From Schizochytrium sp. TIO01 (taxonomy: Eukaryota; Sar; Bigyra; Thraustochytrida; Thraustochytriidae), in the NCBI GenBank assembly GCA_004764695.1, contig SMSO01000036.1:764001-828000 (forward strand): a DNA stretch of 64,000 bases, read 5' to 3'. Under the pieces are notes generated by a model. The model did not search any database, had not been told where the DNA came from, and saw only the letters and a list, made by a program, of their open reading frames with translations. Position 1 is the first letter of the stretch; the number at the start of each line of letters is the position of its first letter. Shown one piece after another: positions 1 to 64,000 of the stretch. The translations under genes and the position numbers were made by a program.

Positions 1-3000
1 TAAGCCTCAAGTGCGTCTTCTGCGTGCATCCGGTACTTGTGAGGAGATCAAGGCAGAATTAATGGTTCGCGAGCAAAATGACTCTATCACTGGCCGTGCA
101 TTCGGCCCGCTTGCACATGTACACGAGGGTTTGATCGAGCAGCGAGAGAAGCTTACGGAAGAAATCGCCGAGCTACGCGAGCGCGTGGTGTATCGTCCCA
201 TGGTTGGTGACGCTGGTTTTTCATCTCTCTATTCTGCTGTGGCTGAATTCAATTCGTCAATTGGTGCTGTACAGCGGGTGCTTGATGTCACCCAGGCTAT
301 TCAATCACGTCTTCACGACGCTGACACCCAAGAAGAGATGATCCTTGAGGCATGTAGACAACTTTGCATGTCCCTGGAACGGGACTACCAAGGATTTGAG
401 GATGTAGTACGTCCTGTACAAGTTTCTCTTCGCCAGCTTCAACATGGTCTTCGCTCCTTGGGCTACGAATCACGTCGTAACTTAGAGTCTTCGCAGCGCA
501 CTGAAAGTCTTTCAGAGGTGCGTCGTATTCTTGGAGCATTTCCATCGACTTTGGTGGATGCCTCTCATACTCGCACAAGAGATCCGCTTGTGGCGCTTGA
601 ATCGACTTTGCATAGTCGTAACCTTGTGAATCGACGCACTTGGACTCGAATGCTAGAGGCTGTATTCGCTCGAACCGCTTGCTTGATGACCCAATTGTCT
701 GGTGAGAAGCGTTCTGAGGAAGCATGGGGCCTTGTTTCCCGAATCTTGTCTTCATTTGCCGATGAGTATCTTACTGAGAAGGTCGAACGCAAGAAGCGAG
801 AAGAGGAGGAGAATCTGAGTTTCCGGTTCAAAACTCGTGAACATTTAGCTGCGGGCACCCCAGAGGCAATTCAGGCTCAAGAAGAGGCTTCTTTTCGTGA
901 AATGTTCCCTGATTTTCACGAGGAATTTGACCAAGTGGCTAAACAGGTTCTTGCCGATCTTGATGAATTTGCAATTGATGATGAAGATGACAGGCAACAA
1001 AAGATGGACGATGAGGACGAGGATGATGCTGATGGCGAGACTGGAGAGGCTGGGGATCGCCTAGAGGGTCTTGAACGTAGGAGTTATGTTGTTATTGTTG
1101 AAAGAGTACTTTCACTGCTAAGTGACGCAAGCAAACGCGTTGGTGTTTCCAAAATTAACCTTCAAGACTTCTTCGGTCCAGCATACCATGCAGCAGGTAT
1201 TTTTGCCGACCCCTTAGAGCTTCAAGTCGGCGCACCTCCCGGTGGTCTCCTTGGTGCACATCTTTTGGCTTTGGGATTGGGAGCAAGCGATTGTCAGCGA
1301 CGCAGCAAGCTGGTGCCTTTGGCCAATGAACCTCAGGATGTAACTGTGGACCTGGGAGAAGTTGTCCCTGTGAAGAAGAATCTTAACCAGGATAGCTTTG
1401 TTGAGGAGGTTGCACTTCTTGAAATACCGCTAATCCAACTGTCAACCAAGCTTGACGAGCTTTTGGCAATGTGGCCAGACAACGCTCCATTGCTGCAGCT
1501 TGCAAAGCTGACGATGCGTCTGCGTGAGCTTCCTCTGACCTGCCCTCTCATGCGAGCGCTTGTTGGTATTGAGACTCTCTTACGAGTTGCAAATGACTGG
1601 GAGATGGTTGCACACAAGGACGTAAGCATCAGAGCTTTCACCGCTCCTTTTGTGAGACTGGTGGTGCGTTGGCGGAAATTGGAATTGCGTTCATGGCCAT
1701 TTTTGCTGGAAGACCGTGCCCGCTCTGCAAAGGATGAGGCTAAACTATGGTTTTATGATACATTTGCCTTGGTAAATGGTGACCTTGAGGACGCTGACGC
1801 AGCGGACGGGCTGTTTAAAACTATGGATCAGTTCGCTCGTACTGGAACACTAGGTTGCTTTGAAACACGCCTTGAGCTTGTACGTGCTCTTGGTGAGCTT
1901 CTTCAGCGCAAGCGCATCTCGAGCGAAGAGGGCAGCAACAATGGTGAGAGCACCGAACTCGAGAACCAGTTCTGGCATCTGCAAAAGTACTACGCACAGT
2001 GGGTAGCCGATATTCGCGCTACTGCGGAGCGTCAGCGCGCGCCCATTAAACAAAAATTGCGTGACCAGGTTAAGTTAGCCAAGTGGGATGACCGTAATTA
2101 CTATGCGCTGAAGGAGAGTGCAGAAAAAACACATCGTCTACTTCACAGATTATCAAAGGAAGTCGACGAGATTCTTGAACAGCCCGTTTACAGAACCATT
2201 GAACACGTCCTTGATAGCCGTGTAGGTAAGCGCACGGAGCCTCGGTCTGGTGAGGGTACTGCAACTCTGGTGGAAATGGATGATATTGACACCAGTGCAC
2301 TGCCTGCCGTTGGACTTTCAGTGCGCGGTCAGGCTAAGGGAACTTCGATTGTTCCTGGCATTTCTGAAGTTGCTCCGATGGACACACCTGCAGGCTACGG
2401 ACTGCGACTGCCCAAGCTTCTCACCAAGACTGAGTCGATTTCTCGAAAGGTGATTTGTCAGGCACTCATATCCGATACATGGCGGGAAGGTATAGTTCGT
2501 GCCGCGGACATGAACGAGGCAATCGTGCAACGTATTCAGTCGCTGCGTACTGGAAAGGCACCTCAAAGCGCGAAACAACGCGCAATGGTCGATTTGTTCC
2601 GCGCGCTCCGAGAGGAAGGTTTGGCTCAGGCCCGCGTCGATAATGAAATGCTGTTTTCTAAGGAAGTCGAGAATGGAAGTGGTACAACATTGAAATTGTT
2701 CTCTACGCAGCCGGTCCTGATCGAGGATCTTGAGCGCATCGGAATGTCTGGTTCCGCCTCTGGACTATTTGCTCGTGCCGATCGTGACTTTTACAAAAAT
2801 TTGGCTCAGTTGCAACGTCTTCGTGTAAATATTGTCGCTGGGGCTCTCTCTCCTGACATGCCCCGCATGCAAATGCAACGTGGACTTCGTTTCTGTGAAC
2901 ACATTATGGAAATTATCGTGGATCAACGCGTCAGCTTCGCTGGGCATGTGAAGTCTCGTGTTGATATGCAGAATGCCATGAAGGACTTGGAACGGGTTGC

Positions 3001-6000
3001 TAATTGTGAAGCCTCTCTCGGGCAAGAAGGCCAGGTTTTGCAGAGTACTATCTCTGCCTTGCTTTCCACACTGAGCTTCAATGTACTCGAATTAGTGGAG
3101 CTTATGCGTGTGCTGAGCTCGCAACCTAATGCGGATGAGGTGACAATGTATCTTCGTGCGCGGGGCTCGCGTTCTTCGTTAGATAAACTTGGATCTCTGG
3201 ATGCCTTGTGCCGATTTGCGGCAGGTGCTGGCACTAGCGATTTGATGGCAGTGAGTGACAAAATTAAACGTGCTCAAGACCTTGCGGCATCTGGACTTGG
3301 TGCTAAGTACTTAACCAGCAGTGAGATCGAACATTTGAAGGAGCTTCCCGAGTTTCTGCGTGATATTCAATCTTCTTGTGGATCCATGACCCAGTCAATG
3401 CACAAAGCAGGCATGCCAGAGGAAGTTTTTGCTGAGTTCTCCGCAAACGTTTTAGATCTTGTTGATCTTGGTGAAAACTTCAGCGGAGCAGTCGCAACAG
3501 CACTTTTGTGCGAGCAAGAGACTAGCGACGCATCCATCTCAAAGCTATCTACTGAACCAGCTCTACGTGCGATTGATGCTGTCATTGAGCTTTCTCTTGT
3601 AATTGTTCAAGATTTGCGTCAGACTATGTTACCTTATACAAACAAGAAGAGCAAGGAAGCACTCAAGGCAGACAGTATTGCCGAGGAGGAAAGCAAAGAG
3701 GATAAGGATAATGAGTCCACGCTTGTGCAACGCCACGAGGAGCAAATTAAATTGCTCAAGAATACCCGTGTTGATAAACTTGCTACCCGTATTGCTGCAG
3801 CTGCAGATGCCTGTGGAATAATCATGTCTTCTGGTTCTCTAGAAGAGGATGCAGCTAAGGGTCTGCGTTCGCTGGTTGCCTTGGTTCATAAATTTGTGAG
3901 CCAGGTTGAAGTGTCAGTGCAAGCCCTTGAAACCCAAAGTGTGGAGTTCCTGGCCCACATGGGGCGCTTTGAATTTCTTCTCTTGCGCGTGTTTCGTAGT
4001 GTTGCCAGCAACGGATTTTGTAAACCTCCAGATGAAGAGGAAGGCGAAGGTGAATCTGCGGAGGCCTTTGGCGAAAGCGAAGGCACTGGTATGGGTGAAG
4101 GCAAGGGCCGTGAAGATGTAACCGACGAAATCGAAGATGAGGAGCAACTTCTTGGTCAAAAGAAGGAGCAAGAAGAAGATCAGAACAAAGAGCAAGAGGA
4201 GCAAAGCGACGAACGTAAGGGCGATGATGGCATGGAGATGGAAAACGAATTTGAAGGAGAAATGTACGACGTTGAAGATCAGGAACAGCAAGATGATGGT
4301 GATGACGACAAGGACGAAGAAGAGGAGCTTGATCGTGAGATGGGCGACCTTGATCGCGAAGACGAACACGTTGTCGACGAAAAGCTTTGGAACGAAGACG
4401 ATGAGGACAGCGAAGGCGAAGGCGAAGAAGACGAACAAGAAAAGTTTGAAAAGGACGCTCCTATGGATGGTGATGACGGCCAAGACGAACTTCGTGCAAA
4501 GGAGGATGATGACGGAAAAGACAAGGACAAGAAGAAGAAACAGCAAGAAGATGACGCAAAGGATGACAAGCCCGACCCTCAGAAGCCTGCCGATGATCAG
4601 GAGGGTGATCAACAGCAAGAAGAGGACGAAAACGAAGGCCAAAACCGCGTCGATGAAGCTGAAAATGTGGAGGATCGCCACATGGACGTTGCTGAAGATG
4701 AAGACAAAAGCGTCACTGGAGAGGATGCTGACGAGCAACAACTTGATGAGCAGAATGATGAAGAGGTAGAAGATTTACCCGATGATATGCACATTAAGGA
4801 GGACGAAGATGATGCTGGTGAAGGTGAAGGCGATGACGATGATGTCATGGATGCTGAAGGTGAACATAGCGGCGATGAAGATGTCGCCGAGGATGAGGAC
4901 AAAGAACATGACGATGAGGTTGAAGATAGCAAATTAGATCAAGACCAAGACGATAAGGTGGACGAAGATAATGCAAATGCTGATGACGACCAACGAAAGC
5001 CTGAACGAGAACTTGCGGATTCCGAGGATGATCAAGATGAGAATCAGGAAGAGGACAAGGACGAAGAAGACCCCTCGGAAAAACCTAAACAACTCCCAGA
5101 GCAAGGGGGCGAGGATGATCAAGAAATGGAGGATCGAGCTTTTGGCACGGATGCACCAAAGGCAGGTGAAAATGATGACGAAAATGAACAGAATGAATCA
5201 AATGCAGCTTCAGCTGCCCAGCATGCTGATGATGCTGAGGACGAGGAGGAAGCTCAAGATCGTGAGTCTGGCCAACAAAGTACTAGCCGTGGCAAACCTC
5301 GAGATGACGGTGATGCTAAGGAAGAAGATTGGGTAAAGGATGAGTCCCGTCGCGAAGAAGGTAACGAAAACAAGGAAGAAGATGGAGGAGAGCAGCAACA
5401 GCAGCAGCAGCCTCGAGAACGTCCAAACCCATGGCGGGACGCAGGAAGTGCAATGGAGCACTGGCACCGCCGCCTGAACATGCTTTCTGACGAAAATAAG
5501 GAGGATGAAGGCGAGGAGGAGGACAAGGACAGTGATTCTGGTGAAGTGCAAGAACAACAAGACAAGGACGTTGGTGATCAAGACCAGAATGATGATCGCG
5601 CTTATGAGTTTTCAGAGTCAAAGGCGGAGGCAACAAGTCAGGTTCTCGCACCTTCTGCCAAAGACACCACAGAAGAGGCTGGCCTTCCAGATGAAGAAGA
5701 TGAAGAAGATGAAGGCGCAGATGAGTCCGCAAAGGCTGATCAAGAAGAAGGTGCCGCTTCAGACTCTGAGAGAGATCACAATGAGAGCAAGCGGAAAATG
5801 CCTAATGAAGATGATAACGATAATGATGAAAATGCTCAGGATGCTCAGGAAGACGATGCCCAGCAACAAGTAAAACAGCGTAAAAAGCGTCAGCGGACGG
5901 GTGTAGAATTCGACAGCCAGGATGATGAGGTTGAAGATGCTTCAGATGATGGCAAGAAACGTGAGGGTCTTGATGCTGATGGTGACGCTCAAGATGCGGA

Positions 6001-7024
6001 CAATGATCTCAAGTTCCTAATCGAGACCGATGCGAATCTCGCGACTCAAGTGGCTGATGCGCGCAACGAGATGGATGCAGCACGGTTCCGCCGTGGGGAC
6101 TATGATGATGACGACGAGGATGATCTCATGCAAGATACAGTAACCTTTGAAATGAGCGAAGAGGATAGGGAACGTTGGAATCGACTTGCAGGTGATACCA
6201 ACGAAAGTTCTCAGCGACTTTGCGAGCAACTTCGTCTTCTGTTAGAGCCCACGCTTGCATCTAAACTGCGTGGTGATTATCGAACTGGAAAACGTATCAA
6301 TATGCGTCGCGTAATTCCTTACATTGCTAGTCAGTTCCGCAAAGACAAAATTTGGCTGCGCCGGACGAAACCTAGCAAGCGTGAATATCAAGTCTTGCTT
6401 GCAATCGATGACTCTAAGTCGATGGCTGCTTGTGGAGATTTGGCACTGACCGCCTTGGTTACAATTAGTAAGGCTCTGACGAAGCTTGAAGTTGGTCAAG
6501 TTGGAGTTGTCAGTTTTGGCGATGGTGTACAAATTGTTCATGATCTGAACCAACCATTTTCTGATAATAGTGGTGCTTCGGTTGTTTCTCAGGTTAAGTT
6601 CGACCAAGAAAAAACCTCTATTGAGGAGGGATTACATACAATAACACGCCAATTCGAAAAGGCTCGGGGTGACCTCGGTGCTATGCGGTCGACTTCAGGT
6701 CAAGGAACTGAGTTTCGGCAGTTGGCATTTTTCATTTCAGATGGAAGGTTTGACTCGGCAGCACGTGAACGTGTCAAACGGATGGTACGAGAGGCCATGG
6801 CTCAGCGTGTACTGATTGTTCTAGTTATCGTTGAATTTTCCGGTCAAGAAAGCATTTTGACTACTCGCCAGGCAAGTTTTGTGAAGGGCAAGGTCAAGAT
6901 GAGCAACTACCTGGATGACTATCCCTTTCCGCTGTATGTCATTCTCAAAGACATGGAGTCGCTACCTGAGGTTCTTGCTGATGGTTTGCGCCAATGGTTT
7001 GAGCTTTTGAGTAGCCGTGAGTAG
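1..7024 (+). CDS. MDN1: Midasin (MDN1/REA1), C-terminal part, 5' truncated by window edge
   Basis: Midasin is the giant dynein-like AAA ATPase that strips assembly factors from pre-60S ribosomes in the nucleus. Only its last 2,337 residues or so lie here. The frame is open to the left window edge, so the six AAA modules are upstream and position 11 is not a real start. Numbered from position 11, an alpha-helical linker fills residues 1-1340. A roughly 700-residue Asp/Glu-rich tract follows (about 1341-2040, nt 4030-6130). The protein ends in a VWA/MIDAS domain with the metal-site motif D2133-D-S2135-K-S2137, T2202 and the ISDG strand with D2244. In the family this domain binds UBL domains of Rsa4 and Ytm1. 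No intron is needed over 7 kb. The order linker, acidic tract, terminal MIDAS is diagnostic. The 3' end converges on the EF-hand gene 450 bp away. Confidence 0.95.
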   Translation, partial: KPQVRLLRASGTCEEIKAELMVREQNDSITGRAFGPLAHVHEGLIEQREKLTEEIAELRERVVYRPMVGDAGFSSLYSAVAEFNSSIGAVQRVLDVTQAIQSRLHDADTQEEMILEACRQLCMSLERDYQGFEDVVRPVQVSLRQLQHGLRSLGYESRRNLESSQRTESLSEVRRILGAFPSTLVDASHTRTRDPLVALESTLHSRNLVNRRTWTRMLEAVFARTACLMTQLSGEKRSEEAWGLVSRILSSFADEYLTEKVERKKREEEENLSFRFKTREHLAAGTPEAIQAQEEASFREMFPDFHEEFDQVAKQVLADLDEFAIDDEDDRQQKMDDEDEDDADGETGEAGDRLEGLERRSYVVIVERVLSLLSDASKRVGVSKINLQDFFGPAYHAAGIFADPLELQVGAPPGGLLGAHLLALGLGASDCQRRSKLVPLANEPQDVTVDLGEVVPVKKNLNQDSFVEEVALLEIPLIQLSTKLDELLAMWPDNAPLLQLAKLTMRLRELPLTCPLMRALVGIETLLRVANDWEMVAHKDVSIRAFTAPFVRLVVRWRKLELRSWPFLLEDRARSAKDEAKLWFYDTFALVNGDLEDADAADGLFKTMDQFARTGTLGCFETRLELVRALGELLQRKRISSEEGSNNGESTELENQFWHLQKYYAQWVADIRATAERQRAPIKQKLRDQVKLAKWDDRNYYALKESAEKTHRLLHRLSKEVDEILEQPVYRTIEHVLDSRVGKRTEPRSGEGTATLVEMDDIDTSALPAVGLSVRGQAKGTSIVPGISEVAPMDTPAGYGLRLPKLLTKTESISRKVICQALISDTWREGIVRAADMNEAIVQRIQSLRTGKAPQSAKQRAMVDLFRALREEGLAQARVDNEMLFSKEVENGSGTTLKLFSTQPVLIEDLERIGMSGSASGLFARADRDFYKNLAQLQRLRVNIVAGALSPDMPRMQMQRGLRFCEHIMEIIVDQRVSFAGHVKSRVDMQNAMKDLERVANCEASLGQEGQVLQSTISALLSTLSFNVLELVELMRVLSSQPNADEVTMYLRARGSRSSLDKLGSLDALCRFAAGAGTSDLMAVSDKIKRAQDLAASGLGAKYLTSSEIEHLKELPEFLRDIQSSCGSMTQSMHKAGMPEEVFAEFSANVLDLVDLGENFSGAVATALLCEQETSDASISKLSTEPALRAIDAVIELSLVIVQDLRQTMLPYTNKKSKEALKADSIAEEESKEDKDNESTLVQRHEEQIKLLKNTRVDKLATRIAAAADACGIIMSSGSLEEDAAKGLRSLVALVHKFVSQVEVSVQALETQSVEFLAHMGRFEFLLLRVFRSVASNGFCKPPDEEEGEGESAEAFGESEGTGMGEGKGREDVTDEIEDEEQLLGQKKEQEEDQNKEQEEQSDERKGDDGMEMENEFEGEMYDVEDQEQQDDGDDDKDEEEELDREMGDLDREDEHVVDEKLWNEDDEDSEGEGEEDEQEKFEKDAPMDGDDGQDELRAKEDDDGKDKDKKKKQQEDDAKDDKPDPQKPADDQEGDQQQEEDENEGQNRVDEAENVEDRHMDVAEDEDKSVTGEDADEQQLDEQNDEEVEDLPDDMHIKEDEDDAGEGEGDDDDVMDAEGEHSGDEDVAEDEDKEHDDEVEDSKLDQDQDDKVDEDNANADDDQRKPERELADSEDDQDENQEEDKDEEDPSEKPKQLPEQGGEDDQEMEDRAFGTDAPKAGENDDENEQNESNAASAAQHADDAEDEEEAQDRESGQQSTSRGKPRDDGDAKEEDWVKDESRREEGNENKEEDGGEQQQQQQPRERPNPWRDAGSAMEHWHRRLNMLSDENKEDEGEEEDKDSDSGEVQEQQDKDVGDQDQNDDRAYEFSESKAEATSQVLAPSAKDTTEEAGLPDEEDEEDEGADESAKADQEEGAASDSERDHNESKRKMPNEDDNDNDENAQDAQEDDAQQQVKQRKKRQRTGVEFDSQDDEVEDASDDGKKREGLDADGDAQDADNDLKFLIETDANLATQVADARNEMDAARFRRGDYDDDDEDDLMQDTVTFEMSEEDRERWNRLAGDTNESSQRLCEQLRLLLEPTLASKLRGDYRTGKRINMRRVIPYIASQFRKDKIWLRRTKPSKREYQVLLAIDDSKSMAACGDLALTALVTISKALTKLEVGQVGVVSFGDGVQIVHDLNQPFSDNSGASVVSQVKFDQEKTSIEEGLHTITRQFEKARGDLGAMRSTSGQGTEFRQLAFFISDGRFDSAARERVKRMVREAMAQRVLIVLVIVEFSGQESILTTRQASFVKGKVKMSNYLDDYPFPLYVILKDMESLPEVLADGLRQWFELLSSRE

Positions 7025-7476
7025 TAATACGTCTAATAACAGGTTCCTTCTGGTCTTCTGCTCTTTAGATGAATGAAATGAAATAGCATAGTATTTTAAA
7101 ATATATCTTTACTTTGATTTAAGAGACAGACTTACCAGGTGTTTTTTTTTTTTAAATAGATCATTTCATTTAGCCTTTGGATGAACTATGGCGGTGATTG
7201 ATAACGATATCTTGAGTTATAGGTTCTGTCAATACACTTCTTTGAAAGCATGGTTGATGGGGTCTTCTTATGCTGCTCAAGTCTTACTTGGCGCACCATA
7301 TTAAAGAAATCAATATTATTTCTCACCTAGAATGGTAGAAGATATTTCGAAAAGGATAAATTGCTCAAAAAAAAGAAAAGAGCTAGAGAATACATTTTTG
7401 ATTTTGGGCCGAAGTATGTGTTTATACGGAATCATAATGTTATGTAGATGAATCTATCTGCTTGTGCATTCAAGCA
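7025..7476. other. Convergent intergenic spacer
   Basis: This AT-rich spacer lies between the 3' ends of midasin (+) and the EF-hand gene (-). It must hold both polyadenylation regions. A short T run sits near 7143-7153. I see no gene in it. Confidence 0.6.
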
Positions 7477-7941
7477 TTACTTGAACAGAGCGACAAACTC
7501 CTCGTAGTCTACTCTGCCGTCACCTGATGTGTCCATCTCTTTAATCATAGTTTCAATATCAATATTTAAGCAAAAGTCATGCTTGATAATTTTGATGAGC
7601 TTCTCGGCATCTACAAATCCACTCAGATCAGCACCCCCTCCAACAGCCACCCAGGCATCGAAGATATCACGTTCCTTTCCTGTGTCGTTGTTTTCAAGCT
7701 TTTGGCGAGCCATAACAACCAAGAACTCACTGAACTCAATACTATTCGAATCATTGTCATCCACTTCGCTAATCATGTGTAAAATTTCTTGATCTGTAGG
7801 CTTTTGTCCGAGTGCTTCAAGGATGCCTTTGAGTTCCCAGGATTCGATGGTACCACTTCCGTCTGCGTCGAACTGCATGAATGCCTTGTGGCAGTCCTCA
7901 ATCTCTTCCTCTGTGAGGACCTCATGGACATTGATGGACAT
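7477..7941 (-). CDS. Four-EF-hand calmodulin-like protein, possibly axonemal dynein light chain LC4-like
   Basis: This single-exon 154-residue calcium sensor belongs to the calmodulin superfamily. Loops 1, 2 and 4 are canonical 12-residue sites: D25-x-D27-x-S29-x-T31 to E36, D61-x-N63-x-S65-x-S67 to E72, and D137-x-S139-x-D141-x-R143 to E148. The third hand is degenerate, with a glycine-rich loop (about 100-113) that lacks the acidic ligands. The stretch that follows (KLIKIIKHDF, then CLNIDIE) resembles the flagellar outer-arm dynein light chain LC4 group and differs from true calmodulin, which keeps all four sites. The LC4 link is an inference from remembered family patterns; a generic calmodulin-like protein remains possible. 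A ciliary role would fit IFT140 nearby. The ATG at 7941 gives the usual length for this family. Confidence 0.85.
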   Translation of the reverse strand: MSINVHEVLTEEEIEDCHKAFMQFDADGSGTIESWELKGILEALGQKPTDQEILHMISEVDDNDSNSIEFSEFLVVMARQKLENNDTGKERDIFDAWVAVGGGADLSGFVDAEKLIKIIKHDFCLNIDIETMIKEMDTSGDGRVDYEEFVALFK

Positions 7942-9825
7942 TTTGCTGTGAAATCTGTGAGGTTAAATGCTGTTGCAAGTTTCTTGCAACACCCGTATGA
8001 GCAACAAACCCAGAAGAAACCAAGGAAAGTCACAGCTTAACCTCAACTTCTCAGGTCAAGCCAAGCAAGAGATGTCTGCTAAGTAAGTATGAGTTTACCG
8101 TCACGCTCACCTAACGCAACACTCCATCTAAGGCTTTGGACACTCAGGAAGGGAGTATATTCATGTTTTCTGATGCTTTACATTACTATTATTTCCATTT
8201 GCATTAAAAAAAGACCGTTGACTAAAAAACGTAACCTATAAATGTATAACTAAGTATGTGTCGTTAAGTAACCTTAATCAGAATGAAGAGCAAACGTAAT
8301 ATACTCCCCCCCTTGAATAAGGAGAGAATGCATTTTATCACATCGAGGGGGGTAAGCAGGGGACGAGTGATGTGCGCTGTCCTCCACTCATCTTCGATCA
8401 TAGACGGAAAAAGAACGCGACTACTTTCAGCACGGGCAAGAAAGTTTACAATCATAACTGTATTTTCTGCCGTCACAATGACAAACTTGTGGGAGGTCTA
8501 CTGACATGAATGGAAGCTTACATTTCCATTGTTGCGACTCTCGATTCGCAACCCATCAACACTGCATTAGGTCCTACGTACCACATGAAAGCCAAGAATC
8601 ATGTTAAGGTCGCTAGTAGATACCTATTTCTTAGTAGCACTCTTCTGGGGCCACGAGCTCCGGATACAAGTAGTTAGCTAGGGACTAATGGGTGCGGATT
8701 TTTTTTAATGTTTTTGTCATTCACCATTAGGCTATCACATTCAAACCGAAAGGAACTTGCTCTTGAACGCTGATGTGCTTGTTTTCACCCAGACTTTTAC
8801 GATGAGCTATGTCAAGCATAAACAAAACATCGTTACTTCAATGTTCGAGGATGCAAGGTCAAAGTTAGAAGATTCTAAAATCAGACTTATCTCTTTTACA
8901 ACGTTTGGTGTTGCAGCTCGTGAGACATCTTAGCAAAATGACAAACATCGTTTCCTAAGTGGTCCACCCGCATACCTGCATAGCTACTGTGCTGAGCAGA
9001 CTTAAAGAATTTCTAACAAAAAGATTATGTTTACCATGATGAACCAGAGCCACGCCAACTTATTTGATTTATTTCGGGAGCTTTCAAAACAGAAAAGCAT
9101 GAAAGGTAGAGCCCGTCTAGTCCTACAAAACTCACACGCAATGAAATCGACTGCAAAGCATCGTTACGATCGTGTTCCTGCTCAGCGCAACTTTTAATTC
9201 ATAAGCACACTTTTGGCATGAGTCCCACCGAAGACGGAACTACAGAGGAGAGAACCACTTCCAGGAGATCGAGGCTCGGGGCACCGCAAGCTGTTTGGAA
9301 GACCTTTTGCAGCCGATGCAACATCCCAGCCATTCCTTTCCCATGTTATCGAACTGAGCGGAAAGTTTCAGGGGAGCTTGTTCTCACTGAGTCTAGTGCA
9401 CGGGTCATTCTTTTGACGATTGTAGTGGCAGATAGAGGGAGGAAAGCACATGTTATTCTTGAGCTTTAAGGCAGAGAGTGCTCTGAAGGATACCATTCAA
9501 GCTTCAAGCTCAGGCTGCCAGTGTGTTTAAAGCTTTAAAAAAAGTTTAGAACAAGGCCTAAATAACAATAAATCTCAGAAAATGCTGAAGGGTTTTGACC
9601 TTTTTCTTTTCTTTTATATTAAAAAGGTAGTACGAGGTACATGTGACAAGAAAAGCTAATTTCCAGAGTTCCCTGTCTTGAGAAGTTGCCACCTTGAAGT
9701 GAAAGGGTTGGTAGGGGTAGACTTCCGACTGTCATGGTAGTGACAACAACCAAATATAGTAAACAATGATAATTTGAAAATATAAGTACCTCGTTACTGC
9801 CAATCCATCAATCCTTGCCAGAGTT

Positions 9826-9861
9826 AGAAAAAAAAAGAAAGAAAGAAAGAAAAAAAAAAAG
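9826..9861. repeat. A-rich GAAA microsatellite
   Basis: Run of A with interspersed G forming imperfect GAAA units in non-coding spacer. Confidence 0.75.
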
Positions 9862-11774
9862 AGGGGTGTCACGCAATAGAATAGGTGAAGTTAGCAGGTA
9901 GAGACAGGTAGAAGGTAAATTATTTAATCAACTACCCTGCTGAGTTGCATGCTTGCTCAGGAATTCAAGCCGTAAAATAGTAGAAAACAAAAAGCTCAAA
10001 AGACTCGATATTTAATTCACACGAGTATTCAGGATTGCTGTATCCTATCAAAGATACCCTAATTTGAGAACGCCTTCTGAAGGAAGTTGCCTCGCATCCA
10101 GTCGTACGAGTTCCTGGGAACTGACATATAGATAGACCTAGATCAATATAGAGCGCTGTTACTAAATCTTCGAGTTAGCAGAGACTTTACTTGATAAGCT
10201 GGGCGTTTGTTTTGTGCGCTATATACGAAATTAGTTGATGCATTGCTGATACAGCCTGATTTGCAAGTGAAAAATGACACAGGTAAAGCGCAGAAACTCC
10301 CACCAGGGTGTGGTATTCGAGCATGCAACATAGTGGCTCAAGCAGGAATGGGACTCTAAGTAGCCATATATTTGGTTTAGTGTTGCTTCTATTTCTATTA
10401 GAACGAGGTTGTAATTCGAACAACTACTCTATAATGTTCATGAAATTAAATCAAATTCCAAGAGGACACCAAATACCTCCATGCAGATAGTAGACAAGGT
10501 CGAGGCAGAGTAGTTGATTCAAATTGAGCTTTTGATTATGCAAACAAGAATATATATTCATCCAAGCTGGTCAAATATGTGTCCTCTACAATGTAAAACC
10601 GATCGCTCAAGGTTAGAAAGCTTGAGTTGAAATGATTTTCAAAACAATATTATCAATGGAAAGAAGAACCTACTTAGAAAATGTCAAATTCACCTTGCAG
10701 CATTCACTTCATTTATGTTATTCTTGGAGTACCTACCTTCGCGTTTGAATTTCCACTGTGTTCTTCAATGTAGCTTAACTCGGGTGAAATAACTGCAGGT
10801 GATTTTCTCAATTGCATTGATTCACTATCAATGTTTGAAGAGAGCTAAATCTGTGAATTTCTGAAGGGCCAAAGCTCTCTGTGACTTGAAAACAAGACTA
10901 TCACTTTACGGTATATAGATACAGGCCGAGTATTAATTTTTTTTTTATAGTTATAATAGGTATAGAGGCCTAATATATATAGATGATATAGATATAATTT
11001 TTTGGTCTTATAAGGAGGTATACATGAATAAGTCAGAGCTAGAATAAGTTTTGAGTTCCTTGCTTGTGATAACTATTGGCTGGGACCCTTCACAAAACAT
11101 ATGACACCCTGATCTCAAATCAACAGTACGAAATCAAAGGTAAGCCGGAGCCATTCATTTGGTCAATACCACTTTTAAAAATGTTGTTTTTGTTGAATTA
11201 AAAAAATAGTAGCAGTAGTCAAATAGCGTACTAGGCAGTTCCACTGTTACAAAAAAATCTTAATCACTATTAATATATATTCTATGTGATAGTAGTATTT
11301 AAAATACTAATTAAAAAAAGAGGATGACAATATCTTCCCCCTTTCCAGTAGGGGAAATTTTAAAAATTTATTGTTGCCTGGATTTTGTACCTACCTAAAT
11401 ATCTTAGATACTGTGTTACTAGTGGACACTAACAAAGTACAATTCTATGTCCTCTCTTTTGGCCCTTCCTACTAGTGCACTTTTTAGAACTTTGAAGAAA
11501 GCTGATGAATCAGTGGTGGCAGTGCTCCCGCTCGAGTTCTTGGGTTTGTCAGTTAAAATTTGTTGCACAGAAAATATAAGAGCTGCGTAACCTTTTTGTT
11601 CTGATGTTCTGACTCCTCAGGCTGGCTGCCAGCTTGTATAAGTTGACGTGGTTCATACGTTAGCTATGGCACTGGCCTTTGTTGATCAACAGCAAGAAAG
11701 TTTATAACTTTCTTTGTGGTTTTCATCTTGGCTCTGGGATGTTGTTCATTATGTCCTATCGAAGTTTTTTATTT

Positions 11775-11831
11775 TAATATTACAATATTAAATATATATA
11801 TATATATTAAATATATATATTAAATATTAAA
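11775..11831. repeat. AT dinucleotide-rich tract
   Basis: Nearly pure A/T sequence with alternating AT runs and repeated TTAAATAT units. Confidence 0.8.
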
Positions 11832-13132
11832 TCAACGCCAATTCTCGACAAGTTCACCCGAAGAGAAAGGTTGGCGGAGTGGCCAAGTTTCAAGACGTTT
11901 ATAGACATGTGTGTTGCAGTGTAAGTTTTGTTCTTGTACTGTCAGGCGCAATCTGGCATGGGTTCATTCTGCGAGGCCGTAAAAATAGTAAAATGAAATA
12001 TGTCAATATCTGTCTACCTCCTACTTTTATAGAAGAGAGCCTACATTATTGAAGAAAAAAAGAACAATGGGAATCAAAGAATTCCAATTGCAATAACTAC
12101 AGGCTGATCGCCCGCAACATAGTACTCCATTTCTCAGTTGAACATTGGGCATCTAACAACGCCACGTTTGATTGGGCTTGAGCTGGTGACGCGCTGCGTG
12201 TTACAGGCTCGGCCATGGGCCACGTCTCTTTCTTTCTTGATGTCCTATACCTAACGTTTTTCATTTATCTTCAAGTTGTTCTGTTATATTATCTCTACTA
12301 GCTGCTAGTTAGTAGGTAGGTAGTATATTGTGATTTAATTTTTAAAAAAGGAAAAAAAGAAAAAGAAGAATTGAAAATTGAAAATAAAAAATTGAAAATG
12401 TGTAGCTATTGTTCTTGCTACCAGTAGTAGCTTAAGTTTGCATGCCACTCAACTTGGATGGAAATGTTTCTGCCGCCTCGAAATAGTTAATTTGCATCAG
12501 AGATAGTGATCAACCTCGACTTTCGGCATTGCGTTGCACTTTCTCAAAATCGGTCTATCTATATAAAAGAGGTCGCTAGTTAGCTTGAAAAGTAGGTAAA
12601 GTCAGGAGGACAACACGACTCGGTTGTAGACTTACTTTGGGGGTAAGAATCAATTTTCTTGCGAGTGAGTCGTTAGCTGAGCAAGATTTTCAATTCAACT
12701 CGTATGAATTACGTATTAAACTCTACTGCCATGAACTACTTTCTATTTTTGCACCTGAAAGATAATTTTTTTTGTAGTTGGTTAGTTCGTTTTCTGCCCT
12801 AGTTGCGGAGTCTCTTGTCCAATCACTCCTCTTTGGAGCCTGCTTGCCGCCTACTAGTCTTAGTAAAAAGGTCCTTCGATATCGGTCTCAAGTCCTCATC
12901 ATTTCTTGCGAATTCTTCAATCTAAGGATGATGAGTTTGTGTGAAGATCTCGGCCCTTCTTACATCTCGATAGAGCAATATATATTTTTTAATATCTTTT
13001 CTTTTATTAATTAATTATTTATTTATTCATAGAGTGGCATTTATTTCGAATTGGACGACTACTAAGTATTACTAGCCTCCCTCTCAAAGCACATGTTGAG
13101 CAGACCTGTCTTTTTTCTTTCTCTTTCTTGGA

Positions 13133-13240
13133 TACCTACCTACCTACCTCTACCACTATTACTATTACTACTCCTACTCCTACTCCTACTGCTATTACTG
13201 CTACTGCTACTGCTACTACTGCTATTGCTACTGGACTACT
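13133..13240. repeat. TACC tetranucleotide followed by TAC/TCC/TGC trinucleotide repeat
   Basis: A short (TACC)n run at about 13133-13149 leads into imperfect ACT/CCT/GCT triplets to about 13240, roughly 170 bp upstream of the MTD1 start. One frame reads as polyleucine, but this is a repeat artefact, probably in the promoter or 5' UTR of MTD1. Confidence 0.8.
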
Positions 13241-13403
13241 ATGTCCCTACCTACTTACTATCCGTCAAAGAGTGTGAGCGATTGATCATTTGTTCCTGCC
13301 ATAATACCAAAATACAGAGGGAGACAGAGAGAGAGACGAGACGGGCCCATCCATTCCGTTCCATTCCATTCTATTCTGTCCACTCCGCTTCCTTTCTCCT
13401 GAG

Positions 13404-15074
13404 ATGGCTTCGAGGCTCCTGACCAGGAGGGCTGGTTTGGGTCTGGGTTTCTCGCCCCCCTCCTCCTCCTCCTCCCTCCGCGCGAGCAGCGCAAGGGGCT
13501 TCTCGGAGTCCGACTTGGCTCCTCCTCCTCCTCCTCCTCCTCCTCCTCCTTGTTCTTCTCCTCCTTGTTCTTCTTCGCTTTCGCTCTCTCTCTCTCTCTC
13601 TGCTTTCCTTCGCTCTCCTTCGAGTTCTTTCTTTCATTCTGCACAGCCCTCCTTTTCAAGTGCTCCTCCTCTTTTCTCTCCTCTTTCTTCTCCTCTTTTC
13701 TCTCCTCTTTGTTCTTCTCTTTGTTCTTTCTTTTCTTCTTTCTTTTCTTCTTCTTCTTCTTCTTCTTCGCTCCTCAATTTTCCTCTTTTCCTGGAAGCCC
13801 CGTCTCGACCCCTACTATGTGGCCTCCTACCCTTAACCGTACCCCCCCCTCTCTATTCCCTCGCAAAGCCTTCTATTGCTTTTGGTAAATCCACTCCTAT
13901 AGTTAGTGATAGATATTGCCCTTGGTCTGTGGAGCATGGCCTCTCTGCCCAGAACCGTGGCTTTTTGTCCAAGGTCTCCAAATCCTCTGCGAGGTGGAGC
14001 AAACCCTTAAAGCCGTTTCTGAACGCCAGTGATCTGTGTAGACTCTGTGTAAGAACTATGAGCACCCAGGCAGACTCTGAGGCCTTTGGCGCTGCCGTCA
14101 AGGTCAAGGCCGCGGAGATCGCGGAGCCTTTCCGGCAAGAGACCCAGGACCTCGTGGCTGCTTTGCCCAAGGAGGTCAAGCCGCTCTTGGTTGGCTTCTT
14201 GGCGAGTGACGACCCTGCCAGCAAACGCTATGCAGAGTGGACTGGACGTTCCTGCGAGAAAGACGGTATCAACTTCGAGCTGCGCGAATGCCAGGCCTAT
14301 GACCTCGAGGAGAAGGTTCTTGAGGCCAACGCAGACCCTAAGGTCCATGGCATTATGATCTACTACCCATGCTTCGGTGCCGTTCCATCATTTTACGGTG
14401 GCCGTATGGACGACCACCTTCGCGACATTGTTGCTGTGGAGAAGGACGTCGAGGGACTCTGCTTCACCTACAGGCACTACCTTTACCACAACGTACGCTA
14501 CTTGCCGAAACTTAGCGGCGAGCCCTCAGATAAGAAGTGCCTGCTCCCCTGCACTCCATTGGCTCTCGTGAAAATCCTTGAGGGGTTGAATGTTTATGAT
14601 GAGACTTTGCCCAGGGGCAACCGCATGTCTGGTCAAACCGTGACTGTCATTAACCGTAGCGAGATTGTTGGTCGCCCTCTTGGTGCCATGCTCGCCAACG
14701 ACGGTGCTGACGTCTTCAGCGTGGATATCGACTCAATCTACCTGATGCGTCGTGCAAAGATGCTGCCTACTGAAGTGACCGTCGAAGAGGCCTGTAAAAG
14801 GTCCAAGGTCATCGTCACTGGTGTACCTACCGAAAACTACAAGCTGCCCACCGAATGGGTGCAGCCTGGCACCGTGGTTCTTAATGTCTCTCACTACAAA
14901 AACGTAGATGAGGAGGCGCTCCTGAAGATTCCTGGTGTTCGCTACGTCTCTCTTGTTGGCAAGGTTACTGTTGCCATGCTCGAAAGAAATCTCATTCGCC
15001 TTATTAACAACTTCCACCTCCCAGACTCGAACGTGAAGGTTGTCGAGGCTGGTGGCCGTGTTGTTGATATCTAA
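13404..15074 (+). CDS. MTD1: NAD-dependent 5,10-methylenetetrahydrofolate dehydrogenase (MTD1 type) with long N-terminal leader
   Basis: This enzyme oxidises 5,10-methylene-THF to methenyl-THF with NAD+ in one-carbon metabolism. The core, residues 219-556, is collinear with yeast Mtd1p (about 320 aa). It has the LLVGFLASDDPASK segment, the DVEG motif, the Rossmann motif around V415-I-N-R-S-E-I-V-G-R-P425, and VITGVP-type and GKVT(V/I)AML motifs. At the site where bifunctional FolD-type enzymes have Tyr-x3-Lys, this protein has Y276-A-E-W-T280. The catalytic lysine is absent, as in yeast Mtd1p, which predicts no cyclohydrolase activity. The ATG at 13404 opens a leader rich in Arg, Ser and Phe with a proline run (about residues 40-50), resembling a mitochondrial presequence followed by a low-complexity tract. 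An internal ATG at 14058 (M219) would give a cytosolic protein of normal length. The core identity is firm. The leader is uncertain, because its pyrimidine-rich DNA could be 5' UTR. Confidence 0.92.
   Translation: MASRLLTRRAGLGLGFSPPSSSSSLRASSARGFSESDLAPPPPPPPPPPCSSPPCSSSLSLSLSLSAFLRSPSSSFFHSAQPSFSSAPPLFSPLSSPLFSPLCSSLCSFFSSFFSSSSSSSSLLNFPLFLEAPSRPLLCGLLPLTVPPPLYSLAKPSIAFGKSTPIVSDRYCPWSVEHGLSAQNRGFLSKVSKSSARWSKPLKPFLNASDLCRLCVRTMSTQADSEAFGAAVKVKAAEIAEPFRQETQDLVAALPKEVKPLLVGFLASDDPASKRYAEWTGRSCEKDGINFELRECQAYDLEEKVLEANADPKVHGIMIYYPCFGAVPSFYGGRMDDHLRDIVAVEKDVEGLCFTYRHYLYHNVRYLPKLSGEPSDKKCLLPCTPLALVKILEGLNVYDETLPRGNRMSGQTVTVINRSEIVGRPLGAMLANDGADVFSVDIDSIYLMRRAKMLPTEVTVEEACKRSKVIVTGVPTENYKLPTEWVQPGTVVLNVSHYKNVDEEALLKIPGVRYVSLVGKVTVAMLERNLIRLINNFHLPDSNVKVVEAGGRVVDI
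13506..13600. repeat. CTC/CCT pyrimidine repeat within the MTD1 leader
   Basis: Consecutive CCT triplets (encoding polyproline in the MTD1 frame) are followed by CT dinucleotides. Pyrimidine-rich sequence, including a CTT run around 13750-13770, continues to about 13800. The coding strand is almost free of purines here. Confidence 0.8.
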
Positions 15075-16968
15075 TCTAAACTGGTAGTGATTCGCCGTGA
15101 TCCAGAACATAGTTCGCGCACTTTAGCTTCCACCCAACCATTAACACTTTCTTTGAGCGTTATTCTTAGGTCAACCATAGATTTGATTTGATTTATGCGT
15201 GCTTATGCTCATGTTTACTGCTGCAGTGTTAGAGTTTGCCGTTGTCTCACCAAACGCTGATTTGTGTCTACCTAGCTTGTCTTTATAGAATTCCAAGTTG
15301 TGTCGAGCCTCGACTTCTTTCGCTTGTTTTCATGGTCGCTCAGTAGACTTCTACTACTCCTGCGGTTAAAAAATGTAAACTCTTAAACTGCATACGTTAT
15401 CAATTGTACTTCAATCAGTGCTCGAAAATTTGCACACATCACCTTTAAACTGACTCATTCTCGCCCAAACATAGGCTGGATGCTGCCCTTTCTCTACATT
15501 CGTGTGCGGTATTCACACTCCATATTGCCAACAAATTTACTTGAATACTATAGATTCTCTGACCTAAGTATTTCCGCCAACTACAATAATCAAACTTGTG
15601 CTCGATAGACTTTAGTTCACAAAGTCATATTAAAACCAAACAGCAAAAGTAATGGACTTGCTCGAAGAATAAATTTTGAGTACTTTCCGCTTTTAATCTT
15701 CATGCAGACGTGTCTTTGCTTGCAATTCAATGCCGCAAGTCATTATGGTAGGCTATTTTTTCTTTTCTTTTCTTTCTCCAATTTGCTTCTTTGCTCATCT
15801 CCACCTACGAAAGGAAAAATTGATCAATACTAAATTAAGAGCAAACTACAAGCACTCACTTTGCCTGAAACTATGTCAGGCCTCCCACCTTTAATTCTTA
15901 CTGTTTGCAGTAGTTACATTGTTTTACTTTTTAATGAAAAATTATTTAGAGAAATCACCAAGCAATTGCAATTTTTCATCGGACGGCACCCATTTCTGAC
16001 CAAAGCAACGACTTTAGCTAGAGGAGACTAACAACATGAAGGTGTATCGATTCTCTACTTTGTTTCTAAAAGAAGAAAAAATTAGCAGTCTTCAAGCAAC
16101 ACTCATAATCTACGTAAATCAATCTCGAATTCTGCGCTGATCTCATTATCTTAGGTCCTGGACATTTTTAGTGTTGAGAAGAGCAACTTTGTTTCTTCAA
16201 AACCGACTTAAAGCTAGTAAAAGGATTCAATATTGCAGTGATTTTATTTTCTTAGATTCAGGTTTGAGCAATCTCCAAATTTTCTGAAATAGAATTTTCC
16301 AAGAAACTATGAAATAAAGCGTCATCCTAGTTAATGGCGGTGTATTTGCGGGTTCAGAAAAGTACTACTATCTCTATCTAAACCTAATACTACTACTCAC
16401 TTAGAGTTTCTTAGGACATAATATGTTAATAAGAAAAACTTTGGACCCTTTAAGTGACACATCAGAATCCTTCTCAATGGTGTAACTTGGAGGTCCCTTA
16501 ATTGAAACGGTCATATACAAGAGTATTTCATATGCACAAACCTAGAAGATCAGAACTGCTACTTATATGAGTCTTGTTGTAGGCATATGAGACAAACAGG
16601 GCTACTAGTCTGGGCAAAACAGACTAATAAAACGCATCTCTTGTTGTGCGTGAAGGTATAGGCCAAGTCACGAACCTTAAACTTAGGCTGCGGAGACTCT
16701 TGAAAGCATCAGTTCTGGCTCATTCCTAACGTGTCCGTGGTGAACCAAAGCACTCTCAACTATCAGTTAGTCCAATTTCAACCTGTCTAGCGCAAGTCAG
16801 GTACTATACTTTACTAGAGGTCGACCATTTGCATCGGAGCTCGATCTTGTACTTGACGAACTAGAAGAGCTCGTCAGTCTCTATTCGTTGTTTCTTATAA
16901 CAAGGAGATTTCAAATAAAGACTTAGATAAGTTTAGACGAACTCACTTCCAGGTTTGTGAAAGACCAA
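15075..16968. other. Intergenic spacer MTD1-IFT140
   Basis: AT-rich, with no credible ORF and no recognised RNA gene. It should contain the MTD1 3' end and the IFT140 promoter. The last bases before 16969 give an A-rich start context. Confidence 0.5.
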
Positions 16969-19900
16969 ATGTCGCTCTATATTGATGTTCCTGTAGCAGC
17001 ACCAAATGTACCTGGTGTCGAGAACGAGAGCAAAGACACAATCTCAAGTGACAAGATTTTTCGAACTTCTGCGACTAGTTGGTGCAAGTCAGAAAATATT
17101 CTTGCTATCGCAGGTGAGGGTCGCGGTGTTTGGTTTGTTAATGAAGAAGGTGAGCTCATCGCAGGAGCTGACCTTGTTCGCAGCAGCCGAAACAGTGAGG
17201 CATGTGTTTTAGATTGGCGAGTCCGTAGCAAAGTACTTGCAGCAGGTTGGGATGATGGAGCTGTGACTCTTTGGAATGTAAAGGACCGCATTCTTAAAGA
17301 AGATACCTCAGTCCACGCCAGTGCTATCACAGTAACGTCTTGGACTCCAGAAGGATCTCGGCTCCTTACCGCGGATCGGCACGGCCTCATGGCACTCTGG
17401 CGGACAGACCATCGTGGTCGCCTTGCAGTTGTTTGTAAGCGAGACCTTGGCAATGGTGAAGACATCACTTGTTGTTGCTGGATGCTTACGCCCGAGTACC
17501 GAGAAGCCCAACGTGAACTCGCTACGCCTCCTCAGCATGTTTTTGTGGGTACTAAATGCGGATCAGTATTTCTTGTTAACCTTAAGGGAGAAATGCTAAG
17601 TGCTGCTCTTCTAGAGTCTGGGCTGCGAAGCATGCGCTGGTTCGAGGAAGAGCAAAGGTTAGTTGTAGTCACAGAGGACGCATCTCTAATTCAACTCAAG
17701 CCAGAAAATAACTGTACCGAGCTACAAGTTGTTACAAAATTCAAACTTTCCCTCAGCGCCTCGGCCGCAATCAGTGGAATCACAGAGGCTGTATGGACGT
17801 GCCCAGGCCTATTGGCAACGTGCGCTGCCGAGGGTTATGTTCGACTATGGGATTTAGCAAATGATACTAGCTATTCCTTGAACCTTCCGCTCCTGTCTTC
17901 TGATTCAGACACCTCGCAGCAAGCAAGTCCAAGGTCAGAAGACCACGCAACGCATATCGCCTTTAATGCGAGAACACGGATTCTTGCTGTGAGTACAAGG
18001 CATGGCCGCCTCGCTCTTTGGCGGTTTGTCGGAGAAGCGGCCACTCCAATAAACGAGAGCGAACTTGAGACGGAGGATAAGGAAAACGGTAGTGAGCATT
18101 CCAAAGGTGGTTCACACTTGACTCGATTTCATTTTCCAGAGACAAATCGCTCCAGCTGGGAGTCAGTTGCAACTCTAAGCTCGGTTTCAGCACCAGTCCT
18201 TTCGATTGCATGGGGACTCCGTGAAGGTTCTTTAGCCGTAGTGATGAAGGACCGTGTGAGTATTATGAATGAGACGGTTTTACATCGCGCTTTACGGTGT
18301 GATGTTGCTGCTTTACAACTTTCTGCACAGCGCCTACTCGTACTCCGTGGGAAGGCAACCAGAATTGAAGTAAACGCTAAACTACGCATCAAAGGTCTTG
18401 ATGTAAACGATACACATGTTCTTGTGTGGTCGCAACGCAAAGCTGAAGTGTATGAGCTTAAGGATTCGCATACGGAACTTGTTGCTAGCTTTCCTACAAA
18501 AGCTGATGCAATGGCCCTCTATGAACAGACTATTCTGCAAACGAAGGGAAGCCACCTGCTAGTTTGTAACCTTCAAGGTGTTTCACGCAAGGAAATTACT
18601 TTTTCTGAACATGAGGGAGAACCTCGTTTAATGCACATCAATGGCAAGTTCCTTGTTGTGGCCACGCACAAAGGCATGCTCAAAGTTTTTGATGTTTCTC
18701 GGCGTGACACACGTTTAGTTGGTTCTCCAACATGGTTTGTAGGACAAACGCGCACAAAATCTGGCCAGCTAAGTAAGCAAAATCCAATTGGAGAGATTCG
18801 CTCAATTCGGTGTAATGCAGAAGGTACACGTGTGAGTGTTCTTGCTGACACAGTACGCGGCCAGCATATGCGTGAGCCAGACACGCGAATTCATGTTTGG
18901 AACTTAGATAAGCATGAATTTGAAGTTTACGAGTTTGGCCCAAAACGCTACCCTATCTCACACTTTTGGGACGGCCAAGAACCAAAGCTACTCGTTTGTG
19001 AGGCCAAGCGCTTACGAAAAAGTGTAAGCTCGTTCGAAGAGCCAGCCGATGCTAAAACAAAATCATCTAAGGAGCTGAAGGGCAGTCGCCTACGCATTGT
19101 CAGTGATGAGGAAGATATTAGTCCCACCTCCTCGGAAGGGGATATAAAAGATGTTCAAGCTGCAGATGAAGAGCGGGAACGTCTAGAAAAGATGCGCGCA
19201 GCACTTCGACACCATAAAGGGGATATTGATATTGCCGAAACGGAGGTAGTGACTCTGTTTTCTACCGATGAACGCGTTGGCGTCATGATGCAAGATTCTT
19301 TTCCACTTGATGCTGATTTTGAGGCTCTTCTTGGGCTTCGAGTACCCAAGCTTTTCTTTATTAGTAAGCCTGGTGAAGATAACAAACCGAAACTTCGAGA
19401 ACGAATTATGCGTGACTTCGCTGGCTTTGATCAAGGATTAGATGAAGAAACTCGAAAAGCTCTCGTGAATTTCAGCTATTTTTTGACAATCGGAAACATG
19501 GATGAGGCGTACCGAGCTGTGAAGTTGATTGACGACGTTTCGGTTTGGGAGAATATGGCCCATATGTGCGTGAAAACACGGCGTCTTGACGTTGCAGAGA
19601 TGTGCATGGGCAATATGGGCCACGCACGAGGTGCTCAAGCACTGCGAGAAAGTAAGCGAGAACCTGAAATTGAGGCACAAATAGCTACTGTTGCAATACA
19701 ACTGGGGCTTCTTGATGATGCAGAGCGATTATATGTCGAATGCGGGCGCTATGATCTTTTAAATAAGATGCTCAGACACAGTGGGCAATGGACAAAGGCA
19801 CTAGAGGTAGCAAATAGTTTTGACCGGATTCACTTGCGCGAGACTCATTTCGAATACGGTCGCCATCTAGAAAGTATGGGAGACTTCAAAGCCGCAATTG

Positions 19901-21711
19901 CAAATTATGAAGCATCTGGCACTCACCGTAAACAAGTACCGCGTATGCTCTTTGAGGCAGAGCGCTTGGACGAACTTGAATCCTACATTCAAAGTCAATG
20001 CGACGAAGAGCTGACCAAATGGTGGGGTCAGTATTGCGAGAGTTTAGGAGAGTTTGACCGAGCTATCCACGTTTACCACCGTGCTTCTGATGACTTATCC
20101 TTGGTAAGAGTACACTGCGTTATGAAAAACTTTCGAGCCGCATCAGAGGTCGCACTGAATAGCTCCAATCCAGCGGCGTCATATCATCTTGCACGGCAAT
20201 GCGAGCAACAAGGCGATGTATCGGAGGCTATTCAATTCTATTCTCGCGCTGGTCGTTACAACCACGCAGTTCGTTTGGCGAAAGAGCGCGGGCTAAATGC
20301 TGATATTGTTACTCTTGCCTTGCGAGCGTCAAAGTCCACTATGGTTGAGGCGGCAAAGTATCTTGAAGCAAAAGGCCTCAACGAAGACGCAGTCGTTCTA
20401 TATCAAAAAGGAGGAAATGTCCCTCGTGCTCTGGATTTGTGTTTTCGCTCCGAGCTCTTCGATCAGCTCACAGACATTGCAGACAGTTTGACTCTACGCA
20501 AACCATATGCTCGACCTGGCTCTAGTACTCGCAGTCGTCCAACGTCTGCAGCCCATGGTCCAGAAAGTGGCTATCCTGAGCGCCCAGAAAGTGCAAGTAG
20601 TCAAACACGAGAGGAGTATGAACAAGATACTACAGAATCCTCCCCTGAGATCCTGACACGATGTGCGGAGTTCTTCATTGAACATCGAAAGTTTGATAAA
20701 GCTGTGCATTTATATATCACCGCTGGTGACTATGAAACAGCAATTGAACATTGCTTCCATCAAAAGGTACATATTTCAGAAGAGATGGCTGAATCCATGA
20801 CACTAGAGAAGCTTACTTCCAGTACTTCGGATAAGAAGAATCCCCGTGCTATTGCACGGGTGAAGGAACACAATGAACGGCGACAATGCATTTTAGAAAG
20901 TATCGCTAAATGTTGCAAAAAACAAGGTTCGTTTCATTTAGCAACGAAGAAGTACACCCAAGCTGGTGACCGTCTTCGAGCAATGAAATGCTTACTAAGA
21001 TCAGGAGATACCGAAAAGATTATTTTGTACGCCGGAGTGTCTCGCAATAGAGAAATATATGTTCTCGCAGCAAACTACTTGCAAAATCTTGATTGGCAAA
21101 ACGATGCAGAAATTATGAAGGCAATTATTTCTTACTACTCCAAAGCTAAAGCATATCAGCAGCTAGCTGGCTTTTATGAAGCCTGTGCGCAAATGGAAGT
21201 CGAAGCTTTTAGAGATTATGAAAAGTCTTTGGGAGCGCTTAAAGAGGCTGTGAAGGCTTTGGGAAAAGAAAAGGATGGAGAGTTGAAAGAAGAAATGCTT
21301 GTATCATTGCAACAACGAATTTCTCTCGTCGAACGTTTTGTCCATGCTCGTGCACTAGTAGTAAGTGACCCGGACGAAGCTGATCGCATGTGTAATGGCC
21401 TTCTTTCTCATCCTGAAGTAGAAACTGCGGTTCGCGTAGGAGATATATTTGGACTGCTCATCGAACATCATGTTAAAAACCGTGAGTTCGATGATGCGCA
21501 CCGTCTCGTTGAAAAAATGAAGGCAAGGAACGTTTCTGTTGGTTCTCATGTTGACGATGATGTTTTAGAAAAAATTGCACGAGCTGTTGGAATTGACTCG
21601 CTTCTGGACGAAGACGCTTTCCGACCTGGCAAGGGTGGAGCTCTTGGAGTGGACTCTGCGGATGAATTAGACGACGAAATTGAGGAGGATCTTGACTGGG
21701 GTCATAAATAA
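16969..21711 (+). CDS. IFT140: Intraflagellar transport protein 140 (IFT-A complex)
   Basis: IFT140 is a core subunit of the IFT-A complex, which drives retrograde transport in cilia and import of membrane proteins. The 1,580-residue single-exon protein is close to the family length (human about 1,460). The N-terminal 650 residues or so form two WD40 propellers, with typical strand ends such as VTLWNVKD (about 100), [11 protein letters not shown] (about 290) and [12 protein letters not shown] (about 641). An acidic Ser-rich linker (about 710-730) leads to TPR-like helical repeats from about 820 to the end. These are interrupted by a Ser/Pro/Arg-rich disordered loop (about 1176-1224, nt 20494-20640). 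The tail is acidic ([10 protein letters not shown]). The frame is open back to a GTG at 16957, but the first ATG is at 16969 and I take that as the start. Its presence implies a flagellated life stage. Confidence 0.95.
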
Positions 21712-23350
21712 TGAACATTTCTATGCAGTACCAAGAAATTGCATCTGAAAGTATTGTTGTCCTTAAGATATGAGACGTTGGTCTTTGTTAGCATTCCCAC
21801 CTGCCTGCATGGCATGAGTCGCCTGGTAACATCAGTGCGCAGCAAGGTCATTGAAAGGAATTACTGTTTTATAAATTCGAGCACATATTTGGAGGCACTG
21901 TTTCAAAAGGGTGATTGTAGTATGATCAAATTAATCAATAAATCATAATATTATTTTGAAAACGTTTGCAGTCCTCAGCCCCCTCCCCCCCCAAAAAGGA
22001 AGAAGTAAAATCAAGATGAGGCTGCTTAAGATCGATCAGTCAGATATAGTGGTTCAGTAGTTACAGCTTCTAACCAGTGAAAATATCAGTAGATCTAAAT
22101 GGAAAATCGGCAGGCTAAACTGTATTCGGAAGCAAATACACACCCTTGACTTCTATCACATTTTCCTGAGATGACTCCCAGTGCAAGAAATTCCTTAGCA
22201 TGTTAGAGTAAGTCCTGGCCAATATAAAACGGAAAGTGTCTTCAGTTATGGATTTGCTAGTTTTAATCTTAAACTGGGCTACGAGTGGCGATAATATATC
22301 AAGAAGACGTCCTAGATCTTTCGGTTCTCACTCACGGAGTAGATAGCAAAGATCTAATTTTTAATAACAAAGCAAAGCGCATCTGGTGAAACAATGGCTC
22401 TAGATAGCTAAAAACCATTCGGAGTTGTTTTAATTCCAATTTCTCGAATTCTCCAGTAAAAACTATGAAGTTTTCAAACGCAAGAATAGTTCCTTGTATT
22501 GATTATCAATTTATAGCATAGTATTTTTTGCAGGGTTGAAGGTTTTTGTTTCTCATTTTAGAGCAACGTGAGACACTTTGCTCTCTGATACGACTATTTA
22601 CAACGCCAAAAGTACCAAAACACTTCATTGTAATTTAGGGACCATTTAAAAGTCATTCTGCTGCGAACAACGAAGTTTTAAAAAATGGTATTCTTCTGAA
22701 ACTGGCTCAACGTGCCATGTTTCATACGCAGCCGTTTGCAGGCTCTTCAAACTCCTTCATATTCAAGTCGAAATCAAAGGAAGATTTTAACTTGGGAAGC
22801 GAGAATGAAATAAGATAAAAATGATTGATTCAATCTGTACCACGTGTACTATCTTATAGCGGACAATTTGTAAACGATTTTGGCTAATGAAGAATCATTA
22901 ATCTAAGACATTAGTTGGACCTATTTTTCTTTTCTTTTTGTATAGCCAGGTAGAATGCGCTAACAAACACACTGGACTCAACTTCAAAAGGTCTCGCTAC
23001 AAATTCAGAACCTTTAACCTAGCCTTGCTATTTTAAAGTATTAATTTTCGTAATAAAGAAGAAAAAGGAAACCACAGTACTTCTCAGTATAATTAGTATC
23101 TTGAGGTTAGACAAAAAAGAACTTGAAGCCTTCATCATGATAGTCTGCAATTTCACAACAAGAGCAGACGACGCTAATGTCTAAAAGTATGACTAACGTT
23201 ACTTAGTACACCAAATTCTTAACTTTTGACTTGAGCTGATGGTTAGCATGGTCAAAGCACGCGTTGGTTCAGATTAAAAGACTATAAGAGACCGTGTGAA
23301 ATCTAAGAGTCCAAATATACGATAGTCTACTTCAGCCTCGGCTATATTCA

Positions 23351-23373
23351 CCCCCCCCCCCCCCCCCCCCCCC
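23351..23373. repeat. Homopolymer run of 23 C
   Basis: Uninterrupted C run in an otherwise AT-rich spacer. The exact length is likely to be unreliable. Confidence 0.9.
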
Positions 23374-23660
23374 ACCCTTTTTATCCTTCAAAATAAACAG
23401 ACTTGGCCACGACTTCAACTAATTCTTCATCCATACATGCGTAACCAGGGATCACTTTACTGCATTCTCCATATAGTCATTGTCATAAAGAGGATTAGGC
23501 TTTATAAAGATGCTCTGAAAAGAGAACAACAACGTATTGGATTCTCGCAGAAGCAAAGCTCATAGTTTTCAGTCTAGTTGGTGATGCACAAGAAGACATT
23601 GTTTCTTCTTCTTTTAGTTCGTAGGGTGATCACTTAAAGGCCAACTTAAACATGGTCACG

Positions 23661-23692
23661 GCTTGCGTCCGGGCCTGGGCCGGACGGCAAGC
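23661..23692. other. GC-rich near-perfect hairpin
   Basis: The arms GCTTGC-GTCCGG and CCGGAC-G-GCAAGC pair as 6+6 bp with one bulged G and a 7-base loop. This is an isolated GC island in AT-rich non-coding sequence about 0.9 kb upstream of receptor copy 1. The role is unknown. Confidence 0.6.
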
Positions 23693-23970
23693 TAAAAACC
23701 CATTTGCTACCAAACTGTGCACGCAGAGCATTAATTCTTTGCCCTTTTCACATAGTAACGATCATCAGTTGATTAATCAACAACCCGATCAAAGACAATA
23801 GAAAGTGTCAGTTCCTTGTGAAAGAAGCAAGCAACTGTGAAAGAAGCAAAACAGGATTGGAGTGCTTGGAACGCTCAAATAAGTTAGAAATCAATCAACC
23901 AATATACCAAAAATGAGTCAGAAACGAAATATGGCCTAAGTCTTTTTTATTCAACGGATCCCTCCTGAAA

Positions 23971-24408
23971 ATGTGGTTACTAAAGTACTATAACGATTTT
24001 TCTGTGATATTGTTGGAGAACCCGCGGAATGAATTGGTACCGTTGCTGTCCAGCAAAACCAGACGCGTTCTGTTGGAAGCAATGTACCGTTGCTCTCCCG
24101 AAATATGCATACAGATCTGGGAAGCGAGGAAAGCACTTTTGAGGAAGATTCTGGCTTTAAGCAATATAGTAAGTCCTATTCAACAATTGTCCAGGATTTC
24201 TAGGGACCCGGAAGGACAATTCCAGACTTTTGGCAAACGGATTCTTCACTACCAAGAAGAAGCTATTTCTTTGCCTACATACTGCAGAACTGGACAAGAG
24301 AAGCTAATTTTGTTTTATATCCCAAAGTACTTCAAAAATTTGTTAGAATTTTTTTACTGTTTGGAAACAACATATAGAGAAAACCTAAACAGTCGTACCT
24401 TGAGCTAG
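23971..24408 (+). CDS. Doubtful hypothetical ORF, 145 aa
   Basis: ATG-to-TAG frame that ends 170 bp before the signal-peptide ATG of receptor copy 1. I recognise no domain, membrane segment or family. Composition is ordinary (Leu, Ile, Arg, Tyr-rich). It is unusually long for this AT-rich spacer, which is the only reason to list it. It could be chance, or the relic of a retroelement or another gene. Confidence 0.2.
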   Translation: MWLLKYYNDFSVILLENPRNELVPLLSSKTRRVLLEAMYRCSPEICIQIWEARKALLRKILALSNIVSPIQQLSRISRDPEGQFQTFGKRILHYQEEAISLPTYCRTGQEKLILFYIPKYFKNLLEFFYCLETTYRENLNSRTLS

Positions 24409-24578
24409 AAAAAACATCAACCTACTTTCCCTGATGGACAAACTCATTCCATGATATCCTTTTGCAACCAAGTAACTATGAAACTATAAAATATAAGGAA
24501 AGATATCACTCATCCTTCATTTCAAAATATTAACCTATCACCAAATCCAGAATCCAAACTAAACTTGAGCCTGGAAAA

Positions 24579-24654
24579 ATGAAAACCTTAAAATCGAAAA
24601 GTATATTTGTGTTTGTGAGCATTTTTACCATACTTTGTCAATACGCAGTAGTGG
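24579..24654 (+). other. Signal-peptide segment of receptor copy 1, out of frame with the body
   Basis: The ATG at 24579 starts a hydrophobic leader (MKTLKSKSIFVFVSIFTILC onward) that ends in the same VVDGRP sequence as copy 2. Copy 1 then has CCC where copy 2 has CC (about 24662-24664), which throws the leader out of frame. The body frame has a TAG at 24649-24651 and so cannot extend up through the leader. Confidence 0.8.
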
Positions 24655-27608
24655 ATGGTCGGCCCAACGAGATTCATCGACAATGGATCCTCGCTAATGT
24701 TCCCAGGTTGTTCGGCGAATTACAACGCACCTTGCTCATTCAATATCGCCTATAGACTTGTTGAAACTATTGTTGAAGATTTTCCAAACTATGGAAACGA
24801 TTCACAGCTGCTTGACGAAGTCAATAACGGTGCATACAATCCTCACGATACACGAAGCTTTGCACCATTTGTTTTCAATGCCTCAAATATGCAATGCATC
24901 GCAAACGGCCGTAACACCACCTTCATTGGTCTTACCCTTGAAGAAATTGCTGATGCACTCGATGTTCCTATTGTTCAGACCAACTTATCAGCCAGACTAT
25001 ACAGTGCTTCAGACTCTGATCACGACGGTTGGGTCACATTTTCTTTCACGTCTGAGGACTATCCTGATGACCCGGTTACACACTTGGGATACGTAAATCA
25101 AGTGAACAGCACAGACAGCAACGAAATATATGTCATACTTGCTATGTTTGCACAACGAACCTCTACTCGAGTTGAGTCTGACTCTTGTCCCACAACAGTA
25201 AATCGAAGATGCAGCATTGAGAACTCAATCTCTCTTGTAGGGAATATGCTAGCACGCGCAATGATGACAGAAACTCCCAAGCAACTCGTTAACCTGTGGC
25301 AAGAGTCATCTTTCCCTTTAGACACATATCTTAGAGAAGGAAACTGGTATTTGTTTGTATATGGGTTCGGGCAAAACTTTCCTCACTATGTTTTCGCACA
25401 TACGAGAACAGATTGGATTGGGAAAACACTGTACGAGATTTCAGAACTTTTCGTCAGTCCTAGCATTCAAAATGGAACTCTGATCCATGAACAATTTGTC
25501 GCTGCTGCTCTTCAAGGTGGTGCATGGGTTGATTACTCCTGGCAAACTAGCTCGACATCAGCAATTGGGCACAAAGTGAGCTACGTAGCAGGTGCAAAAC
25601 TCTTTGGAAACCAATATTACTTCGGAGTTGGTTTCGATCATAAGCGAGATGCTGCTGTTAGCTCAGCACTTTGTCAAACATGCTCTACAAATTATAGTGA
25701 ACCTTGCTCCATTGGAAATGCCCTAGCTATCAGTGCACACGCCGAAGTTGAGCTCCTTGCAAATAATGCAATCAACAAAACCTTTTATGACCTAAGCACA
25801 AGTGAAGAGTTCTACGCAGCTGGCGGATTCGGAGTTCTTATCGTCGATTACGACAACATGACCGTGATGGCTGATAGTCTTGATAGCTCTCTTCGAGGGT
25901 CAAATGTCGAAGCTGCGTTTCTTGCGAGACACATTACCCAAACTGACACAAGTCATAACACGCTGATCGAAATGGCTGATGGGGGTGGTGGCTGGGCACG
26001 ACTACCCAGCGAAGATGGCTTTGGAGATTTTGTTGCAATGGTGAGTCGTGTCAGTGAATATGACCATGACTATTATATTATGACCGGATATATTGATGCG
26101 ATTGCTCCAACGGAGACCGAGTGTTCTGCAGAGTTTGATGCAGGATGCTCTGCAAGTAGTGCGCGGGCCCTAGTAGGACACCTTGTGACTGCCATCAACA
26201 CTTGCGAGTCGGATGAAGAACTTGATGCGATCTTCTCTAACGTTAACAAAGGCCCAACATCAAACTATACTGTCAGCCCGAACTTCTATGCGATTGTGCT
26301 TGATGATGACTATTACATGCGGGCCGTAGGCGATCCTGACTTGCGTGGCTCCTGGAACATATCGACAGAGGTTAGCTTCCTGACGTACATGCGCGAAGAG
26401 CACAGTATTACATCTTTGGGTGAGGACTTTCTGTCTGACTTGCAAACAACTTCCTTTGAGCAAGGTGGAGGTTTTATCAGTGTTGAATGGAACGAAGCTG
26501 GTGGAACGTCCAAGAATGTCACCTTCTTCAGTCTTGTAGCTCAGCACTATGATGATTATGGTGAGCGCAAGAATTTCTTCGTAGCTAGTATCTTCACAAA
26601 TGCTGATGCGCCGACCTTATGCTCAGATGGTTGTCCTGAGAGCTCGTATTGCGTTGACGACGATGATAGTCTGCCGAGGCGCTGTGCATGTGGCTTTTAC
26701 TATGTTGCAGAGTACGAGGAGGAGAATTCAACTTGCGCAACGACACCGACTACAGATGTTACCATGAGCTGTACAATGGATCCTGACAAATCCAGCGTGA
26801 AAAGTGTTAAGGCGATTGCTCGCGCTTTAGGAATCATAAACTGCCTTTTTGCTCTGTTTTGTATCTCGTGGACTGTTCTGAGGCGTAATCATATCATTGT
26901 CAAAGCGTCACAGCCTATGCTACTGATATTGGTAGGACTTGGTACAATCGTATCCTCAATGACAATCTTCGTAATGACGATTGATGACTTTGTGGGGCCG
27001 CCGGCAGGCAATGGAGACAATACCCGAGCCAACCTTGCTTGTATGGCTCAGCCATGGTTTTATGGAGTCGGGTTTGCAATTACATACTGCAGTATGATTG
27101 TTAAACTGGAAAGAGTAGCAAAGGTATTTCGAAATGCTGCACTCATGAAAAAGACTCGAGGGGTGTCCATGAGAGCAACGGTAGCCTCGTTAGTCGGACT
27201 CTTATCAATTGAAGTGTTTGTACTTTTGCTTTGGACCTTTATCGATCCCCTGTATTTCGGACGTCCTGATGATAACCCATTGAACGGTGCGTGTAAGAGT
27301 CCTGCTTCTCAGGCATTCGTCATTGTTCTTGCAATGTACCATTTGATGTTATTGCTTCATGGCGCACGTTTAAGCTATCGATGCCGTAAGGTGAATGGTG
27401 TATTTGCTGAGACCAAGTATCTGAGCTTAGCAATGATTGGTAACCTTCAGGTATTGTTATTAGCATTACCTGTGATTGTTTTGACAGCTGACGATACAGC
27501 AACTTCGATGTTTATTCGCAGCATTGCAGTATTCATCAATGACTTTTCGACCACAGCACTAATATTTTGTCCAAAGATATATTTCAGCATTTTTGGACCA
27601 CCTGAGTC
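24645..27608 (+). repeat. Near-identical duplicated block, unit A
   Basis: Pairs with 32908-35870 at near identity over about 2.96 kb. Similarity starts abruptly at the signal-peptide/mature boundary and ends abruptly after the TM7 FGPPES codons. Flanks, leaders and tails differ. Confidence 0.9.
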
Positions 27609-27741
27609 TTCCAGTGCTGGAGCTGCGGCTTTAACAAAGGTTAAGCCAGGCTATTCAGGCACGAAGTCTGCTGGTGTTACGACTGGTGCAGAGTCTATTG
27701 CGTCATCAGTGAAGACAAATCATGGAAGCGTTCATTCATGA
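24655..27741 (+). CDS. Receptor copy 1: four Cache-like modules + EGF-like + class C 7TM; leader frameshifted
   Basis: Predicted plasma-membrane receptor of the class C GPCR type. The open frame from 24655 encodes 1,028 residues, all but the leader. Four repeated extracellular modules each begin with a C-x7-C head at C19, C178, C343 and C490. Each carries sCache-like strands: a GG(A/G)W-x3-Y-x-W or related segment, a KVSYV-type strand and a final YY-x-G-x-G(F/Y) strand. A Cys-rich EGF-like unit starts at C656. Seven helices follow from about residue 720, with class C hallmarks: KASQP before TM2, FAETKY before TM6, and CPKIYFSIFG at the end of TM7. The Ser/Lys-rich tail is about 45 residues. 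Many N-x-S/T sites fit an ectodomain. An extra C near 24663 separates the body from its leader, so this is either a pseudogene or a sequence error. It is nearly identical to copy 2. The ligand is unknown. Confidence 0.8.
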   Translation: MVGPTRFIDNGSSLMFPGCSANYNAPCSFNIAYRLVETIVEDFPNYGNDSQLLDEVNNGAYNPHDTRSFAPFVFNASNMQCIANGRNTTFIGLTLEEIADALDVPIVQTNLSARLYSASDSDHDGWVTFSFTSEDYPDDPVTHLGYVNQVNSTDSNEIYVILAMFAQRTSTRVESDSCPTTVNRRCSIENSISLVGNMLARAMMTETPKQLVNLWQESSFPLDTYLREGNWYLFVYGFGQNFPHYVFAHTRTDWIGKTLYEISELFVSPSIQNGTLIHEQFVAAALQGGAWVDYSWQTSSTSAIGHKVSYVAGAKLFGNQYYFGVGFDHKRDAAVSSALCQTCSTNYSEPCSIGNALAISAHAEVELLANNAINKTFYDLSTSEEFYAAGGFGVLIVDYDNMTVMADSLDSSLRGSNVEAAFLARHITQTDTSHNTLIEMADGGGGWARLPSEDGFGDFVAMVSRVSEYDHDYYIMTGYIDAIAPTETECSAEFDAGCSASSARALVGHLVTAINTCESDEELDAIFSNVNKGPTSNYTVSPNFYAIVLDDDYYMRAVGDPDLRGSWNISTEVSFLTYMREEHSITSLGEDFLSDLQTTSFEQGGGFISVEWNEAGGTSKNVTFFSLVAQHYDDYGERKNFFVASIFTNADAPTLCSDGCPESSYCVDDDDSLPRRCACGFYYVAEYEEENSTCATTPTTDVTMSCTMDPDKSSVKSVKAIARALGIINCLFALFCISWTVLRRNHIIVKASQPMLLILVGLGTIVSSMTIFVMTIDDFVGPPAGNGDNTRANLACMAQPWFYGVGFAITYCSMIVKLERVAKVFRNAALMKKTRGVSMRATVASLVGLLSIEVFVLLLWTFIDPLYFGRPDDNPLNGACKSPASQAFVIVLAMYHLMLLLHGARLSYRCRKVNGVFAETKYLSLAMIGNLQVLLLALPVIVLTADDTATSMFIRSIAVFINDFSTTALIFCPKIYFSIFGPPESSSAGAAALTKVKPGYSGTKSAGVTTGAESIASSVKTNHGSVHS

Positions 27742-27924
27742 GATATGTATCAGATGAAGCTAGAATTGATAAGTTAGTCTAGGGCTTTCATGATGTCAAG
27801 GAATGGCAGGAGGGACTTGAATTTTCTGCACGCAGTAAATCCTAATTATAGTTAAGGTGTGTTTCTAAACTCTTGGGTTGCTAAGACACAATTCATTCTA
27901 TTTTTATCTTGTATTTCCACTTAC

Positions 27925-28960
27925 TTATTTTTTGTTATTTAGAATTGCAACGTATCCTGAAACACTACTGCGGAGCTTGCCATTCTTTTTGTTGAACGAT
28001 GCATCACTGTAGTTCAAGAGCTTTCACCGACTTTGCACCTTTAAAGGTAAGTGGAGGTGTATTTGTGTACTGTACATAACGGAATGCATGTCGAAGTAAA
28101 TTCATATGCTCTTTACCATTTCTTTGTCCATGACTTTCTAACTGGTGCAGCGTGTAAGCCATTTCAGGACGAGGTTGGTGCAGATACATAAGTGTTCCTA
28201 CAAGAGAACCATAAGCCTCATTCACGGAGTCTTCAGGATATACGCTTAACTCTTAAAGAATGACAGGAATTTTGACGGGATTACATAGATTCATCTTATA
28301 GCGTCTAAGAGCCATTTTAGTATTCCTCTTGACTGATAGTACAAACCTTTCGTAATTTCATGTTTACACGTGTATCAGTTATAACGACAGTCTGTTCTCG
28401 GTTCACGTTAATGCCTAGATTTGCCTGTAGTTTCTCAAAGTGCTCCAAAGGTTCGCATGTAGTCGACATGAATAGTCATGAGTAAGTTCTCACCTATAAA
28501 GAGTGATGCATCAGTCATAGATTGTTTCAGTCTATACTTTTCTATAACAGCAGTCAGATAATCTACGCATCGGCGAGATGCACTTTTAAGACTATAGGGA
28601 CTCTTGCAAAGTCTAAAGCTCATCGATAATGCGAATGTATTAATACTTATCCTCTGGTATGTGCGCTTCCAGTAATGCAGCTGTCACATCAAATAGGCTC
28701 TTGTAAACGCAATGTTTATTGCTACACAAATGCTTACTATATTAACAGTTGGCGAGTAAAGATCGTATATATTTGCTACTTTCTCGTCATAGCTTGCAAC
28801 AGCAACTCTAGCTGTTTATACACTCGATGTTGATGGCTTCTTTGTAGATACCCATCTTGTTCCTATAGGAGAGAAACCTTCTGATACTGTGTCCAGATGT
28901 ACAACTTCCAGAACTCCGGCACGCACAAGATTCCTACAATTTCCCTTTATTGCTTGAACC
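27925..28960 (-). pseudogene. Ty1/copia retrotransposon relic (reverse transcriptase to RNase H)
   Basis: Read on the minus strand from 28960 downward, frame-broken pieces give the copia order: IGTRWV-x2-K (28860 region), YSPTV-x-IVSICVAIN, FDVTAALLEAHIPEDKY (matching the family's DVKTAFL motif), K-SPYSLKSASRR, a VDYM segment where the catalytic YVDD box should be, YGSLVGTLMYLHQ-x-RPEMAYTLHQL, and the RNase H segment YSDASFNKKNG...SGYV. At least one stop (near 28820) and several frame changes are present, and the second catalytic Asp of the RT box is lost. Gag, protease and integrase are not recognised. The element is dead. Confidence 0.85.
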
Positions 28961-29349
28961 CGTAGTAATTACATGAACGTGGTCTCATTGCCTTGTACGC
29001 TGTCGATATTGTTTCACTTTAGAGATCCGGATTTGGTGAGTCTTTCTTCTTTCTCTCAAAGTGTCTATCTTTACAGTAGAAATATGATCCTGAGAGATGA
29101 ATCTGGTCAGCTAGAGGCTAACTATGAAGATGGAGGCGAGAGGCGAGAGGCGAGATTAAGGCTCTGAGAGGATTTTAGAAGGCATGGCAATCTGTGAATG
29201 ATCCGTTAGAGATAAGCTGTCCTTGAAATTAGACTGCTTTATGTTTTAACTAGGATTCTAGAAATACTTGAACTGTGTAAAACACAGTGGATGGGGTTAG
29301 GTTAACTTCTCTCTTTAACCATCCATTTAGATTCCACCATTGATTCTAG

Positions 29350-29505
29350 GGAAAGGGTATAAATACTTTAGGTTCTTGACTTCTAAGCCAGGTAGGTCTG
29401 GTTGTCTAGTTTATTCTATTCTAAGCCTATCTTCATAGGTTCTTACAAAAGGGCGCCTAGAACTCTAGCAATGTCTTGTCAATTAGTTCCTTTGATTGGA
29501 GATCT
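29350..29505. repeat. Diverged direct repeat, left copy
   Basis: Resembles 30082-30217. The best part, 29464-29500, matches 30180-30216 with about four mismatches in 37. A TATAAATA-like sequence lies at its start. Possibly part of a decayed LTR. Confidence 0.6.
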
Positions 29506-30081
29506 CGGCATACGAGTTACTCCTCAAGAAAAATCTTTTCTTTCTATTTTAACACATGTTTGACCGATTTCAAGTCTACCTAATTCTTGCCCCCCCAATT
29601 TGGGATCGTTTTGAAAGTTGAACATAGTATCAGTCTTAACTAGCATCGCCTGTTGCACTGTAGTCAACATTTAGAGGGGCGACTTGTTCACGGGTCTTTT
29701 GGGATCTACACCAGTAATCTCGAGAATATTGAGAACTACCGGCCATATCTAGAGTTCAATCACTGTCAGAGTCACTTTGTGAGTCATCGTGACTGTCCAG
29801 TTGAATTACTGTGGTCTTTTCTGTAGGAATTTGTTTATTTTGTCACCGAGAGCATATGTGTCTCCTTTGTCATGACTTCACCGAAAGCGTCTTTGTCTTT
29901 ACTTCAGCAGTCCTTTCTACAACAAAAGTGTCTCTGTATTTCCTTGTAGTATCTGTACCAAATTACTTTCTTATACCTAGTTGATAAACTACATATTTCA
30001 CATTCCTTAGAATCACATATGGCGGAATCTGAATTGATGGTGAAAATGACACCTTGAACTAGCTTCATCTTTTGTGACTAA

Positions 30082-30217
30082 ATGTGTATACACGCTTTTA
30101 GTACTTGACTTCTCAACCTTGCAAGACTATTCTATTGAAAGCCTTATATACACGAGTCTTACAAAACAATAACTAGAAGTCTAGCAATGTCTTGTCAACT
30201 AGTCCCTTCGATTGAAT
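30082..30217. repeat. Diverged direct repeat, right copy
   Basis: Partner of 29350-29505, in the same orientation about 0.7 kb away. Shared blocks are ACTTGACTTCT, TTCTATT, TCTTACAAAA and TCTAGCAATGTCTTGTCAA. Confidence 0.6.
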
Positions 30218-32814
30218 ATTTCAGCGCAAGGCTTAGAGGATATGAGTCATCATTGCTATATAGCTTTAACATGCAGATCGCACCAATATGATTATGCGTC
30301 TGTTTTCAGGAAAATAAGTTAGCTTGCAAAGTAATGTAACAGCAGATTCAAATCGACCCAAAGCAGCCTAGTTTAAAACCATCTAAACATGGGCATCTAT
30401 TCAATAGCCTTTAAGCAATCAGAATCAAGTTTCTTTACTCATAATCATAGCTGGCATACCTTTTCCACAATATAGAGTGAGGTCCTAGCTATCTATAACA
30501 AAAATAATCTTACAAACAATTCAAACACCATATTGATCGTATATCCATATTTTGTTAGACAATTGCTCCAAACCGTACATAGCACCTAGTGTCGTGCACT
30601 TTAGTATTGTGTTTCTCACGCTTACCCAGTTGCATCAGATCAGTGTTATACCTAATATGCCTACCAGCCTTCCAGATATGGATTTCTTTAAAGAATGGAT
30701 CATTTGAGTATAGTCAAACATTTCCAACGGCCATTATAAAAAAAAATAAAAAAAAATCTTAATTTATTTTATTTTATTCATAATCAAATATAGATATTGT
30801 AATAGTAATAATAATTCGATTGGATGACTATCATTTTGCTCATTGAATCAGCTTACTTCTTTTACTTTAGTGTTTTATTATGCATTATTATTCATATTAA
30901 TATTCTCTACATTATTAACCATATTATATATTTATTTAAATAAATAAAAGCCTATGTAGTAGTACTGCCTACTACGTATTCATTTGTACATGTAATATAT
31001 ATACACGAGAGAGATAGGGCACCTAGCCCTAAAATGATACGATGAACTCCAAAAAGATCTCTGTTTCCTTCTGCCAATTGTTATGAATGTTTATCTATTA
31101 TCTTACTTGACGGTACAAGCTGTTTTAGATTCTCGCGGTTTTGTCACGAAACTTAGAAATAAAAATATTCTATTGAACATGATTCGAAGCAGGAACAGAA
31201 AAATGCATCAAGATACCAACCTGTAAGTACATGTTTCTTTTGTGTACATGATTTCTTCAAAACATAATGCCAAGTATCGCCTCTCCGTATAGCTAAGCTA
31301 TCTCCAGATCGAGCAAGAACATTAAAGTTTAAGCGGAGGTACGTTAAAGGCCGTCTAGAAGGAAATTCACTAAATTCTTTCACCCTCATCAACCCGTTTT
31401 GCGTACTGGTGTATTTCGAAACTCAATCGCACGATTTCATGCCACAGAAGAGTCTGCTTCACTTCAACTTGTATTCGTTACTTCCCACTCTGTCGTAAAT
31501 AAAATTAGATACAAGCAGAACACAGTAACAAGCAAATCTTTTATGAAAACCTACTCTGAAGAGCCCTCACCTCAGCAATGCTGTCTTCCAATATTACTCT
31601 AACTAGAGAACTTAAGTTTTGCTTATGTTTAGCTTTAGCGACTCAGAATGTGAAATACTCTTCTGGAAGATTTTCAACACTAGATACTGTGCTAGCTTCA
31701 AGATTTTAGTCAAATTCACTTTTTTTAAAAACAAGGAGGATGCCAATGTACCTCATTTCTTACAACGTATCGACCCAAAGAAAAACGAATATGTCTAGAT
31801 ATGATATGGGTCAGGTTAAATGGGAGTGGCACGTCAATTCTCGGAATGGGTAACTGCTCGCATGGCAGATCCAAAATACTCTATACGGAAGCTCGCACAG
31901 AAACAACAACGAAAATCAAAGGAGCTTTGCAAAGTCTACATACAACAGCAAATCTAAGTTTCGTTGGTTGAATTGCTGACATAAGCAGCAACTTCAGCAT
32001 ATGCATGTAGGTTCCAATTTGTTACAGTCGCCATCATTCTATCATTCTGAATTGTAGATTTATCTTTACCACGACTTAGAAGATGGAGTGACTCAATTTA
32101 AGGTTTGTAAACTCGAATACTCTTTAGTTAAAGCTTTCTGGTTTACCCGAACTGCCAGACAAACAATACACGTCTGGGTACCTACCAGTGGCATAGGTAG
32201 GGAGGTAGTGAGGTAGTGAGGTTAGGAAGTTAGAACTTTTCATTTTAGAGGAAGATGTAGTATTTTACACTTTTTCTTAACTAAACTTTTGTACCTCGGA
32301 AGCCTGAACTAAAATAATGCGATTCAAAAATAAAGGTGGAACAGTAGACAGAACAGTTCAAAACCAAACACCATGAAACGGAGAGCGCGTATTACGGATT
32401 GCAAGATGGAAATCCGTTTCCGCTGGATATGTTCGTAGATTATGTATAGATGTAGTCTAAAGTTCATTACTACATATTTTGAAACTGCCTTATTGTTTTT
32501 ATTTATTGACTTCCTATAAACACAATTAAAAAAAATACATTATAATTAGAGTGCCGAAACAGAAACATAGCAGAACGACAGAACGACACCAACTGACTTC
32601 TAGATACTGCTGGCTTCCTTTCATAGAATTACTAAAACTTAAACGATATCCTTTTAAAATTTGCGCAAACGCTAAAAAACTCTTGTAGAGAGAATATAGT
32701 TGCTTTGACATATGAGATTTGAAAATTAAATTAATCCTTCAAAAAAAATAGCAAACCTGCAACGCTTCAAAGCTTTATGCTCCTATATATTATACAACAA
32801 TCGCAATATATTAT

Positions 32815-35800
32815 ATGCATAAGGTTAATAGCACGAAAATGTGTAAATATGACATCATTACAAAGCTACCAGTGCTTCTCTTTTTTAGTTTTATCTCTAA
32901 TCAACTAGCAGTAGTAGATGGTCGGCCAACGAGATTCATCGACAATGGAACTTCGCTCATGTTCCCAGGTTGTTCGGCGAATTACAACGCACCTTGCTCA
33001 TTCAATATCGCCTATAGACTTGTTGAAACTATTGTTGAAGATTTTCCAAACTATGGAAACGATTCACAGCTGCTTGACGAAGTCAATAACGGTGCATACA
33101 ATCCTCACGATACACGAAGCTTTGCACCATTTGTTTTCAATGCCTCAAATATGCAATGCATCGCAAACGGCCGTAACACCACCTTCATTGGTCTTACCCT
33201 TGAAGAAATTGCCGATGCACTCGATGTTCCTATTGTTCAGACCAACTTATCAGCCAGACTATACAGTGCTTCAGACTCTGATCACGACGGTTGGGTCACA
33301 TTTTCTTTCACGTCTGAGGACTATCCTGATGACCCGGTTACACACTTGGGATACGTAAATCAAGTGAACAGCACAGACAACAACGAAATATATGTCATAC
33401 TTGCTATGTTTGCACAACGAACCTCTACTCGAGTTGAGTCTGACTCTTGTCCCACCACAGTAAATCGAAGATGCAGCATTGAGAACGCAATCTCTCTTGT
33501 AGGAAACATGCTAGCACGCGCAATGATGACAGAAACTCCCAAGCAACTCGTTAACCTGTGGCAAGAGTCATCTTTCCCTTTAGACACATATCTTAGAGAA
33601 GGAAGCTGGTACATTTTCGGAACTGGTTTCGGGGAAAATTTCCCTCATTACTTCTTCACACATATTAGAACAGATTGGATTGGGAAAACCCTGTACGAGA
33701 TTTCAGAACTTTTCGTCAGTCCTAGCATTCAAAATGGAACTCTGATTCCATGAACAATTTGTCGCTGCTGCTCTTCAAGGTGGTGCATGGGTCGATTACT
33801 CCTGGACTACGAGCACTGTAGCTGCAATTGGGCACAAAGTGAGCTACGTAGCAGGTGCAAAACTCTTTGGAAACCATTATTACTTCGGAGTTGGTTTCGA
33901 TCATAAGCGAGATGCTGCTGTTAGCTCAGCACTTTGTCAAACATGCTCTACAAATTATAGTGAACCTTGCTCCATTGGAAATGCCCTAGCTATCAGTGCA
34001 CACGCCGAAGTTGAGCTCCTTGCAAATAATGCAATCAACAAAACCTTTTATGACCTAAGCACAAGTGAAGAGTTCTACGCAGCTGGCGGATTCGGAGTTC
34101 TTATCGTCGATTACGACAACATGACCGTGATGGCTGATAGTCTTGATAGCTCTCTTCGAGGGTCAAATGTCGAAGCTGCGTTTCTTGCGAGACACATTAC
34201 CCAAACTGACACAAGTCATAACACGCTGATCGAAATGGCTGATGGGGGTGGTGGCTGGGCACGACTACCCAGCGAAGATGGCTTTGGAGATTTTGTTGCA
34301 ATGGTGAGTCGTGTCAGTGAATATGACCATGACTATTATATTATGACCGGATATATTGATGCGATTGCTCCAACGGAGACCGAGTGTTCTGCAGAGTTTG
34401 ATGCAGGATGCTCTGCAAGTAGTGCGCGGGCCCTAGTAGGACACCTTGTGACTGCCATCAACACTTGCGAGTCGGATGAAGAACTTGATGCAATCTTCTC
34501 TAACGTTAACAGAGGCCCAACATCAAACTATACTGTTAGCCCGAACTTCTATGCGATTGTGCTTGATGATGACTATTACATGCGGGCCGTAGGCGATCCT
34601 GACTTGCGTGGCTCCTGGAACATATCGACAGAGGTTAGCTTCCTGACGTACATGCGCGAAGAGCACAGTATTACATCTTTGGGTGAGGACTTTCTGTCTG
34701 ACTTGCAAACAACTTCCTTTGAGCAAGGTGGAGGTTTTATCAGTGTTGAATGGAATGAAGCTGGTGGAACGTCCAAGAATGTCACCTTCTTCAGTCTTGT
34801 AGCTCAGCACTATGATGATTATGGTGAGCGCAAGAATTTCTTCGTAGCTAGTATCTTCACAAATGCTGATGCGCCGACCTTATGCTCAGATGGTTGTCCT
34901 GAGAGCTCGTATTGCGTTGACGACGATGATAGTCTGCCGAGGCGCTGTGCATGCGGCTTTTACTATGTTGCAGAGTACGAGGAGGAGAATTCAACTTGCG
35001 CAACGACACCGACTACAGATGTTACCATGAGCTGTACAATGGATCCTGACAAATCCAGCGTGAAAAGTGTTAAGGCGATTGCTCGCGCTTTAGGAATCAT
35101 AAACTGCCTTTTTGCTCTGTTTTGTATCTCGTGGACTGTTCTGAGGCGTAATCATATCATTGTCAAAGCATCACAGCCTATGCTACTGATATTGGTAGGA
35201 CTTGGTACAATCGTATCCTCAATGACAATCTTCGTAATGACGATTGATGACTTTGTGGGCCGCCGGCAGGCGATGGAGACAATACCCGAGCCAACCTTGC
35301 TTGTATGGCTCAGCCATGGTTTTATGGAGTCGGGTTTGCAATTACGTACTGCAGTATGATTGTTAAACTGGAGAGGGTGTCGAAGATTTTCCGAAATGCT
35401 GCACTCATGAAAAAGACTCGAGGGGTGTCCATGAGAGCAACGGTAGCCTCGTTGGTCGGACTCTTATCAATTGAAGTGCTTGTACTTTTGCTTTGGACCT
35501 TTATCGATCCCCTGTATTTCGGACGTCCTGATGATAACCCATTGAATGGTGCGTGTAAGAGTCCTGCTTCTCAGGCATTCGTGATTGTTCTTGCAATGTA
35601 CCATTTGATGTTATTGCTTCATGGCGCACGTTTAAGCTATCGATGCCGTAAGGTGAATGGTGTATTTGCTGAGACCAAGTATCTGAGCTTAGCAATGATT
35701 GGTAACCTTCAGGTATTGTTATTAGCATTACCTGTGATTGTTTTGACAGCTGACGATACAGCAACTTCGATGTTTATTCGCAGCATTGCAGTATTCATCA

Positions 35801-35994
35801 ATGACTTTTCGACCACAGCATTAATATTTTGTCCAAAGATATATTTCAGCATTTTTGGACCCCCTGAGTCGTCTGGAGCCGGGACCTCGGCACTTGTAAA
35901 AACTAAAGGCTCTAATAATAAATCAGGAGGAAACAGTAAGGTTGAATCGATAGTCTCAACTGTTCGAACTGAAAAATCAAGTTTTAATTACTAG
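32815..35994 (+). pseudogene. Receptor copy 2: frameshifted class C 7TM receptor with Cache-like modules
   Basis: Same architecture as copy 1. The ATG at 32815 (or the in-frame ATG at 32839) starts a hydrophobic leader that is in frame with the mature region. Two single-base indels relative to copy 1 break it. An extra T at about 33746-33747 stops translation at 33753, inside Cache-like module 2. A missing G in the run at 35257-35259 shifts the frame just after TM2, giving a stop at 35359. The rest of the TM domain continues in another frame to 35994. All parts are otherwise well preserved, so decay is recent or the indels are sequencing errors. The C-tail (SSGAGTS and following) is closer to copy 3 than to copy 1. 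Confidence 0.8.
32908..35870 (+). repeat. Near-identical duplicated block, unit B
   Basis: Partner of 24645-27608. Divergent islands inside the match lie at 33604-33668 and 33804-33824 (module 2), and at about 35371-35393 (intracellular loop 2). Confidence 0.9.
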
Positions 35995-38376
35995 TGCTTT
36001 TTGCTTGGTTCTGTTCTAGAGACCAACAACTAGTTTTCGTAGAGATTTTGTTATTTGGTAAGTATATATAAATATATATGTTTCTAAACTTCAACTTCTG
36101 ATAGTGGCATTCTTTTTTTCATACCCTAAGTAGTTAGTGGGAATTCATCAATGCTTTTAATTGGGGTAGCATTCGAAGGCAAGACACGGACCTGAAGCCC
36201 CTATGAATCAATGACTTCAGGCAGGTTTTCCTGAGAACCATGGATATTTTATGTACCAACCACGCGATTTGGATGTCGATTGGTCGATTAGGCAAAGTTT
36301 TGTCAATAAGTTCTCAGAATCAACAATTTTAAAATGTTAGGAATTTTTTAAAAAGCGGGATGACAAAACTATCATTACTCGCAGCTCAAGAAAAGTGGCA
36401 TAGTACTCTCCAAGATTGCTGAAGCTTTTGTTAATTCATTCATTTTTGCATCCTTTGATATTTGGTTCTAGCAAGCACCTGAAAATAGGCAACCTGATGA
36501 TGCTACCGGTACACACTGTTTGCAAGGATAATACCGTTGGATTTTTTTACTCTTGGGACGCTGTGAGGCACTTCAGTTGGCTTTTAGTAAAAGTAAGATT
36601 CTGTTGTGAGCTTTATGGAGCATCAGTTATGACCGGAGCGACCTCTTTTTCGGATCCGTCTTTAAACGAATAAGTTCTAACTCCACCATAAGTTCAAAAT
36701 AAATTTATTGACTAGCAATCAGAGGGATAAATTAGAGCACCCACATAACCTATTCCACAAGCTGAAGTAGTTTTTTTCCCGGCTGAAAGGACTGGTGAAC
36801 GATACGAGAAGAGCTTTAGGCCCACTCTCGACATCCAGGACAATCGGAGGCGGAGGGGTTTTCTTTTGAACTTCTTCCAACAATGCTGTTTTCATTTTGC
36901 CATGATGTTCAGATTTCGGGAAAATGCCAACACATCTGACTTGTTGGTAGGAGTAATTTGAAACTAGTTTCATTTCAAGATCTCTTTCTGCGAAAACGTA
37001 TTTCAGACTGCAGTAGCTTCAATAATTGCACCTGATCTCGTTTGTCAAGGGAAAACCTTCGTACGTGCTCACCAGTGACCACACTGCAGACAAAGTACCG
37101 AATCTTAAAAACATAACATTCACTATCTTGTTTTATTATTATTTTAAATAGAAAATAAATATATATATTGTTACGATGAGGCTTTTTGGACTATTGATAT
37201 TAATACAGGTAGCTTGATTTGATTACTGGTAAACGTAGGTACTTAGTTCGTTTTTTTTTAGATTAGCTGGTTCGGTCGCCGATTATCTGTGATCTTCAGT
37301 TGGTGCCTAGCAAGGTAGTTTTCTTCCATCGGCGGAGCACTGGCGTTTGCGTGGCGCTTACCGGTGGAGGAAGAAAAAGAAGAAGGAATACTTTTTGAAA
37401 AGAGGAGTTGTAGGCTAGCTTGCGTACACATTAAAAAAAATAAAAATATTGCCACATCTTAATACCTCCATGAAATACCTATCCGTAACAAAAGATCAAC
37501 GCTGTCTCCTCTGTACCCCACGTAAACGAAACTGTGCAAATGGAAGAGCTGATATATGCCAACGATATTTCATCAGCACATAATTACTATACCGTATGTT
37601 AGACTCAAAGCGATTTGGTCTTGTTTTTATGCGGAAACCAAGCGTCAGATGTGATTGGTTTTAAAGACGATGACCGAAAGCTGTCTTGTTTTGCGCTTCT
37701 ACACTCCGTTGTTCAGATGTATACTATGAGATCTACTTACCTGTTATAATCCTTTACAGAAATTTGAGAAATCCCTCTAGGCTAAGCCCAGTACAACGGA
37801 AAGATGCAAGCATGTTTCGAAAAGCTGATTGGTCCTTACAAGATACCTGGTAGGGACGCTTATTCGATAACTTTACTTAGATTCACGGATTACCGGGTCA
37901 TATTTGTTCGTTTATGTATACCTCGAGTGATTGTGTGTCCATGACAGCAGTTTTTGTTTTGCAACCTAACCTTATAGCTAAATGAACTTTAAACACAATG
38001 GTAGACATTTTCTCCACAGTCAGCCTGGGCCGTGGGGATGTGTTGATATGGTGGCCATGGTATAACACCCTTTAGTGAGAACAGAAAGAAACCGAAGTAT
38101 AACGTGAGGAAAGCTACAAGGGTTAAGAGCTATTTTACGGCTTTGTTCCAAGAGGAGTTAGTACTTCACAATCTACGCAAGAATTATATGCGTCTTATGA
38201 CTACAACGAGCATTTTCTTTCTAAATCATATCCGAAAAATAATAATAATTAAAAAAAAATGCAAAGCAACAAACTGTCTAAGCTTGAACCAGTACCAAAC
38301 CCTCAACAGCAAAAAATCGACTTTTTAAATCTATCCTGAGAGCTGGGGTAGTTTTGATTAAACTGAGTCGACAGAA
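35995..38376. other. Spacer between receptor copies 2 and 3
   Basis: AT-rich 2.4 kb. Short frames such as 36719-36973 (-) and 36416-36673 (+) match nothing I recognise. The region must hold the 3' end of copy 2 and the promoter of copy 3. Confidence 0.5.
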
Positions 38377-41300
38377 ATGGTTCATAGAGATAGACGCTGT
38401 TCGACCCACTACATGCTTATTGCGTTGCTTGCGTTCTGCTCCTGTATTTCACAAGCGCATGCAACAAGACAAGAGCGATTTATCGACCCGGGACTCACTT
38501 ACTCAATTCCTGGATGCTCTGCTAATTATAATGCACCTTGCTCATTCAATCTTGTAAATCGCCTCGTGAAAGAAATTGCAAAAGACATTCTTAATGTAAA
38601 TAATGACACTAAGGTTTTAGAGAAAGTTAATTCTGAAGGGTATGACCCAGTTGAAACAAGCCACTTTCATCCCTACGTTTTCGATGCAGCTACCATGGAA
38701 TGTGTTGCAAGTGCTCGCAATGCTAGCTTTATTGGAAAAACCATAGAAGAAATTGCGTTGGAAGTGAATGTGCCGATCAAACAAGAACACTTGTCTGAAG
38801 AGTTCTATAATGCATCTTTACCAAGTCACCATGGATGGCTTCAATTCATCTTCCTTTCTGAAGAGTTTGAAGATGACCCGGTGACCCATTTAGCCTATCT
38901 GATGCAGGCTCAATCAAGCAGTGGGAAATCATACGTCATCATGTCCTGCTTTGCTCAGAGAACTGCTACCCGTGTTGAGTCAGAGTCATGTCCATATTCA
39001 GTGAATCGGCGCTGTAGCCTTGAGAATGCTCTTTCTTTAGTGGGTAACATGATATATAGGGCAATTACTGTAGAATCAACTGCACAGCTTCGGATATTAT
39101 GGGAAGATGCTACATTCCCTCAGGATGCATACCTTCGGGAAGGGAACTTTTACAACTTTATGTTCGGTTTTGGAAATTCCACACCTCATTACTCTTACGC
39201 TCACATTCGCGATGATTGGATTGGGCTCTCAATTGATGAAATATCTCAGCTCTTTGTCAGTACAGATATTCAGAATGGTACACTTATTCATGAAAACTTC
39301 GCAAACGGAGCCAAGTCAGGAGGAGCATGGGTGGATTATACCTGGACTACCTCAGATGCAGAAAATATCGCATACAAGGTGAGCTATGTAGCAGGACTTA
39401 ATCTTTTCGGTAGCACTTACTATGTTGGTGCAGGTTTCAATCATGAACGTGACGATGAAGTGCATAGTGCGCTGTGCGAAACATGTTCAGCAAATTATAG
39501 CGAGCCATGCTCGATCGGAAACGCACTATCTCTTAGTGCACATGCAGAAGTTGAGCTTCTAGCAAATGGAGCAAACGCAGAGACATTTCAGCATATAAAT
39601 AGTGACGATATCTTCACTATAAACGGAGGTTTCGGTGTTCTAATCGTGGATTATCAAAACGGAACAGTAATGTCCGACAGTGCGCACAATTCAACTATCG
39701 GCCAAGATGTTGGATTTGCATTCTCACGACGCCACATTACAAACCGCAACATCAGCCATGCTCTTCTAAAAAGTAAAGCCAGCAGCGGCAGCGGATGGAT
39801 TAGGCTTCCAACAGAACCTGGCTACGGAGATTACATTGCGATGGTGAGTAGGTTGAGTGAAGATAATGAAGACTACTACGTAATGACAGGTTATCTTGCA
39901 ACAAGGGCCCCTACAGTCGAAATTTGTTCCGCGATGTACTCAGGTAGCTGCTCTGCTGTGAATACCCGCGCACTTGTTGGAGAAGTAGTCACTGCGTTGC
40001 AGACATGTTCATCCGATGCAGAATTTCAAAAAGTTTTAGATGAAATCAATATGGGTGTCAACTCCAGCTTCACTGTCCAACCAAATTTCTATGCTCATGT
40101 ACTTGATGAAGACTTTAATTTGATTGCATTTGGTGACTCTTCACTTTGGAAGGGGTGGAGTTCGGAATCTCCAGAAAGCTTCCTCACCTATGTACGAGAG
40201 GCGCATAGTGTAACTTCAGTCGGAGAAGACTTTCTACAAGACATGAAGGCATCTGCTTTCGAGCAAGGTGGTGGCTTTGTAACAGTTGAATGGGTGGAAG
40301 CGGGTTCGGGCGCATCAAATGTTACATTCTTCAGTCTTATTGCCCAGCATACAAATGATTATGGTGTAAGAAAAAACTATTACGTCTCAAGCTGGTACTT
40401 CAATGCAGATCCCCCAACGCTATGTTCTGATGGCTGCCAAGAAAACTCTTACTGTGTGAGTGACGGGAATGATGGCCTCCCTGGCCATTGTGAGTGTGGT
40501 TTTTATTATGTTGAGCAAAGCAACGACTCTGGGGAAGACACTTGCAGTGAGACGACTACGAGTAATCCATTTATGACGTGCGCATACGATCCAGACAAGG
40601 AAACAACAAGTAAAGTCAAAACAATTGCTCGTGCTCTTGGTGCAATTAACTGTATTTTTGCGCTTGGTTGTATAGTTTGGACTATTTATATGAGGAATTA
40701 TACGATAGTCAAAGCCTCGCAGCCATTGTTGCTGGTTCTTGTTGGAGTTGGCACAATTGTCTCTTCAATGACTATTTTTGCAATGACTATTGATGATATT
40801 GTGGGTCCACCAGCAGGTGATGGCGACAATAATCGAGCGAATGGAGCTTGTATCGCACAAACCTGGTTCTATGGCATTGGCTTTGCTATTACATATTGTA
40901 GCATGATTGTAAAGCTTCGCAGAGTAGGCAAGATATTTCAACATGCAGCACAGATGAAGAAAGCACGAGGAGTTTCAATGGGTTCTACATTTGCTTCACT
41001 CCTTGCACTGCTATCTGTTGAAGTAATAGTTCTCATTGTGTGGACATCAACAGACACTTTGCGCTTTGTCCGCCCTGAAGATAGTCCACTCAATGGGGCT
41101 TGTGAAAGTTCAAATGCTAGAGCTTTTGTTATCATCCTCGCGCTATACCATCTTCTACTTCTCTTGTATGGAGCACGATTGAGTTATCGTTGTAGAAAAG
41201 TTAATGGTGTGTTCGCAGAAACCAAGTATCTCAGCTTAGCAATGATTGGAAATCTGCAGGTGCTTCTGCTAGCTTTGCCAGTGATTGTTTTGACTGCTGA

Positions 41301-41559
41301 CGACGCCGCAACATCAATGTTCATTCGAAGTATTGCTGTATTCATTAACGACTTTTCTACAACAGCTTTGATCTTCTGCCCAAAGATGTATTTTAATGTG
41401 TTTGGTCCTCCTGATTCATCTGGTGCTGGTACATCAGTACTAGGTAGGACAACCACACCAAAGAGAAGGCTTGTCGCTCCGATCGGGTCTCATTCATCAG
41501 TAGGAAAAACTGATGTTGCCAGCACAAGGAAATCTACCACTTCTTCATTGGGCAACTAA
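38377..41559 (+). CDS. Receptor copy 3: intact four-Cache-like, EGF-like, class C 7TM receptor
   Basis: Intact 1,060-residue predicted membrane receptor and the best model for the family. The signal peptide covers about residues 1-29 (core MLIALLAFCSCISQAHA). Four Cache-like modules open with C-x7-C heads at C47, C205, C370 and C517. Each ends in a YYV-x2-G(F/Y)-like strand, best seen in module 2 (GGAWVDYTW, KVSYVAG, YYVGAGF). An EGF-like unit with six or more Cys spans about 683-730. TM helices lie at about 752-775, 783-806, 826-849, 873-892, 912-932, 952-974 and 981-1006. C825 (top of TM3) and C909 (loop 2) match the conserved class C disulfide. TM7 ends in FCPKMYFNVFG, the class C PK-x-Y signature. 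The cytoplasmic tail of about 55 residues is rich in Ser, Thr, Arg and Lys. There is no Venus flytrap domain. Ligand unknown; G-protein coupling is an inference. Confidence 0.9.
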   Translation: MVHRDRRCSTHYMLIALLAFCSCISQAHATRQERFIDPGLTYSIPGCSANYNAPCSFNLVNRLVKEIAKDILNVNNDTKVLEKVNSEGYDPVETSHFHPYVFDAATMECVASARNASFIGKTIEEIALEVNVPIKQEHLSEEFYNASLPSHHGWLQFIFLSEEFEDDPVTHLAYLMQAQSSSGKSYVIMSCFAQRTATRVESESCPYSVNRRCSLENALSLVGNMIYRAITVESTAQLRILWEDATFPQDAYLREGNFYNFMFGFGNSTPHYSYAHIRDDWIGLSIDEISQLFVSTDIQNGTLIHENFANGAKSGGAWVDYTWTTSDAENIAYKVSYVAGLNLFGSTYYVGAGFNHERDDEVHSALCETCSANYSEPCSIGNALSLSAHAEVELLANGANAETFQHINSDDIFTINGGFGVLIVDYQNGTVMSDSAHNSTIGQDVGFAFSRRHITNRNISHALLKSKASSGSGWIRLPTEPGYGDYIAMVSRLSEDNEDYYVMTGYLATRAPTVEICSAMYSGSCSAVNTRALVGEVVTALQTCSSDAEFQKVLDEINMGVNSSFTVQPNFYAHVLDEDFNLIAFGDSSLWKGWSSESPESFLTYVREAHSVTSVGEDFLQDMKASAFEQGGGFVTVEWVEAGSGASNVTFFSLIAQHTNDYGVRKNYYVSSWYFNADPPTLCSDGCQENSYCVSDGNDGLPGHCECGFYYVEQSNDSGEDTCSETTTSNPFMTCAYDPDKETTSKVKTIARALGAINCIFALGCIVWTIYMRNYTIVKASQPLLLVLVGVGTIVSSMTIFAMTIDDIVGPPAGDGDNNRANGACIAQTWFYGIGFAITYCSMIVKLRRVGKIFQHAAQMKKARGVSMGSTFASLLALLSVEVIVLIVWTSTDTLRFVRPEDSPLNGACESSNARAFVIILALYHLLLLLYGARLSYRCRKVNGVFAETKYLSLAMIGNLQVLLLALPVIVLTADDAATSMFIRSIAVFINDFSTTALIFCPKMYFNVFGPPDSSGAGTSVLGRTTTPKRRLVAPIGSHSSVGKTDVASTRKSTTSSLGN

Positions 41560-44500
41560 AAATAGTATTGTTTTTCAATGCTTGCCTTGTGGCCTTCGCC
41601 CATCTAACACTGTTTTTCCTGTCACCCTTCAGGTCAAATGTTAACTATTCTAACAAACAGAACAATGAAGAATGATTTTGAAGAAAGTACAGTTTAAGCT
41701 ATTCTTAACTTAAATGCTCTCCTTCCTTTATTTTGATGTAACATGCGTTGGAAATAATGGGTAACTAAACTATAAGTCACTACCCAGTGTGTGCTTCGTC
41801 AACAGTTAGAACTAATTTTTATAATTACGTAGGTGCCCCATGTCTTGAGCTCCAAACTCCTGCACCGAAGAACACTTCGCTCCCGGTTGCATTTATCCAT
41901 AAATGTTTTCAAAGATATAAAATTTCTAGGGCTACGTTCATGGGCGCCCTAAGCTTCTATCCTAAGATTGTGAAATTGAAGTTCAAGGCCTAGTTGGCTT
42001 GCTTAGCTCATGCCTGTAAAAACTATTAGTGAAATTTCTAAATTTTGTGGTTCCGTGTGAGATCTCAGGAGAGAGCGCAGAACACCCATCACAATAGTTT
42101 TCTTGCTATGGATTTCATGTTGCCATTTCCCCTCTGTAAGCATTTTGCAGACCTTGTTTTTGACATGGAGACAAATTCGCAAATTCAAAACCAGCTTTAT
42201 TAAAAAAAGCCGCTATACTTTCCAAGGTTAATTGCTTATTGGCGAAGACAATGGTTAGATACTCAGGTTGTAGCACAGGTCGAAATATTTAACGGATCTT
42301 TTCCAAAAGAGCGCAAGCAGTTTCTAGTTGCAAAAGAAGTAATTGAGTCTGATATTTTTCTCTGTTTATGGTTCTCTGTTTTCAGGATAGTGTGCAATCT
42401 GAAGGGATATTTTGGTGCTGCAGTAGTTCTCTAGTTGGATCCTTCAGTATGAAAGGATTTCATGCGTCTTCTTGACAAAGTTTAAAGCAGTAAGTTAACA
42501 AGAGCGTCAAGCTATTGCAGACATTCCTTCAAATTTTATTTTGACGTTGGACTTGTGAGCACCTTTTAAAATCTTGTTTTAAAAAATTAAATAAATAAAT
42601 ACATGGTAGTACCTACTGATTTCACATGTAGTATAATATGATAAGACTAAAAGCTGTCCATTATCTATAGTCCCTGAGGTCTATATATATAATCATAATC
42701 CTTAAAAGAGTACTCAGGATTGAGTTCAACAACTTACTTTAATTATTTTTATCCGTTTAAATTCACAACTTCTTGTTCTCAGAGACCTGAAAACGCTATA
42801 TACTGCTTATATCGAAGCTATGAGCTAGTTTACTTCTAGAATAGATAACATCCGAACTGGAGGTGTAATGAATTAGGGTTTCAAGAGATATCGAATGTGA
42901 TCAGGTTCAAATTCAAATGTTTTTTGCGTTGCTTAATCTTGATTGCACTTTTTATTATTTGTTTATCTACTAACAAAGAAATAAAATATAGAAGAGGCCT
43001 AAATATAAATGTAATCGTTTTTGTTTCTTTAAACATTTTAAAAAAGTAATTTTAAAAATAACTTATTTAGGTAATAATAAGAAGAATAAATATATATGTT
43101 CGAGACATAGTTTCACTGTTTTTTATTCATTAATTTTAAGTTTGGAAAACTAAGAACTCTTGTCAAAGTTGCAAATATGAAACATTTTATCAAACTGTTC
43201 AGAATAGAAAAAATGAGGAGAGCATATCAAATATAAACTTTTGTAAATTTTGTAAATAACTTTTGATAAATATTCAATCAAATTCCAATACACGCAGACA
43301 GGAAATATGTGGTTCAAATTGAATCGTTCATTAACAGCTCGCATGCATGTTTTTCAATTATGGGGGGTGCTTACTACATCGTATAGTTTTACATCATATT
43401 ATAGAATTGGGAATTATTTTTAAGTGCTCTTTGCTCATCTGCCTTGAAAAAGGTCGAGAATGAAAGGGTATCAGTAGTAACAAGGCAAAATGTCCACTGC
43501 AAAGGCCTGGTATTATCAGTACATATACAGTACCAACCGGGCGCCCTTATATTTGTTCCAAGATACGGTTGCTTGCACACCACTTTGGTAAAGGGACTAT
43601 AGTGACGACTCATTTTCAAAGTAAAATATAACGGTTTTGCGGGTCGACGTGGAAGACTCTTTCTAGTATTCTTTTCATTTTATAGATAATTTAAAAGGAA
43701 ACTGAACAAAGAACTAAGTGATCTGCTGTACAATCATCTAATAAAGAGTTTAACTTCATACTGTCTTCCACACCACGAGCACTCGCGAAATAGTTTTTAG
43801 AATGCATTCGTTACAGAATTTTTTTTGGAATAAATACGAACTGCCGCAGTTCAAGGTGGTGCTTATTTCATCAAGAAAAATATGAGAAATCGAGAAAGAA
43901 AATTAAAATAATTAAGAAACACGAAGGAAAATAAAAAGTAGAAGGGATTTTGAAATAATAGCTAGCTATACCTAGTACCCTACTCCCAAATGCAACGCCG
44001 AAAGCCAAAAAGAACAAAAGAATATATCCTAACAAAACTTAGATTCGATTATCGTTTACTCTATGGATATCCTTATGGTCAAATGCACGCACTTGTACTG
44101 AGTATACATAGGTACAGCAACTTTTTAAATTAATGAATGTCGTTTCAAAAAAAAAAAAAAAAAAAAACTATTTAAATTGCAATGCAAGAATACCTCATCG
44201 AATAATTCAACGTACACAATCCGGCCGAACAAAATAACATTGAAAGCAGCTTTTGATTTTCATTATTTGAATTTTACACTTGTTCATGGTAGTGTAGTTA
44301 AATTCCCTCGGATCCGGTAAAGTCTAAGAAAAAGTTTATTTGAAATTTGTTTATGTTTCAATTCTATTCTCTCTTTATATTTTTTTATCATTAAAGAAAT
44401 AAAATAAAATGAAACCTGATACTGCTGCCAGGTTCAGATTCGTTACAAATGTACCACCGCGTATTGCACATATTTGAATCGCTCTATTTTTAGTAACTAT

Positions 44501-44626
44501 ATATTAAATGTATTCTTCTGATCACGAGGGTTTCTTTCATGAAGTCAGATTCTTAACGATTAGCAGACAAAGCAAACTCCTAATTGCCGCGGCAAGTTTT
44601 TCATATCTTCTTGAGCTGGTGAAGAA
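41560..44626. other. Spacer between receptor copies 3 and 4
   Basis: AT-rich 3 kb with many short A and T runs and no credible ORF. It includes a 21-base A run at 44147-44167 and holds the regulatory DNA of copy 4. Confidence 0.5.
44147..44167. repeat. Homopolymer run of 21 A
   Basis: Uninterrupted A run about 460 bp upstream of receptor copy 4. It could be a poly(A) remnant of a retroposed sequence, but no such sequence is recognisable beside it. Confidence 0.85.
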
Positions 44627-47600
44627 ATGTTGCGGACACGAACCAACTCGATTTCAATGCGCTCTTTGGTTATCGCCTTCGTTGCTTTCGCAGTCACAGT
44701 CGCCTCTTGCAATGGTGATAGGCCCACGCGTTTCTTCGATTCTCAAAGCACACCGGCATTTCCAGCTTGCTCGGCTAGTTATGCAACTCCCTGCGCCTTC
44801 AATAATGTTTATCGACTTGTTGAAAGAGTTAGCTCCTTAATTGAAGCATCGAGCAATTTAGAAAGTCTCTTTACATCAATCAACAATGCATCGGAAAACG
44901 TACAAGACGGATTTTTTTTTGCACCATATGTTTTTAACTCAACATCCATGCGATGTATTGCAAATGGGAGAGATATCTCTTTCTATAATTTGACGATTGA
45001 AGAGATTGCACAAAGCTTAGGTGTTACATCAGTGCAAGATGACCTTTCTAGTGAGATGCACTCTACTGCAGATGAATCAGAAGACGGATGGTTTAAATTT
45101 GTCTTCGTGTCAGAAGATTATGTAGGCGAGCCCATTGCTCACTTAGGCTATGCCAAGCAGGCTCAGGATTTTAATAACAACACCTACATTGTAATGGCTA
45201 GTCTAGCATACAGACTTCTTCCAAGAATGGATATTGATGCTTGTCCAACATCTGTAAATAGAAGGTGCAACATACAAAATGTCCGTTCCTTAGTTGGGGC
45301 AGCCCTCTACGAGGCTATGACTGCAGAGAGTGAAGCTTCACTTCGCGAAGTATGGAGCGAAATTACATTTCCTCGACCAGACGACATTACATTTCGTGAT
45401 CAATCATGGTATATCTTTGTTTTTGAATTTGGTGACGGCAACGATGGCGACTGCTACGCTCATCTCAATTATAATTGGATTCGATGGAATTTATACGGAA
45501 TCTCCAAACTATTTATCGAAGATGTGCAACAACAAGATGGTTCTGTCATTCATGAGCACTTTAGCGAAGCAGCGCTTCAGGGAGGAGGCTGGGTAAAGTA
45601 CAACTGGACAACTTCCCCATCAGTACCTGCTCTGCTGAAAGTGAGTTATGTGACTGGTGTGGAACTGTTTAACCGCAAGTACTATATCGGAGCAGGGTTT
45701 AATCACATGCGCGACCCTGTAAATGCAGGACCTGTCTGTAGCCAATGTTCGGCTAGCTATAGCAGCCCTTGTGCGATCGGCAATGTACTTTCGCTAAGCG
45801 CACATACTGAAGTTGAACTTCTTACAAAAGCTGAGGCAAACGTAGTTTTTACTCATATTAGCGAAGGCCAAGCATTCAAAATGGATGGTGGTTTTGGAAT
45901 TATCCTCGTTGATTACAACCAAACTGTTATGGCAGATAGTCTTTTCCCTGATAGTTTAAACCAGGATGCAGAGAGTTCCTTCGCAGAGCGCAGCATCCTG
46001 TTTGAATATTCCACTCATGAATCACTTATGGCGCTGGCTGATGGTGGTGGCGGTTGGATACAGTTATCTGGGATTGATGGCCACAGTGATTTTATTGCCT
46101 TTGTCAACAAAATCAGCAAGTTTGAGCGAAGCTACTACTTGCTCAATGGATATTACAATGAGCGTGCCCCCACTGTTGATGAATGTTCTGCAGAATATTC
46201 AGACGAGTGCAGTGAGATCAATGCAAAAGCCCTGGTCGGAGACGTAGTAACGTCCATTCAAGTTGCATCATCCGATTCAGAATTTACAAGTATTTTGGAA
46301 AGCATCAATACAGGTAAGAACTCTAGTTACTTTATCACGCCAAATTTCTATGCTATCGTGCTCGATAGCGATTTCAACCTACTTGCGCATGGTGATACCG
46401 ACTTATTTCAAACCTGGAACATATCAGTTCCTGATAGCTACATGTCCTTCGTCCAACAAGAAGAAGGGGTTTCATCTCTCGGAAATGATTTCGAGGCCGA
46501 ACTTCGCTCAGCAGCATTTAAAGTGGGTGGGGGCTTCGTTTCTTTAACATGGAACACACCTGAGCAAAACTTGGTCAAGACTGCCTACGTTCAAGCCGCA
46601 AAACGAGTGTCATCAACCACAGGAGCCAGCCTCACCTATTACGTTTTGACAATGTTCATTAATGCGCCTGCACCTACCTTGGACTCAGCTGGATGTCCAA
46701 CATATTCGTATGGTGTGAATCATAATGATGGTCTTCCAGTCCGATGCGAGTGCGGATTCTACTATATGCCTGAGTACTCAGTTGTCGAAAATGAAAATTG
46801 TGTTGAGACTTTTGTCAGCAACTATTCCATGACCTGCATTGCTGACCCAAGCAAGACCAGTATTGATGGAGTTAAGAATATTGCAATGGCACTAGGCATG
46901 ATCAATTGTCTATTTGCATTCGCTTGTATAATGTGGACTGTTGCTATGCGTCGACATGTAATTGTCAAGGCCTCGCAGCCAATGCTGCTTGTTCTTGTTG
47001 GGGTAGGCACGATTGTTTCATCCACTACAATATTTGTTATGGTCATTGATGATAAGGTCGGTCCACCAGCTGGAGAGGGAATAAATGATCAAGCAAACTG
47101 GGCATGCATGGCACAACCCTGGTTCTACGGCGCAGGCTTTGCAATTACGTATTGTAGCATGATCGTAAAACTTCGTCGCGTTGCAAAGGTTTTTAAAAGC
47201 GCAGTGAAAATGTCGAAGAAGGTTCGCGGTGTTTCCTTCAAGATGACATTGCTCATTTTGATGGGACTGTTGAGTGTTGAGTTCCTCATTTTAATCATTT
47301 GGACAACAAGCGATCCCTTGAAGTTTGTTCGCCCGGAAGAAAGCCCATTAAATGGCGCTTGCGAAAGTACAAATGCACGTACATTCCTGGAGCTCATGGC
47401 AGTTTATCACCTTATTCTTCTTTTTTACGGTGCCTATCTAAGTTATCGCTGCCGCAAGATGAATGGTGTCTTTGCAGAGACGAAGTACCTGAGTTTAGCT
47501 ATGCTTGGGAATCTCCAAGTTCTTTTGCTTGCTTTGCCTGTCATAGTTCTGACAGCTGATGATGCGGAAACCTCTATGTTTATTCGATCTATTGCTGTCT

Positions 47601-47815
47601 TTCTCAACGACTTTTCTACGACAGCTCTAATCTTTGGACCTAAGGTTTACTTTAGCATATTCGGAGCTCCTGCCGGATCTGGGGATGGAGGTTCCGTGTT
47701 TAAGTCAAGTGATCCTAAAAGCTCTGCCACAAACAAGACTAATCGCACAGCAATTGCGCCATCTAGCGTGGCTTTTCGTTCTTCAATGGTATCCAAGACT
47801 GAAGCAGACGAATAA
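44627..47815 (+). CDS. Receptor copy 4: intact, most divergent four-Cache-like, EGF-like, class C 7TM receptor
   Basis: Intact 1,062-residue receptor with a signal peptide (core SLVIAFVAFAVTVASC) and the same order of parts. C-x7-C heads are at C48, C206, C374 and C520. The EGF-like unit at about 684-730 has lost two cysteines present in the other copies: the first is D686, and the one in the Y-C-V segment is now Gly. The 7TM domain keeps KASQP, FAETKY and GPKVYFSIFG. The residue before P-K is Gly, where the other copies have Cys. Module 2 differs most from copies 1-3 in its ligand-side strands (SWYIFVFEFGDGNDGDCYAH). The start at 44627 follows the AAGAA context; an internal Met11 is an alternative. 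It is diverged enough to suggest a different ligand, which is inference. Confidence 0.9.
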   Translation: MLRTRTNSISMRSLVIAFVAFAVTVASCNGDRPTRFFDSQSTPAFPACSASYATPCAFNNVYRLVERVSSLIEASSNLESLFTSINNASENVQDGFFFAPYVFNSTSMRCIANGRDISFYNLTIEEIAQSLGVTSVQDDLSSEMHSTADESEDGWFKFVFVSEDYVGEPIAHLGYAKQAQDFNNNTYIVMASLAYRLLPRMDIDACPTSVNRRCNIQNVRSLVGAALYEAMTAESEASLREVWSEITFPRPDDITFRDQSWYIFVFEFGDGNDGDCYAHLNYNWIRWNLYGISKLFIEDVQQQDGSVIHEHFSEAALQGGGWVKYNWTTSPSVPALLKVSYVTGVELFNRKYYIGAGFNHMRDPVNAGPVCSQCSASYSSPCAIGNVLSLSAHTEVELLTKAEANVVFTHISEGQAFKMDGGFGIILVDYNQTVMADSLFPDSLNQDAESSFAERSILFEYSTHESLMALADGGGGWIQLSGIDGHSDFIAFVNKISKFERSYYLLNGYYNERAPTVDECSAEYSDECSEINAKALVGDVVTSIQVASSDSEFTSILESINTGKNSSYFITPNFYAIVLDSDFNLLAHGDTDLFQTWNISVPDSYMSFVQQEEGVSSLGNDFEAELRSAAFKVGGGFVSLTWNTPEQNLVKTAYVQAAKRVSSTTGASLTYYVLTMFINAPAPTLDSAGCPTYSYGVNHNDGLPVRCECGFYYMPEYSVVENENCVETFVSNYSMTCIADPSKTSIDGVKNIAMALGMINCLFAFACIMWTVAMRRHVIVKASQPMLLVLVGVGTIVSSTTIFVMVIDDKVGPPAGEGINDQANWACMAQPWFYGAGFAITYCSMIVKLRRVAKVFKSAVKMSKKVRGVSFKMTLLILMGLLSVEFLILIIWTTSDPLKFVRPEESPLNGACESTNARTFLELMAVYHLILLFYGAYLSYRCRKMNGVFAETKYLSLAMLGNLQVLLLALPVIVLTADDAETSMFIRSIAVFLNDFSTTALIFGPKVYFSIFGAPAGSGDGGSVFKSSDPKSSATNKTNRTAIAPSSVAFRSSMVSKTEADE

Positions 47816-49247
47816 CGTACTTTATCTTCATGAATCATTCGCTTATTCTATTATGCAATTTCCACCTTGAAAGTTAAACAAACTGACGCAGATACTCCTT
47901 CCATACTTTGGTGGCCCATTCCTGAGCAGATTCAGGTTGGATATATTCTCAGTTCCTTATCCTAATTTTTCGATATTCTTTTTTATTTGTCTTATTTTGT
48001 TTTGTTTTCTTCTGTCCTGCAGTCAGGTGATTGCTTTGATGATTGGAAGTTGCAAATGATTCTCAATAAACCGGCCAAAGGCCATATTAAAAAGCTTATG
48101 ACAGATAAATTTTGCTACATTGACTATGCACATTTTAGATGGATCAAAGGTACAATGCTTTGCGACTGGGAATTGATTTATGCATACCAATATTCGCAGA
48201 AATCATTTTGTGACGTAGCTCTAGATACCACTGCCCCCCCCACCCCCACCCCCAATGGTGAATCTTTTTTCCTTACAACCCCGAAATCTAGCGAATCCTA
48301 TATTTTGAAGTGAGTACTCGATTTCAAAAGCAAACATGTGTGAGATATCCATGAAACAACAAAAATACTAAGAAGAGCACTGGTTTGTTAACCTTTAAAA
48401 AAAGAAAAGAAAAAAAGAGATCAAGCCTAATAGGATCCAAAGCTCGTCAGTTTTGAATTTAACTTTCATTGAGCTGCCATTACCAAAGGTAACCTAAATC
48501 TGCAAGTATCTTGGGATACTATAGGGTTTACAAAATATAAATAACAGATGACATTCTTGAAGTCCTTAATTACGTCATCACTACCTAGAAATTAGAATTA
48601 AGACTATTTGTTGCCCATAGTCGCTGTTGGAATGCATGGCTCTAAAACAATAGCTTGATTATTTCTACTCCAGTAGGAATCTATGAGAGCATAGTCTTCT
48701 TGAAGAATTCCGGGCTTCAATCATGAAGTAGCCGGTGTCTTATATTGTTTATCTTTATGTTTAATTTAAACAAAAATGTTATTCCAATGGTTTAATCCGT
48801 TACAGAAATGCACACCGTTATTAATTAATATTACGGCCTTGTTTCATTTCTAGTGTCTAATTCATAGAAGATCTATGATCAGAATTGGGAACATCAATGT
48901 ATTTCTCCTTCGAGAAATCAACTATGATCTAAACATCAGCACTATTCTTATCAAATTATCTATCTATCTATCTATCCATGTGTATATGTATGTAAATATA
49001 TCTAAATTATGGTGAAAAGTAATATACAACTTTTTAAAATACTATATTTATTCATTTATCATTTAATGTCAGTAATATCATGAACATCAACTATAATTGA
49101 TGTCACATAAACAATATAGAGAAGCGCCTGTTTGAACGTATTTATGTATACGTGTGCGTTTTGCTAAAGCGAAATGAAGGAGATAGTTGATTACTCAGAC
49201 GTATTGCATTGCATATCCTTATTTTGATAGTTAACAGTATTTTGAAA
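47816..49247. other. Spacer after receptor array
   Basis: AT-rich, with a C-rich patch near 48234-48252 and a (TATC)n microsatellite at 48957-48976. A 108-codon frame at 47987-48313 has no recognisable features and is not called. Confidence 0.5.
48957..48976. repeat. (TATC)n microsatellite
   Basis: About five perfect TATC units. Confidence 0.85.
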
Positions 49248-49907
49248 ATGGACGCACCAACACCTTGGAGGGCATATGCAGCAGTTCGGAAGACCGGGGC
49301 GCCCGTAGCAATCGGAGGGGAAACGAGCAACCAATCAATCTGTGGCATTAGTGAACGAGAGGAGGTCTCGAATCGAAAAACCCTATACAAGAGTGACAGT
49401 CAAAAGACATTATCTCATCATAGGAGACTTTCACATCGACCTTTTAAACAACGGGGGTGGATAATTGACTCACTAAACCAGGTTCATGATGTACAACAAC
49501 ACGAGAAACGGTTGATTGGTCGCAACATTGCAACTTTGAAGTCCGGGAAACGAGACCAAACTATTGTTTATGACAGACCCATATCCGTAATTAATGAGTT
49601 CATCTTGAATGGTAATCGAGATGCAGAATATTGGAAAGAGCACAACTCAAAAACAGAACACTATTTGCAAGGTCGCTTGATTCCTAGCAACCTCATCCAG
49701 AGCCCAACACACTCACGCCACCTTGCTTTCAAAGATCGTCTTCAGTTTTTAGTAGGAGGTAAAGGTGTTGACCCACGTCTCTTGTTCAGATTATGCACAT
49801 CAAAGTCTCGTATGGCTGCCATTCGCGTCCAATGCTGGTGGCGACAAGTAGCAGCTCGTAGAAAATTTGTGAAGCTCTGGTACAGGAAAAGAGGTGGTTT
49901 TTCATAA
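49248..49907 (+). CDS. Hypothetical protein with C-terminal IQ-like motif
   Basis: A 219-residue basic protein of no family I recognise. The frame is open a little upstream to a TTG at 49209, but the first ATG is at 49248 (MDAPTPWRAYAAV). Near the C-terminus the segment AAIRVQCWWRQVAARRKF fits an IQ motif (I/V-Q-x3-R-x4-R-like), a calmodulin-family binding helix. The rest is polar, Arg/His/Ser-rich and probably partly disordered, with no membrane segment. IQ motifs of this kind are common in ciliary and cytoskeletal proteins, so a link to the EF-hand protein at 7477-7941 is conceivable but unproven. It lies tail-to-tail with the pelota gene, 388 bp away. Confidence 0.6.
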   Translation: MDAPTPWRAYAAVRKTGAPVAIGGETSNQSICGISEREEVSNRKTLYKSDSQKTLSHHRRLSHRPFKQRGWIIDSLNQVHDVQQHEKRLIGRNIATLKSGKRDQTIVYDRPISVINEFILNGNRDAEYWKEHNSKTEHYLQGRLIPSNLIQSPTHSRHLAFKDRLQFLVGGKGVDPRLLFRLCTSKSRMAAIRVQCWWRQVAARRKFVKLWYRKRGGFS

Positions 49908-50295
49908 CATTGGACAACGAGATCTAAGAAAGATAAGATTTGCAATCCGCGTGACTATCAAAATTATTAACCGAGAACTCAAAGGATTATTGAAATTTGA
50001 GGCCTGTTCTTCCTGTAAATTCCCTTGCTCTCTTTCAACGAGGCTGCCAGCAAACCGCAGAGTCATATCAAAGTGTCATGATCACCAATCACTACTAAAT
50101 CCCCTTACAAACAGAAAATAAAATAAAGAAAATACGAAAGAAAAATCAATCATGTGTTCTTAATGTTAATGTGCACATTTATATTCATAATGCGCCTTCA
50201 GATACACACGCCATCACTTCAGTATGCTAGGCACCTCCCTAAATCTGGACTATTACGTATATTGTAGCTGAATGTTGGGACAAACTTTGATGACA
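49908..50295. other. Convergent spacer
   Basis: AT-rich gap between the stop codons of the IQ-motif gene (+) and pelota (-). AATAAA-like sequence near 50118-50125 could serve as a polyadenylation signal for the plus-strand gene. Confidence 0.45.
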
Positions 50296-51966
50296 TTAGA
50301 ACATATCTTTCAGAGCTTCCTCTGCATCTTGATCTTCATGCGTTTTGGAGCCTCCGATACGAAGATGATCCGCAACATCATTGCTCAGTTCTATATCGTC
50401 ATCCGAGCTCTCGACATCGTCATCTTCGTCGTCCTCGATGCCAGCGTAAGGATCATCATTCTCGTGGTCCACTTCGCCATTTAAGATCTCCATATCATCG
50501 AGTTCAGGAAGCGGGAAGCGGAGGATCGCTGCAACACCAGAAAGCTGCGCAAGCTGTTCGCCAGAAGTATGTAGTGCTGAAAAAATGTAGACCTTGGCCC
50601 CTGCATCTCGACAGGCCTCGACTAAATCCACATATTGACGCCGTGTCTTGATATCAGATGCCCGGAAAAGGGAATCGGTGATTAAAAGCGAATCAATAGC
50701 TCCCTTTTCAAGAGCAGCCTGGACATGGGGGTATGAGTAGAAGGCCATCTCAGAATTTTCGTTTAGCATCCTGAAGAATTTGTTTAAAACCTTCACCTCT
50801 TTAGCTGCTTGAGAATCAAGAAGCTGTGATTGTAAACCAGGATCAGCAAGGACCTGGTCTAGTGCATGTTTGTAACCTGAAGAAGAATGAGCCAGTACAA
50901 AACGCTCCTTGTTTTGTAGAATAATTTTCAAATCAGGTCGTTTATTCTATATATCAAATGCTTGGTTTAAATTGCATTACTGAGTCAGTAGCCGGTCTTT
51001 GTACAATGACTTTCTAGCTTTGAACACAAAAAAGGGTTTTCCATTCTTTGGTGAATGCATCCTCAGAACTTACCGCCTCCGCGATGATGTACTTGAAAAA
51101 GTCATCTTTGACATATCCAGGGCTGGCAATCAAAACACTCTTGACAATTGAAAAATCTATCTCCCTTAGGAGGGCCTGTAGCACCATTTCGAAGAACTTT
51201 TCTACATTTTCACGGTGCACTTTACCATCTGCCCTTTTCTTGGGTATGTTTCGTTCGATTTTCGCCCGAAGAATGGTCATATGGCCTGTGATGAGACAAA
51301 CATGCGCAAGACCCTGCTGCATGACAATGGCGGCTAATTGGGCTTGCTTCACAGGGTTGCATGCTGTCTCGAGCCTCTCAAGAAATATTGTATCCCATTG
51401 CGCCTTTTGAATTGTGAAGTTGCGGTGCGGCTCTAACTCAATAGTATGGTAAGCGTTGAGCTTAATGTGAGGCGATTCAGTCTGATTACGCCCACTCAAG
51501 CGAATGGCACATTCCTCTGGATCAAAGTCTACACCCTCCACCCGAATCGTTACAGTCAGACGAACCTTCTGGGACGAGACGGCTGTTGTGCCTTCCTTCA
51601 CAACCTTTCGAAAAGTACTTGCCTTTACCAAATCTCCAACGGAAATCAGGTTGTACACATGCCACATATCCTCGCCATCATCTGCGCATAGGACGACCTG
51701 TGTTTTGTATAAACTCGTTTCCAAGCCGAGTTGCCACAACGTTGTGTGAGAAGTTAGCATTCCTGGACTATCACGATTTTGCGATATTTTGCGAACTATC
51801 GCTTGTTACCCTTGCGATACTGAAGCAAATAGCAAGACCCTTTGCGATTTCATGGAAATGATGAGCAAAAGGATAGCACCATGCGCTAGGATTATTCTTG
51901 CGTACTCTAAATACATACCTGTCCCTCGCCGTCCTTAGCAGAAATGTTCTTCTTGATTAGCCTCAT
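50296..51966 (-). CDS. PELO: Pelota / Dom34 ribosome-rescue factor, three exons
   Basis: Pelota binds the empty A site of stalled ribosomes with Hbs1 and splits them with ABCE1 (no-go and non-stop decay). The exons on the minus strand are 51966-51919 (16 codons, MRLIKKNISAKDGEGQ), 51697-51074 and 50946-50296, giving 440 residues. Intron 1 (51918-51698, 221 nt) starts GTATGT and ends ACACAG. Intron 2 (51073-50947, 127 nt) starts GTAAGT and ends ATATAG. Both are phase 0. Joined, the N-domain reads GQ|VVLCADDGEDMWHVYNL, collinear with human PELO. The central domain has ASPGYVKDDF and the C-domain has HSSSGYKHAL, then SGEQLAQLSGVAAILRFPLPEL. The eRF1 GGQ motif is absent, as expected. The C-terminal extension of about 60 residues is very acidic and longer than in human PELO. 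The second exon alone mimics an ORF with a false start at 51760. Confidence 0.95.
50947..51073 (-). other. PELO intron 2
   Basis: 127-nt GT-AG intron, phase 0. Donor GTAAGT after IIAEA, acceptor ATATAG before NKRPDLKIIL. The acceptor is the less certain end. Confidence 0.8.
51698..51918 (-). other. PELO intron 1
   Basis: 221-nt GT-AG intron, phase 0, between codons for Q16 and V17. Donor GTATGT, acceptor ACACAG. Supported by exact collinearity with the PELO family on both sides. Confidence 0.9.
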
Positions 51967-54900
51967 GGTTGCACTTGTTTATCCAGACACCTCCGACTTT
52001 TGACGAAGCGAGGTAAAAACAAACACAACCTGCGACTGTCGGCGTCAATTTGGGGGGTCTAGATCATACCAGATTGTTTCGCGTCTAAGTTGTGTCCTGG
52101 CGTAGGCAAAGCTCTTCTCCACGAAGCTCTCCCTTCTGCTATGCCAGCACTATTGAGTCTGAGTCATACTGTAGAACTCTACAGAGTCTAAACAGTAACA
52201 CTTGTATAGGATATGCGTATTTTCCTCAGTGTAACAAATAGGCAGGTACCTACTTAGGCTGCTACCAGTATCAGTATAAGGCTTTGAGCAGTGATTACTA
52301 AGAACGAACTCTTGCGTAAAGAAGTCTAACCAATGATTAGCCTGAAGAAACATAAATGGGCCCGTTGACTACTCATGTAGGCTTAACCCTCAGAGCAATT
52401 TTTCAATTACCAAACTTTGTAAGTGGGATAACATGAACTACATTTTGCACAAAACTAATATTTTAGCACTTAGTATCGCTTCAAAGAAACTGATTTAGGC
52501 ATAATTAAGTAATCCATCATTCAATGCAGACCTCATTCGCCTTACAAACTTGTGTGTGATTAGCTCCTCCACATGCTCAAAGATAAACTCTTTCACTAGC
52601 GTTTCCTTTCTGGCCTTCATTTTATGGCTTGCCTATCTCACCCTAGCCACCAGTAGGCACATCGCTTATGTATTGTGAAAAACCAGGGCTGCGTGCAATG
52701 TTTGTCACACGATAAACCAACTTCACTTTCCTAGCTCGTATTAATATAACAATTTCGAAAGATACTAATTCGAGAAAATGAGTTTCTTTTAAACTGTTAA
52801 GCCCTGCTTGACAACGCACTTGTATCAGTAAATTGCGAGGCCTCTGAATGGGTAGTTGGCCATGCATTTGAAATATTTTGCATTGATCTTCTTCATCTTT
52901 TGAATGAGCATCAAGGTAAAAGACTGGAAGCTCAGAGTAGCAAATAAGATGATATTTAGTTTCACTAGAGAGTACGTAGAGAACGTTTGCTTTAAGCATT
53001 TCCAACGTAAATCAGGAATAGAACCAACAGTTTCTTTACAATTTGCCATTGGACTTTATCACTCTGTGAGTCTGATGACTCATTGATTGTATATTCAATT
53101 TGTTTTTGCTAAAATTAGAGCCCTCCATTGACAAGAGCGTAAAATGCATTGGTAATGCGAAGGCACGCGCGGAGTCTCATCGGGATGGTCGGTTCAAGGT
53201 TTCAAATTTACTTCTCAGGGAAATATGTACATAGTTTGAAGAGCGGAGGATAGTCACGTTTCAATTTTTTTGTGAATGGATGCAAGTCTTGTTAAATTAA
53301 TCTTTGATATCTTGTATAATTTGAATGTATCGTGAAGCATAAAGATATAGGTGCGAGAAAAATTGGAGTTAGATAAGTAGCTAGTTCGAAAATAGCTTAT
53401 AATGGTCATAAATAATAAAATACATACATAATTGCATACTATCTACAAGCCAGATCATATTCTCCTCTTGCTTAAGTCCAAATAGGTGCAAGGTTGATAG
53501 AATTGATAGAATGTAGGCACTTGCGTTTATACATGATCCAAACAGGCATTATTGGGAAGAGGAATATAGTCAAATTCACGGTGGTTTTAGACCTTTTTTT
53601 CTTCTTTTCATTTTTGTGACATAAACCAATAAATTAAATTATTAGAGCAGTCTCTTCATCGTTAAGTCTATGAACCCAAATTTGCTATCCTCCAGGTACA
53701 AACAACTCTCAACTTTACGTAACAGTTGCAAAGTTTGAGTGACGCGTTGACATTTAACAGCAGCATCATTCAGTGTCCTCAACAGTCAAATGTGCAAAAA
53801 AAGATGCATTTCCAATTTGTTCCTTACCAGGTAGGTGCCGCCATTTATTATTTTCTTGAGAAAGCATGCACTACTACTTAACACTGGTAGGTAGGTATCT
53901 ACCTGCGTCTATTGCAGTTACTAGCTTCTGAGTAAAAACTTTGGTTGAAGCAACATGAAACTCAACTCCGCATACCAAGGTAGGTAAATCACTCTCAATA
54001 GGCACCTATTGTTATGGTTTGAGTTTTACTAAAGCTAAAGATGTTAGCTAATTTGTCTGAATAGTGAGATCGGGTGCCTCAGTATTGGTTGAGGTACTAG
54101 CCCATGAATTATTGCTTTGGCTTCAGTTTATTTTTTTGTTCGCCCAAGCTAAAAGATTTCAACATAATACCTCTGCCTTGTGAAAATGGGCGCTAGATTA
54201 CTGGCAAGAAGCAATGTACTCACCTACCATTATCGCACTGGGACGTGTTAGTAATGCTGCTAGCTCTTGCACCAACGAGTGAACTTTGGCACTCGGATAA
54301 ATGGGTAACAACATGAATAATTTCACGGAGTCTCAAAATCTATGAGCAAATGCGTGAGCTTCACAGACCAAGGTCAATGCACAACTCGAGGGCTTATGAA
54401 GATAGCTGAGTGCCTCTTATAGAGAGCTGAGTGACTTGGAAGCACCGCTGCTGTAAAAGTTTTCCGATTTTACTCCATTTTGTCATAATAGTCTATGACT
54501 AAGGTCTACTAAGAGTCACGGGCGCTCCCTTTATTTCAAATAAAGTTGTCTCTTATCTTCTAAATCATAGACCTGTCACTTGAAATAGAAGATAAAGCTG
54601 GCTCTCACTGAGCCTACTTTAATAAAAAATCAAACAATCAACATATTTCGGTTTGCTCAATCATGCCCGTTTCCTTGATTCTTTCTTAGTCTTGATCGCG
54701 ATGTTCTGAACCCCAATTTGATCATGGTCAACTTCAGCGCTACTCTACTATGCTGCTACGCTCAAAACTTAACCCAGACAGCAGGCAGGGGAAGGAAGCG
54801 AACGCAAGAGAAGCTCATCAGAGAGTTAGAAATGATACAAGGTGTGCAAGAAGACAAAGAAACAAATATTAGTATATGTACCTAGGGAGGCAGGTATCTC

Positions 54901-55977
54901 AAGTGTAAGAAAGTGGAGAAAAATGAGACGCCGTGCACTCTCACTAATAAGCTAAAATCTAAAATCTCTCTCTCAGCTTTGGTTAGAATCACTCATAGCT
55001 TTTTCGAAGTATCTGATCTTTAACCTTTAAAGGATGTTGTGTCCCAACGTATTGTTTCCACACGATAAGTGGCCAGTTCTAGACCTGCGAGTAGCGATAT
55101 GCATCAAGAGATCTATCATACTGTGAGCTTTGACCGAGGGATGATTGATCGCAGCGGTGTCTAACTCGGAGAGAGGAAGACAAAACTCGAATTCTAAATT
55201 CTCGGGGCAGCTGTCGGGGCTTTAGCCTGATTTCTTTCAATTCTTTTATTTCACCCAACACTAAAGATAGATGCTATAATTGATCTACTAGTAGGTATGT
55301 ACATAGAAGGTTCCTATTACCGACTTTACGTGCTGTGACCATTTCAAGAATAATAAAACAGATTTTAAGGCGCTGATAGTGGATATGCGGGTATGCTTCA
55401 CGCCTCTAATTTGGGTTCCTTGTCGCTAGGTAACATCAAGCCAGCAGAGCTAGCTGTACTTCTAGATTTTTAATACTAAAATATACTAAATTTTCAAAAT
55501 ATGAGAAGCAAAATGTAGTAAGTTGTTAGTACTATTGGTAGGTATTAGTTTTATTATCTAAATTGCTGCAGATGTTAAAAGGCCTGATATTGAAAATCGC
55601 TTTTTAATATTCTAGCTAGGTAGTAGTACCATGTTGGCGGGATGTGTTTAAATAGCTTTTAATAAAATTGAAAAATTGAAAGTTCTTACTAACAATTTAT
55701 TTCATATGATATATTATATGATAATTATTTTAACCCCCAAAAACTTTATAAAAATACTCTTCAGTAGTACTATATTAGTGTATTCAAGTTTTAAAAAATA
55801 AAATATTAAAGTTTAGATCATTGATTGCGCTTTAATTGGTGACAATTGGTGACAGACAGGAAGTCCCATTTCAAAGCCAAATTAGCTTCATAGCGTGTCA
55901 AGAGTCTTTGCACATCGTTGCACGGACCACCGAGTTGCAAGCCGAGGTAACCAAGTACAGCACAGGGAGTGTACAAG
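51967..55977. other. 4 kb spacer PELO - amine oxidase
   Basis: The two flanking genes are divergent, so both promoters lie here. No recognised coding region. Frames such as 52643-53005 (-) have no family resemblance. TAGGTA/TACCTA motifs are frequent (52241-52260, 53828, 53886-53904, 53979, 55288, 55613). Confidence 0.5.
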
Positions 55978-57498
55978 ATGAACCTCAATGCAGAGGAGCA
56001 CAAGCCTTTGCGCGTTGCTATTGTTGGTACAGGAATCTCCGGCCTGAGTGCAGGATGGCTCTTAGCCAAAGAAGGTGTAGAGGTGACGCTCCTGGAGCGA
56101 CTCGACTCTGTAGGGATGGACGCTCATTGCGTGACTGTAGAGAAGAAGGACGGAAGTAGTTTTAGATTGAATACACCCCCTCGCTCATTTAGCCGTACAT
56201 ACTACCCAAATCTCATTGAGCTGTATCGTTTGAGTGAAGTTGAAATTGAGCCGTGGAGCTGGTCATGGGTTGCTTTTGTAGTTGGATCAGAAAACCCGCT
56301 TTTACGTATGGGTAGAACCGATTGGTTCTCGGGGTGGTCAATTCCCACTTATATCAACTTACGTCAACCATGGGAAACACTAAAACTCTGGAGAGATGGA
56401 TACCGCTTCTCGACACGGTGCCAGCGAGATCTAGGTGACCCCAAATACGCAAACCTAACGTTGGAAGAATATGTTCGAGGTATTCTGAATCTCTCCGAAG
56501 CGTACATCGATAAAGTTCTCCTGCCAACACTTTCGATGGTTTGTACCTGCTCCTATGAAGCATGCCTCGCTTATCCTGCGGATTTAGTTATGCAGTTCTA
56601 TGCTCGCACATCAACAGCTGGTCAATATCGTACTCGCTACGGAACAGAGGATGCAGTTCGTATGCTGACGAGCAATGTTTCTCGTGTTCTTACTAGTGTA
56701 AGAGTACAGTGCATTGAGCCTGGTTCCAATGGACTACCAGTCGTCAAATATACTCGAGATGCAAGCAACCCCCAGCAAGATGAGCCTGGTGCTCAAACGC
56801 ATGTGACAGAGGAGACCTTTGATCATGTCATTCTAGCTACGCAAGCTAATCATGGCCGCTACTTAATCAACGATGAGAAGCTAGGACGCATTCTAGAATC
56901 TTTTTCTCACGAGGAAAGCCAGGTTGTGATCCATCAAGACCCTGTGGTTATGCCACAACGACGGGAGATGTGGGCCCCGATGAGTGTCGGAATTGCCTCG
57001 CCACTGGTTGATGAGAAGGCCCCGTCCTCTATGTTCACAATCTGGATGAACGATACATACCCGGATCTGAAACACAATTTATTCCAGACGTGGAATCCCG
57101 TGGTCGATATCGATAAAACTACCGTTATAGATAAGGCAATTACTTTTGAAAGGCCCATAATGAGAGTGGAAACACGGCAAGCACTTAAAGACCTTGAAGG
57201 GTACCAGGGTAAGAATGGTATTTGGTTTTGTGGAGCTTGGAACGCATGGAGAATCCCTTTGCAAGAAAGCGGTGTCATCAGTGCTCTTGTTGTTGCTAAA
57301 TCCATTGTCGGCCACACGCCAGTACCAGAAGCAACATGGGCTTTGCCAGAGGATGATATCAGGCACAACGAAGAGGCTCGCAATTCTGAAAAGCTTACCA
57401 CGATTGTGCGCTTTGGTAAATCTCTTTTTGTTCTTGCGGCAGTCGGCTCCCTTGTTATGATGCTCAAGCCAACAACAACAAGGCGGGCTTTCATTTAG
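55978..57498 (+). CDS. FAD-dependent amine-oxidase-like protein with C-terminal membrane anchor
   Basis: A predicted flavoprotein oxidoreductase of 506 residues. The N-terminal Rossmann motif is V16-G17-T-G19-I-S-G22-L, with acidic E40 at the end of strand 2 for the FAD ribose. The following region (FRLNTPPRSFSRTYYPNLIELY) and the C-terminal FAD motif (WFCGAWNAWRIPLQESGVISA) recall the COG2907-like NAD(P)/FAD-binding family of amine-oxidase fold, some of which sit beside cyclopropane-fatty-acid synthases in bacteria. The usual GG motif after the ribose-binding acid is altered to VGMDAH. A hydrophobic helix (about 479-494, SLFVLAAVGSLVMML) followed by a basic tail suggests a tail anchor. The start is ATG 55978; the frame's GTG at 55969 is not used. 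Substrate unknown. It has no functional neighbours. Confidence 0.8.
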   Translation: MNLNAEEHKPLRVAIVGTGISGLSAGWLLAKEGVEVTLLERLDSVGMDAHCVTVEKKDGSSFRLNTPPRSFSRTYYPNLIELYRLSEVEIEPWSWSWVAFVVGSENPLLRMGRTDWFSGWSIPTYINLRQPWETLKLWRDGYRFSTRCQRDLGDPKYANLTLEEYVRGILNLSEAYIDKVLLPTLSMVCTCSYEACLAYPADLVMQFYARTSTAGQYRTRYGTEDAVRMLTSNVSRVLTSVRVQCIEPGSNGLPVVKYTRDASNPQQDEPGAQTHVTEETFDHVILATQANHGRYLINDEKLGRILESFSHEESQVVIHQDPVVMPQRREMWAPMSVGIASPLVDEKAPSSMFTIWMNDTYPDLKHNLFQTWNPVVDIDKTTVIDKAITFERPIMRVETRQALKDLEGYQGKNGIWFCGAWNAWRIPLQESGVISALVVAKSIVGHTPVPEATWALPEDDIRHNEEARNSEKLTTIVRFGKSLFVLAAVGSLVMMLKPTTTRRAFI

Positions 57499-58384
57499 TC
57501 TTAGTAAATACCTTACCAATTTCCAATGTCCATTACTGAAATGTCTCATCGGTGTAGCCTTACCTTAAGTTTAAAGAGAAATAGCTTGGACCGCAGATGC
57601 GTTGATCATTCTTTACTTCTTCTACAAACACAGAAAAACTGACTAGTGACGTAACATATTGAAACTAAAACTCCCAATTCACCTTTCCTGCTTAATATGA
57701 GATACATTCGCAGCAAGAAAAGCCGGGTTCATGATTCCCTATATGAGAAGGATACTCCATAGAACATCTACACAATAATTATGCGGACCAATTCTCAAAG
57801 CAGTGTACTATGAAAGAAACCTTCAGACAACTTGGCATCTCTAAAAGGTAGACATATTTCTTGGCATATTTTGTCGCCGAGGCTACAGCGTATGTAAGGA
57901 GGCGCCTCGTTGCTCGTTTAGGCTCATTAGCTTCGCTCGCTCCGAAGCAACATCCATAGCAATTGAAACATTAAGTCTGATTTGTTAATCGAGTCAAGGT
58001 TGTAAGGAAATACCAAAATCTAACATGGTAATTCTGGGTTTCAGATAGTTCATATACCAAACATTCTAATTCTGTCATTTTCACTTTAGTACATTTGAAT
58101 GAAATCGTGTATTCCGTTCGAAAAATGTAAAGATAAGAGCAATATTGTCCATGCAGTTAGAAATTTGCATAATTAAATGAGACCTGACAGTCATTTTGGT
58201 AGGATCGATTCAAATAGGTATAGAATGGACACGCACAAAATGCAAAACCACTCCATAGCAAATTGCTCCAGTTCTCTTGTGCCATCTTTGTTCCGATTAG
58301 TCAAATTTTATATTTTTTAATTTTTATATTTTGCAGCGGGGAAAGGAGTGGGGAGGCGGGGGTGAGAAGGTCGGAGTGCGAAGA
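57499..58384. other. Convergent spacer
   Basis: Lies between the 3' ends of the amine oxidase gene (+) and MCTS1 (-). A GC-richer patch at 57878-57955 contains the palindrome GAGGCGCCTC and a GCTTCG/CGAAGC stem. The rest is AT-rich with no gene. Confidence 0.5.
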
Positions 58385-59306
58385 TTAGTCAACAGTGACG
58401 CAGTTCCAGAGGCCGTCACCGAGGCTGTGCAGAATCTCAACGCCAACACCCGAGTCTGCAGATTTGATAGCTGACGAAGACAGCTTTGAGATGCCAATCG
58501 CAAAGGGCAACTCCTTGCCTTCAGCCATAATCTGTACCGGAGTATCTGCTGGGAAATCTCCAAGCTTGTCAGCCTGAATACCACGGCACATCAAATCGGC
58601 ACCTCCGATCAAAGGCTTGATTGCGCCAGCATCAACCCAAACCTTTGTCATAAAGTCACCAGCCTTGTACAGTAATCTTAAAGTAGGATACTGAGGTCCA
58701 TCACGGTGATTAAAAAAGAGGACCTCCTTGCTGTCTCCAGAGATTAAAAGGTTCACATGGTCTTGGCTGTTCGAAGAATTTACGTAGGGGGGGGGGGGGT
58801 AATAAATAACAATACCAGGAAATACAGAGCAACGCACAGTGCAGATTATAGATAGTATAGTCAGTATATCTTTTCACCCTATCGTTTCATTCATCCCTGA
58901 TTTCAACAAGCTGTCCCAAAATATAAGCATGAAAATTCAAGCTTCATCCTCATAACGCAATCTAGTGCTAAGTTCAAAAGTTCTTTGCTTCTTTAACCAG
59001 ACCAAACGTTTTGAAGTAGGCAAAGATCCAACTCAATTGGGAGACAAGGGCCTTCATCACACATGTGCAAGCACATTTGGTTTAATGTAAAGACCGAAAC
59101 CCGGCGTGCTATTATATTTATGATATTTACAATACTTACCATTTGGCTACCATGACCTGGGATTTTTTAGGCAAAACCTCGTCAAGAACCTCTGCAGACA
59201 GGTCGGGGTACTGATCAGCAATATTCTTCGTCAGGCCACGCTGCACGGACGACTTGACAGGCGTCGTCGTGGAGATTTGTTCACTCGCCACAAACTTGCG
59301 AAACAT
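58385..59306 (-). CDS. MCTS1: MCTS1 (MCT-1/Tma20) translation re-initiation and 40S recycling factor, two exons
   Basis: MCTS1 pairs with DENR to eject tRNA from post-termination 40S subunits and to support re-initiation. The exons on the minus strand are 59306-59140 and 58766-58385, giving 182 residues (human 181). The intron (59139-58767, 373 nt) begins GTAAGT and ends AACAG. It splits a Cys codon TG|C, giving MVAKC-QDHVNLLISG, collinear with human VKIVRCHEHIEILTV. MFRKF at the start matches human MFKKF and fixes the ATG at 59306, although the frame is open further upstream. The DUF1947-type N-domain (1-90) is followed by a PUA domain with GAIKPLIGGADLMCRGI and IMAEGKELPFAIG. It ends in GVEILHSLGDGLWNCVTVD. 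A run of 13 C (coding strand) forms the polypyrimidine tract. Confidence 0.95.
58767..59139 (-). other. MCTS1 intron
   Basis: 373-nt GT-AG intron, phase 2. The coding-strand C13 run (58799-58787) sits about 20 nt before the acceptor. Confidence 0.9.
58787..58799. repeat. Homopolymer run of 13 G (plus strand)
   Basis: Inside the MCTS1 intron near its acceptor. It reads as poly-C on the coding strand. Confidence 0.9.
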
Positions 59307-61645
59307 TGTGCTTCTTCTTTGGTAGGCTCCTGTTCCTGTAAATTCGTAGCACGTGAGCCACTTGCGCCCACTTTTAGCCCCTTTCTCAATAAGACTGTGC
59401 GGCTCTAGGCACGTTTTGAGGAGCTCGACCACGACTGCTTTTGCGGCCACCCTTTCCTCTTTCCTCTTGTTTTCTCCATTCTCCTTACTCTTCCTCACTT
59501 GAACAACTAGATAGCTTGTCAAGCCTACTCCTACCAGTATCCTCTAATGTTAACCCGCGATTAGCTATCAATACCCTCACTACCGTGACTAATCAACTTA
59601 ATGAAGTACTATACTACCTACATACCTATATAAGGTGTCTTACTGCTATGAAATCTAAAACAGATTCATAGGAACCTCTACTTCTACATATATACCTCAC
59701 CTACCTCTGGGTACCTATTTATCTATCTATCTATCTATCTATCTATCCTGATTGTTGTTTGTTCACCACGATACCAGTACCAATGGTAGTACTAAGAATA
59801 GTATTTATTTAATTATTTGTCTACTGTCAGTCATTACTGTCAAAGTAGTAGTAAGCCAGTACTATTTAGAACATCATATCATCTGCGTAAGATACTTCAA
59901 TGCTTATGCACTTTAAATTGCCTCTCATTGAATAAATTATTTTGAAGGCAATGTTGTCAACTCACTTTCAGTTGCAGGCTACTCTTCTCAATCATTTTAG
60001 GCTGATGCTTGGGCGGGAAACTCATAATACTAATGTTATCTCTGTCGCTTTCTGAAACTTGAAGTAAAACTACGTACCTATGCCTACTGAAGTATTCTGG
60101 GTTTACGATGCAAAGCGTAATGATTGCTATATATATACTCTAGGTTAACAAGAATCTGTCCAGTATATCAAGGAGTTTTCATGATATTCTTTACGTTCAT
60201 GGCGGAGGAACTTTCCATGTTAAACTTGTATCAACTTCATGAAACCTTGAAAAGAGTATTTTTTTCCATCACATATCAACATATATATAGGAAGTTTCTT
60301 TTGAACAGCTCGCTAATGAGAGCTTCCTTATTGCAATAAATAGCTCAAAACATGATGGTTCTAGGCCTGAGTAAACATGCAAATCAAAAGGGAAAAAACC
60401 AGTGTAGGTACAGCGCCTGCCCTTCGACTCATCTTTCATGCGATTCGATGAAAATTCACTGATATAACCCATGGTGCTGTACAAATCGACTTCAATTTCG
60501 TTCGAAAACCTTGCAGCTCCTCTAACCCCACAAAATACCCAAAGAAGTGACTTAGGCTCGAGACGAGACAGCCCCTTTTTGCGCTATTTTTTCTACTGAT
60601 AGTAATCTCTAGCTAGCTAGCTACCTATCTCTAGAGTCATAGTTTGAAAGAAAATAAGGAGTGATTGCCTATACTTGGCTACAGATATCAAGCAGATATC
60701 AAGCTTCTTTGTAACATATCCTAAATAGGTATTCACTCATAGCTTTCTTTCTTTCTTTCTGAGTCCTTCTGCCAGTGGTTCTTTGTGTATCATTTTTTGT
60801 TTGAATATCAAGCTAGAGGCAATTATTTACTACATCGGTAGGCACTGTAGCAGTGGTACTATTACCGATTACTGTAGAATTTTGTGTAGATGGTCCTAAG
60901 GCTAGAGCTAAGTAAATACCCAACTAAAAGGGTGTTTGGTTGATAGCACTCTCTTGTAAATCTATCACATCCTTTTGCTACCCACTACGTATGTAATGTA
61001 AAAACTCGACTGATTAATATATGGCTAATAGCTCGTATAGAAGCGATACTTGCTACTAAGTAGTTTCCACAACAGAAGAGAAAAAAACAATAAATAGAGA
61101 GAGAGAGAGATACATACCTAGAGAATACCAGAGGAAAAGCTCAAGGAAATCTGAGCTCTTGGAGACAAACCGAGACCAGAGCCTTTGCAGCACTGGGCTA
61201 GACCATCTACCCAGCCTGGTCGACCAGGTTTGCGCTTGCACTCGCTTTGGGCAGGCCGGCTTCTTATATTGTGAAAGAAAGTGGGGCTCCCGATCCCGAC
61301 TCATCTTCATTTTGGACGCACCTTCCCTTGCAGTCGGAATCTTTGTCGCTACTCACTACCATACTTTCCTTTCCTATCCTTGCCGACAAATCTACTCGCT
61401 AATTCGCTGTATTGTTCGTGATTTGCTGTATCGTCAACTAGTAAATTCTTGCTTAGCCTTCTTCCCTTGTCTCGCGTGATTTACCTGTATTGTTGCAGTT
61501 GCTTCGTTGCAGTTGCTTGGTTTATTTTGTTCTACTGCGAACCTTTATGCCGAAGTCAGACTGAGCCAAAGACAAAAGGTGAGAAGCATTTAGCAAACCA
61601 AGATTCAGATCGATCGAATCGCAAGCAAACAGATATTCAACAAAA
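59307..61645. other. Divergent spacer MCTS1-PAN2
   Basis: 2.3 kb between two genes transcribed away from each other, so both promoters are here. It holds an (ATCT)n microsatellite (59721-59746), TTTC repeats (about 60744-60760), a GA run (about 61096-61110) and many TAGGTA/TACCTA motifs. No coding region is recognised. Confidence 0.5.
59721..59746. repeat. (ATCT)n microsatellite
   Basis: About six perfect tetranucleotide units. Confidence 0.9.
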
Positions 61646-64000
61646 ATGTACTGGTATGAGGTAGGGTGCGATATGGACATGCGCATGTCGGGGGATGTGC
61701 CTTGTTCTTTGACCTTTGGTGCTGTACATGAGGCCCTTGTGGTTGGTTGGTCAAGCGGAATGGTCAGCGTTTATGATGCCTCTAGTCTTGGGTCAGCATG
61801 GAGCAGCTTTAAGGCGCAGCCTACTGCAGTGCGACAATTAACCAGCTTGGGCATGGCAGGTGTCCTCTCTGTCAGTTCCACACATGTTTGCATTCACAGT
61901 CTAAGCGGTGCACCTTATGCTAATGCACAACTCTTACACTCCACTCGAGAAGGGCGGGAGCTTACAAGCACTCTCGTTCTGGACTCTTCTCGATTTATTG
62001 TAGGCTGCAATGCTTCTAAAAACGGTAGTAGTCTATACGAACTTGACCTTACCAGAGTAGAGTCGCAATATCTTCACAAGTTCCGGGGTGCAGTATACGA
62101 TCATGGTGTAGATTTCATGTGCCCAACTTCCCATGGTGCAATTGTATGTGGCGGAGGAGTCCCTAGTGCTGGAGGCAGTAAGGAAGCAAATGATGCTAGA
62201 GGCAAAATTGGACTTGTTGATCTTCGTGCAGGTGCCAAGACTGGAAACTTACTCACTGCTCACAGTGGAGGCATCACCGACATGGACATGTATGACACCA
62301 AGCTCCTGACGTGCGGTTTGGCACCAAACGGCATGGCAGATCGATTTGTAAAGATGTTTGATGTACGCATGCTGGCACGTCCAGCGGGTGCCCTCCAAGT
62401 GAGCTCTCGCTTCGTCCGATTTCTTGCTCCCAGTGAAGAGGTACCTGCGCTTGGACGCGCCTTCTTTGTTGGCGAGATGGGAAATATCTGTACTTATGCA
62501 GATTTGCACGAAGACGTAGCTTCAGCCCATATGGAGCAAACTGACCAAATTCATTCGGTGCAAGGCATGGTTACTGGAATGTGTGTTAGCCCTGTTGGTC
62601 GTGCAGCAGCGATTTGTGATGCAGCCGGTGTAGTACACTTATGGACAGATGATGAGGTATGGGCTCACGAAGCTCGTCCAAATATCAATGTATTTTCCAA
62701 GCCGCTTGGTGATATGCCTCCGCCTTCATTTGCATGCTCTGACAAACGAATGGATAACCTTCAGTTCTGGGAAGAAGCTAATTTTGATCTCGTATCACAA
62801 TCAATGCTTTCCAGCTGCGATGTTGACGATGTCTTGGAGGCTGGTCACGGTCTCTGCAGTGAACTTAGTCCGTTATTTATGGACAAAATGCCAACAGAAA
62901 AGAACCCACGTGAGATTCATCCTGAGATTCTTGAGCGCGCGCAGACAAAGCAAGATTTCCCGGGTCAGTTTATTGAGACCACCTCAGATGAATTTGTAGT
63001 TAGCCAGTCTTTAGTTTTCGGGAAAAAGAGCTCTCAACGTGCTTATATACACCCCAATGACGAATACAAAAATGAGTTCCACACCCCTCCTTCATCACCA
63101 AACCACCCACGTCATCTCTCACCCCGGCGCGGGTTTGAAGAACTCCTTGGTGGTGCTGGGGCGTTGAGCTCTACGTCTCATAATATCCCGGAGCTCTATC
63201 TCAAACCTCGAATCTCTCCGAGTCGCGGTGCGCCCATCCCAGTGGATTACTCTGATTTTAACCGTACAAACTTTGCTGGTTTGGAGGGAAAGCTCCCTAA
63301 TAGCTATGCAAACCCGGTTTTACAGGTGTTTTATTTCACACCAGAGCTACGTACGCTATTGCTCCCATACGTGACTGCTGATCCGAAGTGCTTGGCGACA
63401 GAAGCTGGGTTTCTTTTCCACATGCTCGATCAAGCCCAAAATGTCTTGCCACGCGATCGAGTCTGTGAAGCACGTAATTTGCTGCGCGCATTCAGACTTG
63501 CCCCGGACGTTCAAGCTTTTGGCTTACTTGAACCAAGCCCACTAGACGCGGATCAGCGTACAGCAGCCTGTGCTCGCTTTCTGTTGGAGCAATTCAGCCG
63601 AAGTCATCCCCTTCTTAAAGATGTTGTTGTCCAAACGTTTGGAATCCGGGTTACCACTCGGGAAAAATGGTTGGTACAAGGAGTTGACGATTCACATCTC
63701 ACGAGTCACTCTTTGGCACTTGACCTGGCATACCCTAGTGAACTTGCCAAAGCTGTTGCTACCGGCCGCAAGCTTCCAGAGTTGTCCTTTTTGAGCTTGC
63801 TGAGAAAAACCTTTAACCAAAGTAACAAGACGCGTTTGTGGTCAAAGCAAAAAGGAGATCAGGTTCCAGTAGTCCAGACGCGTACTGCCACCTTATTTTC
63901 TGATGTGATCATTTTGAATGCAGCTTCGCATGAAAATCGAGCCATCTATCTCCCCTTGTTTCGACAGAAAGGCAAAACTAAAGATAAAGGCAATTACGTG
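61646..64000 (+). CDS. PAN2: PAN2, scaffold/catalytic subunit of the PAN2-PAN3 deadenylase, 3' truncated by window edge
   Basis: PAN2 with PAN3 trims mRNA poly(A) tails in the cytoplasm. The frame from ATG 61646 is open to the window end (785 codons). The N-terminal 330 residues or so form a WD40 propeller (HLWTDDEVW near the end). A PAN3-binding and Pro/Ser-rich linker follows (about 340-510). The pseudo-ubiquitin-hydrolase domain opens with FNRTNFAGLEGKLPNSYANP (about 538-557), collinear with human PAN2 NKTFFAGLD...NSY. The N552-S-Y554 site shows the catalytic Cys replaced by Tyr, as in known PAN2 proteins, so no protease activity is expected. The C-terminal DEDD nuclease lies beyond the window. 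The start is shorter than in human PAN2, lacking roughly 60 residues before the propeller, but no better ATG is seen. Confidence 0.93.
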   Translation, partial: MYWYEVGCDMDMRMSGDVPCSLTFGAVHEALVVGWSSGMVSVYDASSLGSAWSSFKAQPTAVRQLTSLGMAGVLSVSSTHVCIHSLSGAPYANAQLLHSTREGRELTSTLVLDSSRFIVGCNASKNGSSLYELDLTRVESQYLHKFRGAVYDHGVDFMCPTSHGAIVCGGGVPSAGGSKEANDARGKIGLVDLRAGAKTGNLLTAHSGGITDMDMYDTKLLTCGLAPNGMADRFVKMFDVRMLARPAGALQVSSRFVRFLAPSEEVPALGRAFFVGEMGNICTYADLHEDVASAHMEQTDQIHSVQGMVTGMCVSPVGRAAAICDAAGVVHLWTDDEVWAHEARPNINVFSKPLGDMPPPSFACSDKRMDNLQFWEEANFDLVSQSMLSSCDVDDVLEAGHGLCSELSPLFMDKMPTEKNPREIHPEILERAQTKQDFPGQFIETTSDEFVVSQSLVFGKKSSQRAYIHPNDEYKNEFHTPPSSPNHPRHLSPRRGFEELLGGAGALSSTSHNIPELYLKPRISPSRGAPIPVDYSDFNRTNFAGLEGKLPNSYANPVLQVFYFTPELRTLLLPYVTADPKCLATEAGFLFHMLDQAQNVLPRDRVCEARNLLRAFRLAPDVQAFGLLEPSPLDADQRTAACARFLLEQFSRSHPLLKDVVVQTFGIRVTTREKWLVQGVDDSHLTSHSLALDLAYPSELAKAVATGRKLPELSFLSLLRKTFNQSNKTRLWSKQKGDQVPVVQTRTATLFSDVIILNAASHENRAIYLPLFRQKGKTKDKGNYV

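Follow-up and report, generated by a model that had tools for sequence, protein, structure and literature searches.

Class C receptor candidates with four Cache-type modules and a GABA-B-like core in a thraustochytrid

Class C receptors are known to accommodate extracellular sensor domains other than the Venus flytrap. In mGlyR (GPR158) and GPR179, a ligand-binding Cache domain sits on an EGF-like domain (PMC12716839, PMC12834959); since mGlyR lacks a Venus flytrap, this fold is not obligatory for the class. A 2025 survey described both the occurrence of Cache in GPCRs and the mGlyR Cache/EGF module as confined to metazoans, with a list for its extracellular-domain screen that contained no stramenopiles (PMC12716839). 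Among stramenopiles, a protein combining Cache_1 with 7tm_3 was reported from Thalassiosira pseudonana in 2012/2013 (PMC3251606; PMC3727952, Figure 4). In addition, one paper describes thraustochytrid genomes as enriched in GPCR family 3, GABA-B and G-alpha InterPro domains (PMC6050695). A first-pass annotation of the locus studied here knew of no described family joining Cache modules to a class C transmembrane domain; mGlyR/GPR158, GPR179 and the T. pseudonana protein correct that statement.

The receptor array and its paralogues

We analyzed a window of 64,000 nucleotides (C35:764001-828000) from a 64.06 Mb assembly of 37 contigs. Four receptor genes, all on the plus strand, span positions 24579-47815, with the first ATG at 24579 and the last stop at 47815, just where the first-pass annotation had placed them (Table 1). 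Every copy encodes a signal peptide followed by four homologous modules, an EGF-like cysteine unit and a class C 7TM domain, and uninterrupted stop-to-stop frames in the array are confined to copies 3 and 4.

Table 1. Positions of the receptor copies, their domains and the islands of divergence between copies 1 and 2, numbered along the window.
Feature	Positions	Strand	Description
Copy 1	24579..27741	+	Full architecture; single frameshift at 24663-24665 as assembled
Copy 1 modules 1-4	24703..26613 (24703-25179, 25180-25671, 25672-26115, 26116-26613)	+	
Copy 1-2 divergence island 1	25342..25404	+	Codons 231-251, module 2 strands beta1-beta2
Copy 1-2 divergence island 2	25528..25560	+	Codons 293-303, module 2 beta3 and following loop
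Copy 1-2 divergence island 3	codons 820-826		TM3/ICL2 junction
Copy 2	32815..35994 (start approximate)	+	Full architecture; 2 frameshifts as assembled
Copy 3	38377..41559	+	Intact single ORF, 1060 aa
Copy 3 module 1	38509..38982	+	Predicted sCache fold by model (4k08, Z 12.4)
Copy 3 module 2	38983..39474	+	Predicted sCache fold by model (4k08, Z 13.5); Pfam sCache_2 2.9e-6
Copy 3 module 3	39475..39918	+	Cache-like by homology to other modules and secondary-structure order
Copy 3 module 4	39919..40416	+	Cache-like by homology; equivalent L001 module matches sCache_2
Copy 3 EGF-like Cys unit	40417..40599	+	Between module 4 and TM1
Copy 3 class C 7TM (7tm_3)	40630..41385	+	Closest solved relatives GABA-B receptors
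Copy 4	44627..47815	+	Intact single ORF, 1062 aa
Copy 4 modules 1-4	44762..46675 (44762-45235, 45236-45736, 45737-46177, 46178-46675)	+	
Copy 4 class C 7TM	46880..47644	+	7tm_3 1.7e-38

Ectodomain searches of the genome brought the family to eight members at three loci: the four of the array, two in tandem on contig C36 (3.29 Mb) and two on contig C33 (2.60 and 2.615 Mb). All four members outside the array are single ORFs of 1055-1079 codons with 36-39% ectodomain identity to copy 3, and intact single ORFs thus make up six of the eight genes, across all three loci. The earlier count of four genes holds for the copies in the array, two of which (copies 1 and 2) are frameshifted as assembled, and falls short of the family. 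None of the other class C ORFs that were tested with the module profiles proved to be an additional member. The genome contains 37 class C 7TM hits, and the ectodomains of the 29 outside the family include ANF_receptor (10), OpuAC (5), PBP_like_2 (2), Peripla_BP_6 (1), phosphonate-binding (1) and MCP-like_PDC_1 (1) domains. In a 7TM tree the four-Cache family was monophyletic (99/99). Eight genes at three loci with a monophyletic 7TM support a lineage-restricted expansion, as the first-pass annotation had proposed.

The sister of the four-Cache clade in this tree (99/99) is L018, the MCP-like_PDC_1 receptor, a protein of 559 aa in which a single PDC of bacterial type (3lic, 2.5e-17) is joined to a GABA-B-like 7TM. 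Derivation of the four modules from this single PDC found no sequence support, as the PDC could not be aligned to the modules. The clade may accordingly have begun with a single Cache-type sensor, exchanged at a later stage, or may have acquired Cache on two occasions. A search of viral contigs with the whole receptor confirmed nothing, and a search of GTDB genomes with the L018 PDC confirmed no bacterial donor.

As for the wider genomic setting, an IFT140 gene adjoins the array, which fits a flagellated zoospore stage. The genes of this genome are intron-poor, its PUFA synthase carries many tandem ACP repeats, and the silicon transporter model (Silic_transp) had no match in it. The intron-poor genes, the PUFA synthase and an expanded G-alpha set point to a thraustochytrid, and a diatom source was rejected on the missing transporter.

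Cache modules, cysteine linker and transmembrane core

The ectodomain consists of four units of 147-167 aa, each opened by a spaced cysteine pair. In profile-profile comparisons, with each profile built from seven members, every one of the six module pairs aligned over 118-149 columns (E 4e-6 to 7e-12), whereas reversed or column-shuffled control profiles gave E 0.012 at best in alignments of only 5-57 columns; the four-fold repeat noted at first pass is therefore real. Furthermore, per-module HMMs recovered the other modules in paralogues. In Pfam searches, module 2 of copy 4 exceeded the cut-offs of both sCache_2 (28.3 bits, cut-off 25) and dCache_2 (29.7 bits, cut-off 26.5), module 2 of copy 3 that of sCache_2 (27.7 bits), and module 4 of paralogue L001 matched sCache_2 at 1.1e-7. 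These searches upheld the Cache assignment of the first-pass annotation through sCache_2 and dCache_2; the dCache_1 model had no match anywhere in the genome. We found no Pfam match to an ANF/PBP ectodomain at E<=1 in any array copy. Searched against PDB sequences, the module profile had a single Cache match, 4k08, at chance level (E 1.3), and an EF-hand match at 0.01.

Structure prediction carried the assignment further. An AF2 model of a full-length copy, based on a three-row alignment, had a pLDDT of 34.9, and module 1 was its sole usable part (pLDDT about 65-83). The best solved neighbours of this module were chemoreceptor Cache domains, with 4k08 at Z 12.4 and rmsd 3.8 over 129 residues. 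Module 2, modeled alone from 14 module sequences, reached a pLDDT of 81 with the element order helix-helix-strand-strand-helix-helix-three strands, and its model matched 4k08 with Z 13.5 and rmsd 3.2 over 132 residues, as well as 5g4y, TlpB and 2qhk. Upadhyay et al. (PMC4822843) place three structures of this group, 2QHK, 3UB6 and 4K08, in sCache_2. The non-Cache fold that the earlier annotation had named as evidence against itself did not appear, and the predicted structures confirm a Cache fold for modules 1 and 2. Modules 3 and 4 show the same predicted element order as the others in a model with pLDDT <50, and we assign them as putative Cache modules by homology.

The linker between module 4 and TM1 contains six cysteines in the EGF-like order C..C..C..CxCxFYY..C, and all members keep the order Cache, EGF-like unit, 7TM. 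What stands of the EGF-like unit as first described is this cysteine pattern; no member scored above cut-off with Pfam EGF models, the best being EGF_MSP1_1 in paralogue L001 (E 0.095). Copy 4 is missing the first and the third cysteine of the pattern, a joint loss such as an EGF C1-C3 bridge would predict. We use the term EGF-like for the cysteine pattern only.

The 7tm_3 model (PF00003) matched every array copy with 116-133 bits against a cut-off of 33.5 (whole-copy E 3e-33, 2e-35 and 2e-38 for copies 1, 3 and 4). The class C hallmarks read from the sequence at first pass, namely KASQP, the ECL1/ECL2 cysteine pair, FAETKY and PKxYF, were all found in the array 7TMs. In addition, the cysteine pair, TM3 K..R, TM6 E and TM7 PK were invariant in the seven aligned family rows; TM3 K/R, an acidic TM6 residue and TM7 PK are listed among the class C/GABA-B activation residues (Port 2013, PMC3727952). 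By domain match and conserved residues, the array proteins are class C (Glutamate family) GPCRs as predicted from their sequence. Compared with solved structures, the 7TM profile matched GABA-B2 best (1.8e-18, 68.9 bits), followed by GABA-B1 (2.5e-16) and then the mGluRs; GPR179 and GPR158 gave 2e-6 (29.0 bits) and 4e-5 (24.7 bits). The predicted 7TM is thus closest to GABA-B receptors, as a comparison of scores and not of branches in a tree.

These scores bear on a common origin with the animal receptors, in which the family would be a stramenopile branch of the mGlyR/GPR158-GPR179 lineage and would have received Cache, EGF and 7TM together from a common eukaryotic ancestor. The domain order is indeed alike, Cache to EGF-like unit to class C 7TM, but the 7TM fits GABA-B far better than GPR179 or GPR158, the ectodomain has four sCache_2-type modules rather than one Cache, and the sister receptor L018 of the same genome carries an unrelated-looking PDC. 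We consider such a shared ancestry highly improbable. The family was probably built independently, in convergence with mGlyR.

Copies 1 and 2: conversion, islands and frameshifts

Copies 1 and 2 share 98% identity over 2.97 kb, from the end of the signal peptide to the start of the C-terminal tail, with unalignable flanks. The 49 codon changes between them are clustered, 15 falling in island 1 and six each in islands 2 and 3 (Table 1), and the observed 21-codon maximum was reached in none of 20,000 random placements. Outside the islands, dS was 0.025 and dN/dS 0.11 (p 9e-7); inside them, synonymous and non-synonymous changes were both high. As synonymous changes are raised there too, we do not claim positive selection behind the islands. 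The simplest reading of this pattern is that gene conversion homogenized most of the two copies and left untouched some earlier differences in the sheet of module 2, in ICL2 and in the tail, in place of the simple tandem duplication suggested at first pass. The differences in the islands may have been maintained by selection.

The same two copies carry all three frameshifts of the array. That of copy 1 lies in a CCC/CC run just past the signal peptide, whose frame differs from that of the remainder, and those of copy 2 lie at about 33740-33750, within module 2, and at 35257, in the TM2-TM3 region. Taken at face value, one frameshift in copy 1 and two in copy 2, with none in copies 3 and 4 or in the four paralogues elsewhere, would make both copies pseudogenes and leave the array with only two functional receptors. 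This deserves serious attention, although we think it the less probable account: the pair has evolved at a dN/dS of 0.11 since it was last homogenized (p 9e-7), all three indels are single-base changes in short runs within near-identical repeats, and the reading frame of the PUFA synthase gene is likewise broken at the border of its ACP repeats. Polishing often fails in near-identical repeats. Purifying selection argues that the proteins of copies 1 and 2 were functional until recently, which would make the frameshifts either very recent events or errors left in the assembly by incomplete polishing.

The position of the islands is also relevant to the function of the ectodomain. The four Cache modules could form a structural or adhesive stalk, with the receptor sensing protein partners, surfaces or force. 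Four modules in series would be long, and the Cache domains of calcium-channel alpha2delta match the models of modules 1 and 2 as well. Some Cache domains are structural, and not every module need bind a ligand. Against a stalk, the top matches of the models are ligand-binding chemoreceptor sCache domains, and the differences between copies 1 and 2 concentrate in the sheet strands of module 2, the probable site of the Cache pocket judging from known Cache structures. We therefore regard a purely structural ectodomain as unlikely.

Proposed function and comparison with known receptors

We interpret the family as GABA-B-like class C GPCRs in which the Venus flytrap has been replaced by four sCache_2-type domains, and which most likely act as small-molecule receptors through G proteins (probability roughly 0.75). 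This reading is favored as the best explanation of the domain order, the fold of modules 1 and 2, the activation residues of the class C 7TM, the family size and the constraint, all documented above. By analogy with bacterial sCache chemoreceptors for small carboxylates or urea, at least one Cache pocket would bind a small dissolved molecule; the EGF-like linker would relay the ligand-driven movement to the GABA-B-like 7TM, which would then activate a heterotrimeric G protein at the plasma membrane. The genome has many such proteins, with no fewer than 12 G-alpha genes. Ligand binding, the choice of binding module, dimerization and G-protein coupling are steps that we infer, and the receptors may serve environmental sensing in a marine heterotroph with flagellated zoospores. 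Among sCache relatives, 5g4y binds small carboxylates and TlpB urea and amides; these are leads to a class of ligand only. A more elaborate scenario, which we put forward tentatively and consider somewhat doubtful, combines an independent stramenopile assembly convergent with mGlyR (an sCache placed on a GABA-B-like 7TM and multiplied to four) with modules that read more than one ligand and with module 2 as a diversifying recognition module shielded from conversion between copies 1 and 2.

What is new here is the set of four sCache_2-type modules, the GABA-B-like core and the occurrence of the Cache/EGF-like/7TM order outside animals. No protist receptor that sets four sCache modules in tandem on a GABA-B-like core was described in the open-access literature searched. 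The family offers a set of orphan receptors that can be tested in organisms suited to laboratory culture and used in biotechnology, and it is a natural experiment on sensing with several Cache modules.

Each part of the architecture has a counterpart in a described system. The bacterial sCache_2 chemoreceptors (Adeh_3718 4k08, 2qhk, H. pylori TlpB 3ub6 and the carboxylate Cache 5g4y) share the predicted fold of modules 1 and 2 (Z 10-13.5); there, a single module lies between two TM helices and feeds an MCP or kinase, whereas the thraustochytrid proteins place four modules in series on a GPCR. The GABA-B receptors (GB1/GB2) have the closest solved 7TMs, with TM3 K/R, the acidic TM6 residue and TM7 PK in common, but their own ectodomain is an ANF/Venus flytrap without a Cys-rich linker. 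Fungal and amoeboid class C receptors with OpuAC, PBP_like_2, SBP or BMP domains likewise had bacterial-type binding domains swapped onto a 7TM, although these are periplasmic-binding-protein folds and not Cache arrays (PMC3251606). The class C expansion of thraustochytrids is reported in PMC6050695, in passages that give no ectodomain architecture; the word Cache does not occur in its text. TP_7830, from the stramenopile T. pseudonana, also joins a Cache-superfamily domain to a class C 7TM; compared by its description, which occupies one figure and one line, it differs in that neither a four-module repeat nor an EGF-like unit is described. Closest in layout are the metazoan mGlyR and GPR179, in which an extracellular Cache replaces the Venus flytrap and precedes an EGF-like domain and a class C 7TM (PMC12716839). 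They have one Cache, while the thraustochytrid family has four sCache_2-type modules on a 7TM that is GABA-B-like by score. That a distant protist shows the same Cache/EGF-like/class C layout, on another 7TM lineage, suggests that class C receptors have repeatedly and readily taken up new sensor folds.

A receptor with a single bacterial-type sensor domain

The sister of the four-Cache family (eight class C receptors that combine four Cache modules, an EGF-like Cys unit and a GABA-B-like 7TM) is the class C receptor of locus L018. Its ectodomain consists of one bacterial-type MCP-like_PDC_1 domain of the Cache superfamily (75.6 bits; cut-off 27), the only occurrence of this domain found in the genome, and a GABA-B-like 7TM follows immediately. 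Elsewhere in the genome, all five receptors clustered on contig C7 have an ectodomain formed by OpuAC, a glycine-betaine-type binding domain; the class C genes L009 and L012 carry PBP_like_2 and L031 carries a phosphonate-binding domain. Long ectodomains were also seen in the class C receptors L008 (contig C3) and L021 (C34); that of L008 had no Pfam match, and a Cys-rich unit (CFLCDKCLACEEGS...) lies N-terminal to its TM1.

Divergence within the tandem array

Copies 1 and 2 of the receptor array look like a gene-conversion mosaic: their identity lies within the coding sequence, their flanks are unalignable, and islands of older divergence occur in the second Cache module, TM3/ICL2 and the tail. 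The EGF-like unit of copy 4 has lost Cys 1 and Cys 3 of the EGF pattern together, as expected if these residues form a disulphide pair.

Coordinates of the features discussed (in the window unless a locus or genome contig is named)
Feature	Position	Strand	Remark
Class C receptor L018, 559 aa	L018:893-2569 = genome C30:8399371-8401047	+	MCP-like_PDC_1 + 7TM
Class C receptor cluster (L022, L024, L025, L026, L028)	genome C7:836-887 kb		OpuAC ectodomain
Copy 1 vs copy 2, aligned stretch	24639-27608 vs about 32901-35870		98% identity
Copy 4 EGF-like unit	about 46676-46855		Cys pattern
IFT140 gene, intact	16927-21708		adjoins receptor array
eRF1-like gene	51017-51805	-	
PUFA synthase large subunit (L035, L036)	genome C4:608161-617209		tandem ACP domains

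PUFA synthase and G-alpha genes

The PUFA synthase large subunit contains at least seven ACP domains in tandem. Its reading frame is broken between the N-terminal part and these repeats, hinting at assembly indels at the repeats or at an intron. Genome-wide, there are at least 12 G-alpha genes, one of which, on the small contig C8, scores equally with a C30 copy; this is a large set for a protist.
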